Shown: one piece after another, positions 1-64,000 of the stretch
Numbering within the stretch: the stretch's first letter is position 1
How the letters are laid out: each line of letters begins with the position of its first letter
Origin: Gracilaria domingensis
Taxonomy: Eukaryota; Rhodophyta; Florideophyceae; Gracilariales; Gracilariaceae
Direction of reading: 5' to 3'
Assembly (NCBI GenBank): GCA_022539475.1
Contig: VCMS01000123.1
Span: forward strand, 1 to 64,000
Length of the DNA stretch: 64,000 bases
Position numbers and translations under genes: made by a program
The notes under the pieces: generated by a model
Seen by the model: the letters and a program-made list of their open reading frames with translations, nothing else
What the model was told of the DNA's origin: nothing
The model's database searches: none

Positions 1-47
1 TTTGACTTTTCGACTTGGTCAAAAATCTAGTCACAAATACGGCCCTG
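1..47. mobile_element. Right end of a hAT-type MITE (cut by window edge)
   Basis: The first 47 bases end in the motif ACAAATACGGCCCTG. The same terminal motif and the inner sequence (CGACTTG-TCAAAAATCTAG) close the MITE at 29297-29849. Only the right terminus is in the window, so the target duplication cannot be checked. Confidence 0.7.
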
Positions 48-49
48 CG

Positions 50-257
50 TTACACTGTATCGCATTTATATCATTATCTCCTATTATGAAAGAAGCGGCA
101 TAACAATCTGCCTCATTCGTTTCAAGCATAAACTTTCCCTCTCGGAGCTGCTTTGAACATATTTCTATTGCTTTGCCGTTCATGAATGATGACCACGCAA
201 TAGCTTCCAACTGTTTTTCCCTTTGGAAGTCATTAAGCTCATCGAAACATGCGCTGT
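50..257 (-). CDS. Unrecognised coding fragment next to a MITE end
   Basis: This is an open stretch of about 70 codons on the minus strand, rich in E, K, D and N. A pyrimidine-rich run ending in TTTTGGACAG lies at its 5' side and could be a splice acceptor, so it may be an internal or last exon. The frame runs to the MITE terminus at 47, which suggests the element truncated or entered the gene. I do not recognise the family. It could also be a chance ORF. Confidence 0.3.
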
Positions 258-1118
258 CCAAAATAAAAAATAATACATCAATTTCAGTATGCTATTGAAA
301 AGAATCGGTGCTGTCTATATATAAGCGGGAAGGTTTTGCTGCTGCTGCAAAAATGGTTGACATCATCAGAATCTTAGTTTTACCTCATCTTTTGAAAGAT
401 TATACTTCAAGTAGTTCTAAAAAGTGATCCAATTGCGAGTTTTCCAGTGTGCAAGAGCAAAGCTAAGAGCTTTGCGATAAAAAACATTTTAGAATACTTT
501 TTGAGGATATATCCAAAACGTCTGGTTACAGTGATTTCTGCTTGAGCAGAATTCAATTTGTTGGCATATCAGAGATCGAAAGTAGATTGAAGCTCCAGAA
601 AGAAGCCAAATTGCGCCGTGTTTCACAGCGCATTTTTTTAAAATATTTTTATTGTGTTTTATAATGCCTTTGAAAGAACTTACGTGATTGTATAAGTAAG
701 TTGTATGATATGACCATGTACAAACCTCTCATCTACTAATGCGAAACAAAGCTTACTTGGCACAAAAAACAGATATTATCCCTTGTCAGGTAAACATGGA
801 ATAGCATAAAATTGCTTATAAAGCACATATTTTTAAGTTGCACTACGTTAAAACTATCTAACGCCTCCCGCTCAAACTCCTTCCGGAGAAAGATCGCTTT
901 TTCTCCTTAACACATCAATAGTTAGTTTGAGGGATATGGTCAGGGCTGCAACCAATACAATTGCAATTAAATGCACCTCAAAACGCAATAAACAATATTT
1001 CTATATATTGCACCTGATCTTGCAATAATAAATGCAACATTAGCGCCCTAAATCTGCAATAAAATTAGCAATAACAGAATGGATTTGCTATATTCTAGCA
1101 ATATTGGTAAGCTAACCA
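258..1118. other. AT-rich stretch without a recognisable gene
   Basis: This segment is AT-rich with many stops in all frames. I see no RNA gene, terminal repeat or conserved coding segment in it. Confidence 0.5.
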
Positions 1119-1300
1119 ATGCCGAAACATGCCAAAGAATACGTTCCAAACTTTAGCATTTACATTTCTATGAAAACGTGGATTCTTGATGAAGCAATGA
1201 AGGGGAAACCTATACTGAAGTCACGTATACAGACAAAGGCACAAGAACTCCTGACAGGCATTGGTGAACAAGACGCAAAACAGGAGAGAAAGTTTCCTCT
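1119..1300 (+). pseudogene. Remnant of a Tc5/CENP-B-type helix-turn-helix (pogo-like transposase)
   Basis: The translated segment carries the pattern W-I-L-D-E-A-x-x-G-K-P-I-x-x-x-x-I-Q-T-K-A-Q-E-L. It resembles the second DNA-binding helix-turn-helix (HTH_Tnp_Tc5) of pogo/Tigger/Tc5 transposases and CENP-B. The frame then runs into unrelated sequence, and no DDE catalytic domain follows. The assignment rests on remembered motif shape, so it is tentative. Confidence 0.35.
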
Positions 1301-2089
1301 CCTTACAGGCGTGGGGTTACGAACTGTCCCAGTGCTTTGCGCCTTGTGCTTCAGCTGGCGATCGAGTCAAAGACCCAAAATGTTTGAGGAATAAAATTGC
1401 ATTGCACCCGGGTACTCTGGAAGCCCGGCCAGGCTTCCCGTCTGGACTGGAAAATGAGCTCAGATGGGCAAGCTTACCGTTATTTCATCCCTCTGAAAGA
1501 GAAGGGCTCTGACCGGCATTGCAGCTTTTCGACAGACGCGGGTCTTTATACCGAAGCTCACATCTGTGTGGTTTGCTCGGCTCTTTCTTTTGCAACTCAA
1601 GTACTTTTGTTATTACTTTTACGGCTAATAAGCTTTTTGCCACCATCCATAGTACCATAGAAACCATAGTACACTACCCAGTGTAATCGCCAGTGTGTTT
1701 GAAGTTTTGCTCTCTGAATTAGATGACACAGACTGGAGACTGCAGCGCTTGCCTGAGTTGAGGTCGACCTCTGCCACACTCTGTTTTAGCCAGCTCCATT
1801 GAACTCGTTCGGAATAGTTTTGCCGTTCTTTGGCAGTCTGCGACAGTCTGCTTGCGAAGGCACGCAGCAGTGCTTATGAGGTAATATACAACTGTGGGCA
1901 GAATGTTAGAGCAAGCTGCGCAACGCAATGTGGGGTTTCCGTGCAAGTGCTTCATGTAATTGTGTGAAGCAAACGTCATCCGCAATGCGTGAAGCTGTTA
2001 GTTTGCTCTTGTAGGGGCGAAACAATTGGACGGACAAAAGTAGTGTTGAAAGAAATTTGACTCGAAGGTGGACATGGAGAATTACAAGA

Positions 2090-3989
2090 TCAATGGCGCA
2101 GAATACAGAATCGTAAACATTTACCCCCCTCGTACGGTGGTTGATAAAAGCAGCCAAACTGGTAGCGGCGGCAGGAGTGCTCGGATGTGCCAAGCCACAG
2201 CTTGCGTTCGTGAGAGGTGTTGAACTCCAGAGTTGAAGATTTCGCCCACCACAACGGCAGCTGGTGCGGCGCCGGGTGCGGCTCGCACGTGTTGTCGTGC
2301 AAGCTGCACAGATGCGTGGAGCAGTCATCCCAAAGCATCACATCGACAGCGGCGGCGCGCAGCGACATGAGACGCGGATCACTCGCGAGCGAGAAGCGGT
2401 GCGTGGCCACGCGCTGCGCCACGTCCCACACGAGCACCACGTTGTCCCGGCATCCCGACGCCACTCGCGCACCGTCGTCGGACATGGCCACGCTCTCGAC
2501 GGGCTCGGTGCGCCTGCAGCGCGTCGCCGACAGCGGCGCCGCGGCGCGTGTCCCACACGCGCACGTCGCCGTCGCCGTCGCCCGACGCGGCGCGCGAGCC
2601 GTCGGCGCACAGCGCCACGCAATACACATCGCCGTCGTGGCCGCGCAGCGCGTCGCACACGGCGGCGCCGCTGCGCACGTCCGACACGCGCACCGCGGCG
2701 TCGCCGCGGGACGCGAGCCGCCGCGCGTCCGCGCTGAACGATACCGCCCACACGCCGGCCGAGTGCGCGCGCAGCACGTGCGGCAGCAGCGCGCCGCTGG
2801 CGCCGTCCCACAGCCGCACCGTCCCGTCCTCCGACCCCGACGCGATCCAGCGTCCGTCCGCACTCACGCACACGCGAAGTATGTCCCCTTCATGCGCGCC
2901 CTCACTGCGGCTGCCGCTCTCTGGCTGCGCGCGCCTCACATCCCACACTCGAACGCTTCCGCCCCTCGTTCCGGCAAGCCCGACAGAGCCGTCTTCACTT
3001 GCACCCACGAATGAAACCTCACCCCCCCGACACCCCCTTGTATCACACCACTTTCGCTCCCATGCTCCCACACGCCATAGCCTCCATCATATGCACCCCA
3101 CAAAACCAGTTTCCCATCTTGGCTGAACGCTACGCTATTCACTAAATCTCCGGAATCAACAGAGTTCAAGTAACTTCCGCTCTTAGCGTCCCGCACTTCA
3201 ATCATTCCACGATACGATACCGTTACAATCAGTTCCCCATTTTCACTGAAAGCCACACTTGCCACAGAATCATCATTTCGTGCCTGCGCCTCATATATCT
3301 TTTCACCAGTCTCTGCGTCCCATACGTAAACTCCACCCTCTTCCAACACACAACACACCTTCCTTCCCGTCGAGTTCGCAGCAACGCACATGACATTCCC
3401 TTCCTCCCCACTCACAAGTTCCCGCGCAGTGCCACCGCCCTGCAGGTCCCACGTTACGACATTTCCGACATCTCGCAACCCGCACGCAACCCATCTCGAA
3501 TCTTCGCTCAAACAAATGCACGAAATTGTTGCTGTAGTCTTTCCAACACCAGTCTCCACGTCCCTCGCAGCGTCCCACTTATTCACATTATGATCAGCGT
3601 CCACATACACAACCATTCGTCCATCTTTTGACAACGCGGCGGGTCCAGATCCATGCCTTCCTATCTCTCTCCCAAAACGGTTTAGACTGCCGTGGGTTAA
3701 GTTGTACTTCACTATTTCCAACTTCTTAGGACACGAGACCAAGATTGTCAACTCACTCTTATGTTTTTGAATACTCACTACTCTCCCTTCCACTTTTATG
3801 CTCTCCAAATTGGCGCCGCCGGCAGCAGTCAGGAACCCTTCTTGTGCCTTCAACCATGGTTCCTCTCTCTTCTCTGCAATCTGTGCTACAACCTCTAGAA
3901 ACTCACGCGTCGTCTTACACTTCTCTGAATACGTTATCAGTCGTCCATACAGCTGGAACCATACCTCGCGTGGGTTTCGTGACACGGCG
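2090..3989 (-). pseudogene. NLR pseudogene 1: helical segment plus WD40 propeller, 5'-truncated
   Basis: The minus-strand frame from 3985 starts inside the conserved post-ATPase segment NPREVWFQL(Y/H)GRL, which is internal in the intact paralogues, so the whole N-terminus and NB-ARC are missing. WD-type repeats follow (WDxxTG, VWDxxSG, SGSxDxxVRLW). Two single-base shifts interrupt it. One falls in a 7-C run at about 3022-3028. The other is near 2505-2512, after which the frame resumes with a further WD repeat ending VVLVWD. The 5' break coincides with the outer edge of the foldback element at 3990. From about 2970 downward the GC content jumps sharply, as it does in pseudogenes 3 and 4. The 5' half is closely similar to the segment at 15811-16390. 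Confidence 0.85.
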
Positions 3990-4693
3990 GTAACGTCTCT
4001 TCTCCAGACATTTCTTCATCTTCAAATACTTGATATATATGGAAATGTTCAAAAAACGTTTTGAATTAAATCACACGTTTTAAACGCGTTTTATACGTAT
4101 TCAATACTGGACAACGTTCAAATCACGTTCAAAACATTACAGTGTATCTTCATGTACTGTAATTAAATTTTCTGACCATGGTGAATTCATTGGTTAAAAT
4201 TGAGCCGAAATTTCACCTCAAGCAGACATAATCTCTCAAGTCTGATGAGGCGACTTGAGGACTAGCGCAGGGCGCCGCGTGCAGGCGAGCGTGCGGCGGC
4301 AAGCGCGCGAGCACGCATGGGGTCGCTGCGGAGCAGCACGGGCAAACGCAAGCCAGCGCTAGCAGTCGTGCTGCGGTTTTTGCGTGGCGGGGCTGCTTTC
4401 AGGCGGTGTCGGACAAAATCTTATCAAGTCGCCTCATCAGACTTGAGAGATTATGTCTGCTTGAGGTGAAATTTCGGCTCAATTTTAACCAATGAATTCA
4501 CCATGGTCAGAAAATTTAATTACAGTACATGAAGATACACTGTAATGTTTTGAACGTGATTTGAACGTTGTCCAGTATTGAATACGTATAAAACGCGTTT
4601 AAAACGTGTGATTTAATTCAAAACGTTTTTTGAACATTTCCATATATATCAAGTATTTGAAGATGACGAAATGTTTGGAGAAGAGACGTTACT
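3990..4693. mobile_element. Foldback element with 270 bp inverted arms
   Basis: The left arm (3990-4258) and right arm (4424-4693) are near-perfect reverse complements. The outer motif is GTAACGTCTCTTCTCC and the inner motif is TGATGAGGCGACTTGA. The 165 bp spacer is GC-rich while the arms are AT-rich. No transposase ORF is present. It is a non-autonomous foldback or long-TIR MITE, possibly of the Mutator type, and it abuts the truncation point of NLR pseudogene 1. I could not identify a target duplication. Confidence 0.88.
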
Positions 4694-5817
4694 GTAGAGA
4701 CGCGAGCAAGAGACGGTGTTTATTGCGTAGAGTAGCGGCTCTAGCTCCCGCGGTAGGCGGGCGCTGACGGCCCTGGCGGGGTCGTCAGTGTCGTAGAACA
4801 GCACCCATGTCGAGGGGTGGCAGTTAGAACGGCGCACAGGCGCCGAACGGCCTCACGAGAGGCGTTCACTGTAGAATGAGAGCACGATGGTAATAACGAC
4901 CTTCTGAAACTCTGACCATCAACAGCAGTCGCGACTCAACCCGTCGCACAATAAATACCACTCTGAAAAGGGACCAAACAGAACCCTCTACAATCTCCCG
5001 CCATATCTCCTATTTCCCCCCGATAGCTTATCGATCCACATTACCGCCGTAATCCGCTGTTACAGAGCTACTACGTTTTCAAAGTTAATAAAACTGTTTC
5101 TATGTTCTTTGAGATATACCGTGCTTTTTTTCAGAAATGTAGTATTGCGTAAAACATCCAAAGAATACACAAAGATTCAAATACTGCAGATTCATTGAGT
5201 TAATGCGTAAAAACTAACAATTAAGCATTTACTAGATCGTTCTAACAAATTATCCATGACAGAGAAGTGATAAATATTTTGCGGAAAGTTAGGGGTACTG
5301 CTATATTAACACAAAGTTTTAAAATTTATTTGTCTTACTATAAAATCAAGATAAAGCTATAACCATCGTGAATTGGGCAAATGAGGTAGTTTTGCGCAAA
5401 TATCAACAAATTGCACATCTATATTTACCATGTGCAAATGGGGCTTATCTTCATCGGACTTTATATTTCATAAAGATGCTTCTTAAGAAGTAGTTATTAT
5501 TTGTGTACTAATAGTTTTTGAGCCATACACAGGAAAGTTCTCATTAGAAAATGTTAAACGTTATAAATTTTCAATTTTGTAGCAAAACTCAAAGTAGTTT
5601 TTGAGTATGTTCTTGTCGTAGTTTAGATGGGTTTGAGCATAAAATGTCGAACTTTAGTTGAAACATACTATGCATGTAAAAATATTTCCACTTCAAGAGC
5701 GTAGAGAGAACAATTGCAACTGAAGGAAAAAACAGAAAGTAAAAGAGATCGAAGTTTTGCACAACTACCGCGTTCAAGCGCAACTACCGCCCTTCATATT
5801 ATGTCCAAGGTGATTTT
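4694..5817. other. Intergenic: no gene recognised
   Basis: The first 200 bp are GC-rich and the rest strongly AT-rich. No coding segment with family features is visible. A short tandem pair of CAACTACCGC lies just before the Harbinger-like element, near 5762-5790. Confidence 0.5.
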
Positions 5818-6055
5818 CGTAATTACATTCCTAATTTGTTGCTGCACTGCTGTCAAATAGGCCGTGGCTCTCGGAACAGCGGTAAATTCGCCTTTTTCAA
5901 GTGATTCAATTTTACTAAAGAGTTATGTCGTATCAATTGCTCATTGCTTGAAGTTTGCGTAATGCACATAAAACCATATATTGGCACACTCAAGAACAAA
6001 ACTGCTTAAAGTAATAATTAAATGTAATAGATGTTACTATTTAAACCATAATACT

Positions 6056-6946
6056 CTACCTCACAATCACCTCTTTAATGTCATCGGTGTCAACATATTT
6101 GTTGTCAGGAGCTCTCAACTCAACATATAATACACGCAGCCCTTCGCCAAAGTTTAGAACCTTCTTCTGACGGACGTGAGTCTCAACTGCGAAAGAGAGG
6201 TCAATATGACAAAAGGATTTCACTTTGTCCCATTTCTTCTCTCGCAATTCTCGCAATGCTCTGTGAAACCCTCCAATTTTAGGGTGGTAGGACATTAGAG
6301 CGTGGAACTGCTTCTCCAGATCACCTTTGAACAGAGCCTTTGGATTTGTCATTACTTCAGGCCAGTCAATGACAAGTTCAAAAATTATCCCAGCGTTCAC
6401 AACTTGACTACACATATCTGATTTCGTCACACCACACGGTAACAAAACAGTTAATGTAATGTTGCTGATCATTGTTTCTTCATCTTCCCAAAAGGATTGC
6501 AAAACTAAAGGATAAAATTCAGATAACTGACGTCGGGACCCTGCAATGTTTCCTTCAGACTCAAGTTGCCCTACATTGTCAACCTGTTCTACTTCATTGT
6601 CATCTGCCACAGTTCTGGAATTATTCGCATTCGGCAGAACACCAGAACATCTTGGCGTCAATGTGCTGGTATGACGGTCTTCATAACAAATAGTTAGAAA
6701 TACGTTTTGTACCACAATATATACAGAAATAAATTCGTACTTACTTAACTCATTTTTCTTTTCGTCCCGGATCTTGTTGAATCTGTTACGGAAGGTTGGA
6801 AGTAAAAATGGCTCAAAGAGACTGTCCATTTTCTTCACATCAGAAGCATTTTCGTCACCAGTGAGATCACCTGAGTCAAACATTTGATGCAAACGACGCA
6901 CTGCTGCGGAGTCATTTGTTAGTTTTGGTCTTTTTGATGGTGCCAT
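6056..6946 (-). CDS. Accessory (second) ORF of the Harbinger-like element
   Basis: It begins with ATG at 6946 and a basic N-terminus (APSKRPKL), as in nuclear DNA-associated proteins. An acidic Asp/Glu-rich middle and a C-terminal block with LPCGV and ELVIDWPE follow. A candidate 66 bp intron lies at 6744-6679: donor GTAAGTACG, branch-like CTAAC, acceptor AAG. Its removal keeps the frame, but the frame is also open through it. Harbinger elements usually encode a second protein that works with the transposase in nuclear import and DNA binding. I infer that role from position only and see no clear Myb/SANT motif. Confidence 0.6.
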   Translation of the reverse strand: MAPSKRPKLTNDSAAVRRLHQMFDSGDLTGDENASDVKKMDSLFEPFLLPTFRNRFNKIRDEKKNELSKYEFISVYIVVQNVFLTICYEDRHTSTLTPRCSGVLPNANNSRTVADDNEVEQVDNVGQLESEGNIAGSRRQLSEFYPLVLQSFWEDEETMISNITLTVLLPCGVTKSDMCSQVVNAGIIFELVIDWPEVMTNPKALFKGDLEKQFHALMSYHPKIGGFHRALRELREKKWDKVKSFCHIDLSFAVETHVRQKKVLNFGEGLRVLYVELRAPDNKYVDTDDIKEVIVR

Positions 6947-8127
6947 ACTAACTGGGAAGCGGAAAAGGAAGGATGTGCTGGACGGGATTGAGCACATTGA
7001 GGAAGAACAGAGGCAGCGGTTTATGTACCTTATGACTTTATGTGGATCATAACTGCCAGTACCATCATTGTATCAGCATGTATCGATATTATGATCGACA
7101 TAGTGTTGTTGTGAATAATTGTATTATTTTTTGGAGTGCTAGAGAACCACGGCCCTACAAATAAGTACTTTTGTTTTGTCTGGACGTAAACCGTTTTGGT
7201 GGCTGACCATTTTGGTGCCTGGATGCATATGGCTTTCTGTACAACGCGGGAAAGTAGAAACCTCTCTTTAATTCTGAGTCTGTTCACTTATCTGGAGGCT
7301 GTCGAATGCATTTAGAGAATATATTAGATTGCTTTTGTTCTATAGTTTTCAAGGGCGACATAGATGTATAGAGGGTTCCGTCGATAGCCATGACGACGAT
7401 AACTTGTATCCTGTACATCACAGAAAACTAAAAAATGAATGAATGAACTCTTCTAGAGCAATACAATACATCCACAAAGTTTCATACTGTAACTCGACTG
7501 GTCACAGTAAATACAGTACATTAATTATTCAGACTTTCCTTTAGATTGAGCTAAAAGTGCAATTTTGAAGCACTTGTATCACGAAAACTGTTATAGCATA
7601 GCTAGAAATTTTTTAACAGTACCAAGAGCTACTGTCAAGCAAGACAATGTTTCTTTTTGTTTAATACCAACGGCATAGATTAGAATTCAAAGAAGCAACT
7701 AGTATCATCGTCAACAATAAATGAAATTGTTCATAGAAGATGAAGAGATTGATTTGAAAATTCAAACACAGACGGTATGTTCTTAGAAAGAGAATGTGCT
7801 TTTTATCTATGCTGATATTTTTCACAAAAAAATCTAATACGGGTACCTATGGTGTGTATTGTAAACGCTCGGATCGATAATCCAGATATGATATAACAAG
7901 ATATATATATCAAGCCATTGCCAACTTTTCTAGGGGCTCATATTGAAGAAAAATATCTTTCATATGCGCTCATGTCCATTGAATTATAATGTATACGTTC
8001 GCAGGAACAACTGCATTTCTACTCAGTAGTGCTTACAATAAATGAATCTGTGTTCCCATCTGAAGATAAAAGCCGACCAACCTCTCCCGTTTTTTTCTAG
8101 CCACTAGAGCAACCAGGAAGTCGCATT
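6947..8127. promoter_or_regulatory. Shared divergent 5' region of the Harbinger-like element
   Basis: About 1.2 kb of AT-rich DNA separates the two divergent transposon genes, so both promoters should lie here. No specific motif is identifiable with confidence. The short reading frames inside show no family features. Confidence 0.35.
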
Positions 8128-9013
8128 ATGCCTCGCTTTCATCGTCGAGCAACTGCGTCAACCTTTAATGGTTGTAGTATACATATATTTCGCCGAATGC
8201 GTAATAACTCGAACCAATTTCAGCACCGAAGATTTCAAGCACTGTTTGGTGTGACCTCTCGAACCGCTGCAACTCTATGTAATTTGCTCTACCGTCGCCT
8301 TCCAAGCGGTGCTAAGCATCAGCACTTGCTTTGGGCTTTGCTCTTTCTTCAACGCTATGCATCTGAGCACTATAGTTGCACAATTGCTAATACGGACGAG
8401 AAAACGTTTCGTAAGTGGTCTAAGGTCTTGGTGAATTTAATATTGGAACTACCTATTGTAAGTTTATGTTTTTTACATTTTATATACTTTTTGTACGCTA
8501 ACAAATCTCTAGATACGTTGGGAGAGTCGAGTGTCTGAAGAAGCATTTTGTAACAGTTTTGTCAGCGTCGATGGCACAGATTGTCCCATCAATGAACCAT
8601 TTCCATTTTCATCGAAATGGTTCTCTCACAAGTTTAAGGCTGCTGCTGTGAGGTATAAAGTTAGGGTTTCAGTTCATAATGGTTTTATAGTGTGGGTTAA
8701 TGGTGGATATCCTTGCGGCTCACACTCAGACTTAAAGATTTTTCGTGAATCAATGAAAACGAAATTGCTGGAAAACGAAAAAGTTATCACAGATGATGGT
8801 TACAGTGACTCTTAATGTATTCGTAAGCAGTCTATTGGATATGGTGAATACAAGCATCACTCTTATATTAGGGCTAGACATGAAAATGTCAACCGACGAT
8901 TGAAGCGGTTTTTGGTGCTTGATATGAAATTTCGACATGATCTTTCATTTCATTCTGTTTGTTTTCATGCCGTGGCAAATATTACACAACTATCTATAGA
9001 AAATGGGGTTTAG
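8128..9013 (+). pseudogene. PIF/Harbinger-type DDE transposase, one intron, one nonsense codon
   Basis: Exon 1 (8128-8457) is a helix-rich N-terminal segment. A 55 bp intron (8458-8512: GTAAGT donor, GCTAAC branch, CTAG acceptor) joins in frame to exon 2. The catalytic pattern is visible: SVDGTD (first Asp), GSHSDLKIF (second Asp) and ARHENVNRRLKRF (Glu), as in the DDE_Tnp_4 family. A TAA at 8813-8815, between the second Asp block and the Glu block, interrupts the frame, which is otherwise open to TAG at 9011-9013. The gene is therefore intact apart from one substitution, and recent inactivation is likely. It would cut and rejoin the element's ends. Confidence 0.82.
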
Positions 9014-9277
9014 ATACAAACTTCGTAAAGCTCTAAAGCGTGGTCCATTCGACATATGCAACTTGAATGTAGAAGACTTTTGCAATGAGCATATGTCCTT
9101 CACATATTATTTCTGATATACACAATGGTTTTGAAACCTTTTTGTTAACATAGTTTGAAAGAAGATTCACGTTTTATTACACAAATGCGCAATTTGCAAA
9201 TAGGGCGAATTTACCGCTGTTCCCTGGAGATCTTCACGCAAAATCAAAATCTCACCGTAATTAGTGACGTAATTACG

Positions 9278-9754
9278 GGGCCACCGATTCCAATTGTATA
9301 ACAGTTTGCTTTTTCTTATAAAACTGCGATTTTCCGCTGTTGCCATGGTTTTGCTTAGCAACAAAGTTCTATTCAACAACAACTTTGACGATATTTTTCG
9401 CACGTCCCGTTGCGGCTAGAACCGACATATCTAGATCTCAAAGTGATTGAGAAAAAGTGCAAATTCGAGCGCTTTTCCGCAAACAAATGACGTGGAACTT
9501 ACCCAACAACACGCTTCTATTGGCCGCGCTGACTTGGCGCGTATCTCAGCGCGAGATCACATAGCGCAAAGTTGGAAATGAGTTGGCTCCTTCAAATCGG
9601 GAACATCGCTGTCGATGAAATTCTTTCAAATCACAAACGAAGACTATGTCCATCAGCTTTCCCTTCTTCCTTCAACACGAAATATCTCGAACACACTCTT
9701 CTACGCAATCCCGGTTCGACCATCTAGCCAACGTTGAAAACCCATCATTCTTCA
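9278..9754. promoter_or_regulatory. 5' region of the TIR-NLR gene
   Basis: This 0.5 kb between the transposon and the TIR-NLR start codon should contain the promoter and leader. I see no convincing TATA or initiator motif. The Harbinger-like element ends less than 0.5 kb upstream of the receptor gene. Confidence 0.3.
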
Positions 9755-12700
9755 ATGGGACAAAATGTATCGTCTGCCAACACACACTCTCCTCGCATTT
9801 TCCTCAGTCATGCCGGGGAGGACAAGGAAACCATCGCCAGACCGTTGTGGAGGCGCCTTACCAACCTCGGCCTCTCCGTTTTTCTCGATGAGGATTCCTT
9901 CCGTCTCGGTGACCATTGCCCGAAGGTCATGGAACACGCTATGCAAACAGCCCCTGTCGGTCTCTTCATCATGAGTCCCGAGTTCGTGGCCAAGCAATGG
10001 CCAATGCGGGAGCTTCTGGCATTCGTTAGCCGTTACGACCGCGCCATCGCCGCCAAAGAGACTCCACCCTTGCTCATCTCAATCTTTTACCGTTTTACCA
10101 CTCGACAGTGCCGCGATCCGACCATCTTTCGTACCTATGGCGAACTGTTTGATCGACATGGTCTTTTCAAGCGAGCCATAGAGGGGACTATCTCCCTCAA
10201 AGCTGTATGGCATGCATTGAACATGTCCGCCACCCTGTGGAGCATTGAGAACGACCTCGGCGCGACAAACTCTCACCGCCCGAATATGGCCTCCACCAGA
10301 CAATGTTTCCTTGATATTATTCAGAACAGGATTTCGGAACTTCTTGGAGTTGAGGGACCTGAACTGGTTGACACAGGTCATCTAACGGTAGGCAACCAAC
10401 CAGAAGAAAAAGATGTGTACACTCCATGCAACATGGTGCCTCCAAATCCGCCAAGACTAACACTGGACTATGGTTCACCGACCACATGTGAAGGAAGGCT
10501 GAAGATTGCTGTTTTATGCAAAAGCAGGAGTCGAATTGTTGCTGTTGTAGCTGCCGGAAAAGGTGGCGTTGGTAAGACGTGCGCTTTGAGAGGGCTTGCT
10601 GAAGACGCTGAAGTAAGGCGGATGTTTCCTGGAGGCATTCTCTACATTGAGCTCGGATACGATGCGACAATATCGAGTATAGTGGAAGGAATTGCCGACA
10701 TTGTTCATGGCACGGGTGGTTCGAGCATTGCAAATGTGATAAGAGCAGGCAATTCTGTTGTGGGGGCATCCGAGAAGGCTTCAAAGTGGTTTGATCCACA
10801 TTCGTGCTTGTTTCTTGTAGATGACATTTGGCATGTTAATGGAATTGACTCTGATGTGTTGACCACTCTCGGGCAAATGGTGAACGCAAACAGTAGAATG
10901 GTATACACAACCAGAGACAGGTACTTTCTCGGTGAAGTCGAGGAAACACTGGAGTTCAAAGAGAAAGAAACGTTTGGAGGCTTGTCGCGTCAAATGTTGA
11001 TGACACATGCAGGATTTGAGCTGAATACCGCGCTTGACGGCAAGAATAAGGTGGCTTTTGAGTACTTTCTTGCGTTGTGTCAAGGACTTCCGCTTGGTTT
11101 CGGTATTGTCGGCAGTTCAGTACAGCGGTATGCGCTCGATTGCGTACGAAAGCAAGACGCATGGTCAGAGTTCTACAATGACGTATTATCGCAACGGAAG
11201 GACTTGATAGACACAGCGGCTCGGGCATATGGTGAACTACCAAGAATCGTGAACTCATCTCTTCAGGTTCTCAAGAAGCGTAGCGGACACGAGAAGTTTG
11301 GTTATTGGTTTCGGGCTTTAAGCGTGATTCAAAAGCAACAATCTGTTCCTGTTCAGATGCTACAGAAGCTGTGGGACTTGGATACGCTGCAAGAAGCCCA
11401 AACGGTGGTGGAAGCATTCGCTGACGTTTCAGTCTTGCAAATGACGAGGAACACCGGTTCGGTGTCTGTCGTGCTGCATGACCTAATACTGGATATCGCT
11501 GATCGCAGATCCACGGAAGAGAGTGAAACAGAAACCTTCTTTCGAACTCTTTTGAGCAATTATATCCTTTCTGATAACAGGAAAGAGAGACATGAAGCGG
11601 CTTCAAGTACAGGATTGTGCCACGCGTGGTGGGATGATGAGGATGACGGGTACCTACACAACAATCTTTGCAGAATGCTTCAAAACGCAGGGTATGTTGA
11701 CCAGCTATTGTGGCTTCTAACTCAACCGCAGTGGATTGTGCAGCGATTGTTGAAAGGTGGAGTTCTTGGTATAGAAAAAGACCTGAATCTTGGGAAAGAG
11801 GTGTGTGACGACCCCACTTTGCACGAGCATCTGCACATGATCGGTCAGGCTGTCAGGCTGAGCGCGTCGTTCGTCAGCAACAACCCCTGTATGGAGGAGG
11901 CTTGGTTCCAACTGCACGGGCGGTTACTCTGGCACTTGACACAGAACGAGTTGACGAGCGACTTTGTGCAGAGGATGGAAGGGAGTGCGCCGAAGCCATG
12001 GCTGAAAGCGTCTGCGGGGCTTCTGCAACAAGCTGATGGTAGTGTACTACAGGTTTTCAGCGTTCGAGGTGCCGTGCTGTGCACACGTGAAGAGTCAGAT
12101 GCCGTCTGGATTCTATCACGAGGTCCCCATGAGGATGTCATACATGTGGGAAGGCATGAGAGATCAAATGAGCATTACAAACAAGAGAGGCTCGAGGGCA
12201 CAAGTAGGACAAAGAGATGGATGGGAAAACTTCAATGTGCTTCGTTCTCATATGATGGACGCACGGTGGTGACAGCGCACGGAGACGAAGTCAAGGATTG
12301 GTGGATGCAGGTGTGGAATCTTGTATGTAACTGGCAAACAGGTGTTGTCTTTGTGTGGAACAGGCAAACAGGAGTTTGCCAGCATGCTGTTCCACACATT
12401 TGTCCGCATCATCGAAAGTTTGTCAAATTTGTGTCCGATGGGGCTCAGCTGGCCTGCCAGAGGCACGACAACTCCATTCAGTTATGGGAGACGGTTAGCG
12501 GCAAACCGGTGGGGCGGCCGTTCCCATCCCACGCAGACTGGGAGAGGTACCAGCCGCTTACGGCAGAAGCCACTCAGTTGGTTTCATGCTTCAGGGACGA
12601 CATGCTGCGTGTGTGGGACGCTGAACATGGCCACGACTGGGGGCAGACGCTCGAAGGTCGCGCTCACACAGTGAAGCACGTGGCAGTAAGTGCCGACGGG

Positions 12701-13195
12701 ACTCGCATCGCGTCAGGCTTAGACGACGATACGGTAATTGTGTGGGACGCACACACTGGCGAAATCGTGGCGAAGCCGTTCCTACATGAAGCACACATGG
12801 TAAGGTGCGTCGCAGTGAGCGCCAATGGCACTCATGTTGTGGCGGGAGATGCAGAAATGCTACAGCTATGGGATTTGGACCGCACTCACGTTGGGCGGGA
12901 AGAACGTTCCGACACAACATCATCTGATGAAGAAGTGCCTCGGCTGTTCCGGGAGATGAAAGAGTCCTTAAAGTGTGTGTTGACGTCTCGTGATGCTGCG
13001 TGGCAGGGCACTATTGAAAAGCTCGACCTCACGTGGTCCACGCCATTTTGGAGGCCATTACGGCGCGAGGTGTGCGACCTGGCCGAAGACGGCTCTGAGG
13101 TTGTGCTGGGCAGCTGTGAAGAATATGTGGCCAACGTCAACGGTGGAGATGTGTACTTCACGAGAGACTTCAGATCGTGCCGGATTGTGCGGTGA
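9755..13195 (+). CDS. TIR - NB-ARC - Apaf-1-like helical - WD40 receptor (NLR-like)
   Basis: A single exon of 1,146 residues, read from the ATG at 9755 (the frame is open a little upstream without an ATG). Residues about 14-150 form a TIR domain: FLSHAGED (16-23), GLSVFLDED (39-47) and WPMRELL. Glu86 in the last motif aligns with the catalytic Glu of NADase TIRs (SARM1, plant TIR-NLRs). The linker VPPNPPR precedes an NB-ARC with Walker A GKGGVGKT (268-275), Walker B LFLVDDIW (352-359), YTTR sensor, GLPL (444-447) and an MHD-like LHD (574-576). A helical segment with GYLHNNLCRML and QPQWIVQRL resembles the Apaf-1 helical domain. WD repeats follow (VWDAEHG, VWDAHTG, LWDLD). All motifs are intact. 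I infer a cytosolic ligand-sensing ATP switch that activates TIR enzymatic signalling. Confidence 0.9.
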   Translation: MGQNVSSANTHSPRIFLSHAGEDKETIARPLWRRLTNLGLSVFLDEDSFRLGDHCPKVMEHAMQTAPVGLFIMSPEFVAKQWPMRELLAFVSRYDRAIAAKETPPLLISIFYRFTTRQCRDPTIFRTYGELFDRHGLFKRAIEGTISLKAVWHALNMSATLWSIENDLGATNSHRPNMASTRQCFLDIIQNRISELLGVEGPELVDTGHLTVGNQPEEKDVYTPCNMVPPNPPRLTLDYGSPTTCEGRLKIAVLCKSRSRIVAVVAAGKGGVGKTCALRGLAEDAEVRRMFPGGILYIELGYDATISSIVEGIADIVHGTGGSSIANVIRAGNSVVGASEKASKWFDPHSCLFLVDDIWHVNGIDSDVLTTLGQMVNANSRMVYTTRDRYFLGEVEETLEFKEKETFGGLSRQMLMTHAGFELNTALDGKNKVAFEYFLALCQGLPLGFGIVGSSVQRYALDCVRKQDAWSEFYNDVLSQRKDLIDTAARAYGELPRIVNSSLQVLKKRSGHEKFGYWFRALSVIQKQQSVPVQMLQKLWDLDTLQEAQTVVEAFADVSVLQMTRNTGSVSVVLHDLILDIADRRSTEESETETFFRTLLSNYILSDNRKERHEAASSTGLCHAWWDDEDDGYLHNNLCRMLQNAGYVDQLLWLLTQPQWIVQRLLKGGVLGIEKDLNLGKEVCDDPTLHEHLHMIGQAVRLSASFVSNNPCMEEAWFQLHGRLLWHLTQNELTSDFVQRMEGSAPKPWLKASAGLLQQADGSVLQVFSVRGAVLCTREESDAVWILSRGPHEDVIHVGRHERSNEHYKQERLEGTSRTKRWMGKLQCASFSYDGRTVVTAHGDEVKDWWMQVWNLVCNWQTGVVFVWNRQTGVCQHAVPHICPHHRKFVKFVSDGAQLACQRHDNSIQLWETVSGKPVGRPFPSHADWERYQPLTAEATQLVSCFRDDMLRVWDAEHGHDWGQTLEGRAHTVKHVAVSADGTRIASGLDDDTVIVWDAHTGEIVAKPFLHEAHMVRCVAVSANGTHVVAGDAEMLQLWDLDRTHVGREERSDTTSSDEEVPRLFREMKESLKCVLTSRDAAWQGTIEKLDLTWSTPFWRPLRREVCDLAEDGSEVVLGSCEEYVANVNGGDVYFTRDFRSCRIVR

Positions 13196-13764
13196 TCAAG
13201 AGAGGGGATAGGCGCAGTTTAGCGACCAAAGCCTCCGTCTTGCTGTGTGAGCGTGCTATCGCCAGAATTTATCGTAGTTCAGTATTAGATAATACATTAT
13301 CCCTGTTGACAAGTGGCTCACGTCATACTGGCGAAGCCAACCAAACAGCGTTGTGAAGGTGAAGGCGGCGCGCAAGTGCCATCCCGCGTGGAATCCGAAA
13401 GAGGTGGTGGCGGCGGGGGGCGAAGGCGAACGGGCCGAAGGTGGCGTTCCGGGATGCTATGGTGAAGCTGACGAAAGGCGACGGTCGTTTCCAGAACTAG
13501 ATCACTCTTGATTCCTACCAAGGCGGCGCGCAGCGCAGCTCCAGAGGCAGGTCGCTCGAGAGCGTCGATATCCTCCACGTGGATGTATTACTTACAGATG
13601 CACAAACCACATGTGTGGGAGGGTGGACTTTTGGACTTTTGGACTTTTGAACTTTTGAACGTGTCCACCGGCACACGTTTCGCAAGCGCATAACGGACTT
13701 GGAATTCCTTCTTCCCCGCAACCGAGCTGACACCGTTTGTGCTCGCCGGATACTCGTCATTGAC
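13196..13764. other. Intergenic with an 8 bp tandem repeat
   Basis: No gene is visible. A short tandem array of GACTTTTG-like 8 bp units (three GACTTTTG, then AACTTTTG) lies at about 13626-13660, about 100 bp upstream of the next start codon. Confidence 0.45.
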
Positions 13765-14334
13765 ATGAAGCTGGTGGCCATCTCTTTTCTGGCCTTCCTC
13801 CTCACCGCTTTGGCGCAACAATGTGCGCCTTCCATACCGTTCTCCAAACAGCTCGTCGGCAAATCGTTTCGCTGGATGAATGATTGCTACAAACCTTATT
13901 ACACATATTCGGTTGCTGTCTATGCCAAGATGACCATTGTAAAAATAAGAGAAGGCACCCGCTTTTTCAACTGCCCGGAGACGTATCTCATTCGCTACCG
14001 TAAACCAGCTCTGACGCCCATGATCATCAAATACCCTGCCCTGGATTTCGAGACCCCCAACTCTTGGAGCACCGACGAAAATAATAAATTATGCAACGAA
14101 AATCAGGAGAGAGTCAAGATTGAGATGTTCCCCGTGGAGGAGACGCGCGGTAATTTCACCGAGGCCGTCAAACGAATGATGCCGTACCTGCGAGAGATTC
14201 GAGATTACGCCTGTGAAGTTGATGAGGACGGAATGTGGACTAAAGTGAAAGGAAGAGCATACGTTAATGTTGATGTGCAACAAGTCATGACCTATCTTGA
14301 CACAATTGCTTTCAAGTACTCTTTGTGCATTTGA
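13765..14334 (+). CDS. Small secreted protein, unknown family
   Basis: Starting at the ATG at 13765 gives 189 residues. The first 18 form a typical signal peptide (KLVAISFLAFLLTALAQ) with cleavage expected before QCAPS. The upstream in-frame extension to 13699 is not signal-like, so the internal ATG is preferred. The mature part has six or so cysteines (QQC, DCY, NCPE, LCNE, YACE, LCI), suggesting disulfides, and no membrane segment. I do not recognise the family. An extracellular or cell-wall location is inferred. Confidence 0.6.
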   Translation: MKLVAISFLAFLLTALAQQCAPSIPFSKQLVGKSFRWMNDCYKPYYTYSVAVYAKMTIVKIREGTRFFNCPETYLIRYRKPALTPMIIKYPALDFETPNSWSTDENNKLCNENQERVKIEMFPVEETRGNFTEAVKRMMPYLREIRDYACEVDEDGMWTKVKGRAYVNVDVQQVMTYLDTIAFKYSLCI

Positions 14335-14938
14335 ACTCCAGGTGATCGAACGCCACGTTTTGGATACCATGAGGGACATTGGAACCTCTCATTGCATCTT
14401 CCCGTTCTGCTCCAATGGGAAATGACTGTTCTAAAATATTTCGTTCAGCTGATAGCCTAGTTCGCCCGATTTGAGACATTTCTTGCTCATGTTTACGGTC
14501 AAAACATTAAACATATTCTAGTAAGAGCATGCCATAACTCTTCCTGAAAGAGAAGAGAAGCCGGAGTCCGTCGTTACCTCCAACTCAAGTGCACAATATA
14601 GGAGTTCTTTCTCAACTCCCAATTTTATGGAGTAAGAGATAACCTGTTTACTACGCAATGACTGTAGTTCGTGTTTGAACAGCAATCAAATATTTCATCC
14701 TGCATATGAGTTTATGATGACGTTAGTGTAAAGCGAGTCCTGAGGTAACTTCTCTTCCGCGCTTCTCGCCCGCTGGTAGCCCTCTGCCCAGCCAGGTGCG
14801 CTGTCTGCTGAACAGAAACACGTTTGGTTTGCTGTCTCGTTGAAGCAAGACCACTCTAATAGGGATATGCTTGAACACGACTCAAGACTGTGCCCCAAAT
14901 CGTTTGCACACCACTGTTACTCTCCCTGGCGCACTCTA
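14335..14938. other. Intergenic: no gene recognised
   Basis: There are stops in all frames and no terminal repeats or RNA-like structures I can support. Confidence 0.45.
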
Positions 14939-15793
14939 TTAGTTGTTTACGGATACATGTGACGGGCTGTGAAGTGGAACACATTCCATGTTCAAATACT
15001 CTGCCGCTGCTACTGATCTGGCCAACTCTACATCTGGAGCCACTAAGCCAGCAATAAGGGTCGCAGCCAATAAACATATTGCAATCAACCATAGTACATA
15101 CCCTCGCACCAGAACAGTTTCTATCCCCGCATAATGATCCAAATCAGATCGTTTTGAAGTCTTCACAGGTCCCAGAGGCCACTCGGAATGGTTCTTTGGC
15201 ACCGAATAGAAGAGAAAGTCGTCGGCGGAAAGAAACTCGTCCGAAAGCGACAGAATGCTCAGAAAAAGTCCTTTTGCAGTGTCAAGCAGCTCGTTCTGGT
15301 TTCCTACACACCGAGAGGCATTTGCGTCGTAAACATGTAAGTCGTCAGGGTACATCGAGAACATGGTTGGCGACCTCTGCGAACAGTTCTTCTGAACGGA
15401 GATTCGGTCTATCATCCAGGTCACGAACGCGATCGGATCGTTCAGCACCTTGCTACTGTTCAGCTTCGTCATAGGCCCCGTCGAGTGCAATGTGGTTTGA
15501 ATCACAAGCACTCTAGTCTCGTTTGAGGATTGCATCAGAAATCCCATGTTGTAGTATTTATCTCTGGTGACAGACACATATATACCGTGTTCTATATATG
15601 GAATGCCAGAGTCTTCTATGGGTTTTTGGGTGACGCAAAGAGAGAAGGGCTTGTACACAATCGAATTCTTTGATTGTACCAACGTTGTGCAACCTCGGGA
15701 GATATTCGCTGAGAAAGTTGCTCCGTCGTACATCATGAATTGAGGTTTCCTGATCTGCAGATCTTCCATATTGAAACTGACGTATTTGTTGGA
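14939..15793 (-). CDS. Terminal exon of a single-pass membrane protein, truncated by an NLR fragment
   Basis: The exon begins after a strong splice acceptor, a pyrimidine tract ending TTCTTCTCGCAG at 15796-15794, and encodes about 280 residues. Most form an extracellular-looking region with many N-x-S/T sites (NIS, NET, NSS, NCS, NAS, NHS). A transmembrane segment near the C-terminus (LWLIAICLLAATLIAGLVA) and a short tail follow. Only about 15 bp upstream of the acceptor, at 15811, the DNA switches to NLR pseudogene 2. The 5' exons are therefore missing, or the NLR block sits inside the intron. The topology resembles the membrane proteins at 48.7-52.6 kb, but I cannot show homology. Confidence 0.55.
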   Translation of the reverse strand, partial: SNKYVSFNMEDLQIRKPQFMMYDGATFSANISRGCTTLVQSKNSIVYKPFSLCVTQKPIEDSGIPYIEHGIYVSVTRDKYYNMGFLMQSSNETRVLVIQTTLHSTGPMTKLNSSKVLNDPIAFVTWMIDRISVQKNCSQRSPTMFSMYPDDLHVYDANASRCVGNQNELLDTAKGLFLSILSLSDEFLSADDFLFYSVPKNHSEWPLGPVKTSKRSDLDHYAGIETVLVRGYVLWLIAICLLAATLIAGLVAPDVELARSVAAAEYLNMECVPLHSPSHVSVNN

Positions 15794-15810
15794 CTGCGAG
15801 AAGAAAAACA

Positions 15811-17190
15811 GCCACCGCCCTGCAGGTCCCACGTTACGACATTGCCGACATCTCGCAACCCGCACGCAACCCATCTCGAATCTTTGCCCAAACAAATGCA
15901 CGAAATTGTTGCTGTAGTCTTTCCAACACCAGTCTCCACGTCCCTCGCAGCGTCCCACTTCTTCACATTATGATCAGCGTCCACATACACAACCATTCGT
16001 CCATCTTTTGACAACGCGGCGGGTCCAGATCCATGAATTCCTATCTCTCTCCCAAAACGGTTTAGACTGCCGTGAGTTAAGTTGTACTTCACTATTTCCA
16101 ACTTCTTAGGACACGAGACCAAGATTGTCAACTCACTCTTATGTTTTTGAATACTCACTACTCTCCCTTCCACTTTTATGCTCTCCAAATTGGCGCCGCC
16201 GGCAGCCGTCAGGAACCCTTCTTCCGCCTTCAACCATGCTTCTTCTCTCTTCTCTGCAATCTCCGCTACTTTCTCCAAAACCTCACGCGTCGTCTTACAC
16301 TTCTCTGAATACGTTATCAGTCGTCCATACAGCTGGAACCACACCTCGCGTGGGTTTCTTGACACTGCATCCTGGCTTAGTCTCGCCGCCTGTGCAATCA
16401 CTTCCAGTGCCCTCTTCTTCTCTTCCTTCCGTTCTATGCTTGAACGACCGAGTGCTGTTTGCGCATTTGAAACATCATTCTCAACAGCAAATATTCCGCT
16501 CTCCGTAAGACGCTTCGCTATCCACTGAGGCTTCAATAGAAGCCAAAATCCCCTAAATCCCGTCTCTTCAACAATCTCCGCAATCTTTCCGCTGAGATCA
16601 ACCATCTTAGCATCTGCTCCCAGTTGCATAAACTGCACACCATCCGGGAACCTGGTTCTGACATCAGCCAAACCACTGCTCAGTCCCCGAAGAGCGCAGG
16701 TCTTTCCAACTCCGCCCCGCCCTGCAGCCACAACCGCTAGCACTTTGTGCTCCGATGTTTGCAGCACGGCTGCTTTGAGTTTCCCCTCAAACGTCTGCGA
16801 AGATTCGTAATCCAGAGTGAGTCGTGGTGGATTGGGCGGCACGGTTCCATGTTTCAAAAAGTGGACGTCAGTTTGTGCCAAATCATCATCGTCTGTAACT
16901 GCGACTCCTCTCTCTCTTACGAACTCTTCAAACTTCTCCACTGTGCTCTCGACTTCGGTCAGGGTTTGGTTTGCGAGCTGTACTCTATGCAGTAGCGTAG
17001 CACTCGCAACGTCTGGCGACAGCTTGACGCACCTTTCAGTCGCCTGTTGCAACCTAGTTCTTCAAATGCACAGCATGTGAGACGAAGAGTGTTCTCGACC
17101 TGATTCGTTGATCCAACCTTCAACACGTTGGAGGTGTTGTTCGAGCAGTGGTTGAACTTCCTTCAATCTTTCGCGGTTTCGCGATGCCAT
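15811..17190 (-). pseudogene. NLR pseudogene 2: helical N-module, VPPNPPR linker, gutted NB-ARC, partial WD40
   Basis: It starts at the ATG at 17190 (ASRNRERLKEVQPLLEQHL, a helical module). A TGA at 17062-17064 interrupts it where pseudogene 3 has TGG. The frame continues through VPPNPPRLTLDY and Walker A GRGGVGKT. An in-frame internal deletion of roughly 320 codons follows, joining the segment after IAEIVEETG directly to the helical block (KPQWIAKRL). Walker B, the sensor, GLPL and the MHD-like motif are gone. The NPREVWFQLYGRL block and the first WD-type repeats follow, then homology stops at 15811 (WDLQGGG). The 3' part is nearly identical to pseudogene 1. ATP hydrolysis is not expected. 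Confidence 0.85.
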
Positions 17191-18038
17191 GTCGTGGCGC
17201 CGAACAGGGGTCTTGAGTTTGAGTTCTATGTGCTCTCACATTCGGCTGAGAAGCATTCGCGGCCAAATATGTCAGGATGAGTTGATATTCAGATCATTTG
17301 TGCACTTGGTGAGCAGTTGCGGCTGGTATCCCCTAATCCTGGGACTGTTCATGTTGAGATCTGTCGCTAGATCCGCTCTGGTCCCGGAGTAGGACTGGCA
17401 GAAACAGCACTGTCCGGTGTCGCGGCCCGCGGGTGGGCTTTTCCGACGGACGGAGCTGAGACGCACAGTGGCGGCCCGCGGGTGGGCTGCGGCTTGCATG
17501 TGCAACGCAACTTACGGCTGCTGCGGGGAGCTGCGTCGCGCTTGCGGACTTACAGCCCTGCGTAGGGCTGCGTTGCGCTCGGTCAAGGACCGTCGTGAAG
17601 CTGTAGTTTACTGAGTAGATAGAGTGAATACGATAGGTTAGTTACCACTAGACTAAACAGGACTGCTACCGATCCAGATCTAAGTACTACTGCGCCGCCG
17701 CCGCCGGCGGCTAGCGCGACCAACGACGCATTCAGCGCTTTAGCCGCCGTCGTCGAACACGCCGCAGCTTGCGGAGGGTCCCCCACGAGCGTCTCCCACG
17801 ACAGTTCAAGAATACTGGGTTTTCTAGGCACGGTAAGTGGATTTACGTGAGCGGATTGATACTGGTCAGACTCAAGATGCTCCAGCGAAACCCACACATG
17901 GGGGTGCGTCCGCTCGCGCTCCCGTCGCACTCCGCTGCGCTCCTCGTTTCCGTCGCGATCGCATGTATGGGAGCAAGTCTTCCTTTGAGTTTAGGCGCGT
18001 CCGATGGGACCGTCAGCGTTCACATAACCTCTACTACA
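17191..18038. other. Intergenic with a short direct repeat
   Basis: No gene is visible. The 18 bp word GCGGCCCGCGGGTGGGCT occurs twice, about 50 bp apart, near 17421 and 17472. Just upstream of 17190 the sequence still aligns with the DNA upstream of pseudogene 3 (ACTCAA, CCCCTGTTCGGCGCCAC), so the ancestral NLR 5' region extends to about 17215. Confidence 0.45.
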
Positions 18039-18485
18039 TCAAGAACTACCCCAAAGCGGGGCATAACTCCATTGGCGACTGTAGTGTGCTATTAAAACAA
18101 GGGCCGGCATCAGGCCTACCACTGCGAGAATAACGCACACAATGACCATCTCTTTCGCAAAACGTCGGCGGTTGTCGTCAAAATTGACAAGAACATTAGG
18201 CTGTTGTAGACGCCCATCAGGACCATAAAAGCAGTGCACTTTCTGCTCTTTCTGAAAGCTTGTGGCGAATACAAACGTTTCCAGGGGCAGCTTGGAATTG
18301 TCTAGCGGTATGACCAGAACTTTGATGAACCGCTGATTAGGGAAAACTTTCAGTATCTCGCAGGTAGCTGCTTGTAAACGGGGTAAACCGTTGAGAGCAA
18401 ACACGAGAAGTGCTGCTAGGGGTGTCATGGCGACGAAAAACGCAACCAAGACGCGAAGCACGATACCCGTTTTGCTGAGTGCCAT
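18039..18485 (-). CDS. Small two-pass membrane protein, unknown
   Basis: It has 148 residues from an ATG. An N-terminal hydrophobic segment (about residues 8-32, LRVLVAFFVAMTPLAALLVFAL) acts as signal or anchor. A soluble loop of about 75 residues has two Cys, and a second hydrophobic segment lies at about 111-133 (MVIVCVILAVVGLMPALVLIA). The two-ended hydrophobic layout resembles the larger membrane proteins at 48.7-52.6 kb in miniature. It might be a shortened relative, but I see no clear sequence match. Confidence 0.5.
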   Translation of the reverse strand: MALSKTGIVLRVLVAFFVAMTPLAALLVFALNGLPRLQAATCEILKVFPNQRFIKVLVIPLDNSKLPLETFVFATSFQKEQKVHCFYGPDGRLQQPNVLVNFDDNRRRFAKEMVIVCVILAVVGLMPALVLIAHYSRQWSYAPLWGSS

Positions 18486-19029
18486 GAGAGCGTAGGAGAC
18501 GTAACCGAAGCTGGTTTTGACTTGTGGTGTTCAGAGCCCAAGGCCCGCTCTCAGGAATGAAACAGTGGCGATGGGAGCTTTATTTAGTACGTGTAGCGCT
18601 TTAGGATTGCTCGGACACCATGCGCGATGCATTGTTTCCCTTCGTTCATTGGCAGCTCTCTGTCGTCCGAAATCTTCCCCAAATTAATTAGCGCCTCCAG
18701 AATGTAATGCGTCTCGTTGACCCACCACACTTCAAGGGTACGCATACAGGTACACGGGGATAATAACTTATTATATTCTTCGTCCCTCGAAAAGATCGTT
18801 CACGGAGGCTCCGTCGATGACCTTGCATTCTGCTACATCTTTGCCAACAGAGACGCAGAGACTTTACAGTTGCATTGTCAGGGGTTTATACCTTACAACG
18901 CATACAACTGTACGTGTGCTGTGCTTCTGTAATCAAAGTTGATCAGAAATGTCTGACAGTGCACTTTTGCCTCATTTGCTCTTTCCCGCTCTTCCCAGCA
19001 GGCAACGTGTCCACGCAAGCCATGGCGTG
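18486..19029. other. Intergenic: no gene recognised
   Basis: It lies between a membrane-protein gene and a GC-rich gene, both on the minus strand, so it holds the upstream region of one and the 3' region of the other. No clear polyadenylation signal was found. Confidence 0.4.
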
Positions 19030-19206
19030 CTACGATTCGTGCGCGTCGAGCGGGCACTCGCGGTGGAAGCACGCGCGCGCGCACGGCAGCAGCGCGACGA
19101 GCGCGCCGCACTCGCGCGCGCACGTGTCGAACTGCGCCTGCGCGCAGGCGGCGCCGATCACGAGGCAGTTGCTGCGCGCGCAGCGCATCACACAGCGCCG
19201 GCGCGG

Positions 19207-19250
<44 letters not shown>

Positions 19251-19845
19251 TGCCGCCGCACGCGCGCACGCACGCTTGCAGCGGCGGCAGGTGGCACGCG
19301 TAGTTGAACGCGTGCGGGCTCGCCGGGTGCCCGAGCGCGCCGGACGAGAACGAGCCGCCGCGCCCGCCGCCGCTGCCGTCGTGGCCGCGGCGGCGGCGGC
19401 GGCGGCGGTGGCGCGGATGGTCGTCGTGGTGGGCGCGGTCGTCGCCGCGGTGGGCGTGGTCGTTGCGGTGCGGATGGCCTCCGTGGTGGGCAGGGTGGCC
19501 GTGGCGGTGCGCGCCGAGGCGGAGGGGCGCGCCAACGGCGCGCGCCAGCGCGGCCGCGCCGCGGCGGTCGCGCGCCGGCGCGCCGGCGCGCGTGTAGACG
19601 GCGAGCAGCGGCAGTGACAGCGCGGCCAGCGCGGCGGCGCAGAGCAGCGCGGCGCGGCGGCGCGGCGCGCGCGCGGAGCGGCGCGGCGGCGCGGAGGGCG
19701 GCGCGGAGGGCGCCGAGCCGTACGTCGTCATGGCGGGACGGGCGCGGCGCGGCGACGGCGGTTGCGCGATGGTGGGCGGCGCGCGCCTTTCACTGCGGCG
19801 CGGCGTGTGGCGTGGGATCGGCGCTGTAAAGCGCTTGTCAGACAT
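19030..19845 (-). CDS. GC-rich His/Gly/Cys-rich signal-anchor protein
   Basis: From the ATG at 19845 the protein has about 271 residues. A second ATG (MTTYGSAP) 38 codons later is also possible. A basic Pro/Ser/Arg N-terminus is followed by a hydrophobic segment (ALLCAAALAALSLPLLAVY), giving a type II membrane anchor or uncleaved signal. Next come a His-rich stretch with repeated HxH, HHGG, HHDD and HPH motifs, an Arg/Gly segment, a Cys-rich region interrupted by a run of 13 or so Gly (encoded by a GCC/GGC triplet repeat), and more CxxxC motifs near the C-terminus. Metal binding by the His/Cys clusters is plausible but inferred. Opposite-strand frames are also open because the DNA is extremely GC-rich. 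Confidence 0.55.
19207..19258. repeat. (GCC)n trinucleotide microsatellite
   Basis: An almost pure run of about sixteen GCC triplets, read as GGC (Gly) on the minus strand, lies inside the GC-rich gene. Such tracts expand and contract, so the Gly-run length is likely polymorphic. Confidence 0.95.
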
Positions 19846-19869
19846 TGATGATAGCAAAGCTCTGAGCAA

Positions 19870-21064
19870 AGCAAACGGGCAGAGCTAAAGTTGAGCTAAT
19901 CGAGCACTTTGCTCAAAGGAAGTCATTTTTCTTCACAAAAAGTACCATTAGACAATAAAAAAAATTAAAAAAATGCGCCGTGTCACACGGCGCATTTTTC
20001 TTTGTATTTGCAGAGCTCCCTGAGATTAGATCACTTGCGTCCAGCAAATTAAAATTTCACGAACAAATCTTTTGTACATCATATGTAATTACAAACTACT
20101 CGTTCTTCTTTTCAATTCTGTTCCGAGGAGCACGTTGCAACTGCGACAAAACGTCAAGCAAAAGCGCTCGCGGGCGAGCCTTCTGGTTGAGCGCTATCAT
20201 CCGCTGCCGCCGCGTCTGCTCATCACGTCCTCCCACCGCTTCATCTCCGCCGGCTCGTGCCCCCGAACATCACCAGCCTTGGCTTCGACAATCACAAATG
20301 GAGGAGCTCTTCAATGTCGTGAGCGAGTGATGTCAAATTGATGATATCCGCGCTGACTATCAACCGGGAGGCTGCAGCAAACTTCAGTCGTGCGGCTGTG
20401 TATGACGCGGTCTTGGACGTGTTGCAACTTTCGAATTTCCAGCCGTTGGAGGGGCTGCTGTTCCGCGACACGGAAGGGGCGGTGACGCCCGTAGCCATGG
20501 ATACTTGCGGCGACCGCGTGGTTGTGTAACACAACTTGTGTTGCAACCTGTGCTGCCGATGACGTTGCCGCCGCTGCTGGAGAGGGCGGGAAATGGCAAG
20601 TTTCGGAATACTTTCATGACAAACGTAAAACATTTTTTACCATCTTATTCACACACCGTTACACTGTAATTCAATACAAGTACAAGTGGTTTCATAATTT
20701 TAATTCTTTTCATATATTTCACAATCAGTGATTGGTGCAAAAGTTTTCGCCTGTCAGTAGTCCGAAACTTTTGCGATTTCCCGGTCTCTCCGGCGAGCTC
20801 CGAGGCTTTGAGATCGCAGTCCACCCGGTGCTTGCCGCTTCACTGCTGCGATGGGTCCGCCCGTCGAACTATCTTACAACTCGCAAATAGCTTAGAGAAA
20901 TACACATCCCCACCGCCAAAATTTCCCACCGGTTCGTCGCATGTCGCCAGCACAACAACATCGCCGTCCTCGTCAACTCCGCGTACTAGCTCGCCGTTGC
21001 AAAAGCACCAGATTCTATCTGAAAAACGCGACCCCTCGCGCAGCCAGTGTTCTTCCTCCGGAGT
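19870..21064. other. Intergenic: 3' side of the helical-N NLR
   Basis: No gene with family features is visible. It includes one copy of a 52 bp direct repeat (20588-20639). Short reading frames around 20338-20530 have no recognisable domain. Confidence 0.45.
20588..20639. repeat. 52 bp direct repeat, left copy (flanks the helical-N NLR)
   Basis: This copy begins GGGAAATGGCAAGTTTCGG and ends AAAACATTTTTTA. It is identical to 24733-24784. The two copies bracket a 4.1 kb segment holding the complete helical-N NLR gene. Confidence 0.95.
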
Positions 21065-24000
21065 TTACTCGCATTCCTTCCCCGAATCAGCGTCCCACGC
21101 GTGAATCCCCCCGCCGTTATAGTACGCTGCTATGCGTCCGCCGTCAGCACTCACTGCAACGCCGTAAACACCGCTGGTGTGACCGACAAACGGCGGCGTC
21201 AGCTGCTTGCCGCTACTCGCGTCCCACACACGTACTGTCCAGTCCCTAGACCCCGACACAATGCGCCTGCCGTCCGCACTTATCGCAACGCAGGAAACCA
21301 ATTCAGTGTGACCGAAACACGGTGGCGTCAGCTCGTTGCAGCTACCCGCGTCCCACACACGCACCGTCTTGTCCAAAGACCCCGACACAATTCGCCCGCC
21401 GTCCGCACTCACCGCAACGCAGGTAATCTCGTCGGTGTGACCAAAAAACGGCGGCGTCAGCTGCTTGCCGCTATTCGCGTCCCACAAGCGCACCCTTCTG
21501 TCCGAAGACCCCGACACAATTCGCCCGCCGTCCGCACTCACCGCAACGCAGGTAACCGCGTCGTGACCAAAAAATGGTGGCGTCAGCTGCTCGCCGCTAC
21601 TCGCGTCCCACACTCGCACCATATTGTCTTGAGACCCCGATACAATGCGCCTGCCGTCCGCACTCACCGCAACGCAGGTAACCAATCTAGTATGACCGAC
21701 ACATGGCGGCGTCAGCTGCTTGCCGCTACTCGCGTCCCACACACGCACCGTCCTGTCCCAAGACCCCGACACAATGCGCCCGCCGTCCGCACTCACCGCA
21801 ACGCACGTAACCCATCCAGTATGACCGACACATGGCGGCGTCAGCTCCTTACCGCTACTCGCGTCCCATACTCGGATCTGATGCTCTCCATCAGTGGACG
21901 TCACTCGTGTACCGTCACAGCTGAACGCCAAGAAGTTCTGCTCACAGCCAGTATCGGCGCACTTGACCACTCGCTTCATCCTCCCTGTTTCTATATCCCA
22001 CGTCTCGATTGTTCCATTCCCATCCCGGTCCTTTCCAGCAGTGACGACGCTGTTCTGCTCTGAAAGGATCACTCTGCAATCTACTCTTGTGTTGTGCATT
22101 TCTTCAGTGACGAATGGTTCGGATCTGCAAACTCCACTCTCGCTCCGATATTCCGTGACGCCGGGAGACTCTGAACCCCATGAGAACCAAATTCCATCTC
22201 GCTCTATGGTCACGCAACGTGGCCTGCTCGGGCTGTGTATGATTTCAAGCAGAGCACCCGGAGGTTGCAAAATCCCCAAAGAAGCTTGCACCCACGGTCG
22301 TGGCGCACACCTCTCAATTTCCCTCACAAACGTTTTGGTATGCTTGCATTTTTCCGCGTGCTGCAGCAGGCGTCCGTGCAGTTGAAACCAAACTTCACGA
22401 GGGTTGGAAGCCACTGCGGTGCAGCCCATCCGCGCAGCTCTGCCGACCATGACCAGATGGTCCTTGTGATCCGAATAGCCTTGCCTGCTCTCGTTCGCAA
22501 TCGCTATGCCATGCCCCAAGTCCTGCTCAACGGCGTAGATCCCGCTGCTTACGAGACGTTTTGAAATCCATTGCGGCCTGGACAGCAGCCGAATCAGCAG
22601 GAACGCAAGCCCGCCCTCCCGAAGAAGTCTACACACATTGTCGTAAAAGTACCCGTCTTCTTCAATCTCCCACCACTCGAACGACGGGTCTCCACAGCGA
22701 CCATCTGGAAAGTAGCTGTGAACAAGGTTTTGAAAGATTCTGCATCTCTGACGACGTCCTTCCGCCATCCAAACTGAAATCTCGAGAACTAAATCATGTA
22801 GCTGCAAGAACACCAGATTTCCTTCCACCCATTTTTGCGCAATGGACACTTCTCGAAACCTGTCCACAACCTTCTCAGCATCGGCCAAGGTCTCCATGTT
22901 CCACAGCCTTTGGAGCATTTGCACGGAAACCTTTTGCTGCTTCTGAAGAACGCACAAGTACCGAAAGCGCTCCGCATACACTCCTTCCTTGTTATTCCTG
23001 TCCAAAACCTCAAGAGAAGTATCCACGATAATGGACAGCTTATCCATTATATTACGTCCTTTTTTGGCCATTGTGTCGGTATAGAACTCTGACCATGCGT
23101 CCTGTTTTCGCTCAAGGCGCAGAGCACGGGAGATTGTCCGCACCGCACTTCCAGCAATACCATGTGCCAGAGGGAGGCCGTCGCACATATCCAAGATGGA
23201 TTCGAATGCTTTCCTGTTGTTCTCATCGAGGACACTCTCATCGAGAGCACCCAGCTCTTCGGATCTCGCATGATTCATCAACATTCTGCGTGACCGAGTG
23301 CCGTTCACTTCATTCCTCTCAAACATGACACACTCTTCGTCACCTAGGAATCTTTCATCTCTTGTGGTATACACCAATCGACTCTTTTCGTTCACCATTC
23401 TGCCCAGAATCTTGAGCACATAGCTATCAATCCCGTTCACCTTCCAAATATCATCCACGAGGAAAAGACAAGTATGGGCGTGAAACCAGTTCGAGGCGAG
23501 GTCGGCGGCGTCGCTCAACGATTTCATCCCCTTTATCTTGTCGGCCATTTGTTTCCCGCCCGTCTTGTGCACGATAGCCGAGATTGCTGAGATAATGCTT
23601 TGAATGGTAGCGTCGTTGCCGAGCTGTATGTACAACACTCCTCCAGGAAAGCTGCTCCTCACTTCACTGTGCGTTGCTAGACCTCGCAGAGCACACGTCT
23701 TGCCAATGCCGCCTTGTCCGGAAGCGATCACAGCGACAACGCGGGCTTCACTTTTCGCAAGTACGGCGGTCTTAAGCTTGCACTCGTTGGTGGTGGGTGT
23801 GTCGTAGGCCAGTATGAGTCTCGGTGGATTTGGCGGAACGGTGTTGCGGCTGATTTACTGATCTGGTTTGGAAAGTTCAGTCGGCAGCATGGGGGAGATT
23901 TTGTTCAGCAGGAAGTCGACAAAGGTTTCTAGGCGCGTCTGGCAACCATCAAGAACGTCCTTCATGCGGCGAACACGTTTGAAGCGCTTCGCGGTGTTGA

Positions 24001-24271
24001 TGGGCTCACTCCATGATTCGAGTTGTTCGACGTCATCCGCAAATGTTTCCATGTGAAAGCTGAGTAGCTCGAGCGTGACAATGTCCGGGTGGGTGACGTA
24101 CTCAAGACGACGAAGAATGTTGGTAACGGTTTTGTACAGGCGTTTGAGATCAGCAAGTTGTCGTTTGTTGTCTTCCTTGATGTCGCCACGGTTGTACCAC
24201 TCGTTGACGATGGTTTCAAGCTTGGATAACACTGTGAGACCGGGAGCTACCAAGTCGAAGTAGGCCGACAT
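21065..24271 (-). CDS. Helical N-module - NB-ARC - Apaf-1-like helical - WD40 receptor, with one in-frame TAA
   Basis: From the ATG at 24271 (MSAYFDLV), 138 residues form a helical, coiled-coil-like domain. A TAA at 23857-23855 follows, and the same frame continues for 929 codons to 21065. The part after TAA carries VPPNPPRLILAY, Walker A GQGGIGKT, Walker B LFLVDDIW, YTTRDER, GLPL, an MHD-like LHD, the Apaf-1-like helical block (YFYDNVCRLL, RPQWISKRL), NPREVWFQLHGRL and a propeller whose last six WD repeats are about 43 residues each and nearly identical. All NB-ARC motifs are intact, so TAA is the only lesion. It may be a nonsense allele, a sequencing error, or a boundary giving a free N-module. 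The first ATG further upstream (24556) adds only a low-complexity extension. Function by family: ATP-switch recognition receptor. Confidence 0.85.
21090..21880 (-). repeat. Array of six near-identical 129 bp WD40 repeat units
   Basis: Units repeat every 129 bp (one is 126) and each encodes WDASSGxxLTPPxxGHTxxVTCVAVSADGxRIVSGSxDxxVRVW-type repeats. Spacing is visible from the recurring word GGCGTCAGCT at about 21191, 21322, 21451, 21577, 21706 and 21835. Differences cluster at the two residues after GHT and around SGSxDxx. The DNA is as conserved as the protein, which implies recent amplification or gene conversion. Confidence 0.92.
23855..23857 (-). other. In-frame TAA between N-module and NB-ARC linker
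   Basis: The codons read CCA GAT CAG TAA ATC AGC, with VPPNPPR seven codons later in the same frame. No plausible intron spans it, because the GTAAAT just after CAG is only 9 bp from the next usable AG. Confidence 0.85.
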
Positions 24272-25362
24272 TTTGTCTGCGGAAGAGGGGAAACGTCTCG
24301 GGCGCAGCGGGGAGGGTGCGCGAGTTGGGCAGAATGAGGGCGGCGTGCGGCAATGGCACCAGCGAGAAGGTGCGGGAAGGGAGGGCATAGGATGATGGCC
24401 GAATGGTGTGCGTTGCTGCTTCATGGCATCTTCCAACGGGGAGCGTAGTTGGCACGCAACACACGCCAGTCGCGGCATCGAGGCAAAGGCAGCCATTTCG
24501 ACTCTGGAGATTCTCGGCGTGTGATTACGCCACACGCCACACAGGTAGTTTACCAATCGGAAAGCGCGCTAAGTTCAGCGGCGAAGGCGAAGCAGCGCTG
24601 CCGTAGATGTAGAAACGTTTTTTCGAAGAATCGTGATATAAGGTTACCGAAGGTAGCAAACTCTCTGGGGAGGCGGTTTCGCTATATCACCATCACGTGA
24701 CTGGTCCCACAATCGTTAGATCAGGAGAGAGAGGGAAATGGCAAGTTTCGGAATACTTTCATGACAAACGTAAAACATTTTTTATTTTTATACAAAAGGT
24801 TCATAAATATATTCTAGCAAGTATCATTGCTGTTGCGTCGTAAGCAATGTGTTGTACGTAGAAGTTTTGTAAGTTGATCGCTGTTCTTCTCCGATACCTG
24901 ATCGTAGATCTACGGGAAATATGTTGATACTTCCGCTATCTCGAAATGAGAACTCGTGTTACTCGCATTTACTTTGAGCTAACCGTGTCAATTGTAGGCG
25001 TTCTGAGAGATCAATGCAAGATCTATAGAAGCATCCAAGCCTCACTTTGCTACAGTTTAGTAAAACATGTTAACATTGTCTTACAATGTGTTCCAAATAG
25101 CGATATGAGCGGTATATATTGTTGTTGGGAACGGCAAACTTTTTGCTATATGAACTTGAATATTATTCATTTCAACATAATTCGTTACGTTTATGTCACA
25201 TGCACTGAAGTACTCTAATCCTACTACGACTGCCCGACAACTTTTGCGTCATACCATCGTTCTGCTTCCTGCTTCGTCGATACCTGAAATAACGCCATAA
25301 TCCCGAAACACAAGGACGTTGAACATGTTCAACTGACATCGAATTACTAATTTATTGAATGA
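24272..25362. other. Intergenic with the second 52 bp repeat
   Basis: This holds the presumed promoter of the minus-strand NLR (24272-24730), the right copy of the 52 bp repeat, and AT-rich DNA without a recognisable gene up to the CaaX-protein gene. Confidence 0.45.
24733..24784. repeat. 52 bp direct repeat, right copy
   Basis: Identical in sequence and orientation to 20588-20639. A few bases upstream are also similar (GGAGAG followed by a GGG run). It may mark a duplicative insertion or recombination that brought in the NLR block. Confidence 0.95.
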
Positions 25363-25443
25363 ACCCAACGCACCAGCATTGAAGCCGCAAAAACAGTATA
25401 CAACTCGCTCACTGCCGAACTTCCGAAGGACATAAATTCAACG

Positions 25444-26751
25444 TTGATTCCATCCCCGCCCTCCCCATTTCCGGATGTCGTGCTTCACTTCAACTATGAC
25501 GAAGGTCACTCCGGGCGCTTCATGGTACCGGACACCGATGGTGGGTCAGTCGCTTTTGACTGGGTAATGAACCGCGCGAATGATCTGACATTTCTGATGA
25601 CGAATCTATCGCTGCCAGCACCGCTTCCGTCTCGTAACCAAGAGAACATCATCTTCATGCCTGGTCTCAGTACTCTGCATCAACCACAGCAAGGTGAAAC
25701 AAGCACTGAGCAACGTCTCCGACACTACGTCAAGGTCTTACGTTCAATGTCAATGGCGCAACTCCACCCAGGCACAAATATGGATCAGCCTCATGTTCGC
25801 ATTCGCGGTGATCGCGCAGTAGTCTTTCGAGCGCTGATTGACGGGTTGCGACCAGTACTTCCTGATAATATTGAGCCACGAGAGGAGGGGAATGAGCTTG
25901 TTTATAGTATTCAGCAACTCGACTATTTGCAAGCTGCACTGCTTTCATTTGGGCTTCTCGATTTACCGTTAACCGATCGCATCCGTGACTTGTTGGATCG
26001 GACAACACTCAAAGATGCGCAACCAATTGTCTTGGCAGCATATTCACGTTCGTCCATTGATCTCAGAGTTGCGTTGGAGGAACACATCAAGTCTAGTCTG
26101 GAACAAGGCGAGCTTCAGTCTGCTATCGAGAAACGTCTACGGAAACTGGTGACTGCAGTCACTTTTGGTTCCGCCACCAGTGGATTTCCAGACGGACCTG
26201 CCTATGTGCACGTCTCCAGTTTTCAAGACTCGCTAGCTAGTACCGCGGGTGTGACGTCTCTCCATAACGCAGATAAGGCCGGGGCAGATGCGGTGTTTGT
26301 CAATTTCGAATCACCGTTTGGTGAAGGATCATTCGACTCTCACAATCTCGGCGCTGTGACATCCCAATATCTGTCAATTATCCTGGCAGCTAATGATGCC
26401 ACTACCTTCCGTCAGCTGTGGGAAATGGGCGTAAACGGCCATATTGTACATCCTGGGAATGCTTTCGAACTGCTGAAGGCAACGATGGTGTTGACTGACG
26501 CTACCTTCTGGGTCTGGAACCCAGAGGAAGCTTGGAATGGAATCAGCAAAGATTTTCTCCCTGATGGAGAGATAGCAGAGCAAGTGCTGCGAGAGGGCCT
26601 TGGAAACGAGTTTGTGGATGGACTTCTACGTGACTTTGGTCCCCCCAGAGAACCTTTGAAGGGGCCGAAGACTGCTTCCACATCCGTGGAGCCTGGGGAA
26701 GAGGGAGGAAAGGAGGATCGCCCGTGGTGGTCCTATTGCATTGTTAGTTAG
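25444..26751 (+). CDS. Unknown cytosolic protein ending in a CaaX prenylation box
   Basis: The open frame extends upstream to 25363 without an ATG, and the residues encoded there (AAKTVYNSLTAELPKDINS) look coding. The 5' end is therefore probably another exon or a mis-annotated start. The listed start is only the first alternative codon, and the first ATG in frame lies at about 25522 (MVPDTDGG). The protein of at least 410 residues is soluble and helix-rich with no signal peptide or transmembrane segment. It ends PWWSYCIVS: C-I-V-S is a classic CaaX box (X = Ser favours farnesylation), so membrane attachment by a lipid is predicted. I do not recognise the family. Confidence 0.6.
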   Translation: MIPSPPSPFPDVVLHFNYDEGHSGRFMVPDTDGGSVAFDWVMNRANDLTFLMTNLSLPAPLPSRNQENIIFMPGLSTLHQPQQGETSTEQRLRHYVKVLRSMSMAQLHPGTNMDQPHVRIRGDRAVVFRALIDGLRPVLPDNIEPREEGNELVYSIQQLDYLQAALLSFGLLDLPLTDRIRDLLDRTTLKDAQPIVLAAYSRSSIDLRVALEEHIKSSLEQGELQSAIEKRLRKLVTAVTFGSATSGFPDGPAYVHVSSFQDSLASTAGVTSLHNADKAGADAVFVNFESPFGEGSFDSHNLGAVTSQYLSIILAANDATTFRQLWEMGVNGHIVHPGNAFELLKATMVLTDATFWVWNPEEAWNGISKDFLPDGEIAEQVLREGLGNEFVDGLLRDFGPPREPLKGPKTASTSVEPGEEGGKEDRPWWSYCIVS

Positions 26752-27127
26752 AATTAGGTTTATATCTGGAGCGCATGCGTGCGTTTTTCGAAAAGCTTTC
26801 CCCTTTCTGGAGGCCAATATCGTAATAGCAACCCCTCTGTAACTCATATCAAAAGGGCCACTCGGAGCTCGGTATGTCAGGGGCCATACACGAATATTTT
26901 TGAACTCCTGCGACGAACATATCAGTTCGCAGTTAAGCTGTCCGGTATACGAACAGTATGAACGGGGCGGCGATTTGCAACGGAAAGTACGTTTGGTGGC
27001 ATGCAATGATGCCCCTCTATTACGAATCTCAACAGCTCAGCAACAATAAGATGCTCATTAGCTATGCTTAAGTGTCCTCGAAAGAAGAGACTGTCGTTCT
27101 TCTGTTTCGGAACGCAGCGAGGGCATT
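26752..27127. other. Intergenic: no gene recognised
   Basis: A short spacer between two plus-strand genes. It should contain the 3' region of the first and the promoter of the second. No motif is assignable. Confidence 0.4.
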
Positions 27128-27910
27128 ATGAACGTTCTCATTGTAGTGCTTTCTGTTGCATCTGTTGCATTTGCGCAATGGAATTGTCCGAAGTATGACA
27201 CCATCGTTTTGAAGGACACTGCCGTGGACGCAGAGGGACTTTCTTCCATTGTGACGAACTTCACAGAACTGCTTGGTGGAGAAAACAATGGAAACAGCGC
27301 CGGCCCGCTGGCGGGCGGACAACGTTCCATCAACTGGGATGCTCCAATCGTTCCTTTCGATATGGCCGGAGATTTTTTCAACGTGAACGTTACTCGCGGA
27401 GCCGTGTTCTACACTGAAGGAGGCCAATTTGCAGTGTCCAACCCTTCGTCGCCACCGCCTCAGGATGACCGTTTTTCTTCTTTGCTACCGGAGAGCATAT
27501 CAGAAAGATTCCGCCGTTTTTCCCTTGAGCGCCTGTTCACACCCGTACTGTCGAACAAACTGAACGTTAACTTCGAGATTCCCGCAACTACTACCAAGGC
27601 TAAAGTAAGCGGATTTGGGGCTGTTTTTACGGATGTGAAGTACTGGAACAAAACTTACATGAGTTATCGGGATGAAAACGATTGCGAGATTGATCGAGTT
27701 GTCGTTCCGACGAAGTGGGAGGGCCTGAGCTTTTCAGGGCTTGTTGTTGTGGATAAGAATAACAGCTGGGCACCAATGCCGGTTATTTCCAAGGTCGTTG
27801 TGCAACTCGGAAATGTTTCAGTCAACGGGTTTCCTACCAACTGGGCTCCAGAGCAATACCGGGATGTGGTGGTATTGGATGACCTCTTCTACAGCGAGCC
27901 TACTGTTTGA
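27128..27910 (+). CDS. Secreted protein resembling a bacterial INWD/GFGAVFTDV family
   Basis: 260 residues from the ATG at 27128. A signal peptide (MNVLIVVLSVASVAFA) is cleaved before QWNCP. The mature part contains QRSINWDAP, DFFNVNVTRGAVF, ERLFTPVLSN, FGAVFTDV and DVVVLDDLFY in that order. From memory, the same motif series occurs in uncharacterised secreted proteins of bacteria (GRR-x-INWDG, FFNVNSPRG, RLFTPVGSN, GFGAVFTDVD), which suggests a beta-sandwich extracellular domain and possible transfer from bacteria. Several N-glycosylation sites are present. The function is unknown. A database search is needed to confirm the relationship. Confidence 0.65.
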   Translation: MNVLIVVLSVASVAFAQWNCPKYDTIVLKDTAVDAEGLSSIVTNFTELLGGENNGNSAGPLAGGQRSINWDAPIVPFDMAGDFFNVNVTRGAVFYTEGGQFAVSNPSSPPPQDDRFSSLLPESISERFRRFSLERLFTPVLSNKLNVNFEIPATTTKAKVSGFGAVFTDVKYWNKTYMSYRDENDCEIDRVVVPTKWEGLSFSGLVVVDKNNSWAPMPVISKVVVQLGNVSVNGFPTNWAPEQYRDVVVLDDLFYSEPTV

Positions 27911-28636
27911 TTCTGGCATATACAGATTCTCGATGCCTTCCCAAGACTTGTACATCGATGAACACAGCAAGATTTCTAAATTAGATAGAAATCTAAAGAT
28001 GGAGCAACAGTTCCTGCACTAGTAGTGTTCTAGATCGAACTAGATCTTTATTCTGATTGTTAGTCCTTGTGATAAAGATTCTCAAAACAAGCTTTGGCTG
28101 AAGATGGAAAGATTAGACTCCTTTTGTGGTAGGTCGGGAGGGCAACCGGTTGGCATCCGATTTGTCCCAAGAGCCACGTAGTATCTGATAGTGTTTAGTA
28201 TATTCGGTGGGCCAGTAACCTCGTGTACTTTGTCTGCGTGTCATATTGTGACACGCATTCGAGAAATACACGAGGTTCTCTTTCGACAAAAAATTTTTCA
28301 AAAATGAAAACAAATCAGCTTCGTTACAGTGTAAATGTGGGAAAGACTTTCACACATGTAAAAATATTTACGAAACTTTGGAATCTTCAAGATGAAGTGA
28401 GGATTTCAAATAGAGAGTAACGAATACAGTTTATCGTCGCGATCTTCTTGGCAACTTCCACCATTTGTAGCCACCCTGTGCGACACACCCATTCTTGTTT
28501 TGGGAGTTACTGAGATTGAGTTCATAATATGGCAAGTGCATGGGACCGCATCCCAACTATCCTGGTAAACAATCTCGGACGCAACCCTAGGCGCTCATGA
28601 GCCATGAGAGACAAATGTTGCAGCCATCAGAAACAC
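27911..28636. other. Intergenic: no gene recognised
   Basis: It lies between convergent genes and should hold both 3' regions. AT-rich, with no RNA gene or terminal repeat recognised. Confidence 0.4.
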
Positions 28637-29296
28637 CTACCGCGTGCGGAACACGACACATTTGTTGGCAGATCGCAGCATATTGTTCAGGTTGGAGAAC
28701 GGATTCAACAACTGAATAGTAGTAAAGAAAATGCGAATGCACCGGTCTCTGGTCTGTTCCTGTTGATCTCCATGGAAAGTATGATGACCAATTCCAGTCC
28801 CTCGTTCCAGCCATATGGAGAAAGGCTTGAATTGACTTGCAGCAAATCGAGGCGATCCATAGTTGGTTATGGGAAACTCTCCAGCATCTTCGATAAACTG
28901 GGGCACAACGTTGTTTGAATTCAAAGAGCCGAGGTTCACGTCCGAATCCTTTGCCACAATCACAGGCGTGAAGCTCTTGTCAGAAGCTCCATCGATACTA
29001 AACAAGGTCAAGCCAGTCTCGCCCGCGAACGTGAACTCGCATTCATCGAAGGCCACCTCACAACTGTCCTTAGGAACCGGAGTTGGAGCTGGAGTTGGCG
29101 TGGGTGTCGGAACCAGACCGGTGCAATGTTCGACGGTAAGAAGTTCATAGCAGCGAGGGTCGTCAGTTCTCGGACAAGTGGCTGCGATCTGTGACGTGAG
29201 GTAAATAGCCGCAGCTACATCCTCAAGTGTAGTAAAACAGTTAACTTCAACAAGACGATCATGTACCCTGCCCAGCAGAGTATCCGCCCATCTTAG
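28637..29296 (-). pseudogene. 5'-truncated extracellular protein gene with Pro/Thr linker
   Basis: Read from the MITE border at 29296, one frame is open for about 220 codons. A helical, Cys-containing segment (LRWADTLLGRVHD to CPRTDDPRCYELL) comes first. A (TP)n/(AP)n linker typical of wall or surface proteins follows, then a domain beginning CEVAFDECEFTFAGETG. No start codon or signal peptide lies in the frame before the hAT-type MITE at 29297-29849, so the 5' part is lost or lies in an exon beyond it. The last 45 or so residues look less protein-like and may be out of the true frame. No family is recognised. Confidence 0.45.
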
Positions 29297-29849
29297 CAGG
29301 CCCGTATTTGTGACTGACTGACTTGATAGAAATAAAAATGACTAGTGGCTGACCGACAAGCATATGCAATAAATTTCTGGTCATATTTAGTCATTTACAG
29401 TACACGTGGTCCATAAAAACACGTGTTACATTCATAACCACTAATAATTCTACATGTGCGTAATATAATAGGTTAAATGGTTTGCAAATTAAGTTGTAAG
29501 TTTTTTTCTCACTGCAAATAGTATACATAGTTAGCAATTTGTTAAGATGACTCTTGGCTTGATTAATTTTGCCTTTGTTTTCAATTTTTAGCTCGTTTTT
29601 AAAAACGTTTTAAAAACATTGAAGTTTGATATTAGAATTCTAAAGAACGAATATATGTTGTTAGAGCCTAATCAAATTGGCATGTGTATTTATCTATCTC
29701 GCACCAAAAGCAGTGCAGTTTAATTTCTAAGAAAACACGCTTAGAAAAAGGACAAAGGAAAACGTGACTAAAAATGACTGACTTCGAATTTTTTTGATTG
29801 ACTTTGACTTTTCGACTTGATCAAAAATCTAGTAACAAATACGGCCCTG
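29297..29849. mobile_element. hAT-type MITE, 553 bp
   Basis: It begins CAGGCCCGTATTTGTGACT and ends ACAAATACGGCCCTG, an imperfect inverted repeat. It is homologous along its whole length to 43016-43564. It has no coding capacity. The flanking 8-mers (CATCTTAG and CTATCAAC) do not match, so the flank may have been rearranged after insertion. Confidence 0.85.
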
Positions 29850-30068
29850 CTATCAACCCCAACTACGTCTGCTCAAAACCTTTTACGCAGAGGCGCAACT
29901 TTTACTTCAGCGCCTTGAGCACGCCCCCACATAACACCGAGACCATCACCACATTACTTCAATGTCAAACCGTCCTGCAACAGCACTTGGGCCACCTCGC
30001 TGCGCTCGCTTCGTCGATGGAATCCATCGGAAATCCGAGTAAAACCCACTTATGTGGAGAACAAACTC

Positions 30069-31320
30069 AACGCCCCCGTTCGCCGCCACCACTTGGCATC
30101 CCGCAGCCGCGAAAGGCTTGACCACGTCCAACGACTGCTCGAGCAACATCTCCAACATGTTGAGGCTTGGATCAACCAGTCACTTGTCGATCGGTCGTCG
30201 CCCCACATGCTGCGCATTTGGGAAAGTAGGTTGCAGGCTGCAATTTGCACCACGTGAAGAACAGATGCGTGCAAATGTCGCCCCACGTTGAGAGTGTTAC
30301 TCTGTTGAACAGAGTACAGCTCGCGAATCAAACCTTGACCAAGGTAGATAGCACAGACGAACAGTTTGCAAGGTTTGCATCGGAGAGAGAAAGAGTGGCG
30401 GATACAGACGCAAGTGATTCAGCTCAACCTGAACCCAAGTTTTTGAAACATGGCACTGTCCCGCCCAACCCACCTCGACTCTCTCTGAACTACCATTCTC
30501 CGCACACGCCCGAGGGAAAGCCAAAGGCCGCCGTATTGCGACCATCAAAGCACAAAGTGCTTGCGGTTGTGGCCGCAGGGCGGGGCCGAGTCGGGAAGAC
30601 CTGCGCGCTTCGGGGACTAAAATGTGTGCGTAATGTCGAAACTAGCTTCCCGGATGGTGTGCATTTTATGCAACTGGGAAAGGACGCCAGAATGGGTGAA
30701 TCACAGCCCAGATTGCGAATATTGTTGAGAGAACTGGTAACCAGAGGCTCGCGAGTGACATTCGTGGCGGAAAACTGTCGGAAGCTGTGAATAAGGCTAG
30801 GCAATAGTTTGTGAATCACACATGTCTTTTTCGGGTTCACGATGTCTGGAAGGGGAACGATACGTTGGTGCGAGTGCAGACGGGTCGATGGGGCTTGTTG
30901 GAACGTGGGAAGGGACGATGGGAGTGTGGGATGTGAGGCGCGCGCAGTCGGGGAGCGACAGCTGCGGTGAAGACGCGCATGAGGAGCGTATATTGTGCGA
31001 GGGTGTGAGCGCGGACGGGCGGTGGATTGCGACGCGGTCGATCGACGGGGCGATCCGCGTGCGGCACGGCGCCAGCCGCGCGCGGAGTGCGTGGCGCTGT
31101 GCGCCGACGGCTCTCGCGCCGCGTCGCGCCACTGCCACGGCGACGTGCGCGTGCGGCACACGCGCAGCGCCGGCGCCGTGTGCGACGCGCTGCGCGCCCC
31201 CGCGGACGAGCTGGGCACGGTCACGTGCGTGGCCGAGTCGGCCGACGGCGCCGCGCGTGTGCGCGCGTGGATACGAGGAACACGTGGTGCCCGCGTGGGA
31301 GGTGGCGCAGTAGACAGCTT
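30069..31320 (+). pseudogene. NLR pseudogene 3: N-module, linker, partial NB-ARC and WD40
   Basis: Homology to pseudogene 2 starts upstream of its ATG, and here that codon is TTG (30093). The helical module (SRERLDHVQRLLEQHL) runs to a frameshift near 30250. VPPNPPRLSLNY and Walker A GRGRVGKT follow. Past about 30690 the frame shifts again (IANIVERTG in another frame), a TAG falls just before the Walker B region (FVNHTCLFRVHDVW), and an internal deletion then fuses the remnant directly to GC-rich WD repeats (YVGASADGSMGLVG, VWDVRRAQSGS). It shares the WD region with pseudogenes 1 and 4. At least three lesions are present, so no function is expected. Confidence 0.8.
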
Positions 31321-31473
31321 GTAGGATGGTGTAGATATCTCTAGACTTCTACAAGATCTGTATGAAAGGAGCGTGAGCCGGCCTTCCCCTCCATCGGAGA
31401 AGGCCAGACTTCACTCAAACATCTCTTCATTACAAGTAGAAGAAACGGGTGCCACCTAATCTATATTGCTCCT

Positions 31474-32372
31474 GAGAGATCGGACTTGATTCGAAGCAGT
31501 CTCGTGCCTCAGCAGCAGTGCAACTCTTCAATGCTGAGTTGGAGCTCCCGAGCGTACCCGGAGCTCCCGAGGTATAATATCGGTAGTAGGGGTCTGGTGA
31601 GACCTTACTGCCCGCGAATTTGTTTTATTGCAGAGAAGAACTTGTGAGCTCTCTCTCGCCCTCACCCGCCCTGCACGTCAATGTGAAGGAACACATAACT
31701 GAAGCCCTGGTTTCTGCTGTACGAATGTGATTGTTGTAAGCACCATCACCGCGCGCAACGATTGGAGATGTAATGCGTCTGTAATGTCGTTGCCGCCGTT
31801 TCTTCTTTTCACTTGCTTGAGAGCCTGCTTGCCGGGAACAGCTGACATGTAGCGTGTGGCCTTCCAGCGACGCACGCCGCTCGCACCTCATCTGGACAAA
31901 CGTTTGGCTGCGCCACAGCGGTAACGGGCACGAGCCCCGTCATGGGCCGCATACAAGGGCAGGAGCAATATCTGGCGCTCTACCCGCATGGAGCTGAACC
32001 CCATCTGCAAGTGTCCAGCGCCATTTCTATACCTACAGCTATGAGCACCGCGGTATTCAAGCAGCTCTCACGAGACAAGCATTCGAACCATTGCCAACAT
32101 TTCCGGGCAACACATTTCGTCGAATACAAGCCTGTAGTCATTGATCTGGGAGGATCGGATTTGCTTCGAAGCAGTCTCGTGCCTCAGCAGCAGTGCAACT
32201 CTTCAATGCTGAGTTGGAGCTCCCGAGATATAAGATCGGTAATAGTGGCCTGGTGAGACCTTGCTGCCCGCGAATTTGTTTTATTGCAGAGAAGAACTTG
32301 TGAGCTGTCTCACCATTACCGCCCTGCACGTCAATGTGAAGGAACACAAAACTAAAGCCCTGCTGATGCTTT
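31474..32372. repeat. Tandem 675 bp duplication inside copy A
   Basis: The words TCGAAGCAGTCTCGTGCCTC and GCCCGCGAATTTGTTTTATT occur at about 31491/31611 and again at about 32166/32267, giving an offset of 675 bp. Copy B has the block once. A crossover between the two repeats would convert arrangement A to B. No gene is recognised in this stretch. Confidence 0.85.
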
Positions 32373-33490
32373 CTTCCAGACGCGGACGTTAGTATGGACA
32401 TTGCTGTTGCTCTCGACCCTAGAAAGCTGTCATGATTCGACAACAATCTTGGTTCACAATACGTCGTAGCATCATTACGTTGGGGCAGCCCACTGATTGG
32501 CTGCTGCGCACGGCATATGCGCCAACAATGCGCAACGATAAGTTTAGTTCGTTACAGCACACGTGTGTGCGTCAGCAAAATTCCTGTCCCCAAAATAAAG
32601 ATGTGCTCATACGCTAATCGATACACACATACCTGATGCGCTGTTGTTATGCAACAAGCACAGCAACTGCGCTCTTCACGCAACGCATGACAATCAGTGT
32701 ATTTCAATCCCCCGTCAGGAGCGACGCTAAGAACTTGTGAGCCTCTCCTCGTCTGGCTCATAGCTTATTGCTTGGGCCCAATGCGTACCTGATTATTGAG
32801 CACATATCGATAACATCGTGAAGAACCCTTCTTGCCCAGTGCAGATGTATGTTCTATCCGATTTCGATTCGCATTGGAGGCAGCAACCACGTCTTTAGCC
32901 AGCTAATCATGCCGCACGGTCCGCTTGATTGTTGCAATGCTGTAGTTGCATTGATTCCCACAACAGAGATGGAAGCAATTTAATTGATAGCACTGGGAGT
33001 CCACTTGTTTCTTGGAATTCAGCTGACCATCATAAACATATAGGTTACATTTGTAACTACAAATGAAAAAGAGCGTAGTTGGTGTCGAGAGCTACACGGA
33101 GATATTGTTCTCTCGTCGCAATTGGACAAATTTCTTCGCAACTACACTCTACGATTATCGATTCGATCCCAAGCATTTGCGACGACATAAGTCTTTCCCC
33201 TTGCTGGTACCATTTCTTTGAGTTTCTTTAATAGTAGAAAAAGCCATGACGGCCAAATTCACGATGGAGTGCAGGCTCCGAATGGAGGTGAGCAGAACGT
33301 ATTTGAGATCGACAGCCCATCTTAAAGCTGAGAAAACCTTGTATACCACACAAACCTCACAGCCACATTTCCTCGCCACGCGCTAGAGCTTGCAACCAAT
33401 TCCAAGAGCTCTATTAACGCTGTTGAGAGATAATCTCCATCCAAGACTTCAACCCCTGCAGTTCTGTTGGCTTCATCAAAACAAGTGATC

Positions 33491-34684
33491 ATGAAGACTT
33501 CACATTTCTTTCTTCTTCTGCCGGTTCTACTTTTCACTAAGATATTTGCTCAGAGTGGATCCGTCGAAGCCATAGGAAGATGCCCCGCGACATGTTTTCC
33601 AAGCATAGAAGACGCTTTTAGGGAGTGTGCTCGCTTCCTGACAATTGGATGTGTCCTAACTCCGTGCGCTGCTGGTGGTTTTGGATGCCCCATTCCTGAT
33701 CCAATCGAAACCGAGAACGAGGTTCTTCCTGGAGGAGAAGTTCTTATCGATGGTCTAAACGTTCTAGACTTTTTTCAATTCAAGGTGAATTTGAACACAT
33801 CCTTCCCGTTGCGAACAGACCTCTATCTTCTGAGTGACGCGACAGGATCTGTTTCCGCGGCCATTGGTGAGATAAGAACCCGATTCACTGAAATTGTCGA
33901 TCTCTTTGAAGGAGAAACCAACGCTCAATTCGGAATTGGATTCTTTCGCGATGAAGAAGACGAAGGATTGGATAATGGATTTTCCAATTTGCAAGGCATC
34001 ACCAGCGATCGCTCTGCTGTGACCAACGCAATTCAGTCACTCAACGCAATAGATGGAGGAGATGCTGATGAAGCCAATCTCGTCGCTCTGCACAAGGTAG
34101 CCACGGACCCAGCGATTGGATGGAGAGAGAGCACTCGAAGAATTCTAGTTTACTTTGGTGACTTTCCTGGTCATGAACCTACCTGCGTGGAGGGAAAGAC
34201 GCTGACAAGGGAATCAGTTATTAACGACTTGCAGGAATTGAACATAACAGTGATTGCTGCCAGCTTTGGGCTGCCTGGGCTTGACGGCACGCCAGATTCA
34301 TTTGGATGCAGTTCTGGAAGTGCAGGTCCCGGTCAGGGCACGGCCATATCATCAGCAACTGGTGGTATTCTTGTGCCTAATACCCAACAGACGGAACTTA
34401 TTGAAGCGATCGAAAGAGCCGGGCGAGGTTTGAGTAGGACCTTTGATCTCGACAGCTCAGACTGTGACGGCATGCTGACCACTTCCACTGATCCCTCTTT
34501 ACCAATTACTCTTGGTCCCGATGAATCACAAGTTCTGGACCAAATTGTTCAGATTCAAGCCGGAGTGTGCGCGGGAGGAAACACTTTTGAATGTGTGCTG
34601 GATTATACTGAATCCGGAGCTAGTCTTCCGCCCACGACCGTTAAGCTTGTGAACATTCAAGGATGTCCAGACTTCGGTTTCTGA
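33491..34684 (+). CDS. Secreted vWA-domain protein with integrin-beta-like signature (copy A)
   Basis: The ATG at 33491 starts a signal peptide (KTSHFFLLLPVLLFTKIFAQ), giving 397 residues. A Cys-rich N-terminal part (CPATCFPSIEDAF, CVLTPCAAGGFGC) precedes a vWA domain starting DLYLLSDATGSVS, where D-x-T-x-S fits a MIDAS. Next come ITSDRSAVTNAIQSL, GGDADEANLVALHK, IGWRESTRRILVYFGDF and a second metal-site-like Asp. The order GGD - ALHKVAxDxxIGWR - ILVYFxD resembles the integrin-beta I-like domain. The C-terminus has four Cys and no membrane anchor. Extracellular adhesion or matrix binding is inferred. It is closely duplicated at 38987-40180. Confidence 0.8.
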   Translation: MKTSHFFLLLPVLLFTKIFAQSGSVEAIGRCPATCFPSIEDAFRECARFLTIGCVLTPCAAGGFGCPIPDPIETENEVLPGGEVLIDGLNVLDFFQFKVNLNTSFPLRTDLYLLSDATGSVSAAIGEIRTRFTEIVDLFEGETNAQFGIGFFRDEEDEGLDNGFSNLQGITSDRSAVTNAIQSLNAIDGGDADEANLVALHKVATDPAIGWRESTRRILVYFGDFPGHEPTCVEGKTLTRESVINDLQELNITVIAASFGLPGLDGTPDSFGCSSGSAGPGQGTAISSATGGILVPNTQQTELIEAIERAGRGLSRTFDLDSSDCDGMLTTSTDPSLPITLGPDESQVLDQIVQIQAGVCAGGNTFECVLDYTESGASLPPTTVKLVNIQGCPDFGF

Positions 34685-35044
34685 GAAATATTTTTGAGAA
34701 TCTGTATCTCGTTTGCTTTCTGTTTGCTTACGTGGTTTCATGTTGGTAACTTTCATCTTTCCTTGCGAGTTTCATAAGCCCGACAAGTGCGTGACATTTT
34801 AAGCATATGGATCTTGGGTGCATTTGCCTTTGTGCGATTATCCACACCCTTACAGATACTGACAATCATTAACGTTTCTATGGTATAGCGTTCATCATAA
34901 TCAATTCCCGGAGCCGAATGGTTCTCTTTAGCTGGAACCATTGTGCCGCCGTCAAATAAAATTCTCTCTCCACTTAAGAACACATCTAATGAACGGACCG
35001 CTGAATCCTTTTCGTGAAAAGTTTTCACAAAAACGAATCCAAAG
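34685..35044. other. 3' flank of vWA gene A
   Basis: No gene is visible. It is nearly identical to 40181-40540 after the copy-B gene. Confidence 0.5.
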
Positions 35045-35191
35045 CAGGGGCGTATATGTGACTGAATAGTTTGATATAAAACAGAGTTTGACTGACTACT
35101 TCAAGGACAATCGTAGTCACCAACCTATTTTTTGCTTATTTTTGAACGGCTATGACTACCGTTTCTTGAAGAAGTGGTGACTATTGACTTC
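35045..35191. mobile_element. Truncated hAT-type MITE (left end only)
   Basis: It begins CAGGGGCGTATATGTGACTG after the flank ATCCAAAG, as in the intact 184 bp copy at 40541-40724. It loses homology at 35191, before the right inverted repeat. The duplication border coincides with this break. Confidence 0.85.
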
Positions 35192-35989
35192 TGTTGTGAA
35201 ATGTCACGACAGCAACGCGACGGAACAGGTGTGCGGACGCGTACACCGGCGCGTTTCCCTCGGGTGGTGCGTGGAACGGAACAAGAAGCTCACCAGATCA
35301 AACAGTTGCTCTGAATGAGCCGCGACGGAAAGTGGCGGACCGAGATGGGGCTGACACAGGCGCGTGTAAAATTTGCATATGTGAATTTCCTTTATTCTTT
35401 GGAGGTCTGCCTTCATTGCTGGATCCGTATTGAGCAGACCTCGAGCGATCCTCTTCGGCAAAGAGGTCGCGGGCAAACACAATAAAAGCTCCCAGCCGAA
35501 AACTGGGAGTGACCTCGGCGAAGGCAGAAGCCAGTCCGCCAGAGGTGTGCCCTTCTGTTCGTCTTCTTTTTCGTCCCTTTGTTTTTCCCCCAGCTTTCCT
35601 TTCAACCGGCCTGCCTCCCGACACTCATCAACAAAGCGCTTTGGCTCAAAGAGCAAGAGAATCTATTGTTCTTCAACCGTTTGCAAAGTTCTTTCTGCAA
35701 AAAACTGAATATCACCTTCAGTTTATGACTGTGAGTCATCAATGAACTATCTCGTTTGACAGCTTCCCTTTCAAAAACAACGAATGAACGAATGATTTGT
35801 AGGAAGATTAGACAAGACATACGAGTCAGAACTACTGAGATGTTAGTCACTACTGTGTGCGGTCAAATATATCTACTTAATATCTCTCATAGATCATCCA
35901 ACGTCACATTGAGCTGCTATTGAGCCGTTCATTTGCTGCAGTAGACAACGGTGACTACAATATTTGACTACGGCCGAACTGCTAGGGTC
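35192..35989. other. Intergenic: no gene recognised
   Basis: Unique DNA between two MITE fragments. Overlapping reading frames on both strands (35204-35708) contain no recognisable domain. Confidence 0.4.
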
Positions 35990-36047
35990 AGTCAGTCAAA
36001 GTCAGTAAAAAAAGCGCCGTAGTCAGTCAGTCACCGATACGGGCCTG
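35990..36047. mobile_element. Right end of another hAT-type MITE
   Basis: The stretch has repeated GTCAGTCAGTCA words and ends CACCGATACGGGCCTG, matching the right terminus of the family (ATACGGCCCTG). No matching left end or 8 bp duplication was found, so it is a remnant. It directly abuts NLR pseudogene 4. Confidence 0.65.
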
Positions 36048-36830
36048 GTGGGATGTGAGGCGCGCGCAGTCGGGGAGCGACAGCCGCGGTGAAGACGCGC
36101 ATGAGGAGCGTATATTGTGCGAGGGTGTGAGTGCGGACGCGCGGTGGATTGCGACGCGGTCGATCGACGGGGCGATCCGCGTGTGGCACGGCGCCAGCAG
36201 CGCGCTGCCGCCGCACGTGCTGCGCGCCGGCCGCGAGTGCCAGGAGCTCTGCCGATTCGCTTTGTCGTGCGTTTCGTTCAGCGCCCACGCGTGGCGGCTC
36301 GCGCGCGGCTTCGCGCTTTCGTATGCGACGCGCTGCGCGGCCACGAGAGGCGCGCGGAGTGCGTGGCGCTGCGCGCCGACGGCTCTCGCGCCGCGTCGCG
36401 CCGCTACCACGGCGACGTGTGCGTGAGGCACACGCGCGGCGGCGGCGCTGTGTGCGACGCGCTGCCCCCCCCCCGCGGACGATGTCGGCACAGTCACGTG
36501 CGTGGCCGAGCCGACGGCGCCGCGCGTGTACGCGCGTGGATACGAGAAACAAGTGGTGCTCGCGTGGGAGGCGGCGCAACGCGTGGCCACGCACTGCTGC
36601 ACCCTGCGCGCCATGCCCGCGTTTCTCTGCACGCCGCCGCCGTCGACGCGATGCTCGACGATGGCTCCGCGAGTCGGTGCAGCCTGGAGCGCTCGACGTG
36701 CGGGCCGCACCCCGCGCCGCACCAACTGCCGCTGGCGCACCCAACGCTTACGTTGGAGCCCGCTGCCTCGCGCACCCGCAAGCTGTGGCTTGGCACAGCC
36801 GAACAAGCTGTTGATGGCTACGCAGTGTAG
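36048..36830 (+). pseudogene. NLR pseudogene 4: GC-rich WD40 fragment
   Basis: It starts at GTGGGATGTGAGGCGCGCGCAGTCGG, the WD-repeat word (WDVRRAQSGS) also found in pseudogenes 1 and 3, and continues through degenerate repeats with several frameshifts. The end (HPAPHQLPL, RKLWLGT) matches the C-terminus of pseudogene 1. It retains about 190 bp in the middle that pseudogene 3 has lost. The NB-ARC and N-module are absent. The extreme GC content leaves long but meaningless reading frames on both strands. Confidence 0.75.
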
Positions 36831-36944
36831 ACATTGCAGGGCTGGGAGAATTCAACACCAATTTGTCTCAGTTCCGTAATCGGAACTGCGTGGGTAGTTG
36901 TGTGGGTGCCCGCACAGAGAATTGTGCAAGTGCGACCCACGATG

Positions 36945-37463
36945 TAACACAGAAGACAGTCGAGAAGCCCGCCGTGACGCTTGATCACCGTCCGTGGCTT
37001 GTTGCTCACGTGCTGTGAGCCAGCTTCACCCACTCTCATCTCGGCATAGGCGATCCTTTTGTCTAATCGTATCTATTTCTGTTTCAACTCATACAACCTC
37101 CTTCGTAATTTTTGATGGTTCTATCGTGTAGTATGGGATACACGATCATTCATGAAGTTCTCAGTCTGCTTTGCCAGCACAGACTTAAAACAATAGCTGC
37201 TACATCTTCTCGATTTCTTACGCGGCATCGGTTGCGCTCCACACGAACAGAGCTTCGTGATATTCTAGTACTAGGCTGCCTCTTCTGTCGGACACTTGTC
37301 TGCATTTACCATCGCACAAACCCACTACAACCCTTCCAACACATTGTTCAACGAGGACGTTGAACCTCAAAACCGGGGTGAATGTAACACAGGAGACAGC
37401 CTACAAGCCATCGTGACGCCTGATCACCGTCCGTGGCTTGTAGCTCACGTGCTGCGAGCCAGC
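36945..37463. repeat. Pair of about 80 bp direct repeats
   Basis: The blocks at about 36945-37023 and 37387-37463 share GATCACCGTCCGTGGCTTGT and CTCACGTGCTG-GAGCCAGC with a few mismatches. The DNA between them has no recognised gene. The second block directly precedes segmental copy B. Confidence 0.85.
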
Positions 37464-37477
37464 AGAGCCAGCACAAG

Positions 37478-40400
37478 GCAGTAGACAGCTTGTAGGATAG
37501 TGTAGATATCTCTAGGCTTCTGCAAGATCTGTATTAAAGGAAGCGTGAGCCGGCCTTCCCCTCCATCGGAGAAGGCCAGACTTCACTCAAACATTTCTTC
37601 ATTACAGGTAGAAAAAAACGGGTGCCACCTAATCTATATTACTCCTGAGAGATCGGACTTGATTCGAAGCAGTCTCGTGCCTCAGCAGCAGTGCAACTCT
37701 TCAATGCTGAGTTGGAGCTCCCGAGGTATAAGATCGGTAATAGGGGCCTAGTGAGACCTTATTGCCCGCGAATTTGTTTTATTGCAGAGAACAACTTGTG
37801 AGCTGTCTCACCATTACCGCCCTGCACGTCAATGTGAAGGAACACAAAACTAAAGCCCTGCTGATGCTTTCTTCCAGACGCGGACGCGAGTATGGACATT
37901 GCTGTTGCTCTCGACCCTAGAAAGCTGTCATGATTCGACAACAAGCTTGGTACACAATACGTCGTAGCATCATTACGTTGGGGCAGCCCACTGATTGGCT
38001 GCTGCGCACGGCATATGCGCCAACAATGCGCAACGATAATTTTAATTCGTTGCAGCACACGTGTGTGCGTCAGCAAGATTCCTGTCCCCACAATAAAGAT
38101 GTGCTCATACGCTAATCGACACACATACCTGATGCGCTGTTGTTATGCAACAAACACAGCAACTGTGCTCTTCACGCAACGCATGGCAATCAGTGTACTT
38201 CAATCCCCCGTCAGGAGCAACGCTAAAAACTTGTGAGCCTCTCCTCGTCTGGCTCATAGCTTATTGCTTGGGCCCAATGCGTACCTGATTATTGAGCACA
38301 TATCGATAACACCCGGAAGAACCCTCCTTGCCCAGTGCAGATGTATGTTCTATCCGATTTCGATTCGCATTGGAGGCAGCAACCACGTCTTTAGCCGGCT
38401 AATCATGCCGCACGGTCCGCTTGATTGTTGCAATGCTGTAGTTGCATTGATTCCCACAACAGAGATGGAAGCAATTCAATTGATAGCACTGGGAGTCCAC
38501 TTGTTTCTTGGAATTCAGAAGACCATCATGAACATATAGGTTACATTTGTAACTACAAATGAAAAACAGCGTAGTTGGTGTCGAGAGCTACACGGAGATA
38601 TTGTTCTCTCGTCGCAATTGGACAAATTTCTTCGCAACTACACTCTACGATTATCGATTCGATCCCAAGCATTTGCGGCGACATAAGTCTTTCTCCTTGC
38701 TGGTACCATTTCTTTGAGTTTCTTTAATAGTAGAAAAAGCCATGACGGCCAAATTCACGATGGAGTGCAGGCTCCGAATGGAGGTGAGCAAAACGTATTT
38801 AAGATCGACAGCCCATCTTAAAGCTGAGAAAACCTTGTATACCACACAAACCTCACACTCACATTTCCTCGCCACGCGCTAGAGCTTGCAACCAATTCCA
38901 AGAGCTCTATTAACGCTGTTGAGAGATAATCTCCATCCAAGACTTCAACCCCTGCAGTTCTGTTGGCTTCATCAAAACAAGTGATCATGAAGACTTCACA
39001 TTTCTTTCTTCTTCTGCCGGTTCTACTTTTCACTAAGATATTTGCTCAGAGTGGATCCGTCGAAGCCATAGGAAGATGCCCTGCGACATGTTTTCCAAGC
39101 ATAGAAGACGCTTTTAGGGAGTGTGCTCGCTTCCTGACAATTGGATGTGTCCTAACTCCGTGCGCTGCTGGTGGTTTTGGATGCCCCATTCCTGATCCAA
39201 TCGAAACCAAGAATGAGGTTCTTCCTGGAGGAGAAGTTCTTATCGATGGGCTAAACGTTCTAGACTTTTTTCAATTCAAGGTGAATTTGAACACATCCTT
39301 CCCGTTGCGAACAGACCTCTATCTTCTGAGTGACGCGACAGGATCTATTTCCGCGGCCATTGGTGAGGTAATGACCCGATTCACTGAAATTGTCGATCTC
39401 TTTGAAGGAGTAACCAACGTTCAATTCGGAATTGGATTCTTTCGCGATGAAGAAGACGAAGGATTGGATAATGGATTTTCCAATTTGCAAGGCATCACCA
39501 GCGATCGCTCTGCTGTGACCAACGCAATTCAGTCACTCAACGCAATAGATGGAGGAGATGCTGATGAAGCCAATCTCGTCGCTCTGCACAAGGTAGCCAC
39601 GGACCCAGCGATTGGATGGAGAGAGAACGCTCGAAGAATTCTAGTTTACTTTGGTGACTTTCCTGGTCATGAACCTACCTGCGTGGAGGGAAAGACGCTG
39701 ACAAGGGAATCAGTTATTAACGACTTGCAGGAATTGAACATAACAGTGATTGCTGCCAGCTTTGGGCTGCCTGGGCTTGACGGCACGCCAGATTCATTTG
39801 GATGCAGTTCTGGAAGCGCAGGTCCCGGTCAGGGCACGGCCATATCATCAGCAACTGGTGGTATTCTTGTGCCTAATACCCAACAGACGGAACTTATTGA
39901 AGCGATCGAAAGAGCCGTGCGAGGTTTGAGTAGGACCTTTGATCTCGACAGCTCAGACTGTGACGGCATGCTGACCACTTCCACTGATCCCTCTTTACCA
40001 ATTACTCTTGGTCCCGATGAATCACAAGTTCTGGATCAAATTGTTCAGATTCAAGCCGGAGTGTGCGCGGGAGGAAACACTTTTGAATGTGTGCTGGATT
40101 ATACTGAATCCGGAGCTAGTCTTCCGCCCACGACCGTTAAGCTTGTGAACATTCAAGGATGTCCAGACTTCGGTACTTGAGAAATATTTTTGAGAATCTG
40201 TATCTCGTTTGCTTTCTGTTTGCTTACGTGGTTTCATGTTGGTAACTTTCATCTCTCCTTGCGAGTTTCATAAGCCCGACAAGTGCGTGACATTTTAAGC
40301 ATATGGATCTTGGGTGCATTTGCCTTTGTGTGATTATCCACACCCTTACAGATACTGACAATCATTAACGTTTCTATGGTATAGCGTTCATCATAATCAA

Positions 40401-40687
40401 TTCCCGGAGCCGAATGGTTCTCTTTAGCTTGAACCATTGTGGCGCCGTCAAATAAAATTCCCTCTCCACTTAAGAATACATCTTATGAACGGACCGCTGA
40501 ATCCTTTTCGTGAAAAGTTTTCACAAAAACGAATCCAAAGCAGGGGCGTATATGTGACTGAATATTTTGACATAAAACAGAGTTTGACTGACTACTTCAA
40601 GGACAATCGTAGTCACCAACCTATTTTTTGCTTATTTTTGAACGGCTATGACTACCGTTTCTTGAAGAAGTGGTGACTATTGACTTC
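37478..40687. repeat. Segmental duplication, copy B
   Basis: Near-identical to copy A at 31307-35191 but lacking one 675 bp unit. Across the gene and its flanks the offset is a constant 5,496 bp. It includes the second vWA gene and the left part of the intact MITE. Confidence 0.92.
38987..40180 (+). CDS. Secreted vWA-domain protein with integrin-beta-like signature (copy B)
   Basis: 397 residues from the ATG at 38987, with the same signal peptide and domain plan as copy A (Cys-rich head, MIDAS D-x-T-x-S, GGD - IGWR - ILVYFGDF block, Cys-containing tail). Only about ten residues differ, for example E/K near residue 75, V/I and I/V plus R/M around the MIDAS, E/V and A/V just after, ST/NA at WRE-xx-RR, G/V at RAxRGL, and F/T at the last residue. 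Both copies are intact, so the duplication is recent or homogenised. Role inferred: extracellular matrix or wall adhesion. Confidence 0.8.
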   Translation: MKTSHFFLLLPVLLFTKIFAQSGSVEAIGRCPATCFPSIEDAFRECARFLTIGCVLTPCAAGGFGCPIPDPIETKNEVLPGGEVLIDGLNVLDFFQFKVNLNTSFPLRTDLYLLSDATGSISAAIGEVMTRFTEIVDLFEGVTNVQFGIGFFRDEEDEGLDNGFSNLQGITSDRSAVTNAIQSLNAIDGGDADEANLVALHKVATDPAIGWRENARRILVYFGDFPGHEPTCVEGKTLTRESVINDLQELNITVIAASFGLPGLDGTPDSFGCSSGSAGPGQGTAISSATGGILVPNTQQTELIEAIERAVRGLSRTFDLDSSDCDGMLTTSTDPSLPITLGPDESQVLDQIVQIQAGVCAGGNTFECVLDYTESGASLPPTTVKLVNIQGCPDFGT

Positions 40688-40724
40688 CAGAAGTTCCAAA
40701 TTCTTAGTCACATATACGCCCCTG
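40541..40724. mobile_element. hAT-type MITE, 184 bp, with target duplication
   Basis: Termini CAGGGGCGTATATGTGACT and AGTCACATATACGCCCCTG are a perfect 19 bp inverted repeat. The flanks ATCCAAAG (40533-40540) and ATTCAAAG (40725-40732) match at 7 of 8 positions. The 8 bp duplication and CAGGG-type termini place it in the hAT superfamily. It is non-coding. Confidence 0.93.
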
Positions 40725-41510
40725 ATTCAAAGTTGAACACGATTTTATCCCCTTTTGTCCCATTCCAGATTATATCTCATACGTTGTTGATTTGTCCCGA
40801 AACGTTTCTCGATCTAGATCTTATTTCTCGGGTTCAGGCCCTGATTACACATGGTCCCTCTAGTTTAAAATAGATTGAAGTCCTTTTTTGCGCGAGACGT
40901 GCACTTGTTCAGTGGGCTCAGCAGATCTATGACCGAAGTTGAACTTCGTTTTGCTCAAATCTCCTTGTTCTCGCTTACAGAACTATTCGCAGGGGCAACG
41001 TATAAGGATATCACGCACTCGCCCTCATTCATAAGACGTTGTCCCTGTCCCCTAAAGATTTGTTTCCCCTTCGGGCCGTATTTCATTCTGCTTACAAATA
41101 TTTTTCTGTAACATAAAGAAGCCTCGCTTTTGTAAGGGACTACTTTCCGTCTCGCAAGCTGTGGTGACAACTTGATGACGTTTCTCTTCGTGTGCATGAA
41201 ATGTAGTAGTCCCTTTCCTCGAAAGAACGGTTGGGATGTTGTACTCTCCCCGAAGAGCATGTTCGTCTCGACGGCCGATGCGCTGTTGTCGCTACCTCTT
41301 ACGGCATATCTGCTGTCGTTGTTGACTTCTTTGCCAATAACAGCGAGTACTGGTCCACAACATACGTTTTGTTGATTACAGAAGAGCTTCAATCTCGACC
41401 TCAGCGTGCGGAGCGAGACGTTGATAACTGTCGCTGAATCTACAAACAGCCACACCTCGCCGCTTGTGTTTGGCTTTCTCAGAAGACCTGCAGAGAAGTT
41501 AACTTTCAAA
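40725..41510. other. Intergenic: no gene recognised
   Basis: It precedes the Cys/Thr/Glu-rich gene and should contain its promoter. No motif is assignable. Confidence 0.4.
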
Positions 41511-42711
41511 ATGGCCATTTCAAAATGTTTTATTGCGTTTACTTTTGTAATCGCATGCTGTGTGGTAAGTGCAGCCGATGTTGACGGAAAGAATGGAGCA
41601 TTGCGTACGATTCGAGCGAGCGATATGAAATCTAGGCTGAACTCAGAAGGTCGAGTGTGTGAAAGCAATGGTGACTGTACGTATATCTGGCTACTCCTTT
41701 CCATGCAACGAGAACACAAGTGCCAAATACTTACATCTGTCTTCAAACGTCTCAGGCAAGCGTCTCTTTGGAGACCATTGTGAGTGCGTGGGTTTCGATG
41801 ATGAAAGCCGTACAGATTGTTATGACCCGCTTGTTTTCCAGTCAGAAAACAGCAGGTGTGCGAAATGCGAGTCTTCGGCTGATTGTACTGGTGGTGATGA
41901 TGATACTTGTGATTCAAACCTTGAAGTGTGTGCCTCGTGCACTATTGACGCTGTGCAGGCTGCGATCAAGTCTTGTTTCGAGAATGCGTCTCCGCTCACA
42001 GTGCAAAGCGACACTGAAAGTGAGACGGTGACTGAAACTGGGGCGCCTGATGAAACTGAGACGGCGGCTGAATCCGAGATGCAGACTGATGCCGAGACGC
42101 AGGACGCAACTGAGATGCAGGACTCAACTGAGACTCCGACGGGAACTGGGACGAAGAGCGAAGGCGAGTCGCAGACAGGAGGTGAGGGAGAAAGCGGAGC
42201 AGGGACAAAGTCTGAAACAAAAGGCAGCTCCAAGTGCGTAGAAACGGAATGGCTGAAAGAGAACGGGTTTGCTAACGGTATTCTGAGAGAGTATGGAGTT
42301 GCCAAGACGGTGTGCATAAGCGGGCTTCCCTGCGGAACAGAAGGTCACCTGCTTCGCGCATGCAAGGCCGGCAACCAGTGTAATCTGGTCACATACAAAC
42401 AGGTATGCGAAAGCAGGGGCGACTGCGAGGTGAAGTACACGTCGGTGTCTCGCATCAGCCACCGCGTGGATTGGAGTAGCGTCCAAGCTGAAGACTGTGG
42501 CGCGGATGGCGGCCGCCTGAGCCTGACCAGCGTGAGCGTGGACGTGGAAGGGGCTTACACTTGGCCGAGCTACGTGATTGCGAGGGTGGGCGACGCGGCC
42601 ATTTGGTGGGGACTTGGGGGCGCGCTGGACTTGGTTGTGTTGACGTGCAGTGATCTGGTGAGTCACGCCGCGCACGTCGCTGCTGCAATGACTGCGCTCG
42701 CTGCCAAGTAG
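41511..42711 (+). CDS. Secreted Cys-rich protein with Thr/Glu-rich linker (one frameshift)
   Basis: The ATG at 41511 starts a signal peptide (AISKCFIAFTFVIACCVVSA). After CESNGDC the frame must move by one base, between about 41675 and 41690, to continue as an EGF- or Dickkopf-like Cys module (GYSFPCNEN, DHCECVG, CAKCESSADCTGGDDDTC, CASC). A Thr/Glu/Ser-rich low-complexity linker of imperfect ETET/TEMQ/TGTGTKSEGES repeats follows, then a second Cys-containing domain (CVETEWLKENGF, CISGLPCG, CKAGNQC). The C-terminus is weakly hydrophobic. The frameshift may be a sequencing error, a real lesion or an unrecognised intron. A surface or wall protein is inferred. Confidence 0.6.
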
Positions 42712-43015
42712 ATATACACGGCCGATGGCTGCCCGCAGTGCGCGCGCTCTCTTCCGCCCATGACGCTTCGTGCAGTAAACTCTTCTGACCAACTGCGTCT
42801 GCGCACATTTTCGCGCGCCGTCGTGTGCAAGAGAAGGGAGGCTGACAGCGCGAGGAGCATCGTATGTGGCAACGTGTGATTTACAGTTGCCATTATTCTC
42901 CGAGCTACAAAGCGTAGCCGTTGGCCTCGTCCAAGCCACCGCCTCTGATTACTAAAAATGAAATATTTGCGCCGTAATCTTCGTCTTCATTCCTCACAGC
43001 GGTATCTCTGTCTCT
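42712..43015. other. Intergenic: no gene recognised
   Basis: 3' region of the preceding gene, up to the MITE. Nothing assignable. Confidence 0.4.
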
Positions 43016-43564
43016 CAGGCCCGTATTTGTGACTGATTGACTTGATAGAAAAATAAGTGACTAGTGACTGCCTGACTAGCGAATGCAATAAAATTCTAGT
43101 CACATTTAGTCATTTCCTGTACACGTGGCCACTAACATACGTGTCACATTCATTATCACTAGTTTTCCTACACGTGTGTAATATATAGGAGTCTAAATGG
43201 TTTTCAAATTAAGTCTTACGTTTATTTTTGACTATAAATAGTAAACATAGTTATCAATTTGTTATGATATCCCGTTGTTTGATTAATTTTGCTGTTTTTT
43301 CAATGTTTTGCTCATTTTTAAAATTTTTTCTACAACTTGAAGTTTGATAAAAACATTCTTTAGAACTATTATACCTCGTTAGATCCTAAGTAAATTGACA
43401 TATATACTTATATATCTCCGACTAAGAGCAGCGCAATTTAATTTCTAAGCAAACGCGCTCAAAGAAAGAACCAAGAAAATGAGACTAAATGTGACTGACT
43501 ACGGATTTTTTTAATGACTTTGACTTTAGCATTGCTTCAAAATCTAGATAGAAATACGAGCCTA
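43016..43564. mobile_element. hAT-type MITE, 549 bp, with perfect 8 bp target duplication
   Basis: Full-length homologue of the element at 29297-29849. The flanks are CTGTCTCT (43008-43015) and CTGTCTCT (43565-43572), an exact 8 bp target-site duplication. The right terminus has mutated (GAGCCTA instead of GGCCCTG). Confidence 0.93.
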
Positions 43565-44384
43565 CTGTCTCTTGGTTTGTTCGCTTGCAGCCTTTGAACA
43601 GTTACCATCGTAGCATTCCCATCCGACGTACCACGTTTACTATGCACATACGCCCTTGTTTTATGCAGCAATAGCACTCACATAATCGAAAAATAACCAA
43701 CAAAAAAAATGGTTCAATCTGGATGAGGTTTAACTGGAGCGATATTAGAAGTAAAATGTTTTGCAGCAATAATTACAATTGCTTACATCTACATTGAAAA
43801 AGATTGTATAAAGAACGTGGCCGTACTGTAATTGGCTAAATCAAAAAACGCTTGCACGAATGGCCAGCGACCTAATGATTTCACCTATTAGAACTCTAGC
43901 ACAAAAAGTGCAGTTATAAGCAAAAACAAAATAAAGTTCAGCAAAAATATTTTAGGTACAGCAATGATTATATATGCACAAATTGTACATATGCGCTTTG
44001 AGAATTGCTTTTGCGCATAGTAGATACGTCTGTTGAGATATGGCTATGTCCGTACATATAAAAGTATTATATACACAAACCAAAAGTAGCTCCTACTACA
44101 AAGAGGTAATTGCAGAAAAACAGTATCATTCTGCAAAAAGGGCATCTTTACACATGTAGACTAACTTCTCTATCTCGCTCCTTATTTCTTTCTCCAAAAT
44201 AGAGCCAATCACACCAAAACACGCAGCGACATCGGTTGATTTGCTGCATGATAATCTACTGGGATGAGATTTAAAGCTGTCCACCTACTCTTCAGAAAAA
44301 CTAAACTCCGATTCTGACGAAGAAAATGATTCCAAATGATCGATTGATGATTCGTAGTATTTTTAAAATCAGTCTGACACCATC
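43565..44384. other. AT-rich intergenic: no gene recognised
   Basis: AT-rich with no coding signal. It probably includes the upstream part of the decayed transposon that follows, but no terminal inverted repeat was found. Confidence 0.4.
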
Positions 44385-45641
44385 ATGAAAATGACAAACT
44401 CTTCTTCTAAAAAATTTGAACTGCTTTATGACAATGCGTCGAAAATATTTTCGGAGAGGTGTAATCAAGAACGGGGTCGAAAATATACATTTACAGAGAA
44501 GGACGTATTTTTTATGACCCTTACTACTCTAAAGATGGGAGGCAATTTGGATTTTCTAGAACATGTGTTCAACACTAGAACATGTGTTCAACATTAATGA
44601 TGGGACATTTGGGAGGTTCATAACGATATTTATTTCAGGCGTTTTCTTGCAGTTATATAATCGTTACATGGATATAATCCATGGACGAGATGGCCTACGA
44701 AAAACATTCTGCAGAACAATTTAAGGTTCACTAATTATGCGCATTGCCGTTGCGTTATAGACGTACTTTTTTAGCAGTCATATCGTCCGTCTGGTACTTT
44801 GGCTGAAGCTAAAAAATATTTTTGTGGGAGCACAAATTGCACCGCTTAATGATTAAAATGTCAGTTCTTTCGTATGGATTTGCCATTAATGTTTTCCATG
44901 ATGCACTTGCTTCTATATCAGTTCTGAATAATTTTTATTCAAATATTCAAACACAGGAGGTCGCATTGGAAAAGCGTGCTGAAGAGGGCAGTAATCTTAT
45001 TATTGATTTTAGGAATATTCAAGATAAATAATCAAATCAATAGAATATTATAATGGATAAAGTCTATCAAGGAGCTACCGAACATGTTTGAGCTGTAATG
45101 CCGAAGAGAAAATTTATAGGAGAACATTTGCCGCAGAAAGAGCTACAGATTAATTGGAAAATTTCGCTCTGATCGAATGAAAGTAGAGAATTATTGTGGA
45201 CGCCTGACGCAGTTATGGAATGTAATTGGTACAAAGCACAGATGGAGCGAGAAGGTCTATGATGATATTGTTTCTTTCTGTGTTTCGTTGACAAATGCGC
45301 ATATTGCAAGGCATCCGTTAAAAGCTGCACATCAAGAAGTTTACGATCGAGTTAAAAATCGTCTGAATGCAACTGGCGAAGATATGGCTAGGAAACATAA
45401 ACTAACGCAGCAGAAGTATCGTGGAAAACGCAGGCGCCGAATGGGAGCTCCATACAACCGTATTGGTTCGGATGAAGATACCATTCATCCACCTGAAAAC
45501 ATTTTATATGCTCTAAATATAAGTCTTGGTGCAAGAACTGCATCGTTTACACTTAAAGTTAAATGTCTGCTTGCGTTCTTTATTACTATTGAATATTTGC
45601 TTTGTCACTCTAACTCGCTTTCGACTTATGAGAAGCTTTAA
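44385..45641 (+). pseudogene. Decayed DDE_4-type (Harbinger-like) transposase
   Basis: Three frames hold pieces that align in order with the better-preserved transposase at 45933-47329: MTNSSSKKFELLYDNASKIF with RGRKYTFTEKD; then EHKLHRLMIKMSVLSYGFAIN; then a tail starting KVENYCGRL and running through HIARHPLKAAHQEVYDRVKN and a basic Lys/Arg-rich segment. Many stops separate the pieces, and the first catalytic region is not recognisable. It is an old fossil on the opposite strand from its relative. Confidence 0.65.
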
Positions 45642-45932
45642 ATTAAAATCACGCTCCTTCAGCATGAACTTAGTATTTCAGAGAAAGATGTATTATTCCG
45701 CACTAGACCGAAGTAATTAATAGCTACCTATTACTCAAACTGGAAGAAAATGACAGTTCGCAAGAAGTTCTGTAAATCTTAGACGTTTCAAGAGAAGCTC
45801 AATATTATGTAGAGACGGAGATTCTCTCGAGATAAAGTACTTAATGCTAGAAAAGAGACACATTCATAGTGTACTTTAGAACTGAGCAATTCTTTCACGT
45901 TTTCTCTGTAGAATACATGTAGGATTAGTAGC

Positions 45933-47329
45933 CTAAATGATGTTTGGAGGCAGAACTGCGCTATCTTCGGAAGAAGAGAACTGTGCTGCAGGTGCTACGT
46001 CTAAGCCATTCAACAGCTCCGTACTGTTTTTCTTGTCCAAATCAGCAGAAATGTCATCATCAATACCGCCAGTTCTCGCTTTTTTCTTTTGATACTGCTT
46101 ATTCTTCTCCTCTCTAGCTCTCTTTTGAGCAGCAGCACCCACCGCGTACAATCTTTTCTTGTTTCTCCGAAAGAATGCCCCATCTTCATATCTCAAGGGG
46201 TTCGTCAATACGTGAACGTTTGCCATGGCCAAACATACGCGAAAGTAAATGCCCATATTAGCTCTGTCCCAAGTCCACTTCCTAGCAAATATACCCCAGC
46301 ATTGCTGAAAACGAACAAAACAATTCTCTACGAGAACTCGGTCACGAGCGATACACTTATTCCGTCTGTCTTCTGCAAAAGGCAAAATACCTCTCTGAGG
46401 TTTTTTCTTCGCAACAATTGCACGGGCATGCTCTTGCATTCCCGTATACCGTTTGTCCATCAGAAGTGCCCAATACCCAGGATGTTCATCTTTCAAAGCC
46501 CCGTTATCCTCAATATGGATTTCGTCCGAGGCTTTCTTCAGCGCCTTCTCGTGGAAAGATAAATTCTCTGAAAGATAGTACAGTCTGCGGTGCTAGCAAG
46601 AATTGGATCTGTACAGTTCACAGCGATACCACATGGGAGCACAGAAGCTTCTACTTTCATGCCGTAGAGTTTATGTTTTCCACTGTAGTAGTCTTTGACC
46701 TCTTTCATAGAACCCCGTGGACGATTTGTTTGCAGAAAGAGCACATCCGTCGCATAACGGGCGAAGGGAAAGTTCGAGAATGCGCGTTTCTTCCCATTCA
46801 TATAAGCAACTGAAAATTGCTGCTCCAATTCCAGAACGAAATCTACATAAAACTCAGTGTCAAAGTATTTGATAAAGTTTGTGACAGCTATTTGCAGAGT
46901 GTTGGGCTTGATTCGAAACATTCTTCCAAGAGTATCCCAGGTTCCCCCAATTTTACAGACGGTGGGAGTGACGAACAAAATATCAAAACATGACAAATCA
47001 GACTTACGGCCTCTTCCTTCCTTCCAATCTCGAGAAATAAATTTTTCTGAACGATTGTATAGCTCGAAAAAATGTTGTTTGCTGAAGTTGGTCATCTTAA
47101 TGATGCCCTGATTGCCTTTAACTTGGTAAAAGGAGTCAAAAAGAGGACGCTCTGATCCTTGTTCTTCATCTGTGTCGCTGTAGGCTTCTTCCGAGTACTG
47201 CTCTATTTTGTCCTGCAGAGCCTGTTGACTCTCTGTGATGTTATCAAGAGTTGCTTTAGCGTGGGAGGACTGCATGATGTCGTAGGCAGTGTGTATCAAG
47301 CAACACCAACGATAGTCACTCTGTCTCAT
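45933..47329 (-). pseudogene. DDE_4-type (Harbinger-like) transposase with one frameshift
   Basis: From the ATG at 47329. The N-terminal part is acidic, then come KMTNFSKQHFFELYNRSEKF, a GRGRKSDLSCFDILF segment and the catalytic block: FPFARYATDVLFLQTNRP (first Asp), SGKHKLYGMKVEASVLPCG, and STADCTIFQ (second Asp). A single-base shift near 46560 moves the frame, which continues FHEKALKKASDEIHIEDNGAL and on through the distal block with VLVENCFVRFQQCWGIF (Glu) and a Lys/Arg-rich tail. The order matches DDE superfamily (DDE_Tnp_4) transposases. The frameshift makes it non-functional unless it is a sequence error. Confidence 0.75.
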
Positions 47330-48744
47330 GTTTCTGTCAAAGCCTATTTTTTCTATAGAAAGCAACGCGTTTGATAGAAAGAGACTTTTTGATGAATTGC
47401 AGACATTGTTATGTTTTTATTACACTTACATCATACGTAAACAATCTCATGAGTTCCGTACTCTTAACGAGAGATTTTGTATTACGTCAATCCGGGCTAG
47501 GGCAAAGAAAAGCCTACACCATTCGCAAGATAGGGTTACTATTAAGAGAGAAATTACATATAAGTAATTCGGTCTACTGTACGCGGGCCAGAACCAGTAG
47601 ATTTTACAAATGTGGGAATGCTTGGTTTGCGCGCCAAGCTTTTCTTTCGCGGAGGGAGAGCGACCAAATATTCGTGAAATGGTTGCGTCGCAGCACCGAG
47701 CTGCGGCTTCGCAAAAGCTTATGTTTGCGCGTCCCAGATTATCTCCCTCGCGCGCCATAGAAACAAAAGGTAAACATAGAAGTGTAGAACCGGGATGTGG
47801 TGGGTGGGGAAGCACAAGAAGGGCAAGGTCAAGAGAGACAGCAGGAAGGAGAGTTACGACGACTTGGAAGGCACAACGAGGGTGTGGCAAACGACAGAAG
47901 TGTTCTGAGAACTCTCGGCTTGACTCACCTTCCAGAGCTTGGGACCCCAAGCATGACCGTTGAGACCAAGCTGTGTGACTCTACGGGACTGATCTCGCTC
48001 CTGACCTCGGTTGTTACCCAGGAGCGGAGTTCCCATGCTCAACTGCTCCGCAAAAGTGCAACCTACGCAGTTCCCGTTTCACGTGGTTGCACCACACGTT
48101 CACGAGCTTCACGCAAATGCTAGCCGCAGAAAACGTAGAGTCCAGCAAGGTCTGTACAGATGATGAATTTCCAGAACATGGCTGCCCGATATCCATGTCA
48201 TCACATACGTCTTTGCAAATGCGTCCCGCTCCCATTGGCTCCAATAAATCATCATGCAATTCGTCCAATATATGAGGTACGCTACTGTAATTGTAGAAGA
48301 AAATTGTCGCTTGCAGCATGTGTACCTTCAAAGGAGAGCACTATCAGTTTTGCGCTCTTCTGTCAGACAGGCGACCGCCAGTTACACACGTTTCGTTTTC
48401 CGATTTCAAGCCAACAAGCCCATTACAGTTACATTGCTGTACTGCAAACTGCGAGATGTTCGCGGATTGCCGTGGGTTCGCAGCGCGAAGCGTCGAGAAG
48501 TGCAGCGAAACGGCTTTGAACATTTTGCTAAAAAGCGCAAGTTGCTGTGCAGCTTCAGTCGCTGGAGATTGGAGTCATTGCTTCTCGCAATCTTCCGGAT
48601 GTGGGCCACTCCTGTCGAATCCAGCCGCTCGTATCATGCACACGCGTGCGGGTTTCTGGGTCGGTTTACTTGTCCCACGCCAACTGGCGAACTGCTAACG
48701 TAAAAGGGACGGCTTCCCATATCGTCCATTGCGCGATGAGCATC
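47330..48744. other. Intergenic: no gene supported
   Basis: Several overlapping reading frames exist. The only one with some protein-like character is minus-strand 48331-48014, which has regularly spaced Cys (RICKDVCDDM, QPC, ASICVKL, VWCNHV, HFCG). It starts near a possible acceptor (CTACAATTACAG). It might be an exon of a disulfide-rich protein, but I cannot support it. Confidence 0.35.
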
Positions 48745-50157
48745 TCACGCACCGAGCTCCACATCTGCGCTCCCGGACGCTAATGGCTCAAACTGCAAGT
48801 ACTCGCCCTCGTGATGTGTTTTGCGCAATCTCAAAGTAACCCATCTCCCCTCATCTTTCGCTTCCTGAGCTCCCAGCTCCGCAGATTGCGCCCAGAGACG
48901 AGAGAGACCTCCGACAGTGTTGGGTTCCTCAACATGTCTCCACACAGTTCTCAAGCCCAACTCCAGCAGCAAGGCAAGTACTACTACTACCGCAATCTCA
49001 GTAATACCAATTGAAAGCGAAACCACTTCCATCTCTGTCCTATTCAGCACACGTCCGGAAGGAACTTCCACGCTGATATTCTCCGCTCTCACGTAAAGCA
49101 CTTGTCTTGCTACGTCTGACGCTCGAGCAGAATCACCAAACCCTGGATCCACATTGGCCAAATGCTCTGCATTAACCAAAATCCTGTCCCTAAACTCGAA
49201 GCTTCCACGGTACTGAACGGAAGTTCGAAAAGTTCCATTTCTAGATGTGATCGATCCTCTCACAATGGAATCATTGTTCATCTGTATAGCATCCAACATC
49301 ACTTTTAGGCTGTAGAATCTCACAACACGCGTTTCGACTCTTTGACACCAACCGCGCCATTCAATTGAACCTCCGCCGTTAATCGGACGAGAAATGGGAG
49401 CTTTGACACTGTCGGCCAAGAAGCAATCCAAGTTTGTATCATTCATAACGCTGAAGCCAACCACTCTGAATGCCTCGTCATTCGGCTTTGCATCGTCTAG
49501 AGTTCCATCTAACACCAGATCTGGTGGAAAGTCTTGAACACGTCCGTGATTCAGTGAAATGGAAAACGTCACATTCTCTCTGATGCCTTCTGCAAGAAAA
49601 TCTATAATTTCTTCCTCCAATCGATATATACGCCTCTGCGTATTGCTAACACAACGTATCTCCGATTCAGAATCAGCAATGTACGTAAAATTGGCAACTT
49701 TTGCCCACACCCATCCATCTTCTTCCATGTACGTGCATGCCATGTATGTCTTCGTACCAAGTTCTCGAAGCTCGTAAATCTCTTCGCCATATTTTTTCTG
49801 ATACTTCAACCAATCGTCCGTTGGTTCGGGAATCAGCGCATCCTGAATGGCCCTTGAGATCAGCTCAGGTTCATCTTGAGCAATCAATCTTGTCTCTAGG
49901 TACACTGGGACAGCCACGAGGATTATACGAACGAATAGCAGAATTACATGTGAGGCCTGAGCTCGACTAAGCCCTTCGGCCCACAGAGGAAAACTCATCT
50001 CCGAAACATGAACATCATGTCCTTTTCTTGCGTGCCAGTAGAGTAAGAGAGATGCAGCTTTTGAGGTCGAGTAGATAAGAACGGGAAACACTAAAAGTTC
50101 GAAGATGAGAAAGACGAAGGCGGCAACGACTCCACTCCCAAACGGAATCGAAATCAT
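48745..50157 (-). CDS. Multi-pass membrane glycoprotein, family member 1
   Basis: 470 residues from an ATG. Two N-terminal hydrophobic segments (about residues 8-37 and 67-88: AAFVFLIFELLVFPVLIYST and HVILLFVRIILVAVPVYLETRL) precede a large extracellular-looking region of about 280 residues with several Cys and N-glycosylation sites (NFT, NVT, NDT, NDS, NGT, NIS, NRT). A C-terminal segment (IAVVVVLALLLELGL) follows, then a cytoplasmic tail with NTVGGLSRLWAQ and VTLRLRK. It is clearly paralogous to 51075-52565 (PFG-G--AA-VFLIFELL start, PLW-EGL, S-H--LL-LRI, VYLETRL, NTV-GLS--WAQ). No known family is recognised. Plasma membrane location inferred. Confidence 0.78.
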   Translation of the reverse strand: MISIPFGSGVVAAFVFLIFELLVFPVLIYSTSKAASLLLYWHARKGHDVHVSEMSFPLWAEGLSRAQASHVILLFVRIILVAVPVYLETRLIAQDEPELISRAIQDALIPEPTDDWLKYQKKYGEEIYELRELGTKTYMACTYMEEDGWVWAKVANFTYIADSESEIRCVSNTQRRIYRLEEEIIDFLAEGIRENVTFSISLNHGRVQDFPPDLVLDGTLDDAKPNDEAFRVVGFSVMNDTNLDCFLADSVKAPISRPINGGGSIEWRGWCQRVETRVVRFYSLKVMLDAIQMNNDSIVRGSITSRNGTFRTSVQYRGSFEFRDRILVNAEHLANVDPGFGDSARASDVARQVLYVRAENISVEVPSGRVLNRTEMEVVSLSIGITEIAVVVVLALLLELGLRTVWRHVEEPNTVGGLSRLWAQSAELGAQEAKDEGRWVTLRLRKTHHEGEYLQFEPLASGSADVELGA

Positions 50158-51074
50158 CGCGGTTGGAGGAATGAAAGCAAGCTAGTTAGTTTCCATTTCG
50201 AGCGGAGAATGGGCAGCCAAAATTTTGCATGATTTTAGACTAAAGAAATACGGAGTCCTGATCTGACGAGAACGGTAGCCCTCTTACCATCGGTACCGGT
50301 GGCGGTACTCATCGCGCCCTGGAAGCGAAGAAAAATTTAAGACAATCTTCATACGGACCCCGCTATTTGAATGCATTTGATTGATGGCCTAGAGATGCGG
50401 AGTACAATGAGAAGAGCAGTTCCTAAGACACGATTAGATTCTTGATTGGATGTTGTCTGCCACGAATGGCTGGGATTGGGAGAAAGTGCTCCTCTTTTGG
50501 GGGGCAGCTTACCATACGTGATAAACAGTAACATTTGACGACTACGGGAAAGTAATATCCTTGCCCTAAATTCTGTTGCAACGTATTACGTCATTCCCCC
50601 ATACCTACCCCAATTCGCCCATCTTTTAATGACATGAGATAACTTTATCTGACGAGAAAAGGGGGATCTGGTTCCATGTTTTTGATCTTTTTTCCTCTTA
50701 TACATTCGTGCACTTGTACACCGAGATACTTGAAAGTGCAAAACACACTTGAAAGCTTGAAGCTGATAGCATATTTCAAATAAGCTCACCAGCATCAAGT
50801 CCCAGACAAGATTTCAACCCGGCGTAGAAACCGAAGAGCTAAGCAGGAGCCGCTGGTCCAAAATTAGGTTAGCCTAGCTCGAAAAAGGGTGAGCACGTTT
50901 GGCATGCGGAGTACAACGCGATAAATTTTCAAACTAGCTCGCACTTATCAACGAAACGACTTGTTCTCGTGCATCCATCACATACGCAACATTCAGAACA
51001 TTATCTATCATAGGTAACATCCTCCAAGAGCCAGTAACAATCTTTTATGCTAATGGTACATTCTGGTGTAACTC
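50158..51074. other. Intergenic between two membrane-protein paralogues
   Basis: It holds the promoter of member 1 and the 3' region of member 2. No other gene is visible. Confidence 0.45.
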
Positions 51075-52565
51075 TCATATGTTCTCTTCCCAACCCGAAT
51101 TCGACCATGAGGCAGAGGTGCCTGCCGCAGTTTTTTCACGTTCCGGCAACACTAAATACTCGTAAGATATCTGATCTGCGAAACACGGGTGTGAAAATTT
51201 TCTCCTCAATCTCAGCGTAACATGCATCTGTGATTCCGATCCGTTCCAAGGCGCCTTGTTCTGGGCCCAGCACTGAGAAAGTCCATTCACGGTATTCACT
51301 CGTTGAACATCTTTTCTCCTGTATTGCGAGTAAAACTTCAAGAATAACGCAAACATGAGAACTGACAGAACCTCCACACCGCCCACGAAAACGACAACAC
51401 TGTCGAGTTCCACCAGATGTTTTTGCTCATCCCCAGGTACCCTTATACTTACATTACTAGCTCTTTCGTACAGCATTCTTTCCAGAACGGATTGGAAACT
51501 GGCCGGAGAATGTATGGATGGTGTTGGAAAACGTCTGATGAAATGGCTGCCATTTATACCTATCCGATTCATGAACTCCAAGCTTCCGAGAAATTTAAAC
51601 TCAGTAGAAACCGTAAATTGGGTCGAGGTGATGCCCATGTTGCTCTCGTTTCTGCTCAATACGCGAACGTTACGTTTAGGGAGATCTTGTATAGACACTC
51701 CGTAGTAATCCACGACGTTTCCGGTCTCATTTTGACAAACAAATGCCGTCAGCTTCTCGTTAGAAATGCCAAGCAGGAAGTTTGGCACCGCAGGCAATGG
51801 TGAACGCCAAAAGAAACAGTGCATGTCTTCCGAATTGACCACAGACACGTTTTTCACCTTTGCAAATCGCGCCTGGGGATCAACGTCGGGCCCTGGCCAC
51901 CATGGAAATGCTCGAAATGCACCTTCATCCATTTGCACTCTCACCGTAAGATTAGGTTGATAGACTGGAAGTCGTTGGACAAAACCGTATGTATTGAACG
52001 TTTTGGGTCTCACAAACGGCGGTAATCGTTCGAGTTTTCGGTACACGGGGTGGTCCGTGTGCTTGACGCATCGGATTCGCCGACGATCTTCAGATTCGAA
52101 TGTTACGTTTATGACTCTTGCACGGAGCCAGCCTTCATCGTCCAGTGACGCACATCTTGAAAACATCTCTTTCGGTAGCAAGCTGAGCGTGATCTCGCTT
52201 GGAAAGCCGGAAAGATCATCATTCTGTCTTGGATCAACGATGTACGCAGCCGACAAATTCCTGGTAACCAGCGGTCGTTCTGTACGTGATACGAGCCTTG
52301 TCTCGAGATATACTGGGAGGGCAATACAAACAATTCGAAGGACGAGGAGCAGAATGTGTGAAGATTGACGAAGGAAGAGACCCTCGTTCCACAGGGGGTA
52401 CTTGATTGTTCGTACGGGAATGGGGATTCCCTTCTTGGCACGGTTTGTTACGAGGAAGGATGCAAGGAGAGATGTCGAATGTACCAACAAGGGAATGATG
52501 AGTAGTTCGAAGATGAGAAAGACAACGGCAGCGATCGTACCGGTACCGAACGGTAGGGTTAGCAT
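51075..52565 (-). CDS. Multi-pass membrane glycoprotein, family member 2
   Basis: 496 residues from the ATG at 52565, head-to-tail with member 1 (about 0.9 kb apart). It has the same plan: LPFGTGTIAAVVFLIFELL and ILLLVLRIVCIALPVYLETRL hydrophobic segments, a Cys- and N-glycosylation-rich ectodomain, a late transmembrane segment (VVVFVGGVEVLSVLMFALFL) and a tail with VNTVNGLSQCWAQ and VTLRLRRK. The ectodomain has diverged far more than the membrane segments and tail. That pattern is expected if the conserved ends serve the same partner while the outside adapts. The function is unknown. Confidence 0.78.
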   Translation of the reverse strand: MLTLPFGTGTIAAVVFLIFELLIIPLLVHSTSLLASFLVTNRAKKGIPIPVRTIKYPLWNEGLFLRQSSHILLLVLRIVCIALPVYLETRLVSRTERPLVTRNLSAAYIVDPRQNDDLSGFPSEITLSLLPKEMFSRCASLDDEGWLRARVINVTFESEDRRRIRCVKHTDHPVYRKLERLPPFVRPKTFNTYGFVQRLPVYQPNLTVRVQMDEGAFRAFPWWPGPDVDPQARFAKVKNVSVVNSEDMHCFFWRSPLPAVPNFLLGISNEKLTAFVCQNETGNVVDYYGVSIQDLPKRNVRVLSRNESNMGITSTQFTVSTEFKFLGSLEFMNRIGINGSHFIRRFPTPSIHSPASFQSVLERMLYERASNVSIRVPGDEQKHLVELDSVVVFVGGVEVLSVLMFALFLKFYSQYRRKDVQRVNTVNGLSQCWAQNKAPWNGSESQMHVTLRLRRKFSHPCFADQISYEYLVLPEREKTAAGTSASWSNSGWEENI

Positions 52566-53900
52566 TGCGAGGACTCGGGGAACAAGGATGAGTGCTGGAG
52601 GGGTATGAGGAGGGCGGCGAGGTTGGGCGGTTCATATGGCGGTTCATATGGAGATATTTTGGAGGCGAAATGAGAGGAGAGGGATTCCCCTCATTGTTGG
52701 ATGCAACGGTGGCAATGAAAATGCTTTCCGAGTACGCCTGTTTGAGTGTCTCGAAAGAGATTGTCTCGAAAGAGATTGTCGTTGAGATCTTGTCGACAGC
52801 GTCACGTAACGGTTGATATGTAAATGGATTTCTTCGTCGAAAAGGGTAAAGGCTCTTTGCATTCCCATAGTACATGGACGAGAACGTTAGTACCTCCAAC
52901 TGCGAAACTGACATCCCCCTGTACTCCAGAGCACAGAACAGGGACGAGTATCATAAGTGTGTACAACTTCGACGCGTGCGCAGGGATCTGCAGAATTTTG
53001 CGCTCTCACACGTCGACAAAGTGACAGATGCAATTGACACCTTGTCTGGCCGAAGGATCTGCGAGCCTTGCCCTCCCAACAGGGCTGCTGCGCTCGTTTG
53101 CGCCACGCGTCGTGGACACGTTCCCGCAGAACGTATGCCACCTGTGCAAGCTACGGTGATTCTCGGGACAAGACATAGAGACTGATCGCTGTCGAGGGAG
53201 GCAACTTGAGCAAAGGACCTGCCGACGTCTCCCGTCTATGTGTTGAGCTATGCGTCGGTGTTTCCCGAGCTTAGAACAGAACCGTCTGAAGGAGAAGTTT
53301 TAAAAACCTTTTTCAGCCAGAAATGACTATCAGTTTCAATGAAAGAAGGATGCCGAGGACGATGTCTTTCGGAAGGAGGACGGCAAGGAGGTTAATGGTG
53401 AGAGTGAGGGAAACAAGTTCATATTTTAGAGAGGAAAACTTTCGATAGATGAATTAAAAGAAACACAATTTTTAAAATTTGTCTTTGACTAAATCTTATG
53501 TATGTTAATTGTCTTGTATATATTTGTTGCAGTAATTCAAATGGCTCTTTTTTCAGTACGCTTCGCTAAAGGGAATAAGGAGCAGAAAAAATTCAGTTCG
53601 GAACTGGAGCATGTTTAGTTTAGGAATGTGACGTTTTGTAGTTGACATATATCCGTGTCGTAAAAGAATAAGAAATTGAAGCAGCGTATACTTTCGATAT
53701 CCATCTACAGTAAGCACCGTCGAGAGGGATATATTTATCAGATGCGATGTTGGTAACGCAGAAGCTTTCCGGGTATGCATACTTGGGCTTTTAATATCTG
53801 CATGCAGGAAGAATGTCGTTGAGATCGTGTCCACCTGGAGCTTTTGCTAATGCGCATGACTTCGGCGACTGTATATACTATGCCCACTATTAAGTGATGG
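52566..53900. other. Intergenic with short tandem duplications
   Basis: No gene is supported. Two tiny tandem duplications occur: GGCGGTTCATAT twice near 52626-52650 and GTCTCGAAAGAGATT twice near 52748-52777. Both lie just upstream of membrane-protein gene 2. Confidence 0.45.
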
Positions 53901-54129
53901 ATTCAGTGAATGTGAAACTGAGGATTCAGAGCCGCCGTCTGCATTTTTAGAAATAATAGATGACGACACGTTGGAAAGTCTATCACTTCATCTGGAGCTC
54001 CAGCAATATAGTCAAGGGCTACAATCGGATTCTAGGGAATCAAATCGGAAACACCCAGAATGTCTCGAATGTCTGAAAGAGGACAATGAACCAGATCCTT
54101 TAATTTGTGCGCATTCTTCACTGCGTTTT

Positions 54130-54275
54130 GCTGGGGACATTTCTGATCGTGAGAAAAAGCTGCAGAAGAAAAACGCTAAGAAATTCCGCTCGCATTTATA
54201 TCGCCATTTATTATCTTTGTTTAACCACATATGAATTGATACTCCATCGGGTAAAAGATTTGACGCCATGCCACA
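54130..54275. repeat. Copy of a conserved short block also found at the window end
   Basis: On the minus strand this block encodes LLPDGVSIHMWLNKDNKWR. About 65 bp of it (near 54190-54260) is repeated almost exactly in plus orientation at 63935-64000, again in an open frame and there preceded by a splice-acceptor-like tract. The W-R-Y-K-C ending recalls FLYWCH/MULE zinc-finger starts, but this is only a resemblance. The opposite strand (53971-54234) is also open. It may be an exon of a repeated transposon protein. Confidence 0.45.
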
Positions 54276-54780
54276 CGCAACGTGCTTCCAAGCCAAACAC
54301 ATGCCAACTACACGAAGGCATTCGAGTTTGGACAAGTGCGAATGAGGAGGACTAATGTCAAAGAAGGCGGTCGCGTAACGTTTACGACTGACATTAAACG
54401 ACGGGCTGCGCGGCGTCTCCGCCGCGCCGCCGCTCTCGGACACCAGCACGATGAGCTCGGCGTGGCTGTCTTCCTCCGCGTCGACGCCGTCGAAGGCGGG
54501 GCATCGCAAACTTGCGTTGCGCGCGGCGGTAGCAGCGTGGGGCGCACGCGCGGCGAGCGTCCGCGCCGAAGGCGCCTCGCTCGCGCGGCGGACAGAGCCA
54601 TGCAGCGCAGCAGTCACGCGGCGCACGGCGCCGCGCGGATGTCGCACACGAGTCCGAAGCAGGGCGCGCAGCGGCGCACGTTGCGGAGGTGTGCGGCGTC
54701 GTTGTTGGCGGGTGGGAGGCGTGGTTCGGGCAGCGCTCGTGCGCGTGGCGCAACGCGTGTGGCTTCTCAGCGCCATCTCC

Positions 54781-55398
54781 TTCTCCGCCGCGAAAATGCC
54801 CGCGCTCGAGAGCTTGCAGATCTCCAACCCGATGGGCCCGCGCAGCGACAAGGTGATTTTGGACCTGGCGCTGCCGGAGTTAAAGGAGCTGCAGATCGAT
54901 TACTGTCGACTTGACGATCGTTCCGATCTGGGGCTCAGTCTCTCACGCTGCCCAAAGCTGCCGAGTTTCTTGTCGCACGAAATGCGGTCTGCGGACGGAC
55001 CTAACTACATGGTGCTGCCGAACTGTGCCTCGTTTGTGCTGATTCGCTCGAGGGGGACGACGCAGATTGAAATTCTTTCTGCCCCCAAGCTGGAGATGGT
55101 CAATCTTGCGTGTTGTTATCATATGTGGGGCTTTCGCATCTGCGAGCTCCATGAGCAAATCACGGAGGAGGACGTGAAAAGCTTGAATGGCAAGAGGAAC
55201 CAGAGCCCGAGTCGTGCGCCGGAGGTGTGGAAACGCTTCATGGACTCGCTAGAGCAGCGGCCCCAGCTGTATTCACTGTCGTCGCTGCCACCCTGTACCG
55301 TCTCCCATTTTGATGCGGATTTTGATGACGATTCTATTGCGGAGGCTCAAGGCACCAGAGTTCATCTTATGAGTGAACAAGTTCTGTCCTGGGGCTGA
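54781..55398 (+). CDS. Leucine-rich-repeat-like protein (5' end uncertain)
   Basis: The supported part begins at about 54796 (KMPALESLQISNPMG) and runs to TGA at 55398. It has LRR-type spacing (LESLQISN, LPELKELQIDYCRL, CPKLPSFLS, APKLEMVNLACC) followed by an acidic, non-repeat C-terminus. The same frame stays open back to 54451, but that upstream DNA is GC-rich and open in several frames on both strands, so the true start or first exon is unknown. An AATAAA polyadenylation signal lies 40 bp after the stop (55438-55443). Protein-protein interaction is expected for LRRs. F-box/LRR relatives are possible, but no F-box is visible. Confidence 0.55.
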   Translation, partial: FSAAKMPALESLQISNPMGPRSDKVILDLALPELKELQIDYCRLDDRSDLGLSLSRCPKLPSFLSHEMRSADGPNYMVLPNCASFVLIRSRGTTQIEILSAPKLEMVNLACCYHMWGFRICELHEQITEEDVKSLNGKRNQSPSRAPEVWKRFMDSLEQRPQLYSLSSLPPCTVSHFDADFDDDSIAEAQGTRVHLMSEQVLSWG

Positions 55399-55437
55399 AC
55401 TAGAGGTGATGCTCTCGGTCCAGCACTTGCAATTGGC

Positions 55438-55443
55438 AATAAA
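55438..55443 (+). terminator. AATAAA polyadenylation signal of the LRR-like gene
   Basis: A canonical hexamer in the right place, about 40 bp downstream of the stop codon on the coding strand. Confidence 0.6.
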
Positions 55444-56629
55444 AGCCTTAGTTATGTTTATGTTCTTATAGATTTTAGCCCCTTGAATTAATGTTCACTA
55501 TTGTGCGATAGGGATAGTAATTGTGGCGTTTCTGTTTAGTTTCTAGCGGAAACACAAATCTTGAGAAGACGCCGAACTCCGTGGCCAGCATTGTATTGCC
55601 TGTGAATCCATTCAAGCAGCAAACGTTCACACGCTTCGTCTGGCTATCACGCGTGAATCCCGAAGTGGAGCAGAATCCGTGCCATTTCAATTGACAGGCT
55701 CCAATTGAAATGACACTGGTTCTGCTGCTGTCCAAGTTTGGCGTGAATTATCGAGTTCATTGAAACAAAAGAAACAGTCCAGAAATATTAGAGTTTTTGC
55801 TTCAAACGTGACCGGCATTACAGTATCAGTCGGGTGGCGGCGTGGACGCCGCATCTGCTGGCGCACAGGCGCGTATTTGCTGGGCGCGATTCAGCTATGT
55901 GCATCAGCAAATCTAATCTCTCTTGAAAAACTGCGGTACAAAGAGCACACGTAACACTGTAGGATACGGTGTTCGTTACATTCCGTTGCACACGTGCATG
56001 GCTGCTGACAGCGTCCGGAAGTGATTTCTACCATGGAGCTCTGGTGCTCTGTCACTTCTTCGCCGTTCCGGCCCGTCTTCTGTTCAACTCTGCGGGACGA
56101 GACAATGCATCATAATGATGCAATGATGCAATGATGCAATGGCGTAATGGCGCAATGGAGCGTTAATTGTGAGACACTCGCCAAAGCTTGCTCGTCATCT
56201 ACACATCATGACGACGCGCCCCTATTCACTCTTCACATTTTCCGCACTGCCTATTCGTGTACTATTCTCATTCAATGACCTCATCGGCACAACTTTTGAC
56301 AATGCCCAACCTCTTCGCGGCTTTAGGCTTGCTGGTTGTCAATCATCTGCTCTAGTAACGGAGAGCTCCTTGCGGCCAACGGCAAATTCATTTGGATAAG
56401 GGGTTTGTGCCATTCACTAGTGTGACCACCATTAATGGTCTACTGTTTGGGGCCATATGGCCGCAGTCTTTCGTAATGTGTTCCAATATCTAGACGGCTA
56501 TTTCAATGTCGGAATCCAAGATTTATCCAATGATAACTTCCACAGAGACAGAAAGTAACGTGAAGTGAAGAACATAACGACCGGTGGCGTATAATCTACG
56601 ATTTTCTTTGCGTCCTGCCCGTTTTCGAA
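55444..56629. other. Intergenic with an 8 bp tandem repeat
   Basis: No gene is supported. At 56114-56161 there is a tandem array of 8 bp units (three AATGATGC, then AATGGCGT, AATGGCGC, AATGGAGC). The 3' end should contain the promoter of the following large gene. Confidence 0.5.
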
Positions 56630-59600
56630 ATGGCTTACGAACAGCTTTCTAATTCTTTCTGGTTCGTGGTCACCGCGTACATCTCAGCTTTCATACCGTG
56701 GACTGCCATCTCATCGACAGATTTTATCAGCTCGCGATGGAGAACTGTCAGAAACACTCGAAGAGCAGGTTTTCGAAACTTGTTGTGGTCTTTTATTCCA
56801 ATGGTATACGTGTTGATCTACGCCTTCGTACAGGGAAAAGCGGGTGACTACCAGGAGATGTCCGCAGCTGCAGTCGCCGCTTTTTTTGCCGCTATCATGG
56901 GCTTAAGGACTATTTGGGGACTTTGGCAACTCGCTCAGTTTCATTCGTGGGCAAACAGATCCATTGACGCTTTGCAAGTGTTCGGGATCAAGTATTCGCT
57001 TCGTAGAATGCATATGCAACAAAATAATCTCAACCCACCGATTCTCAACAACAGTTCAGACATTGCAGATGAAATCTTTGTGAATGAAACGGTGGTCGAT
57101 AATCAAGTCAATCATGGGGATGCCCAGTGCTACTTAGAGCTTGGAGATTATATGTTGCTGGAAGGCATAGATCATGAATTATGGCAAAGCAGTTTTGATA
57201 ATCGAGAATTACGAAAAATTGCCGACACTATCATCATGATCTTGGATCCATTTTATTTTTCTGTGCTGCGATGGATTTTCTTTCCCATAGTGGTCCTGAG
57301 TCACTATCTCCGGGCACTAGTTTTGCAAAGAAGTTGTAATAAGCTCAAGCAAGTGCCAAAGGAGCCGATCAAACTGTGGGTTCATTGGGCGGCAGTGTTT
57401 GCAACACAAGGGCTAGAGAATTGGATGCAGGAGTGCAGAGTACCTCTAGATCCAAACATACCGATCAGAGACACTGATACAGGTGCGAAAGACAGATTCT
57501 TGGAGAGAGGTCAATGCTTTGCATCACAGTTGCTGGCATCTGCCATGCTTCATCTCTGGTCAGAGCACAATGACGCAAAGGGAATTAGCCCAATCCTGTG
57601 GGACAGATGGAACGAGCACAGTAACATGAGTGACGGGCGGATTGTCAAACAAGATCTCTTCAGATATGCAGTACAGGAGGGTATTTGCTTGCCATTCGGT
57701 GCGCCGCAGGACAAGCTTTTCAAAGAGAGAGGAGAAGAATACTGGTCATATGAGGCGTACAGGGAGATGCTTGCAGAATTTACATCCAATCTTCCTGTAT
57801 GGTTTTCCCCGGTAAAAGAGAGGCGGAAATTCAACGTGAATATGTTGGAATGGCTTACCATTTTGCTTCATCTCGGCCGTCTATCTCGCAAACTTGGTGT
57901 GGCAGACCAACCCGACCAACACCGCGATGGTGCTTCCGGCGATTCGCGGGATGCCTCTGACCATGAGCCAGGTTCCGGTTCTAATGCACAGGACATGAAA
58001 TCACGATTGATTATCAACATTTCAACGGCAGAGGGAGCTTTAAGCAACTTGAGTTCTCAACTTGGAATCCGAAAAAGAAATTACTCGTCCTCATCGATTG
58101 GGGGACGAGGTTCACTGTTCTCTATTGACTCTACGCCTCCGTTCAGTGGTATCCCAGTTATAGGAAACACGATGTCGATTACGTCAGAAGGGAACCGTCT
58201 CGTGTCAGAAGTAGGCCAACTTATTGATGTCTGGCTTAGTCTAGTTTCCGGGGAGCAGATAGGATTCTTGGTTGAAAACCTGAATGGTGAGTGGAAAAAG
58301 CATTGTCTCGGAAGGGAGGGAAGTTGCGAGGCAGAAGAAGGACGCAGTGGACTGTACGGGAGAAAGAGTCTTCAGCAAGTACACATGGATTTAGAAATGC
58401 GACGTCTGGCACGCAGGATTGCGCACCAGAGCAGTCATCGGTACAATTACCTGGATCAATGCGTCACTTTTATGGGATATCGAATGGAATCGGTTCGATC
58501 CGTAATTGGCAGATGGTTGAATGTCAATACCAATTCCTGGGGCGATGACTACTTTGGAAATCTTAAAATCATGGAATTTAGGCTCGAAGTAGGACTGGGC
58601 GAGGCAATGCTCTCGGTGGTAAAGCAGTTCGGGCTCAAATGGTCATTATTTCGAAGACGCGGACTGCAATGTCAGCTAATATGGGCTCTACAACGCAGTC
58701 TCGAGGCCATATTGCTTCCTGAGCAACAAAAAGAAGATGTTAATGAACATGACGAAATGAGAATCGCTACGATAATGCTCTTTCTTCTGTCCTTCCCAGG
58801 ACTCAGAGTCGAGGTTGGAGAAACGCTGAAACGATCTGATACCCTTCCTGAAAACAGCCGAGAGTGTTGTATTGACCTAGACTGCCGGGGTGGGAGCTGG
58901 CGGGAATTCGTGCAGATGGTCCAACGAAAGACGGACTATGTTGACTTGGAAGGGCCGGGGGGTCACAGGCGGGAAGGAAGGAAAAGGGGTTACGTAAATG
59001 GCAATCAGCATGGCACTTTGAATCTTGACTTTCGAGTGATGTGCAGTCCGCAGGACATCTTCTTGAGAGCTGAAATTCACACTTCTGGAAAATGTTTTCT
59101 GAACTTGGTCCAAAAGGAAAAGCAAGACTTCAAGTGGAAATGGTGGCGCGACGCTTTCCTGGGACGACTAGAAGGATTCCAAGCATGGCAAAATGACATG
59201 GGTATTTCAATTGTCCCTTTACACGTTGCGAAAATAGAGGACGAAGGAAGAGCGCTCAAGGAGGTGAATACAGTTTTGGATGCGAAAGTGAATATATGGA
59301 CAGAATGGCCCCCGTTCCGACCACAGTTTTGCAGACTTGAATTAGAGACTGAGAATTTCCTGCAGCAACCAATGTCAACTCATCAAGATTATATCTTTGA
59401 AGACGAATCCACGGTAACTTGCGATATAAGTCGCCTTCGAATTCAAGATATAAGGCCGGTGAAATACAAAGATGCACGTGAGCGTCTGCTAAAGGATTCT
59501 TGTAATCTTGTTCTGGAGGGGATGATGCAGGAGAAGTCAGAAAGGATAGAAGGAGAACCAATTGCTTCAACCACGATAGCTTCTGGAAATCACGTGGAAC

Positions 59601-60634
59601 AAAATGGGGAAGACTCAAACGAGTCAAATAGTTCTGGTAGACTGATAGTACATCAGAAGAATGCACTGCGTCATGGACATGAAGAGGCCTTGCAACAATG
59701 TATGGGAATACTTGCCAGAGAACCAGGTGAAAGACAGGAAAGAGTATCGGAGGCTATATATCTCTTGAGCAGCTTTTTAGGGATCATGCTTTCTTCTAAC
59801 TCGAGCGAAAATCAGGAGGAAAGGGCGTCGCGAGCTATCAAAGTTGTATTGCGCCAATGCCGACGGATAATTGGAATCTTCAGTGGTCGAGAGTCTCAAA
59901 AGCGGGATTTGTTTAGCATTCTGTACACTTGCTTGGTTATGAATCCTGCTGAACATGGAAAGGAAGTAATGTTGCTGGCGCAGCAGATGCTTGCGTTCCA
60001 TAATTATAATGAATCGAAATACCTTCTTCTAAAAATTGCCAAATCCAAGTTACTCGCGGAAGAAAAATGGCGCCGAACTGTGGAAAATGATGACAAACAA
60101 AGAAAAGAGGGCTTGTATGGTCAACGAGAATTGGAGCAGGAAATTTATAGAGAGAACAACCTTGCGGCTCTTAGTATTGTGGAGAAATTGAGCTCAAGAA
60201 GTGCTGAGGGTATATGGCAAAATGAAGCTCGAGAAAGAGACAGCCTTGTTCTAGGCATGTACAGATTAGCAGCGCTACTGGAAAGCGGAGCAGAGAGGAC
60301 GCCGGAGGATGTTTCCGCAGCAATTCATTTGTACAGAAGGGCAATTGATGAAGGAAGTTATGTCCCGGCCATGAACAATCTAGCGTTCTTATTGGAAAGA
60401 GGTGCAGGCGAAGTACAGCCAGATGCGGTAGAGGCCGTTCAACTGTACAAAAGAGCAATAGACCAAGGAAATTCAGTAGATGCGATGCTCAAGCTATCTC
60501 AGCTGCTTGAGAAGGGCGCTCAACACGTACCGCGGGATCCAGAACGGGCGATGCAACTGCAGAGCATTGCATTTCAACAGGTGTACAGTGAATGGGAACA
60601 CTCTAGAGACAGGCTAGATAGAAATGTTTCGTAA
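56630..60634 (+). CDS. Large membrane protein with C-terminal Sel1-like repeats
   Basis: 1,334 residues in a single exon from ATG 56630. The N-terminus has three or so hydrophobic segments: FWFVVTAYISAFIPWTAI at about 10-27, LLWSFIPMVYVLIYAFV at about 49-65, and the Ala-rich stretch to about 100 (AAAVAAFFAAIMGL). A further segment lies around 205-225 (FSVLRWIFFPIVVLSHYL). A long soluble, charged region with a Ser/Gly-rich linker near 440-510 follows. Residues about 1,205-1,310 contain at least two Sel1/TPR-like units (MYRLAALLESGAERTPEDVS, then AMNNLAFLLERGAGEVQPDA), typical of adaptor proteins. No enzymatic motif is seen. The protein is intact and probably expressed. Membrane-anchored scaffold is an inference. 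Confidence 0.8.
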   Translation: MAYEQLSNSFWFVVTAYISAFIPWTAISSTDFISSRWRTVRNTRRAGFRNLLWSFIPMVYVLIYAFVQGKAGDYQEMSAAAVAAFFAAIMGLRTIWGLWQLAQFHSWANRSIDALQVFGIKYSLRRMHMQQNNLNPPILNNSSDIADEIFVNETVVDNQVNHGDAQCYLELGDYMLLEGIDHELWQSSFDNRELRKIADTIIMILDPFYFSVLRWIFFPIVVLSHYLRALVLQRSCNKLKQVPKEPIKLWVHWAAVFATQGLENWMQECRVPLDPNIPIRDTDTGAKDRFLERGQCFASQLLASAMLHLWSEHNDAKGISPILWDRWNEHSNMSDGRIVKQDLFRYAVQEGICLPFGAPQDKLFKERGEEYWSYEAYREMLAEFTSNLPVWFSPVKERRKFNVNMLEWLTILLHLGRLSRKLGVADQPDQHRDGASGDSRDASDHEPGSGSNAQDMKSRLIINISTAEGALSNLSSQLGIRKRNYSSSSIGGRGSLFSIDSTPPFSGIPVIGNTMSITSEGNRLVSEVGQLIDVWLSLVSGEQIGFLVENLNGEWKKHCLGREGSCEAEEGRSGLYGRKSLQQVHMDLEMRRLARRIAHQSSHRYNYLDQCVTFMGYRMESVRSVIGRWLNVNTNSWGDDYFGNLKIMEFRLEVGLGEAMLSVVKQFGLKWSLFRRRGLQCQLIWALQRSLEAILLPEQQKEDVNEHDEMRIATIMLFLLSFPGLRVEVGETLKRSDTLPENSRECCIDLDCRGGSWREFVQMVQRKTDYVDLEGPGGHRREGRKRGYVNGNQHGTLNLDFRVMCSPQDIFLRAEIHTSGKCFLNLVQKEKQDFKWKWWRDAFLGRLEGFQAWQNDMGISIVPLHVAKIEDEGRALKEVNTVLDAKVNIWTEWPPFRPQFCRLELETENFLQQPMSTHQDYIFEDESTVTCDISRLRIQDIRPVKYKDARERLLKDSCNLVLEGMMQEKSERIEGEPIASTTIASGNHVEQNGEDSNESNSSGRLIVHQKNALRHGHEEALQQCMGILAREPGERQERVSEAIYLLSSFLGIMLSSNSSENQEERASRAIKVVLRQCRRIIGIFSGRESQKRDLFSILYTCLVMNPAEHGKEVMLLAQQMLAFHNYNESKYLLLKIAKSKLLAEEKWRRTVENDDKQRKEGLYGQRELEQEIYRENNLAALSIVEKLSSRSAEGIWQNEARERDSLVLGMYRLAALLESGAERTPEDVSAAIHLYRRAIDEGSYVPAMNNLAFLLERGAGEVQPDAVEAVQLYKRAIDQGNSVDAMLKLSQLLEKGAQHVPRDPERAMQLQSIAFQQVYSEWEHSRDRLDRNVS

Positions 60635-63445
60635 CATTCTTATTCTTCAAGCTTCAATGCATCTTCGAAAAGCAAGACCCTGCAGAACTCATACTTAACA
60701 TCACATTCTTCCGTGTCTACTTGGGAAAAGAGCAAAACAGGAAAGGTTGCATGCAGAAGCGGTTATCAAAAGGAGCAAGATACGCATCTCTTTGAGACGG
60801 AGATAAATATTTGTTCTCCACCTTCGCGTTGATCTTTAGGTTTGAGAGAAGAGAGGGTCGCAAATATCTGCTTCACGTCGGGAACGTAGTCTCTACAGCG
60901 TTCTCCCACGAAATCTCTGTAGATCGAGCTGTACCCAGGTACGGGTAGGGTAAGTTAAAACAAATCTCATGACCAAATTGGTCGGCAGAGAGAGAAAGAT
61001 GCGGTCGGAAGACAAGCGCTTTGTTGATCGCGCGACAGCGGTGACGGAGGTGCGTGATTCTGCTCTCTGGTTCTCTCCAACAATCCGGATAAAAAAAATT
61101 GATCCTCACTCTAACACTTTAGCTTATAAACATTTATTGTTGATTAGGCGTCGACTTAGTGCGAACTGAAGGTAAACATTCATTTGAACTAAAAGTTGCC
61201 AAGCAGCGACCGGTACAGAATCCAAAGCTCTGACGGTCGATGATGCAACCTCGACGGTTGCGGAATCGTCTGGTCACTGATTGCGATTATATTTCCACCG
61301 CTAACACCTCTCTTATCTGCGAGCATGTGAGCTCCGCGGATGTCGCTCGCAGCGGCAAGAACACGAGCAGGATTGCCTGCTTCTGTGCCATCAATATTAA
61401 CCAATGCGAGGCCTGAGATACGATTGCTGCCAGCTGGTACAAGGTTATCTTTTAACGGGTTGTCAAGCGTACAATTAAGCCTTCGAAATTAGGCAGACAT
61501 GGGTGCAATCACAATGGCCCAGGGACGAGATATGCAAGATCTATGACAAATGTGGAGTAGCTGTCTGGGATGCATATCTCCCAAGAGATATGCTTCATTT
61601 GATTACACGGTTTTGTGCTGAAAACTGTTGATGGCGCTTTGACCATGCAAGACACAGAGACAGCCTGCAGGTAAGCAGACAAACGCATTCACCTCTGGTC
61701 GCCCTCCTAGCATCTCACGCATGGATAGTGGGTACCGAAGGTAGAATGGAGCTAGAAGAGCCGCGAAACGACTTCAAAGAACCAGACATGCAAAAAAAAC
61801 TAATAAATTTTGAATGCTATGCAAAGCACTGCGACAAATTTTGCTACAACGAGTACAGCGCTGTACGTGTTCAACGTAGTACAGCATGAAGCAAATCGAG
61901 CATCTCCCGCTGGGGCACCCGGTGGTGCCTGCTGTTCGGCGCTCGTAAGACGCCTCATGCTGCCTTGAGCACACGATGCACCAACGGCACTCCGACCGCC
62001 GTGCCACTCTGAGAGTGTCGTACCTTGCGCTGACCAGCACTCCGATACCTCCGCCGCTGGAAGGCACCCCCTGCGCTGGCACCGACTTTCTCCCCTGCAC
62101 GCTGCAAGCGCGAACATCACGATCCCCCTCGGTCCCTCCGGAGCTTGCTCGCGCAGCATGCCGTTCGCGACCGATTCAGTCAACCTCTCCCGGCTCAGCG
62201 TCTTTCCTCTCGCGAGCATTCGTCAGTGCTGAACAGTGCCTGCTCCTTCTACTTCTTGTGCACCGCGCCGGGGGTAACACAACTCGAGACCGTTCTCTGC
62301 TTCGGTCATGACCTTAAAGTACTTGAGGCGTTTCCGTGGTCTGGCTTCTACGTAGGAAGGCAGTTTTGCATTCAGGTGAATCCTAATTCGCACTAAAAGC
62401 GCCACGAGAGGTGTTTGCAGTGCCATTATCTTTGCGCAACAACGCTTCAAGCAACTGAGCAAACGCGCAGCCACCGCTGGTAATTGCTAGTTCTCGCCGC
62501 GCGACAACGTAAAACGCACCGACTCATCGTTCTTGCTCAGCCACTTGGAAAAGCTGCACGAGTCGGTCCGCCTGGTTCAATCATGGAGATGCGCTACGCT
62601 GTGGTGATTTTGTCTCAAACAATATCAGATACAAAAAGATATGGTCTATCTATACGAAGTGCTTCACCCCTCACCAAACTTGGGCATTGACTTCTGATTA
62701 AACAAAAAGTCAGTCAGAGCACGGAATTTCAATCCAAACGCTTGCCCACGACGTTGATCTTCGTTATCTTGTTTACAAAACCGACATTAAATGCTTTTGT
62801 GCCACCGTTGTAAAAAAACACTATTGGTTGTTGTCGCGGCTTTGCAACCTCATGATCTTGTCGCACCAATGGCTCCCGCAGCTGGTAATGCCAACGTTCA
62901 GCACTAGATGCGTACTCCCTCACGTAAAACTGCTTTTGGCCATTACGAATCAACGCACTCTCAGGCACAGTCGGGTCCAAATTAGGATGTTTGTCACGCA
63001 TCTGCGCAGCGTAGATTAGCATTTGCCGCAGGCACCAGCGAGGTTCGCACCTTGCCGGTGAGCACAACTGCAACGGTGAGAAAGAGAACCAACACATCAT
63101 CTACAGATAGATTGGGTTTAGATTTTGGTTTAGGATCCAAGGAGAACAGAATAGTAGTTTGAGAGAGCAGCTGGTAACAAAAGAAACGACAAGCGATCGG
63201 TGCTGTCGTGTCGGCGTTTACTTCTTGGGTCGGTGTCTACCAGTCTAGCTACGTAGTTCGAGTCCTGCAGCTGCTGCTGCAACCCTATCTAGTGCGTGCT
63301 GTACTGCGGCGTGCAACGCCTTCCACCGAGGTCACTGTTCTCATCTCTGGTGACCAAACTGCAGAGCACTGCCTGCAGCCAGAGCAGTTAGATCTTTCTG
63401 GACAAGATCTTCTAGTTAGTATTAGAGTTCGGTTGATCAATAAAT
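60635..63445. other. Gene-poor 2.8 kb
   Basis: No coding region is supported. Antiparallel open frames at 61774-62311 have no domain. The minus-strand one ends in a hydrophobic segment (YSAVLVVAKFVAVLCIAF) but is otherwise low in protein character. No terminal repeats or RNA genes were recognised. Confidence 0.45.
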
Positions 63446-63643
63446 CAGGGGCGTACTTAAGACTACCCATATAGTCAAAATAAATAGTCATATCTATATG
63501 AATATAGTCACATAAGCTCCAAATCTAGTAGTCAGACCGCCGCAAAAGTATTCAAAACATAAGATAGTGACTACTCGTTTTGCCGGAGTAGTCAGTCAAT
63601 GTCCATAATTTAGCAAAAATAGGTAGTCATAAATACGGCCCTG
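63446..63643. mobile_element. hAT-type MITE, 198 bp, with perfect target duplication
   Basis: It begins CAGGGGCGTACTTAAGACTA and ends TAGTCATAAATACGGCCCTG. The flanks CAATAAAT (63438-63445) and CAATAAAT (63644-63651) are an exact 8 bp duplication. The interior is AT-rich with scattered TAGTCA and AGTCAGTCA words like the other family members. Non-coding. Confidence 0.95.
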
Positions 63644-63899
63644 CAATAAATATGATCGTATCGGTACACCTGCAAAGTTTTTGTTTCGCCCGCACGTCGG
63701 CAGCATGAACTGTGGCGTGTCCATCACAATTGTAGACAGGCAAATTTTGAGAGAAAAGTAATGCCAAAAGATCTTTCAAATTTGATTGAAACAGACCCCA
63801 TTCCGGCAAAATTCTTTCACAGCTTTCATTTATACCGGAGTAACAGCGAACACATGTAAGGATTGTATACAACGCAAATGTATTTTTGACAACTATCTC

Positions 63900-64000
63900 T
63901 TCTTCAGAACTGCTGGTTACCCTTGGAACCACTTTTACCCGATGGAGTATCAATTCATATGTGGTTAAACAAAGATAATAAATGGCGATATAAATGCGAG
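63900..64000 (+). other. Partial exon cut by the window edge (conserved block)
   Basis: A CTATCTCTTCTTCAG tract resembling a splice acceptor precedes an open frame running to the window end. That frame contains LLPDGVSIHMWLNKDNKWR, the same block as at about 54190-54260 (-). The host gene or transposon cannot be named. Confidence 0.4.

Follow-up and report, generated by a model that had tools for sequence, protein, structure and literature searches.

What kind of gene family leaves six loci with different N-terminal modules on one NB-ARC-WD40 chassis in a single short piece of a genome? The window, that is, the whole stretch of DNA analysed here, comprises 64,000 nt of contig VCMS01000123.1 of Gracilaria domingensis, so that the lineage described in an earlier, sequence-only reading as apparently neither plant, animal nor fungus is a red alga, to which the check proposed in that reading had already pointed. 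A tblastn search with family members as queries (E up to 1e-6) yielded six merged regions, recovering all six of the loci that this reading had assigned to a common chassis (Table 1). The DNA coding for the linker VPPNPPR occurs, as had been claimed, in four of them (at 10436, 16823, 23820 and 30458), with 0 sites in shuffled sequences; both loci without the linker lack the NB-ARC half and are therefore uninformative on its conservation. In the relic on the minus strand at 15754..17235, an internal deletion joins the N-module and Walker A to the helical/WD40 part. The proposal of two copies with all motifs and four pseudogenes stands with respect to the four relics, but the only intact copy is the TIR copy at 9755, the helical copy being interrupted by two in-frame stops. 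The window thus retains a single intact TIR receptor alongside the remains of five more copies. A DDE_Tnp_4-like remnant is located at 46538-47416.

Table 1. Receptor loci of the window and the features of its TIR and helical copies
Feature	Coordinates	Strand	Basis
Region 1: relic of an H2-like copy (C-terminal part, helical and WD40)	2093..4003	-	tblastn, Pfam
Region 2: TIR copy	9728-13192	+	tblastn
Intact receptor gene (TIR-NB-ARC-helical-WD40), single open frame of 1146 aa	9755..13192	+	Pfam, open frame, model
TIR domain	9797..10042	+	TIR_2 match, PDB matches
VPPNPPR linker, junction of N-module and chassis	10436..10455	+	motif search
NB-ARC domain	10532..11125	+	Pfam, motif positions
WD40 beta-propeller region, diverged repeats	12071..13192	+	Pfam, model
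Region 3: relic of a helical H2 copy	15754..17235	-	tblastn
Region 4: helical copy	20864-24415	-	tblastn
Second in-frame stop of the helical copy	21065-21067	-	frame comparison with sisters
NB-ARC-helical-WD40 chassis of the helical copy	21068..23854	-	Pfam; NB-ARC at 23099-23761
Tandem WD40 array, variable top-face positions	21132..21868	-	129-bp unit, 5.7 copies, 83% match
In-frame stop between helical module and NB-ARC	23855..23857	-	frame comparison with sisters
H1-family helical N-module (four-helix bundle predicted)	23858..24271	-	Pfam scan, model
Region 5: relic of a helical H2 copy, broken frame	29943..31267	+	tblastn
Region 6: relic, WD40 repeats only	36049..36809	+	tblastn

Pfam searches with the TIR copy yielded TIR_2 (1e-13), NB-ARC (2.6e-10) and WD40 (4e-13), along with an APAF-1-like winged helix (5e-6; 26.9 bits, just under the Pfam cut-off of 27). 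The NB-ARC NTPase contains the Walker A, Walker B and GLPL motifs, which we take to start at 10556, 10808 and 11084, respectively, as well as an MHD-like motif, presumably the LHD at 11474 within the winged helix. The Apaf-1-like domain order proposed previously is borne out both by a sequence match of the chassis to Apaf-1 (3e-7) and by a full-length model (pLDDT 71, with the TIR part partly under 50), for which the apoptosome is the first fold match (5e-28) and the best PDB matches are Apaf-1. The TIR domain is closest to bacterial TIRs (PDB matches 7uxr, 5e-13, and 8g83, 5e-12), the latter being the NAD(+) hydrolase AbTIR, and Glu86 (codon at 10010) aligns with these domains within a W-x-x-x-E-L motif. 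We assume that this Glu is the catalytic one of TIR NADases; by this alignment, the module is a probable NAD+-cleaving enzyme. In the WD40 region of this copy, no tandem-repeat array was called.

The helical copy has near-identical sisters on contigs C15 and C137, both open through the two sites at which it is interrupted. The sequence-only reading separated helical types 1 and 2 (H1 and H2), a distinction that does not hold: hhalign identified them as homologous (96.9%, E 1e-10) and they fall into one BLASTP cluster, so that, judging from their sequences, they are two branches of one family. Modelling predicts a four-helix bundle for this family. Kinship of the H3 module with H1 and H2 was considered but is not supported (hhalign probability of 0.5% and 0.3%). 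Among the 25 of 95 Pfam families listed for 17 helical members, the most widely shared one matched 4 of the 17, and HeLo, MLKL and RPW8 were absent; the lowest single E-values were 4e-5 for DUF3837, in one member, and 4e-4 for WASH_WAHD, in two. Identification of the module as HeLo, MLKL or RPW8, which it resembles by eye, is not supported, as Foldseek gave no match at E 0.001. None of the three was among the 50 VIA matches listed, although they may lie beyond that listing, and the best PDB sequence match of the family (E 0.0047) is to another protein. The N-module of another member, L014, has a weak MLKL_N match (E 0.038) below the cut-off. Neither HET nor CARD was matched in the ten N-modules scanned.

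Genome-wide, we detected 88 NB-ARC matches, all above the cut-off and scattered over 55 contigs, with a TIR domain upstream of 27 and the helical family upstream of 50, at near-constant spacing. In the window copies and in six members scanned (best 25 families each), the C-terminal part is WD40; an effector module at the N-terminus and a repeat sensor at the C-terminus are combined in one protein. Relics are clustered in places, such as contig C70. The domain content and order and the gene numbers are direct observations, and sequence comparison supports an NLR-like, Apaf-1-ordered family carrying different N-modules on one chassis across the genome.

The sensor end of some members is highly variable, a feature absent from the sequence-only reading. 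Ahead of the array, the window copy and its C15 and C137 sisters are 94.0-96.3% identical over 785-787 residues (pN 0.018-0.028, pS 0.034-0.125), with chassis pN/pS of 0.22, 0.23 and 0.51, whereas the arrays contain 7, 11 and 8 WD40 units, respectively, as counted in assemblies, where repeats could be mis-joined. Among the 18 of these 26 units that were retained for site analysis, all 18 carry different residue combinations at positions 5, 7, 23 and 25, a set that ranks 4 among 123,410 four-position sets. At these positions, pN is 0.549 and pS 0.334, compared to 0.100 and 0.144 elsewhere; the ratios, computed from non-independent pairs, are 1.64 (bootstrap 1.07-2.86) and 0.69 (0.51-0.96), respectively. 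The spacing of the variable positions (i, i+2, i+18, i+20) is that of codons 7, 9, 25 and 27 of Podospora het-d/het-e, which are reported to be under positive selection in the accessible parts of PMC1805685 and PMC2873952; the register to the fungal numbering is inferred from the spacing and two conserved flanked residues. Positions 5, 7 and 23 are also spaced like the WD40 top-face contact sites R1-2, R1 and D-1 (PMC3419727, available in part).

The pattern extends beyond these sisters. When six sites were selected from Gracilariopsis chorda alone, pN/pS at these sites was 1.49 in the Gracilaria units (0.71 at the other sites), with a pN that 0 of 20,000 random six-site sets reached, and four of the top six variable positions are common to G. 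chorda and Gracilaria (P 0.0017); in the four units of the window copy alone, the ratio at these six sites is 0.83, below 1. A distant pair of H3 paralogues, L021 and L015, shows the same pattern (rank 2 of 111,930; pN/pS 2.18 at the sites and 0.64 elsewhere); their arrays, suspected from a 126-bp period to be TPR, turned out to be WD40. In Chondrus crispus P0061, 7 of 7 units have distinct combinations and are 83% alike. Only among the H1 sisters and in the H3 pair did we find the complete HNWD-like pattern, with near-identical units, variable unit number and four variable sites. The repeats showed no grouping according to copy (the value was as high in 856 of 5000 permutations), so that concerted evolution, that is, homogenisation within a copy, is not supported. 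The array differences and the site-specific diversity are observed directly and, in searches made largely without subscription journals, sister arrays of 7, 8 and 11 units with change at four sites appear to be new.

We consider it probable, at roughly two in three, that these genes form a repertoire of cytosolic non-self receptors of the Apaf-1/NLR type, with a propeller that is diversifying in part of the family. The mechanism that we infer would start with the C-terminal WD40 propeller binding a ligand through its top face; NB-ARC and the winged helix would then swap ADP for ATP and build a wheel that brings the N-terminal modules together. In the TIR class, the clustered module would act as a probable NAD+-cleaving enzyme, and in the helical class, the predicted four-helix bundle would carry out or pass on a signal for defence or death. 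Several members would gain, lose and reshuffle near-identical WD40 units of 42-43 residues, with amino acid change directed mainly at the top face, so that specificity would differ from copy to copy. The strongest competitor, which we consider unlikely, is that these are Apaf-1-like proteins that regulate development or programmed cell death instead of responding to non-self, with units exchanged unequally under neutrality and the four sites simply exposed and unconstrained. The chassis resembles Apaf-1 most closely, and high internal identity is reported for a considerable number of WD40 proteins, in prokaryotes and fungi as well as in protists (PMC5587647, in the part available). Moreover, many WD40 proteins vary most at sites that include those of the top face, and the site contrast is not supported as a red-algal speciality: in a sample with internal identity of at least 0.5, it was 3.5 in 10 NLRs treated as red algal (5 of the 10 come from named red algae) and, not significantly different, 2.9 in 4 other WD40 proteins (P 0.37), with raw four-site diversity of 1.77 and 2.12 bits, respectively. 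Against this competitor, pN/pS at the four sites exceeds 1 throughout the bootstrap range and is higher still in the H3 pair, and for dozens of members along with many relics, a family in turnover is a better fit than a regulator present in a single copy.

How the N-modules came to differ is a separate question. Free, ongoing exchange between chassis, as implied by calling them interchangeable, could explain why TIR and helical modules have one junction motif and one chassis in common, why TIR also occurs on distant NB-ARC branches (L011, L012, P0027), and why, in an NB-ARC tree with 28 own-genome rows out of the 88 matches, the window's TIR clade, the sister of its helical clade, lies inside a set of helical ones (100/99; AU test, p 0.043). 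However, the H2 rows form one clade and, over these 28 rows, one change covers the crown TIR rows. A single TIR/helical change inside the VPPNPPR clade suffices for the tree, which makes continuing exchange improbable; the two kinds of module do occur on one chassis, but those of the window probably reflect one swap rather than free shuffling. Of the two objections that the sequence-only reading raised against itself, assembly chimerism and a transposon origin, neither is borne out so far. The modules were found again in assemblies and transcripts of other species. It is highly improbable that the VPPNPPR-NB-ARC block is part of a mobile element and the copies its scattered debris: the dispersal over contigs, relic clusters such as C70 and the DDE_Tnp_4-like remnant would fit, but 46 of the 88 matches lie in frames of at least 1200 codons, no transposase is among the best 25 families of each of six members, the chassis pN/pS of the sisters is 0.22, 0.23 and 0.51, and homologues are present in Gracilariopsis and Agarophyton.

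Red seaweeds undergo fusion, form chimaeras by coalescing and harbour close parasites, and we know of no molecular explanation of self/non-self discrimination in these organisms. Chimaerism in red seaweeds is treated in the accessible text of PMC5325190. Receptors whose sensor diversifies would supply named candidate genes, with four residues per repeat, and, for seaweed farming, candidate disease-resistance loci. More speculatively, the receptors might constitute an allorecognition or non-self repertoire like the fungal heterokaryon-incompatibility NLRs, with shufflable arrays, selected top-face residues and an NB-ARC switch joined either to TIR or to a four-helix executioner of a new kind. 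Such a repertoire would keep watch over the fusion of cells, the coalescence of thalli and parasites that fuse with their host, and its sensor design would have arisen in fungi and in red algae independently. If so, the two groups would have arrived at a common way of recognition while using different parts for switch and effector.

Among known systems, Apaf-1 and Dark have NB-ARC, winged helix, helical domain and WD40 in the same order, but Apaf-1 carries CARD where the present family has TIR or a helical module, and the present receptors make up a large multigene family. The same domain set, in the same phylum, characterizes the NB-WD40 and TIR-NB-WD40 families of Chondrus, Porphyra and Pyropia; because these are in print (PMC7145615, PMC6928737, each accessible in part), the system is not undescribed, contrary to what had been suggested. 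Chondrus crispus has a similar gene number, with 61 NB genes, of which 58 are NB-WD40 and 23 of these 58 contain TIR; the available text of that account (PMC7145615) names TIR, DPP6-like, YVTN and TBPIP domains and includes neither a four-helix N-module nor an analysis of WD40 arrays. In Pyropia, 3 of the 7 NB-ARC+WD40 genes in the accessible part of a table of PMC6928737 are up 1.5-2.2-fold in red rot disease. The brown algal NB-ARC genes likewise form an expanded family with a suspected role in immunity (PMC11378527, PMC8307928, partial texts), but have TPR and, going by the title of a cited work, use exon shuffling, in contrast to the long single frames and WD40 found here. Plant NLRs of the TIR, RPW8 and CC types also combine a TIR or four-helix N-module with NB-ARC, but plant NB-LRR proteins end in LRR in place of WD40. 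Fungal HeLo and animal MLKL are four-helix bundles, as predicted for the helical N-modules here. The Podospora anserina HNWD proteins (HET-D, HET-E and HET-R) share a STAND switch, near-identical WD40 units in variable number and change concentrated at four equally spaced counterparts of the positions above (PMC1805685, PMC2873952, as far as accessible), but combine a NACHT switch with a HET effector, compared to NB-ARC with TIR or a helical module in the present family. By this analogy, the fungal and red algal sensors likely converged on one design.

The helical copy of the receptor family in the window has close sisters on contigs C15 and C137; the three are 94.0-96.3% identical across the 785-787 compared residues ahead of the WD40 array, and the number of WD40 repeats (units) in the array differs among them (7 in the window, 11 on C15 and 8 on C137). 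After removal of 8 edge or off-register units, 18 of the 26 were retained, and all 18 differed in the combination of residues at unit positions 5, 7, 23 and 25. Amino-acid diversity at these positions was equalled or surpassed by just 3 of 123,410 four-position sets, and pN/pS there was 1.64 (bootstrap 1.07-2.86) vs 0.69 (0.51-0.96) elsewhere, the underlying pairwise counts being non-independent. Clustering of units by gene copy was not found among the 18.

Passages on the Podospora het-d/het-e units describe positive selection at codons 7, 9, 25 and 27, on the top of the propeller, with purifying selection on the residue enclosed by each selected pair, 8 and 26 (PMC1805685, PMC2873952). The Gracilaria residues flanked by the variable pairs are V/I6 and D24 and, judging by this spacing, the red algal positions probably correspond to the fungal ones with the numbering shifted by two. 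Because the spacing was matched after the Gracilaria diversity table had been seen, independent support comes from replicates. Six positions were chosen on three proteins of Gracilariopsis chorda, of whose 20 units 18 were retained; Gracilaria and G. chorda have 4 of their top 6 variable positions in common (P 0.0017; Spearman 0.51, p 0.0004). In the Gracilaria units, these six positions show pN/pS of 1.49 vs 0.71 elsewhere, and their pN was reached by none of 20,000 random six-sets; per gene, the ratio is 1.44 on C15, 2.33 on C137 and 0.83 in the broken window copy, the last value resting on four usable units. In the distant receptors L021 and L015, which carry the H3 class of N-module (the N-terminal domain ahead of NB-ARC), the four sites rank 2 of 111,930, with pN/pS of 2.18 vs 0.64 (16 of 17 units used, 15 distinct). 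At the protein level, 7 of 7 combinations are distinct in Chondrus crispus (P0061) and 8 of 11 in Agarophyton chilense (P0125).

The site contrast by itself is not special to red algal NLRs, because a similar contrast is seen in further WD40 proteins of the repetitive type: 3.5 in 10 NLRs treated as red algal (5 from named red algae, 5 assumed) vs 2.9 in 4 other proteins, one of them a fungal NACHT protein (P 0.37), the latter having the greater raw diversity at the four sites. The argument for sensor diversification thus rests on pN/pS above 1 together with the array differences between sisters. A tandem-repeat scan of 26 longer loci (L011-L036, with L023 cut short) gave calls near 126-129 bp in few of them (11.8 units in L021, 4.8 in L015 and a weak signal of about 2 in L032 and L033); therefore, many members, including the window TIR copy, are not of the tandem-array kind.

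Tblastn with family members (E up to 1e-6) delineated six merged regions in the window, four of which are relics, and DNA coding for the linker VPPNPPR occurs four times there vs none in shuffles.

Features in the window and in two other loci of the genome
Sequence	Coordinates	Strand	Feature	Remarks
window	9755-13192		TIR, NB-ARC, winged helix, helical region, WD40 gene	sole whole open gene among the six loci
window	9755-9775	+	MGQNVSS, receptor start	likewise in homologue P0001; possible N-myristoylation signal
window	20864-24271		helical copy	in-frame stops at 23855-23857 and 21065-21067
window	33434-34684, 38930-40180	+	near-identical tandem ORFs, secreted-looking	flank WD40 relic at 36049; first one matches vWA/integrin-beta-like Pfam entries, below cut-off
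window	46538-47416	-	transposase remnant	DDE_Tnp_4-like, E 0.003, below cut-off
window	48745-50181, 51075-52631	-	pair of similar-looking membrane-protein ORFs	no Pfam match at E 0.01
window	56564-60634	+	ORF of 1356 aa	N-terminal part hydrophobic-looking; C-terminal Sel1 repeats, E 7e-19
L014	2320-2862		single-copy N-module on NB-ARC-WD40 chassis	weak MLKL_N match, E 0.038, below cut-off
L021 (C33)	2461-6789		open frame of 1443 aa, 12 WD40 stretches	public protein 833 aa, NB-ARC only listed; array seems lost in annotation

The window lies on contig C123 of the genome of the florideophyte red alga Gracilaria domingensis. Across this genome (77.9 Mb, 680 contigs), there are at least 88 NB-ARC matches over 55 contigs, at least 46 of these within open frames no shorter than 1200 codons; all family counts are lower bounds, each search scoring the best candidates only. 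Upstream of the 88 matches, at near-constant spacing, lie at least 27 TIR, at least 26 H1, at least 24 H2 and at least two H3 modules, along with one H4 and one H5, and six matches have no assigned module; BLASTP clusters indicate a third H3 module (L026, C53). NB-ARC matches are missing behind 15 of the at least 42 TIR matches. On C394, C457 and C305, the open frames that contain TIR are long (873, 873 and 1453 aa), and there is no NB-ARC match within 2 kb behind the TIR. Contig C70, where seven NB-ARC matches have H2 modules and three of the seven contain stops, is a decaying cluster of H2-type copies.

Over 120 columns, the helical classes H1 and H2 could be aligned with a probability of 96.9% (E 1.4e-10), and they are one family; comparison of H3 with both gave no support for its membership. 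Four long helices are predicted for H1 (pLDDT 79). Given that H1 had no Foldseek match at E 0.001 and the members scanned had no consistent Pfam match, the helical module, present in 50 of the 88, looks like an uncurated one.

The first tree comprised 62 NB-ARC domains (28 from this genome and 34 homologues from a search). On it, TIR requires five changes and the helical class three, and the starred branches force as many. A second tree retained 40 of the 62 rows, after removal of long-branch and distant rows, near-copies and crown rows with an unassigned N-module. Here, one window copy belongs to a TIR clade (100/99) and the other to a helical clade (100/98); the two clades are sisters (100/99) and together lie inside helical branches, and a constraint keeping the helical rows together was rejected (AU p 0.043). 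From this nesting, the TIR/helical difference may be read, as a borderline case, as one swap at the linker; the tree result does not amount to evidence for free shuffling of N-modules.

The chassis shared by the TIR and helical copies (NB-ARC, helical region, WD40) is Apaf-1-like by sequence (3e-7), as is the receptor model (5e-28; pLDDT 71, in places below 50 in the TIR part), and the TIR is nearest to bacterial TIRs, among them the NAD(+) hydrolase AbTIR. As recorded in the relevant passages of the literature, NB-WD40 and TIR-NB-WD40 genes of Chondrus are already published (PMC7145615, PMC9806590), three NB-ARC+WD40 genes go up in red rot disease of Pyropia and NBS+WD40 structures were noted in Porphyra (PMC6928737), and a paper on Ulva mentions NB-ARC/WH/APAF1_C/WD proteins of Rhodophyta (PMC8891106). 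Neither the helical module nor hypervariable WD40 arrays were described for red algae in the portions of the literature covered by our search; thus, the novelty is that of a variant on a known kind, rather than of the undescribed system proposed as a candidate by the sequence-only reading. The red algal family does not belong to the plant NB-LRR proteins, because the members scanned have no LRR, nor to the Podospora het-d/het-e-type (HNWD) receptors, because the proteins scanned are without NACHT or HET, although in part of the family the sensor is alike. It would work like an NLR, and its domain order is like that of Apaf-1.
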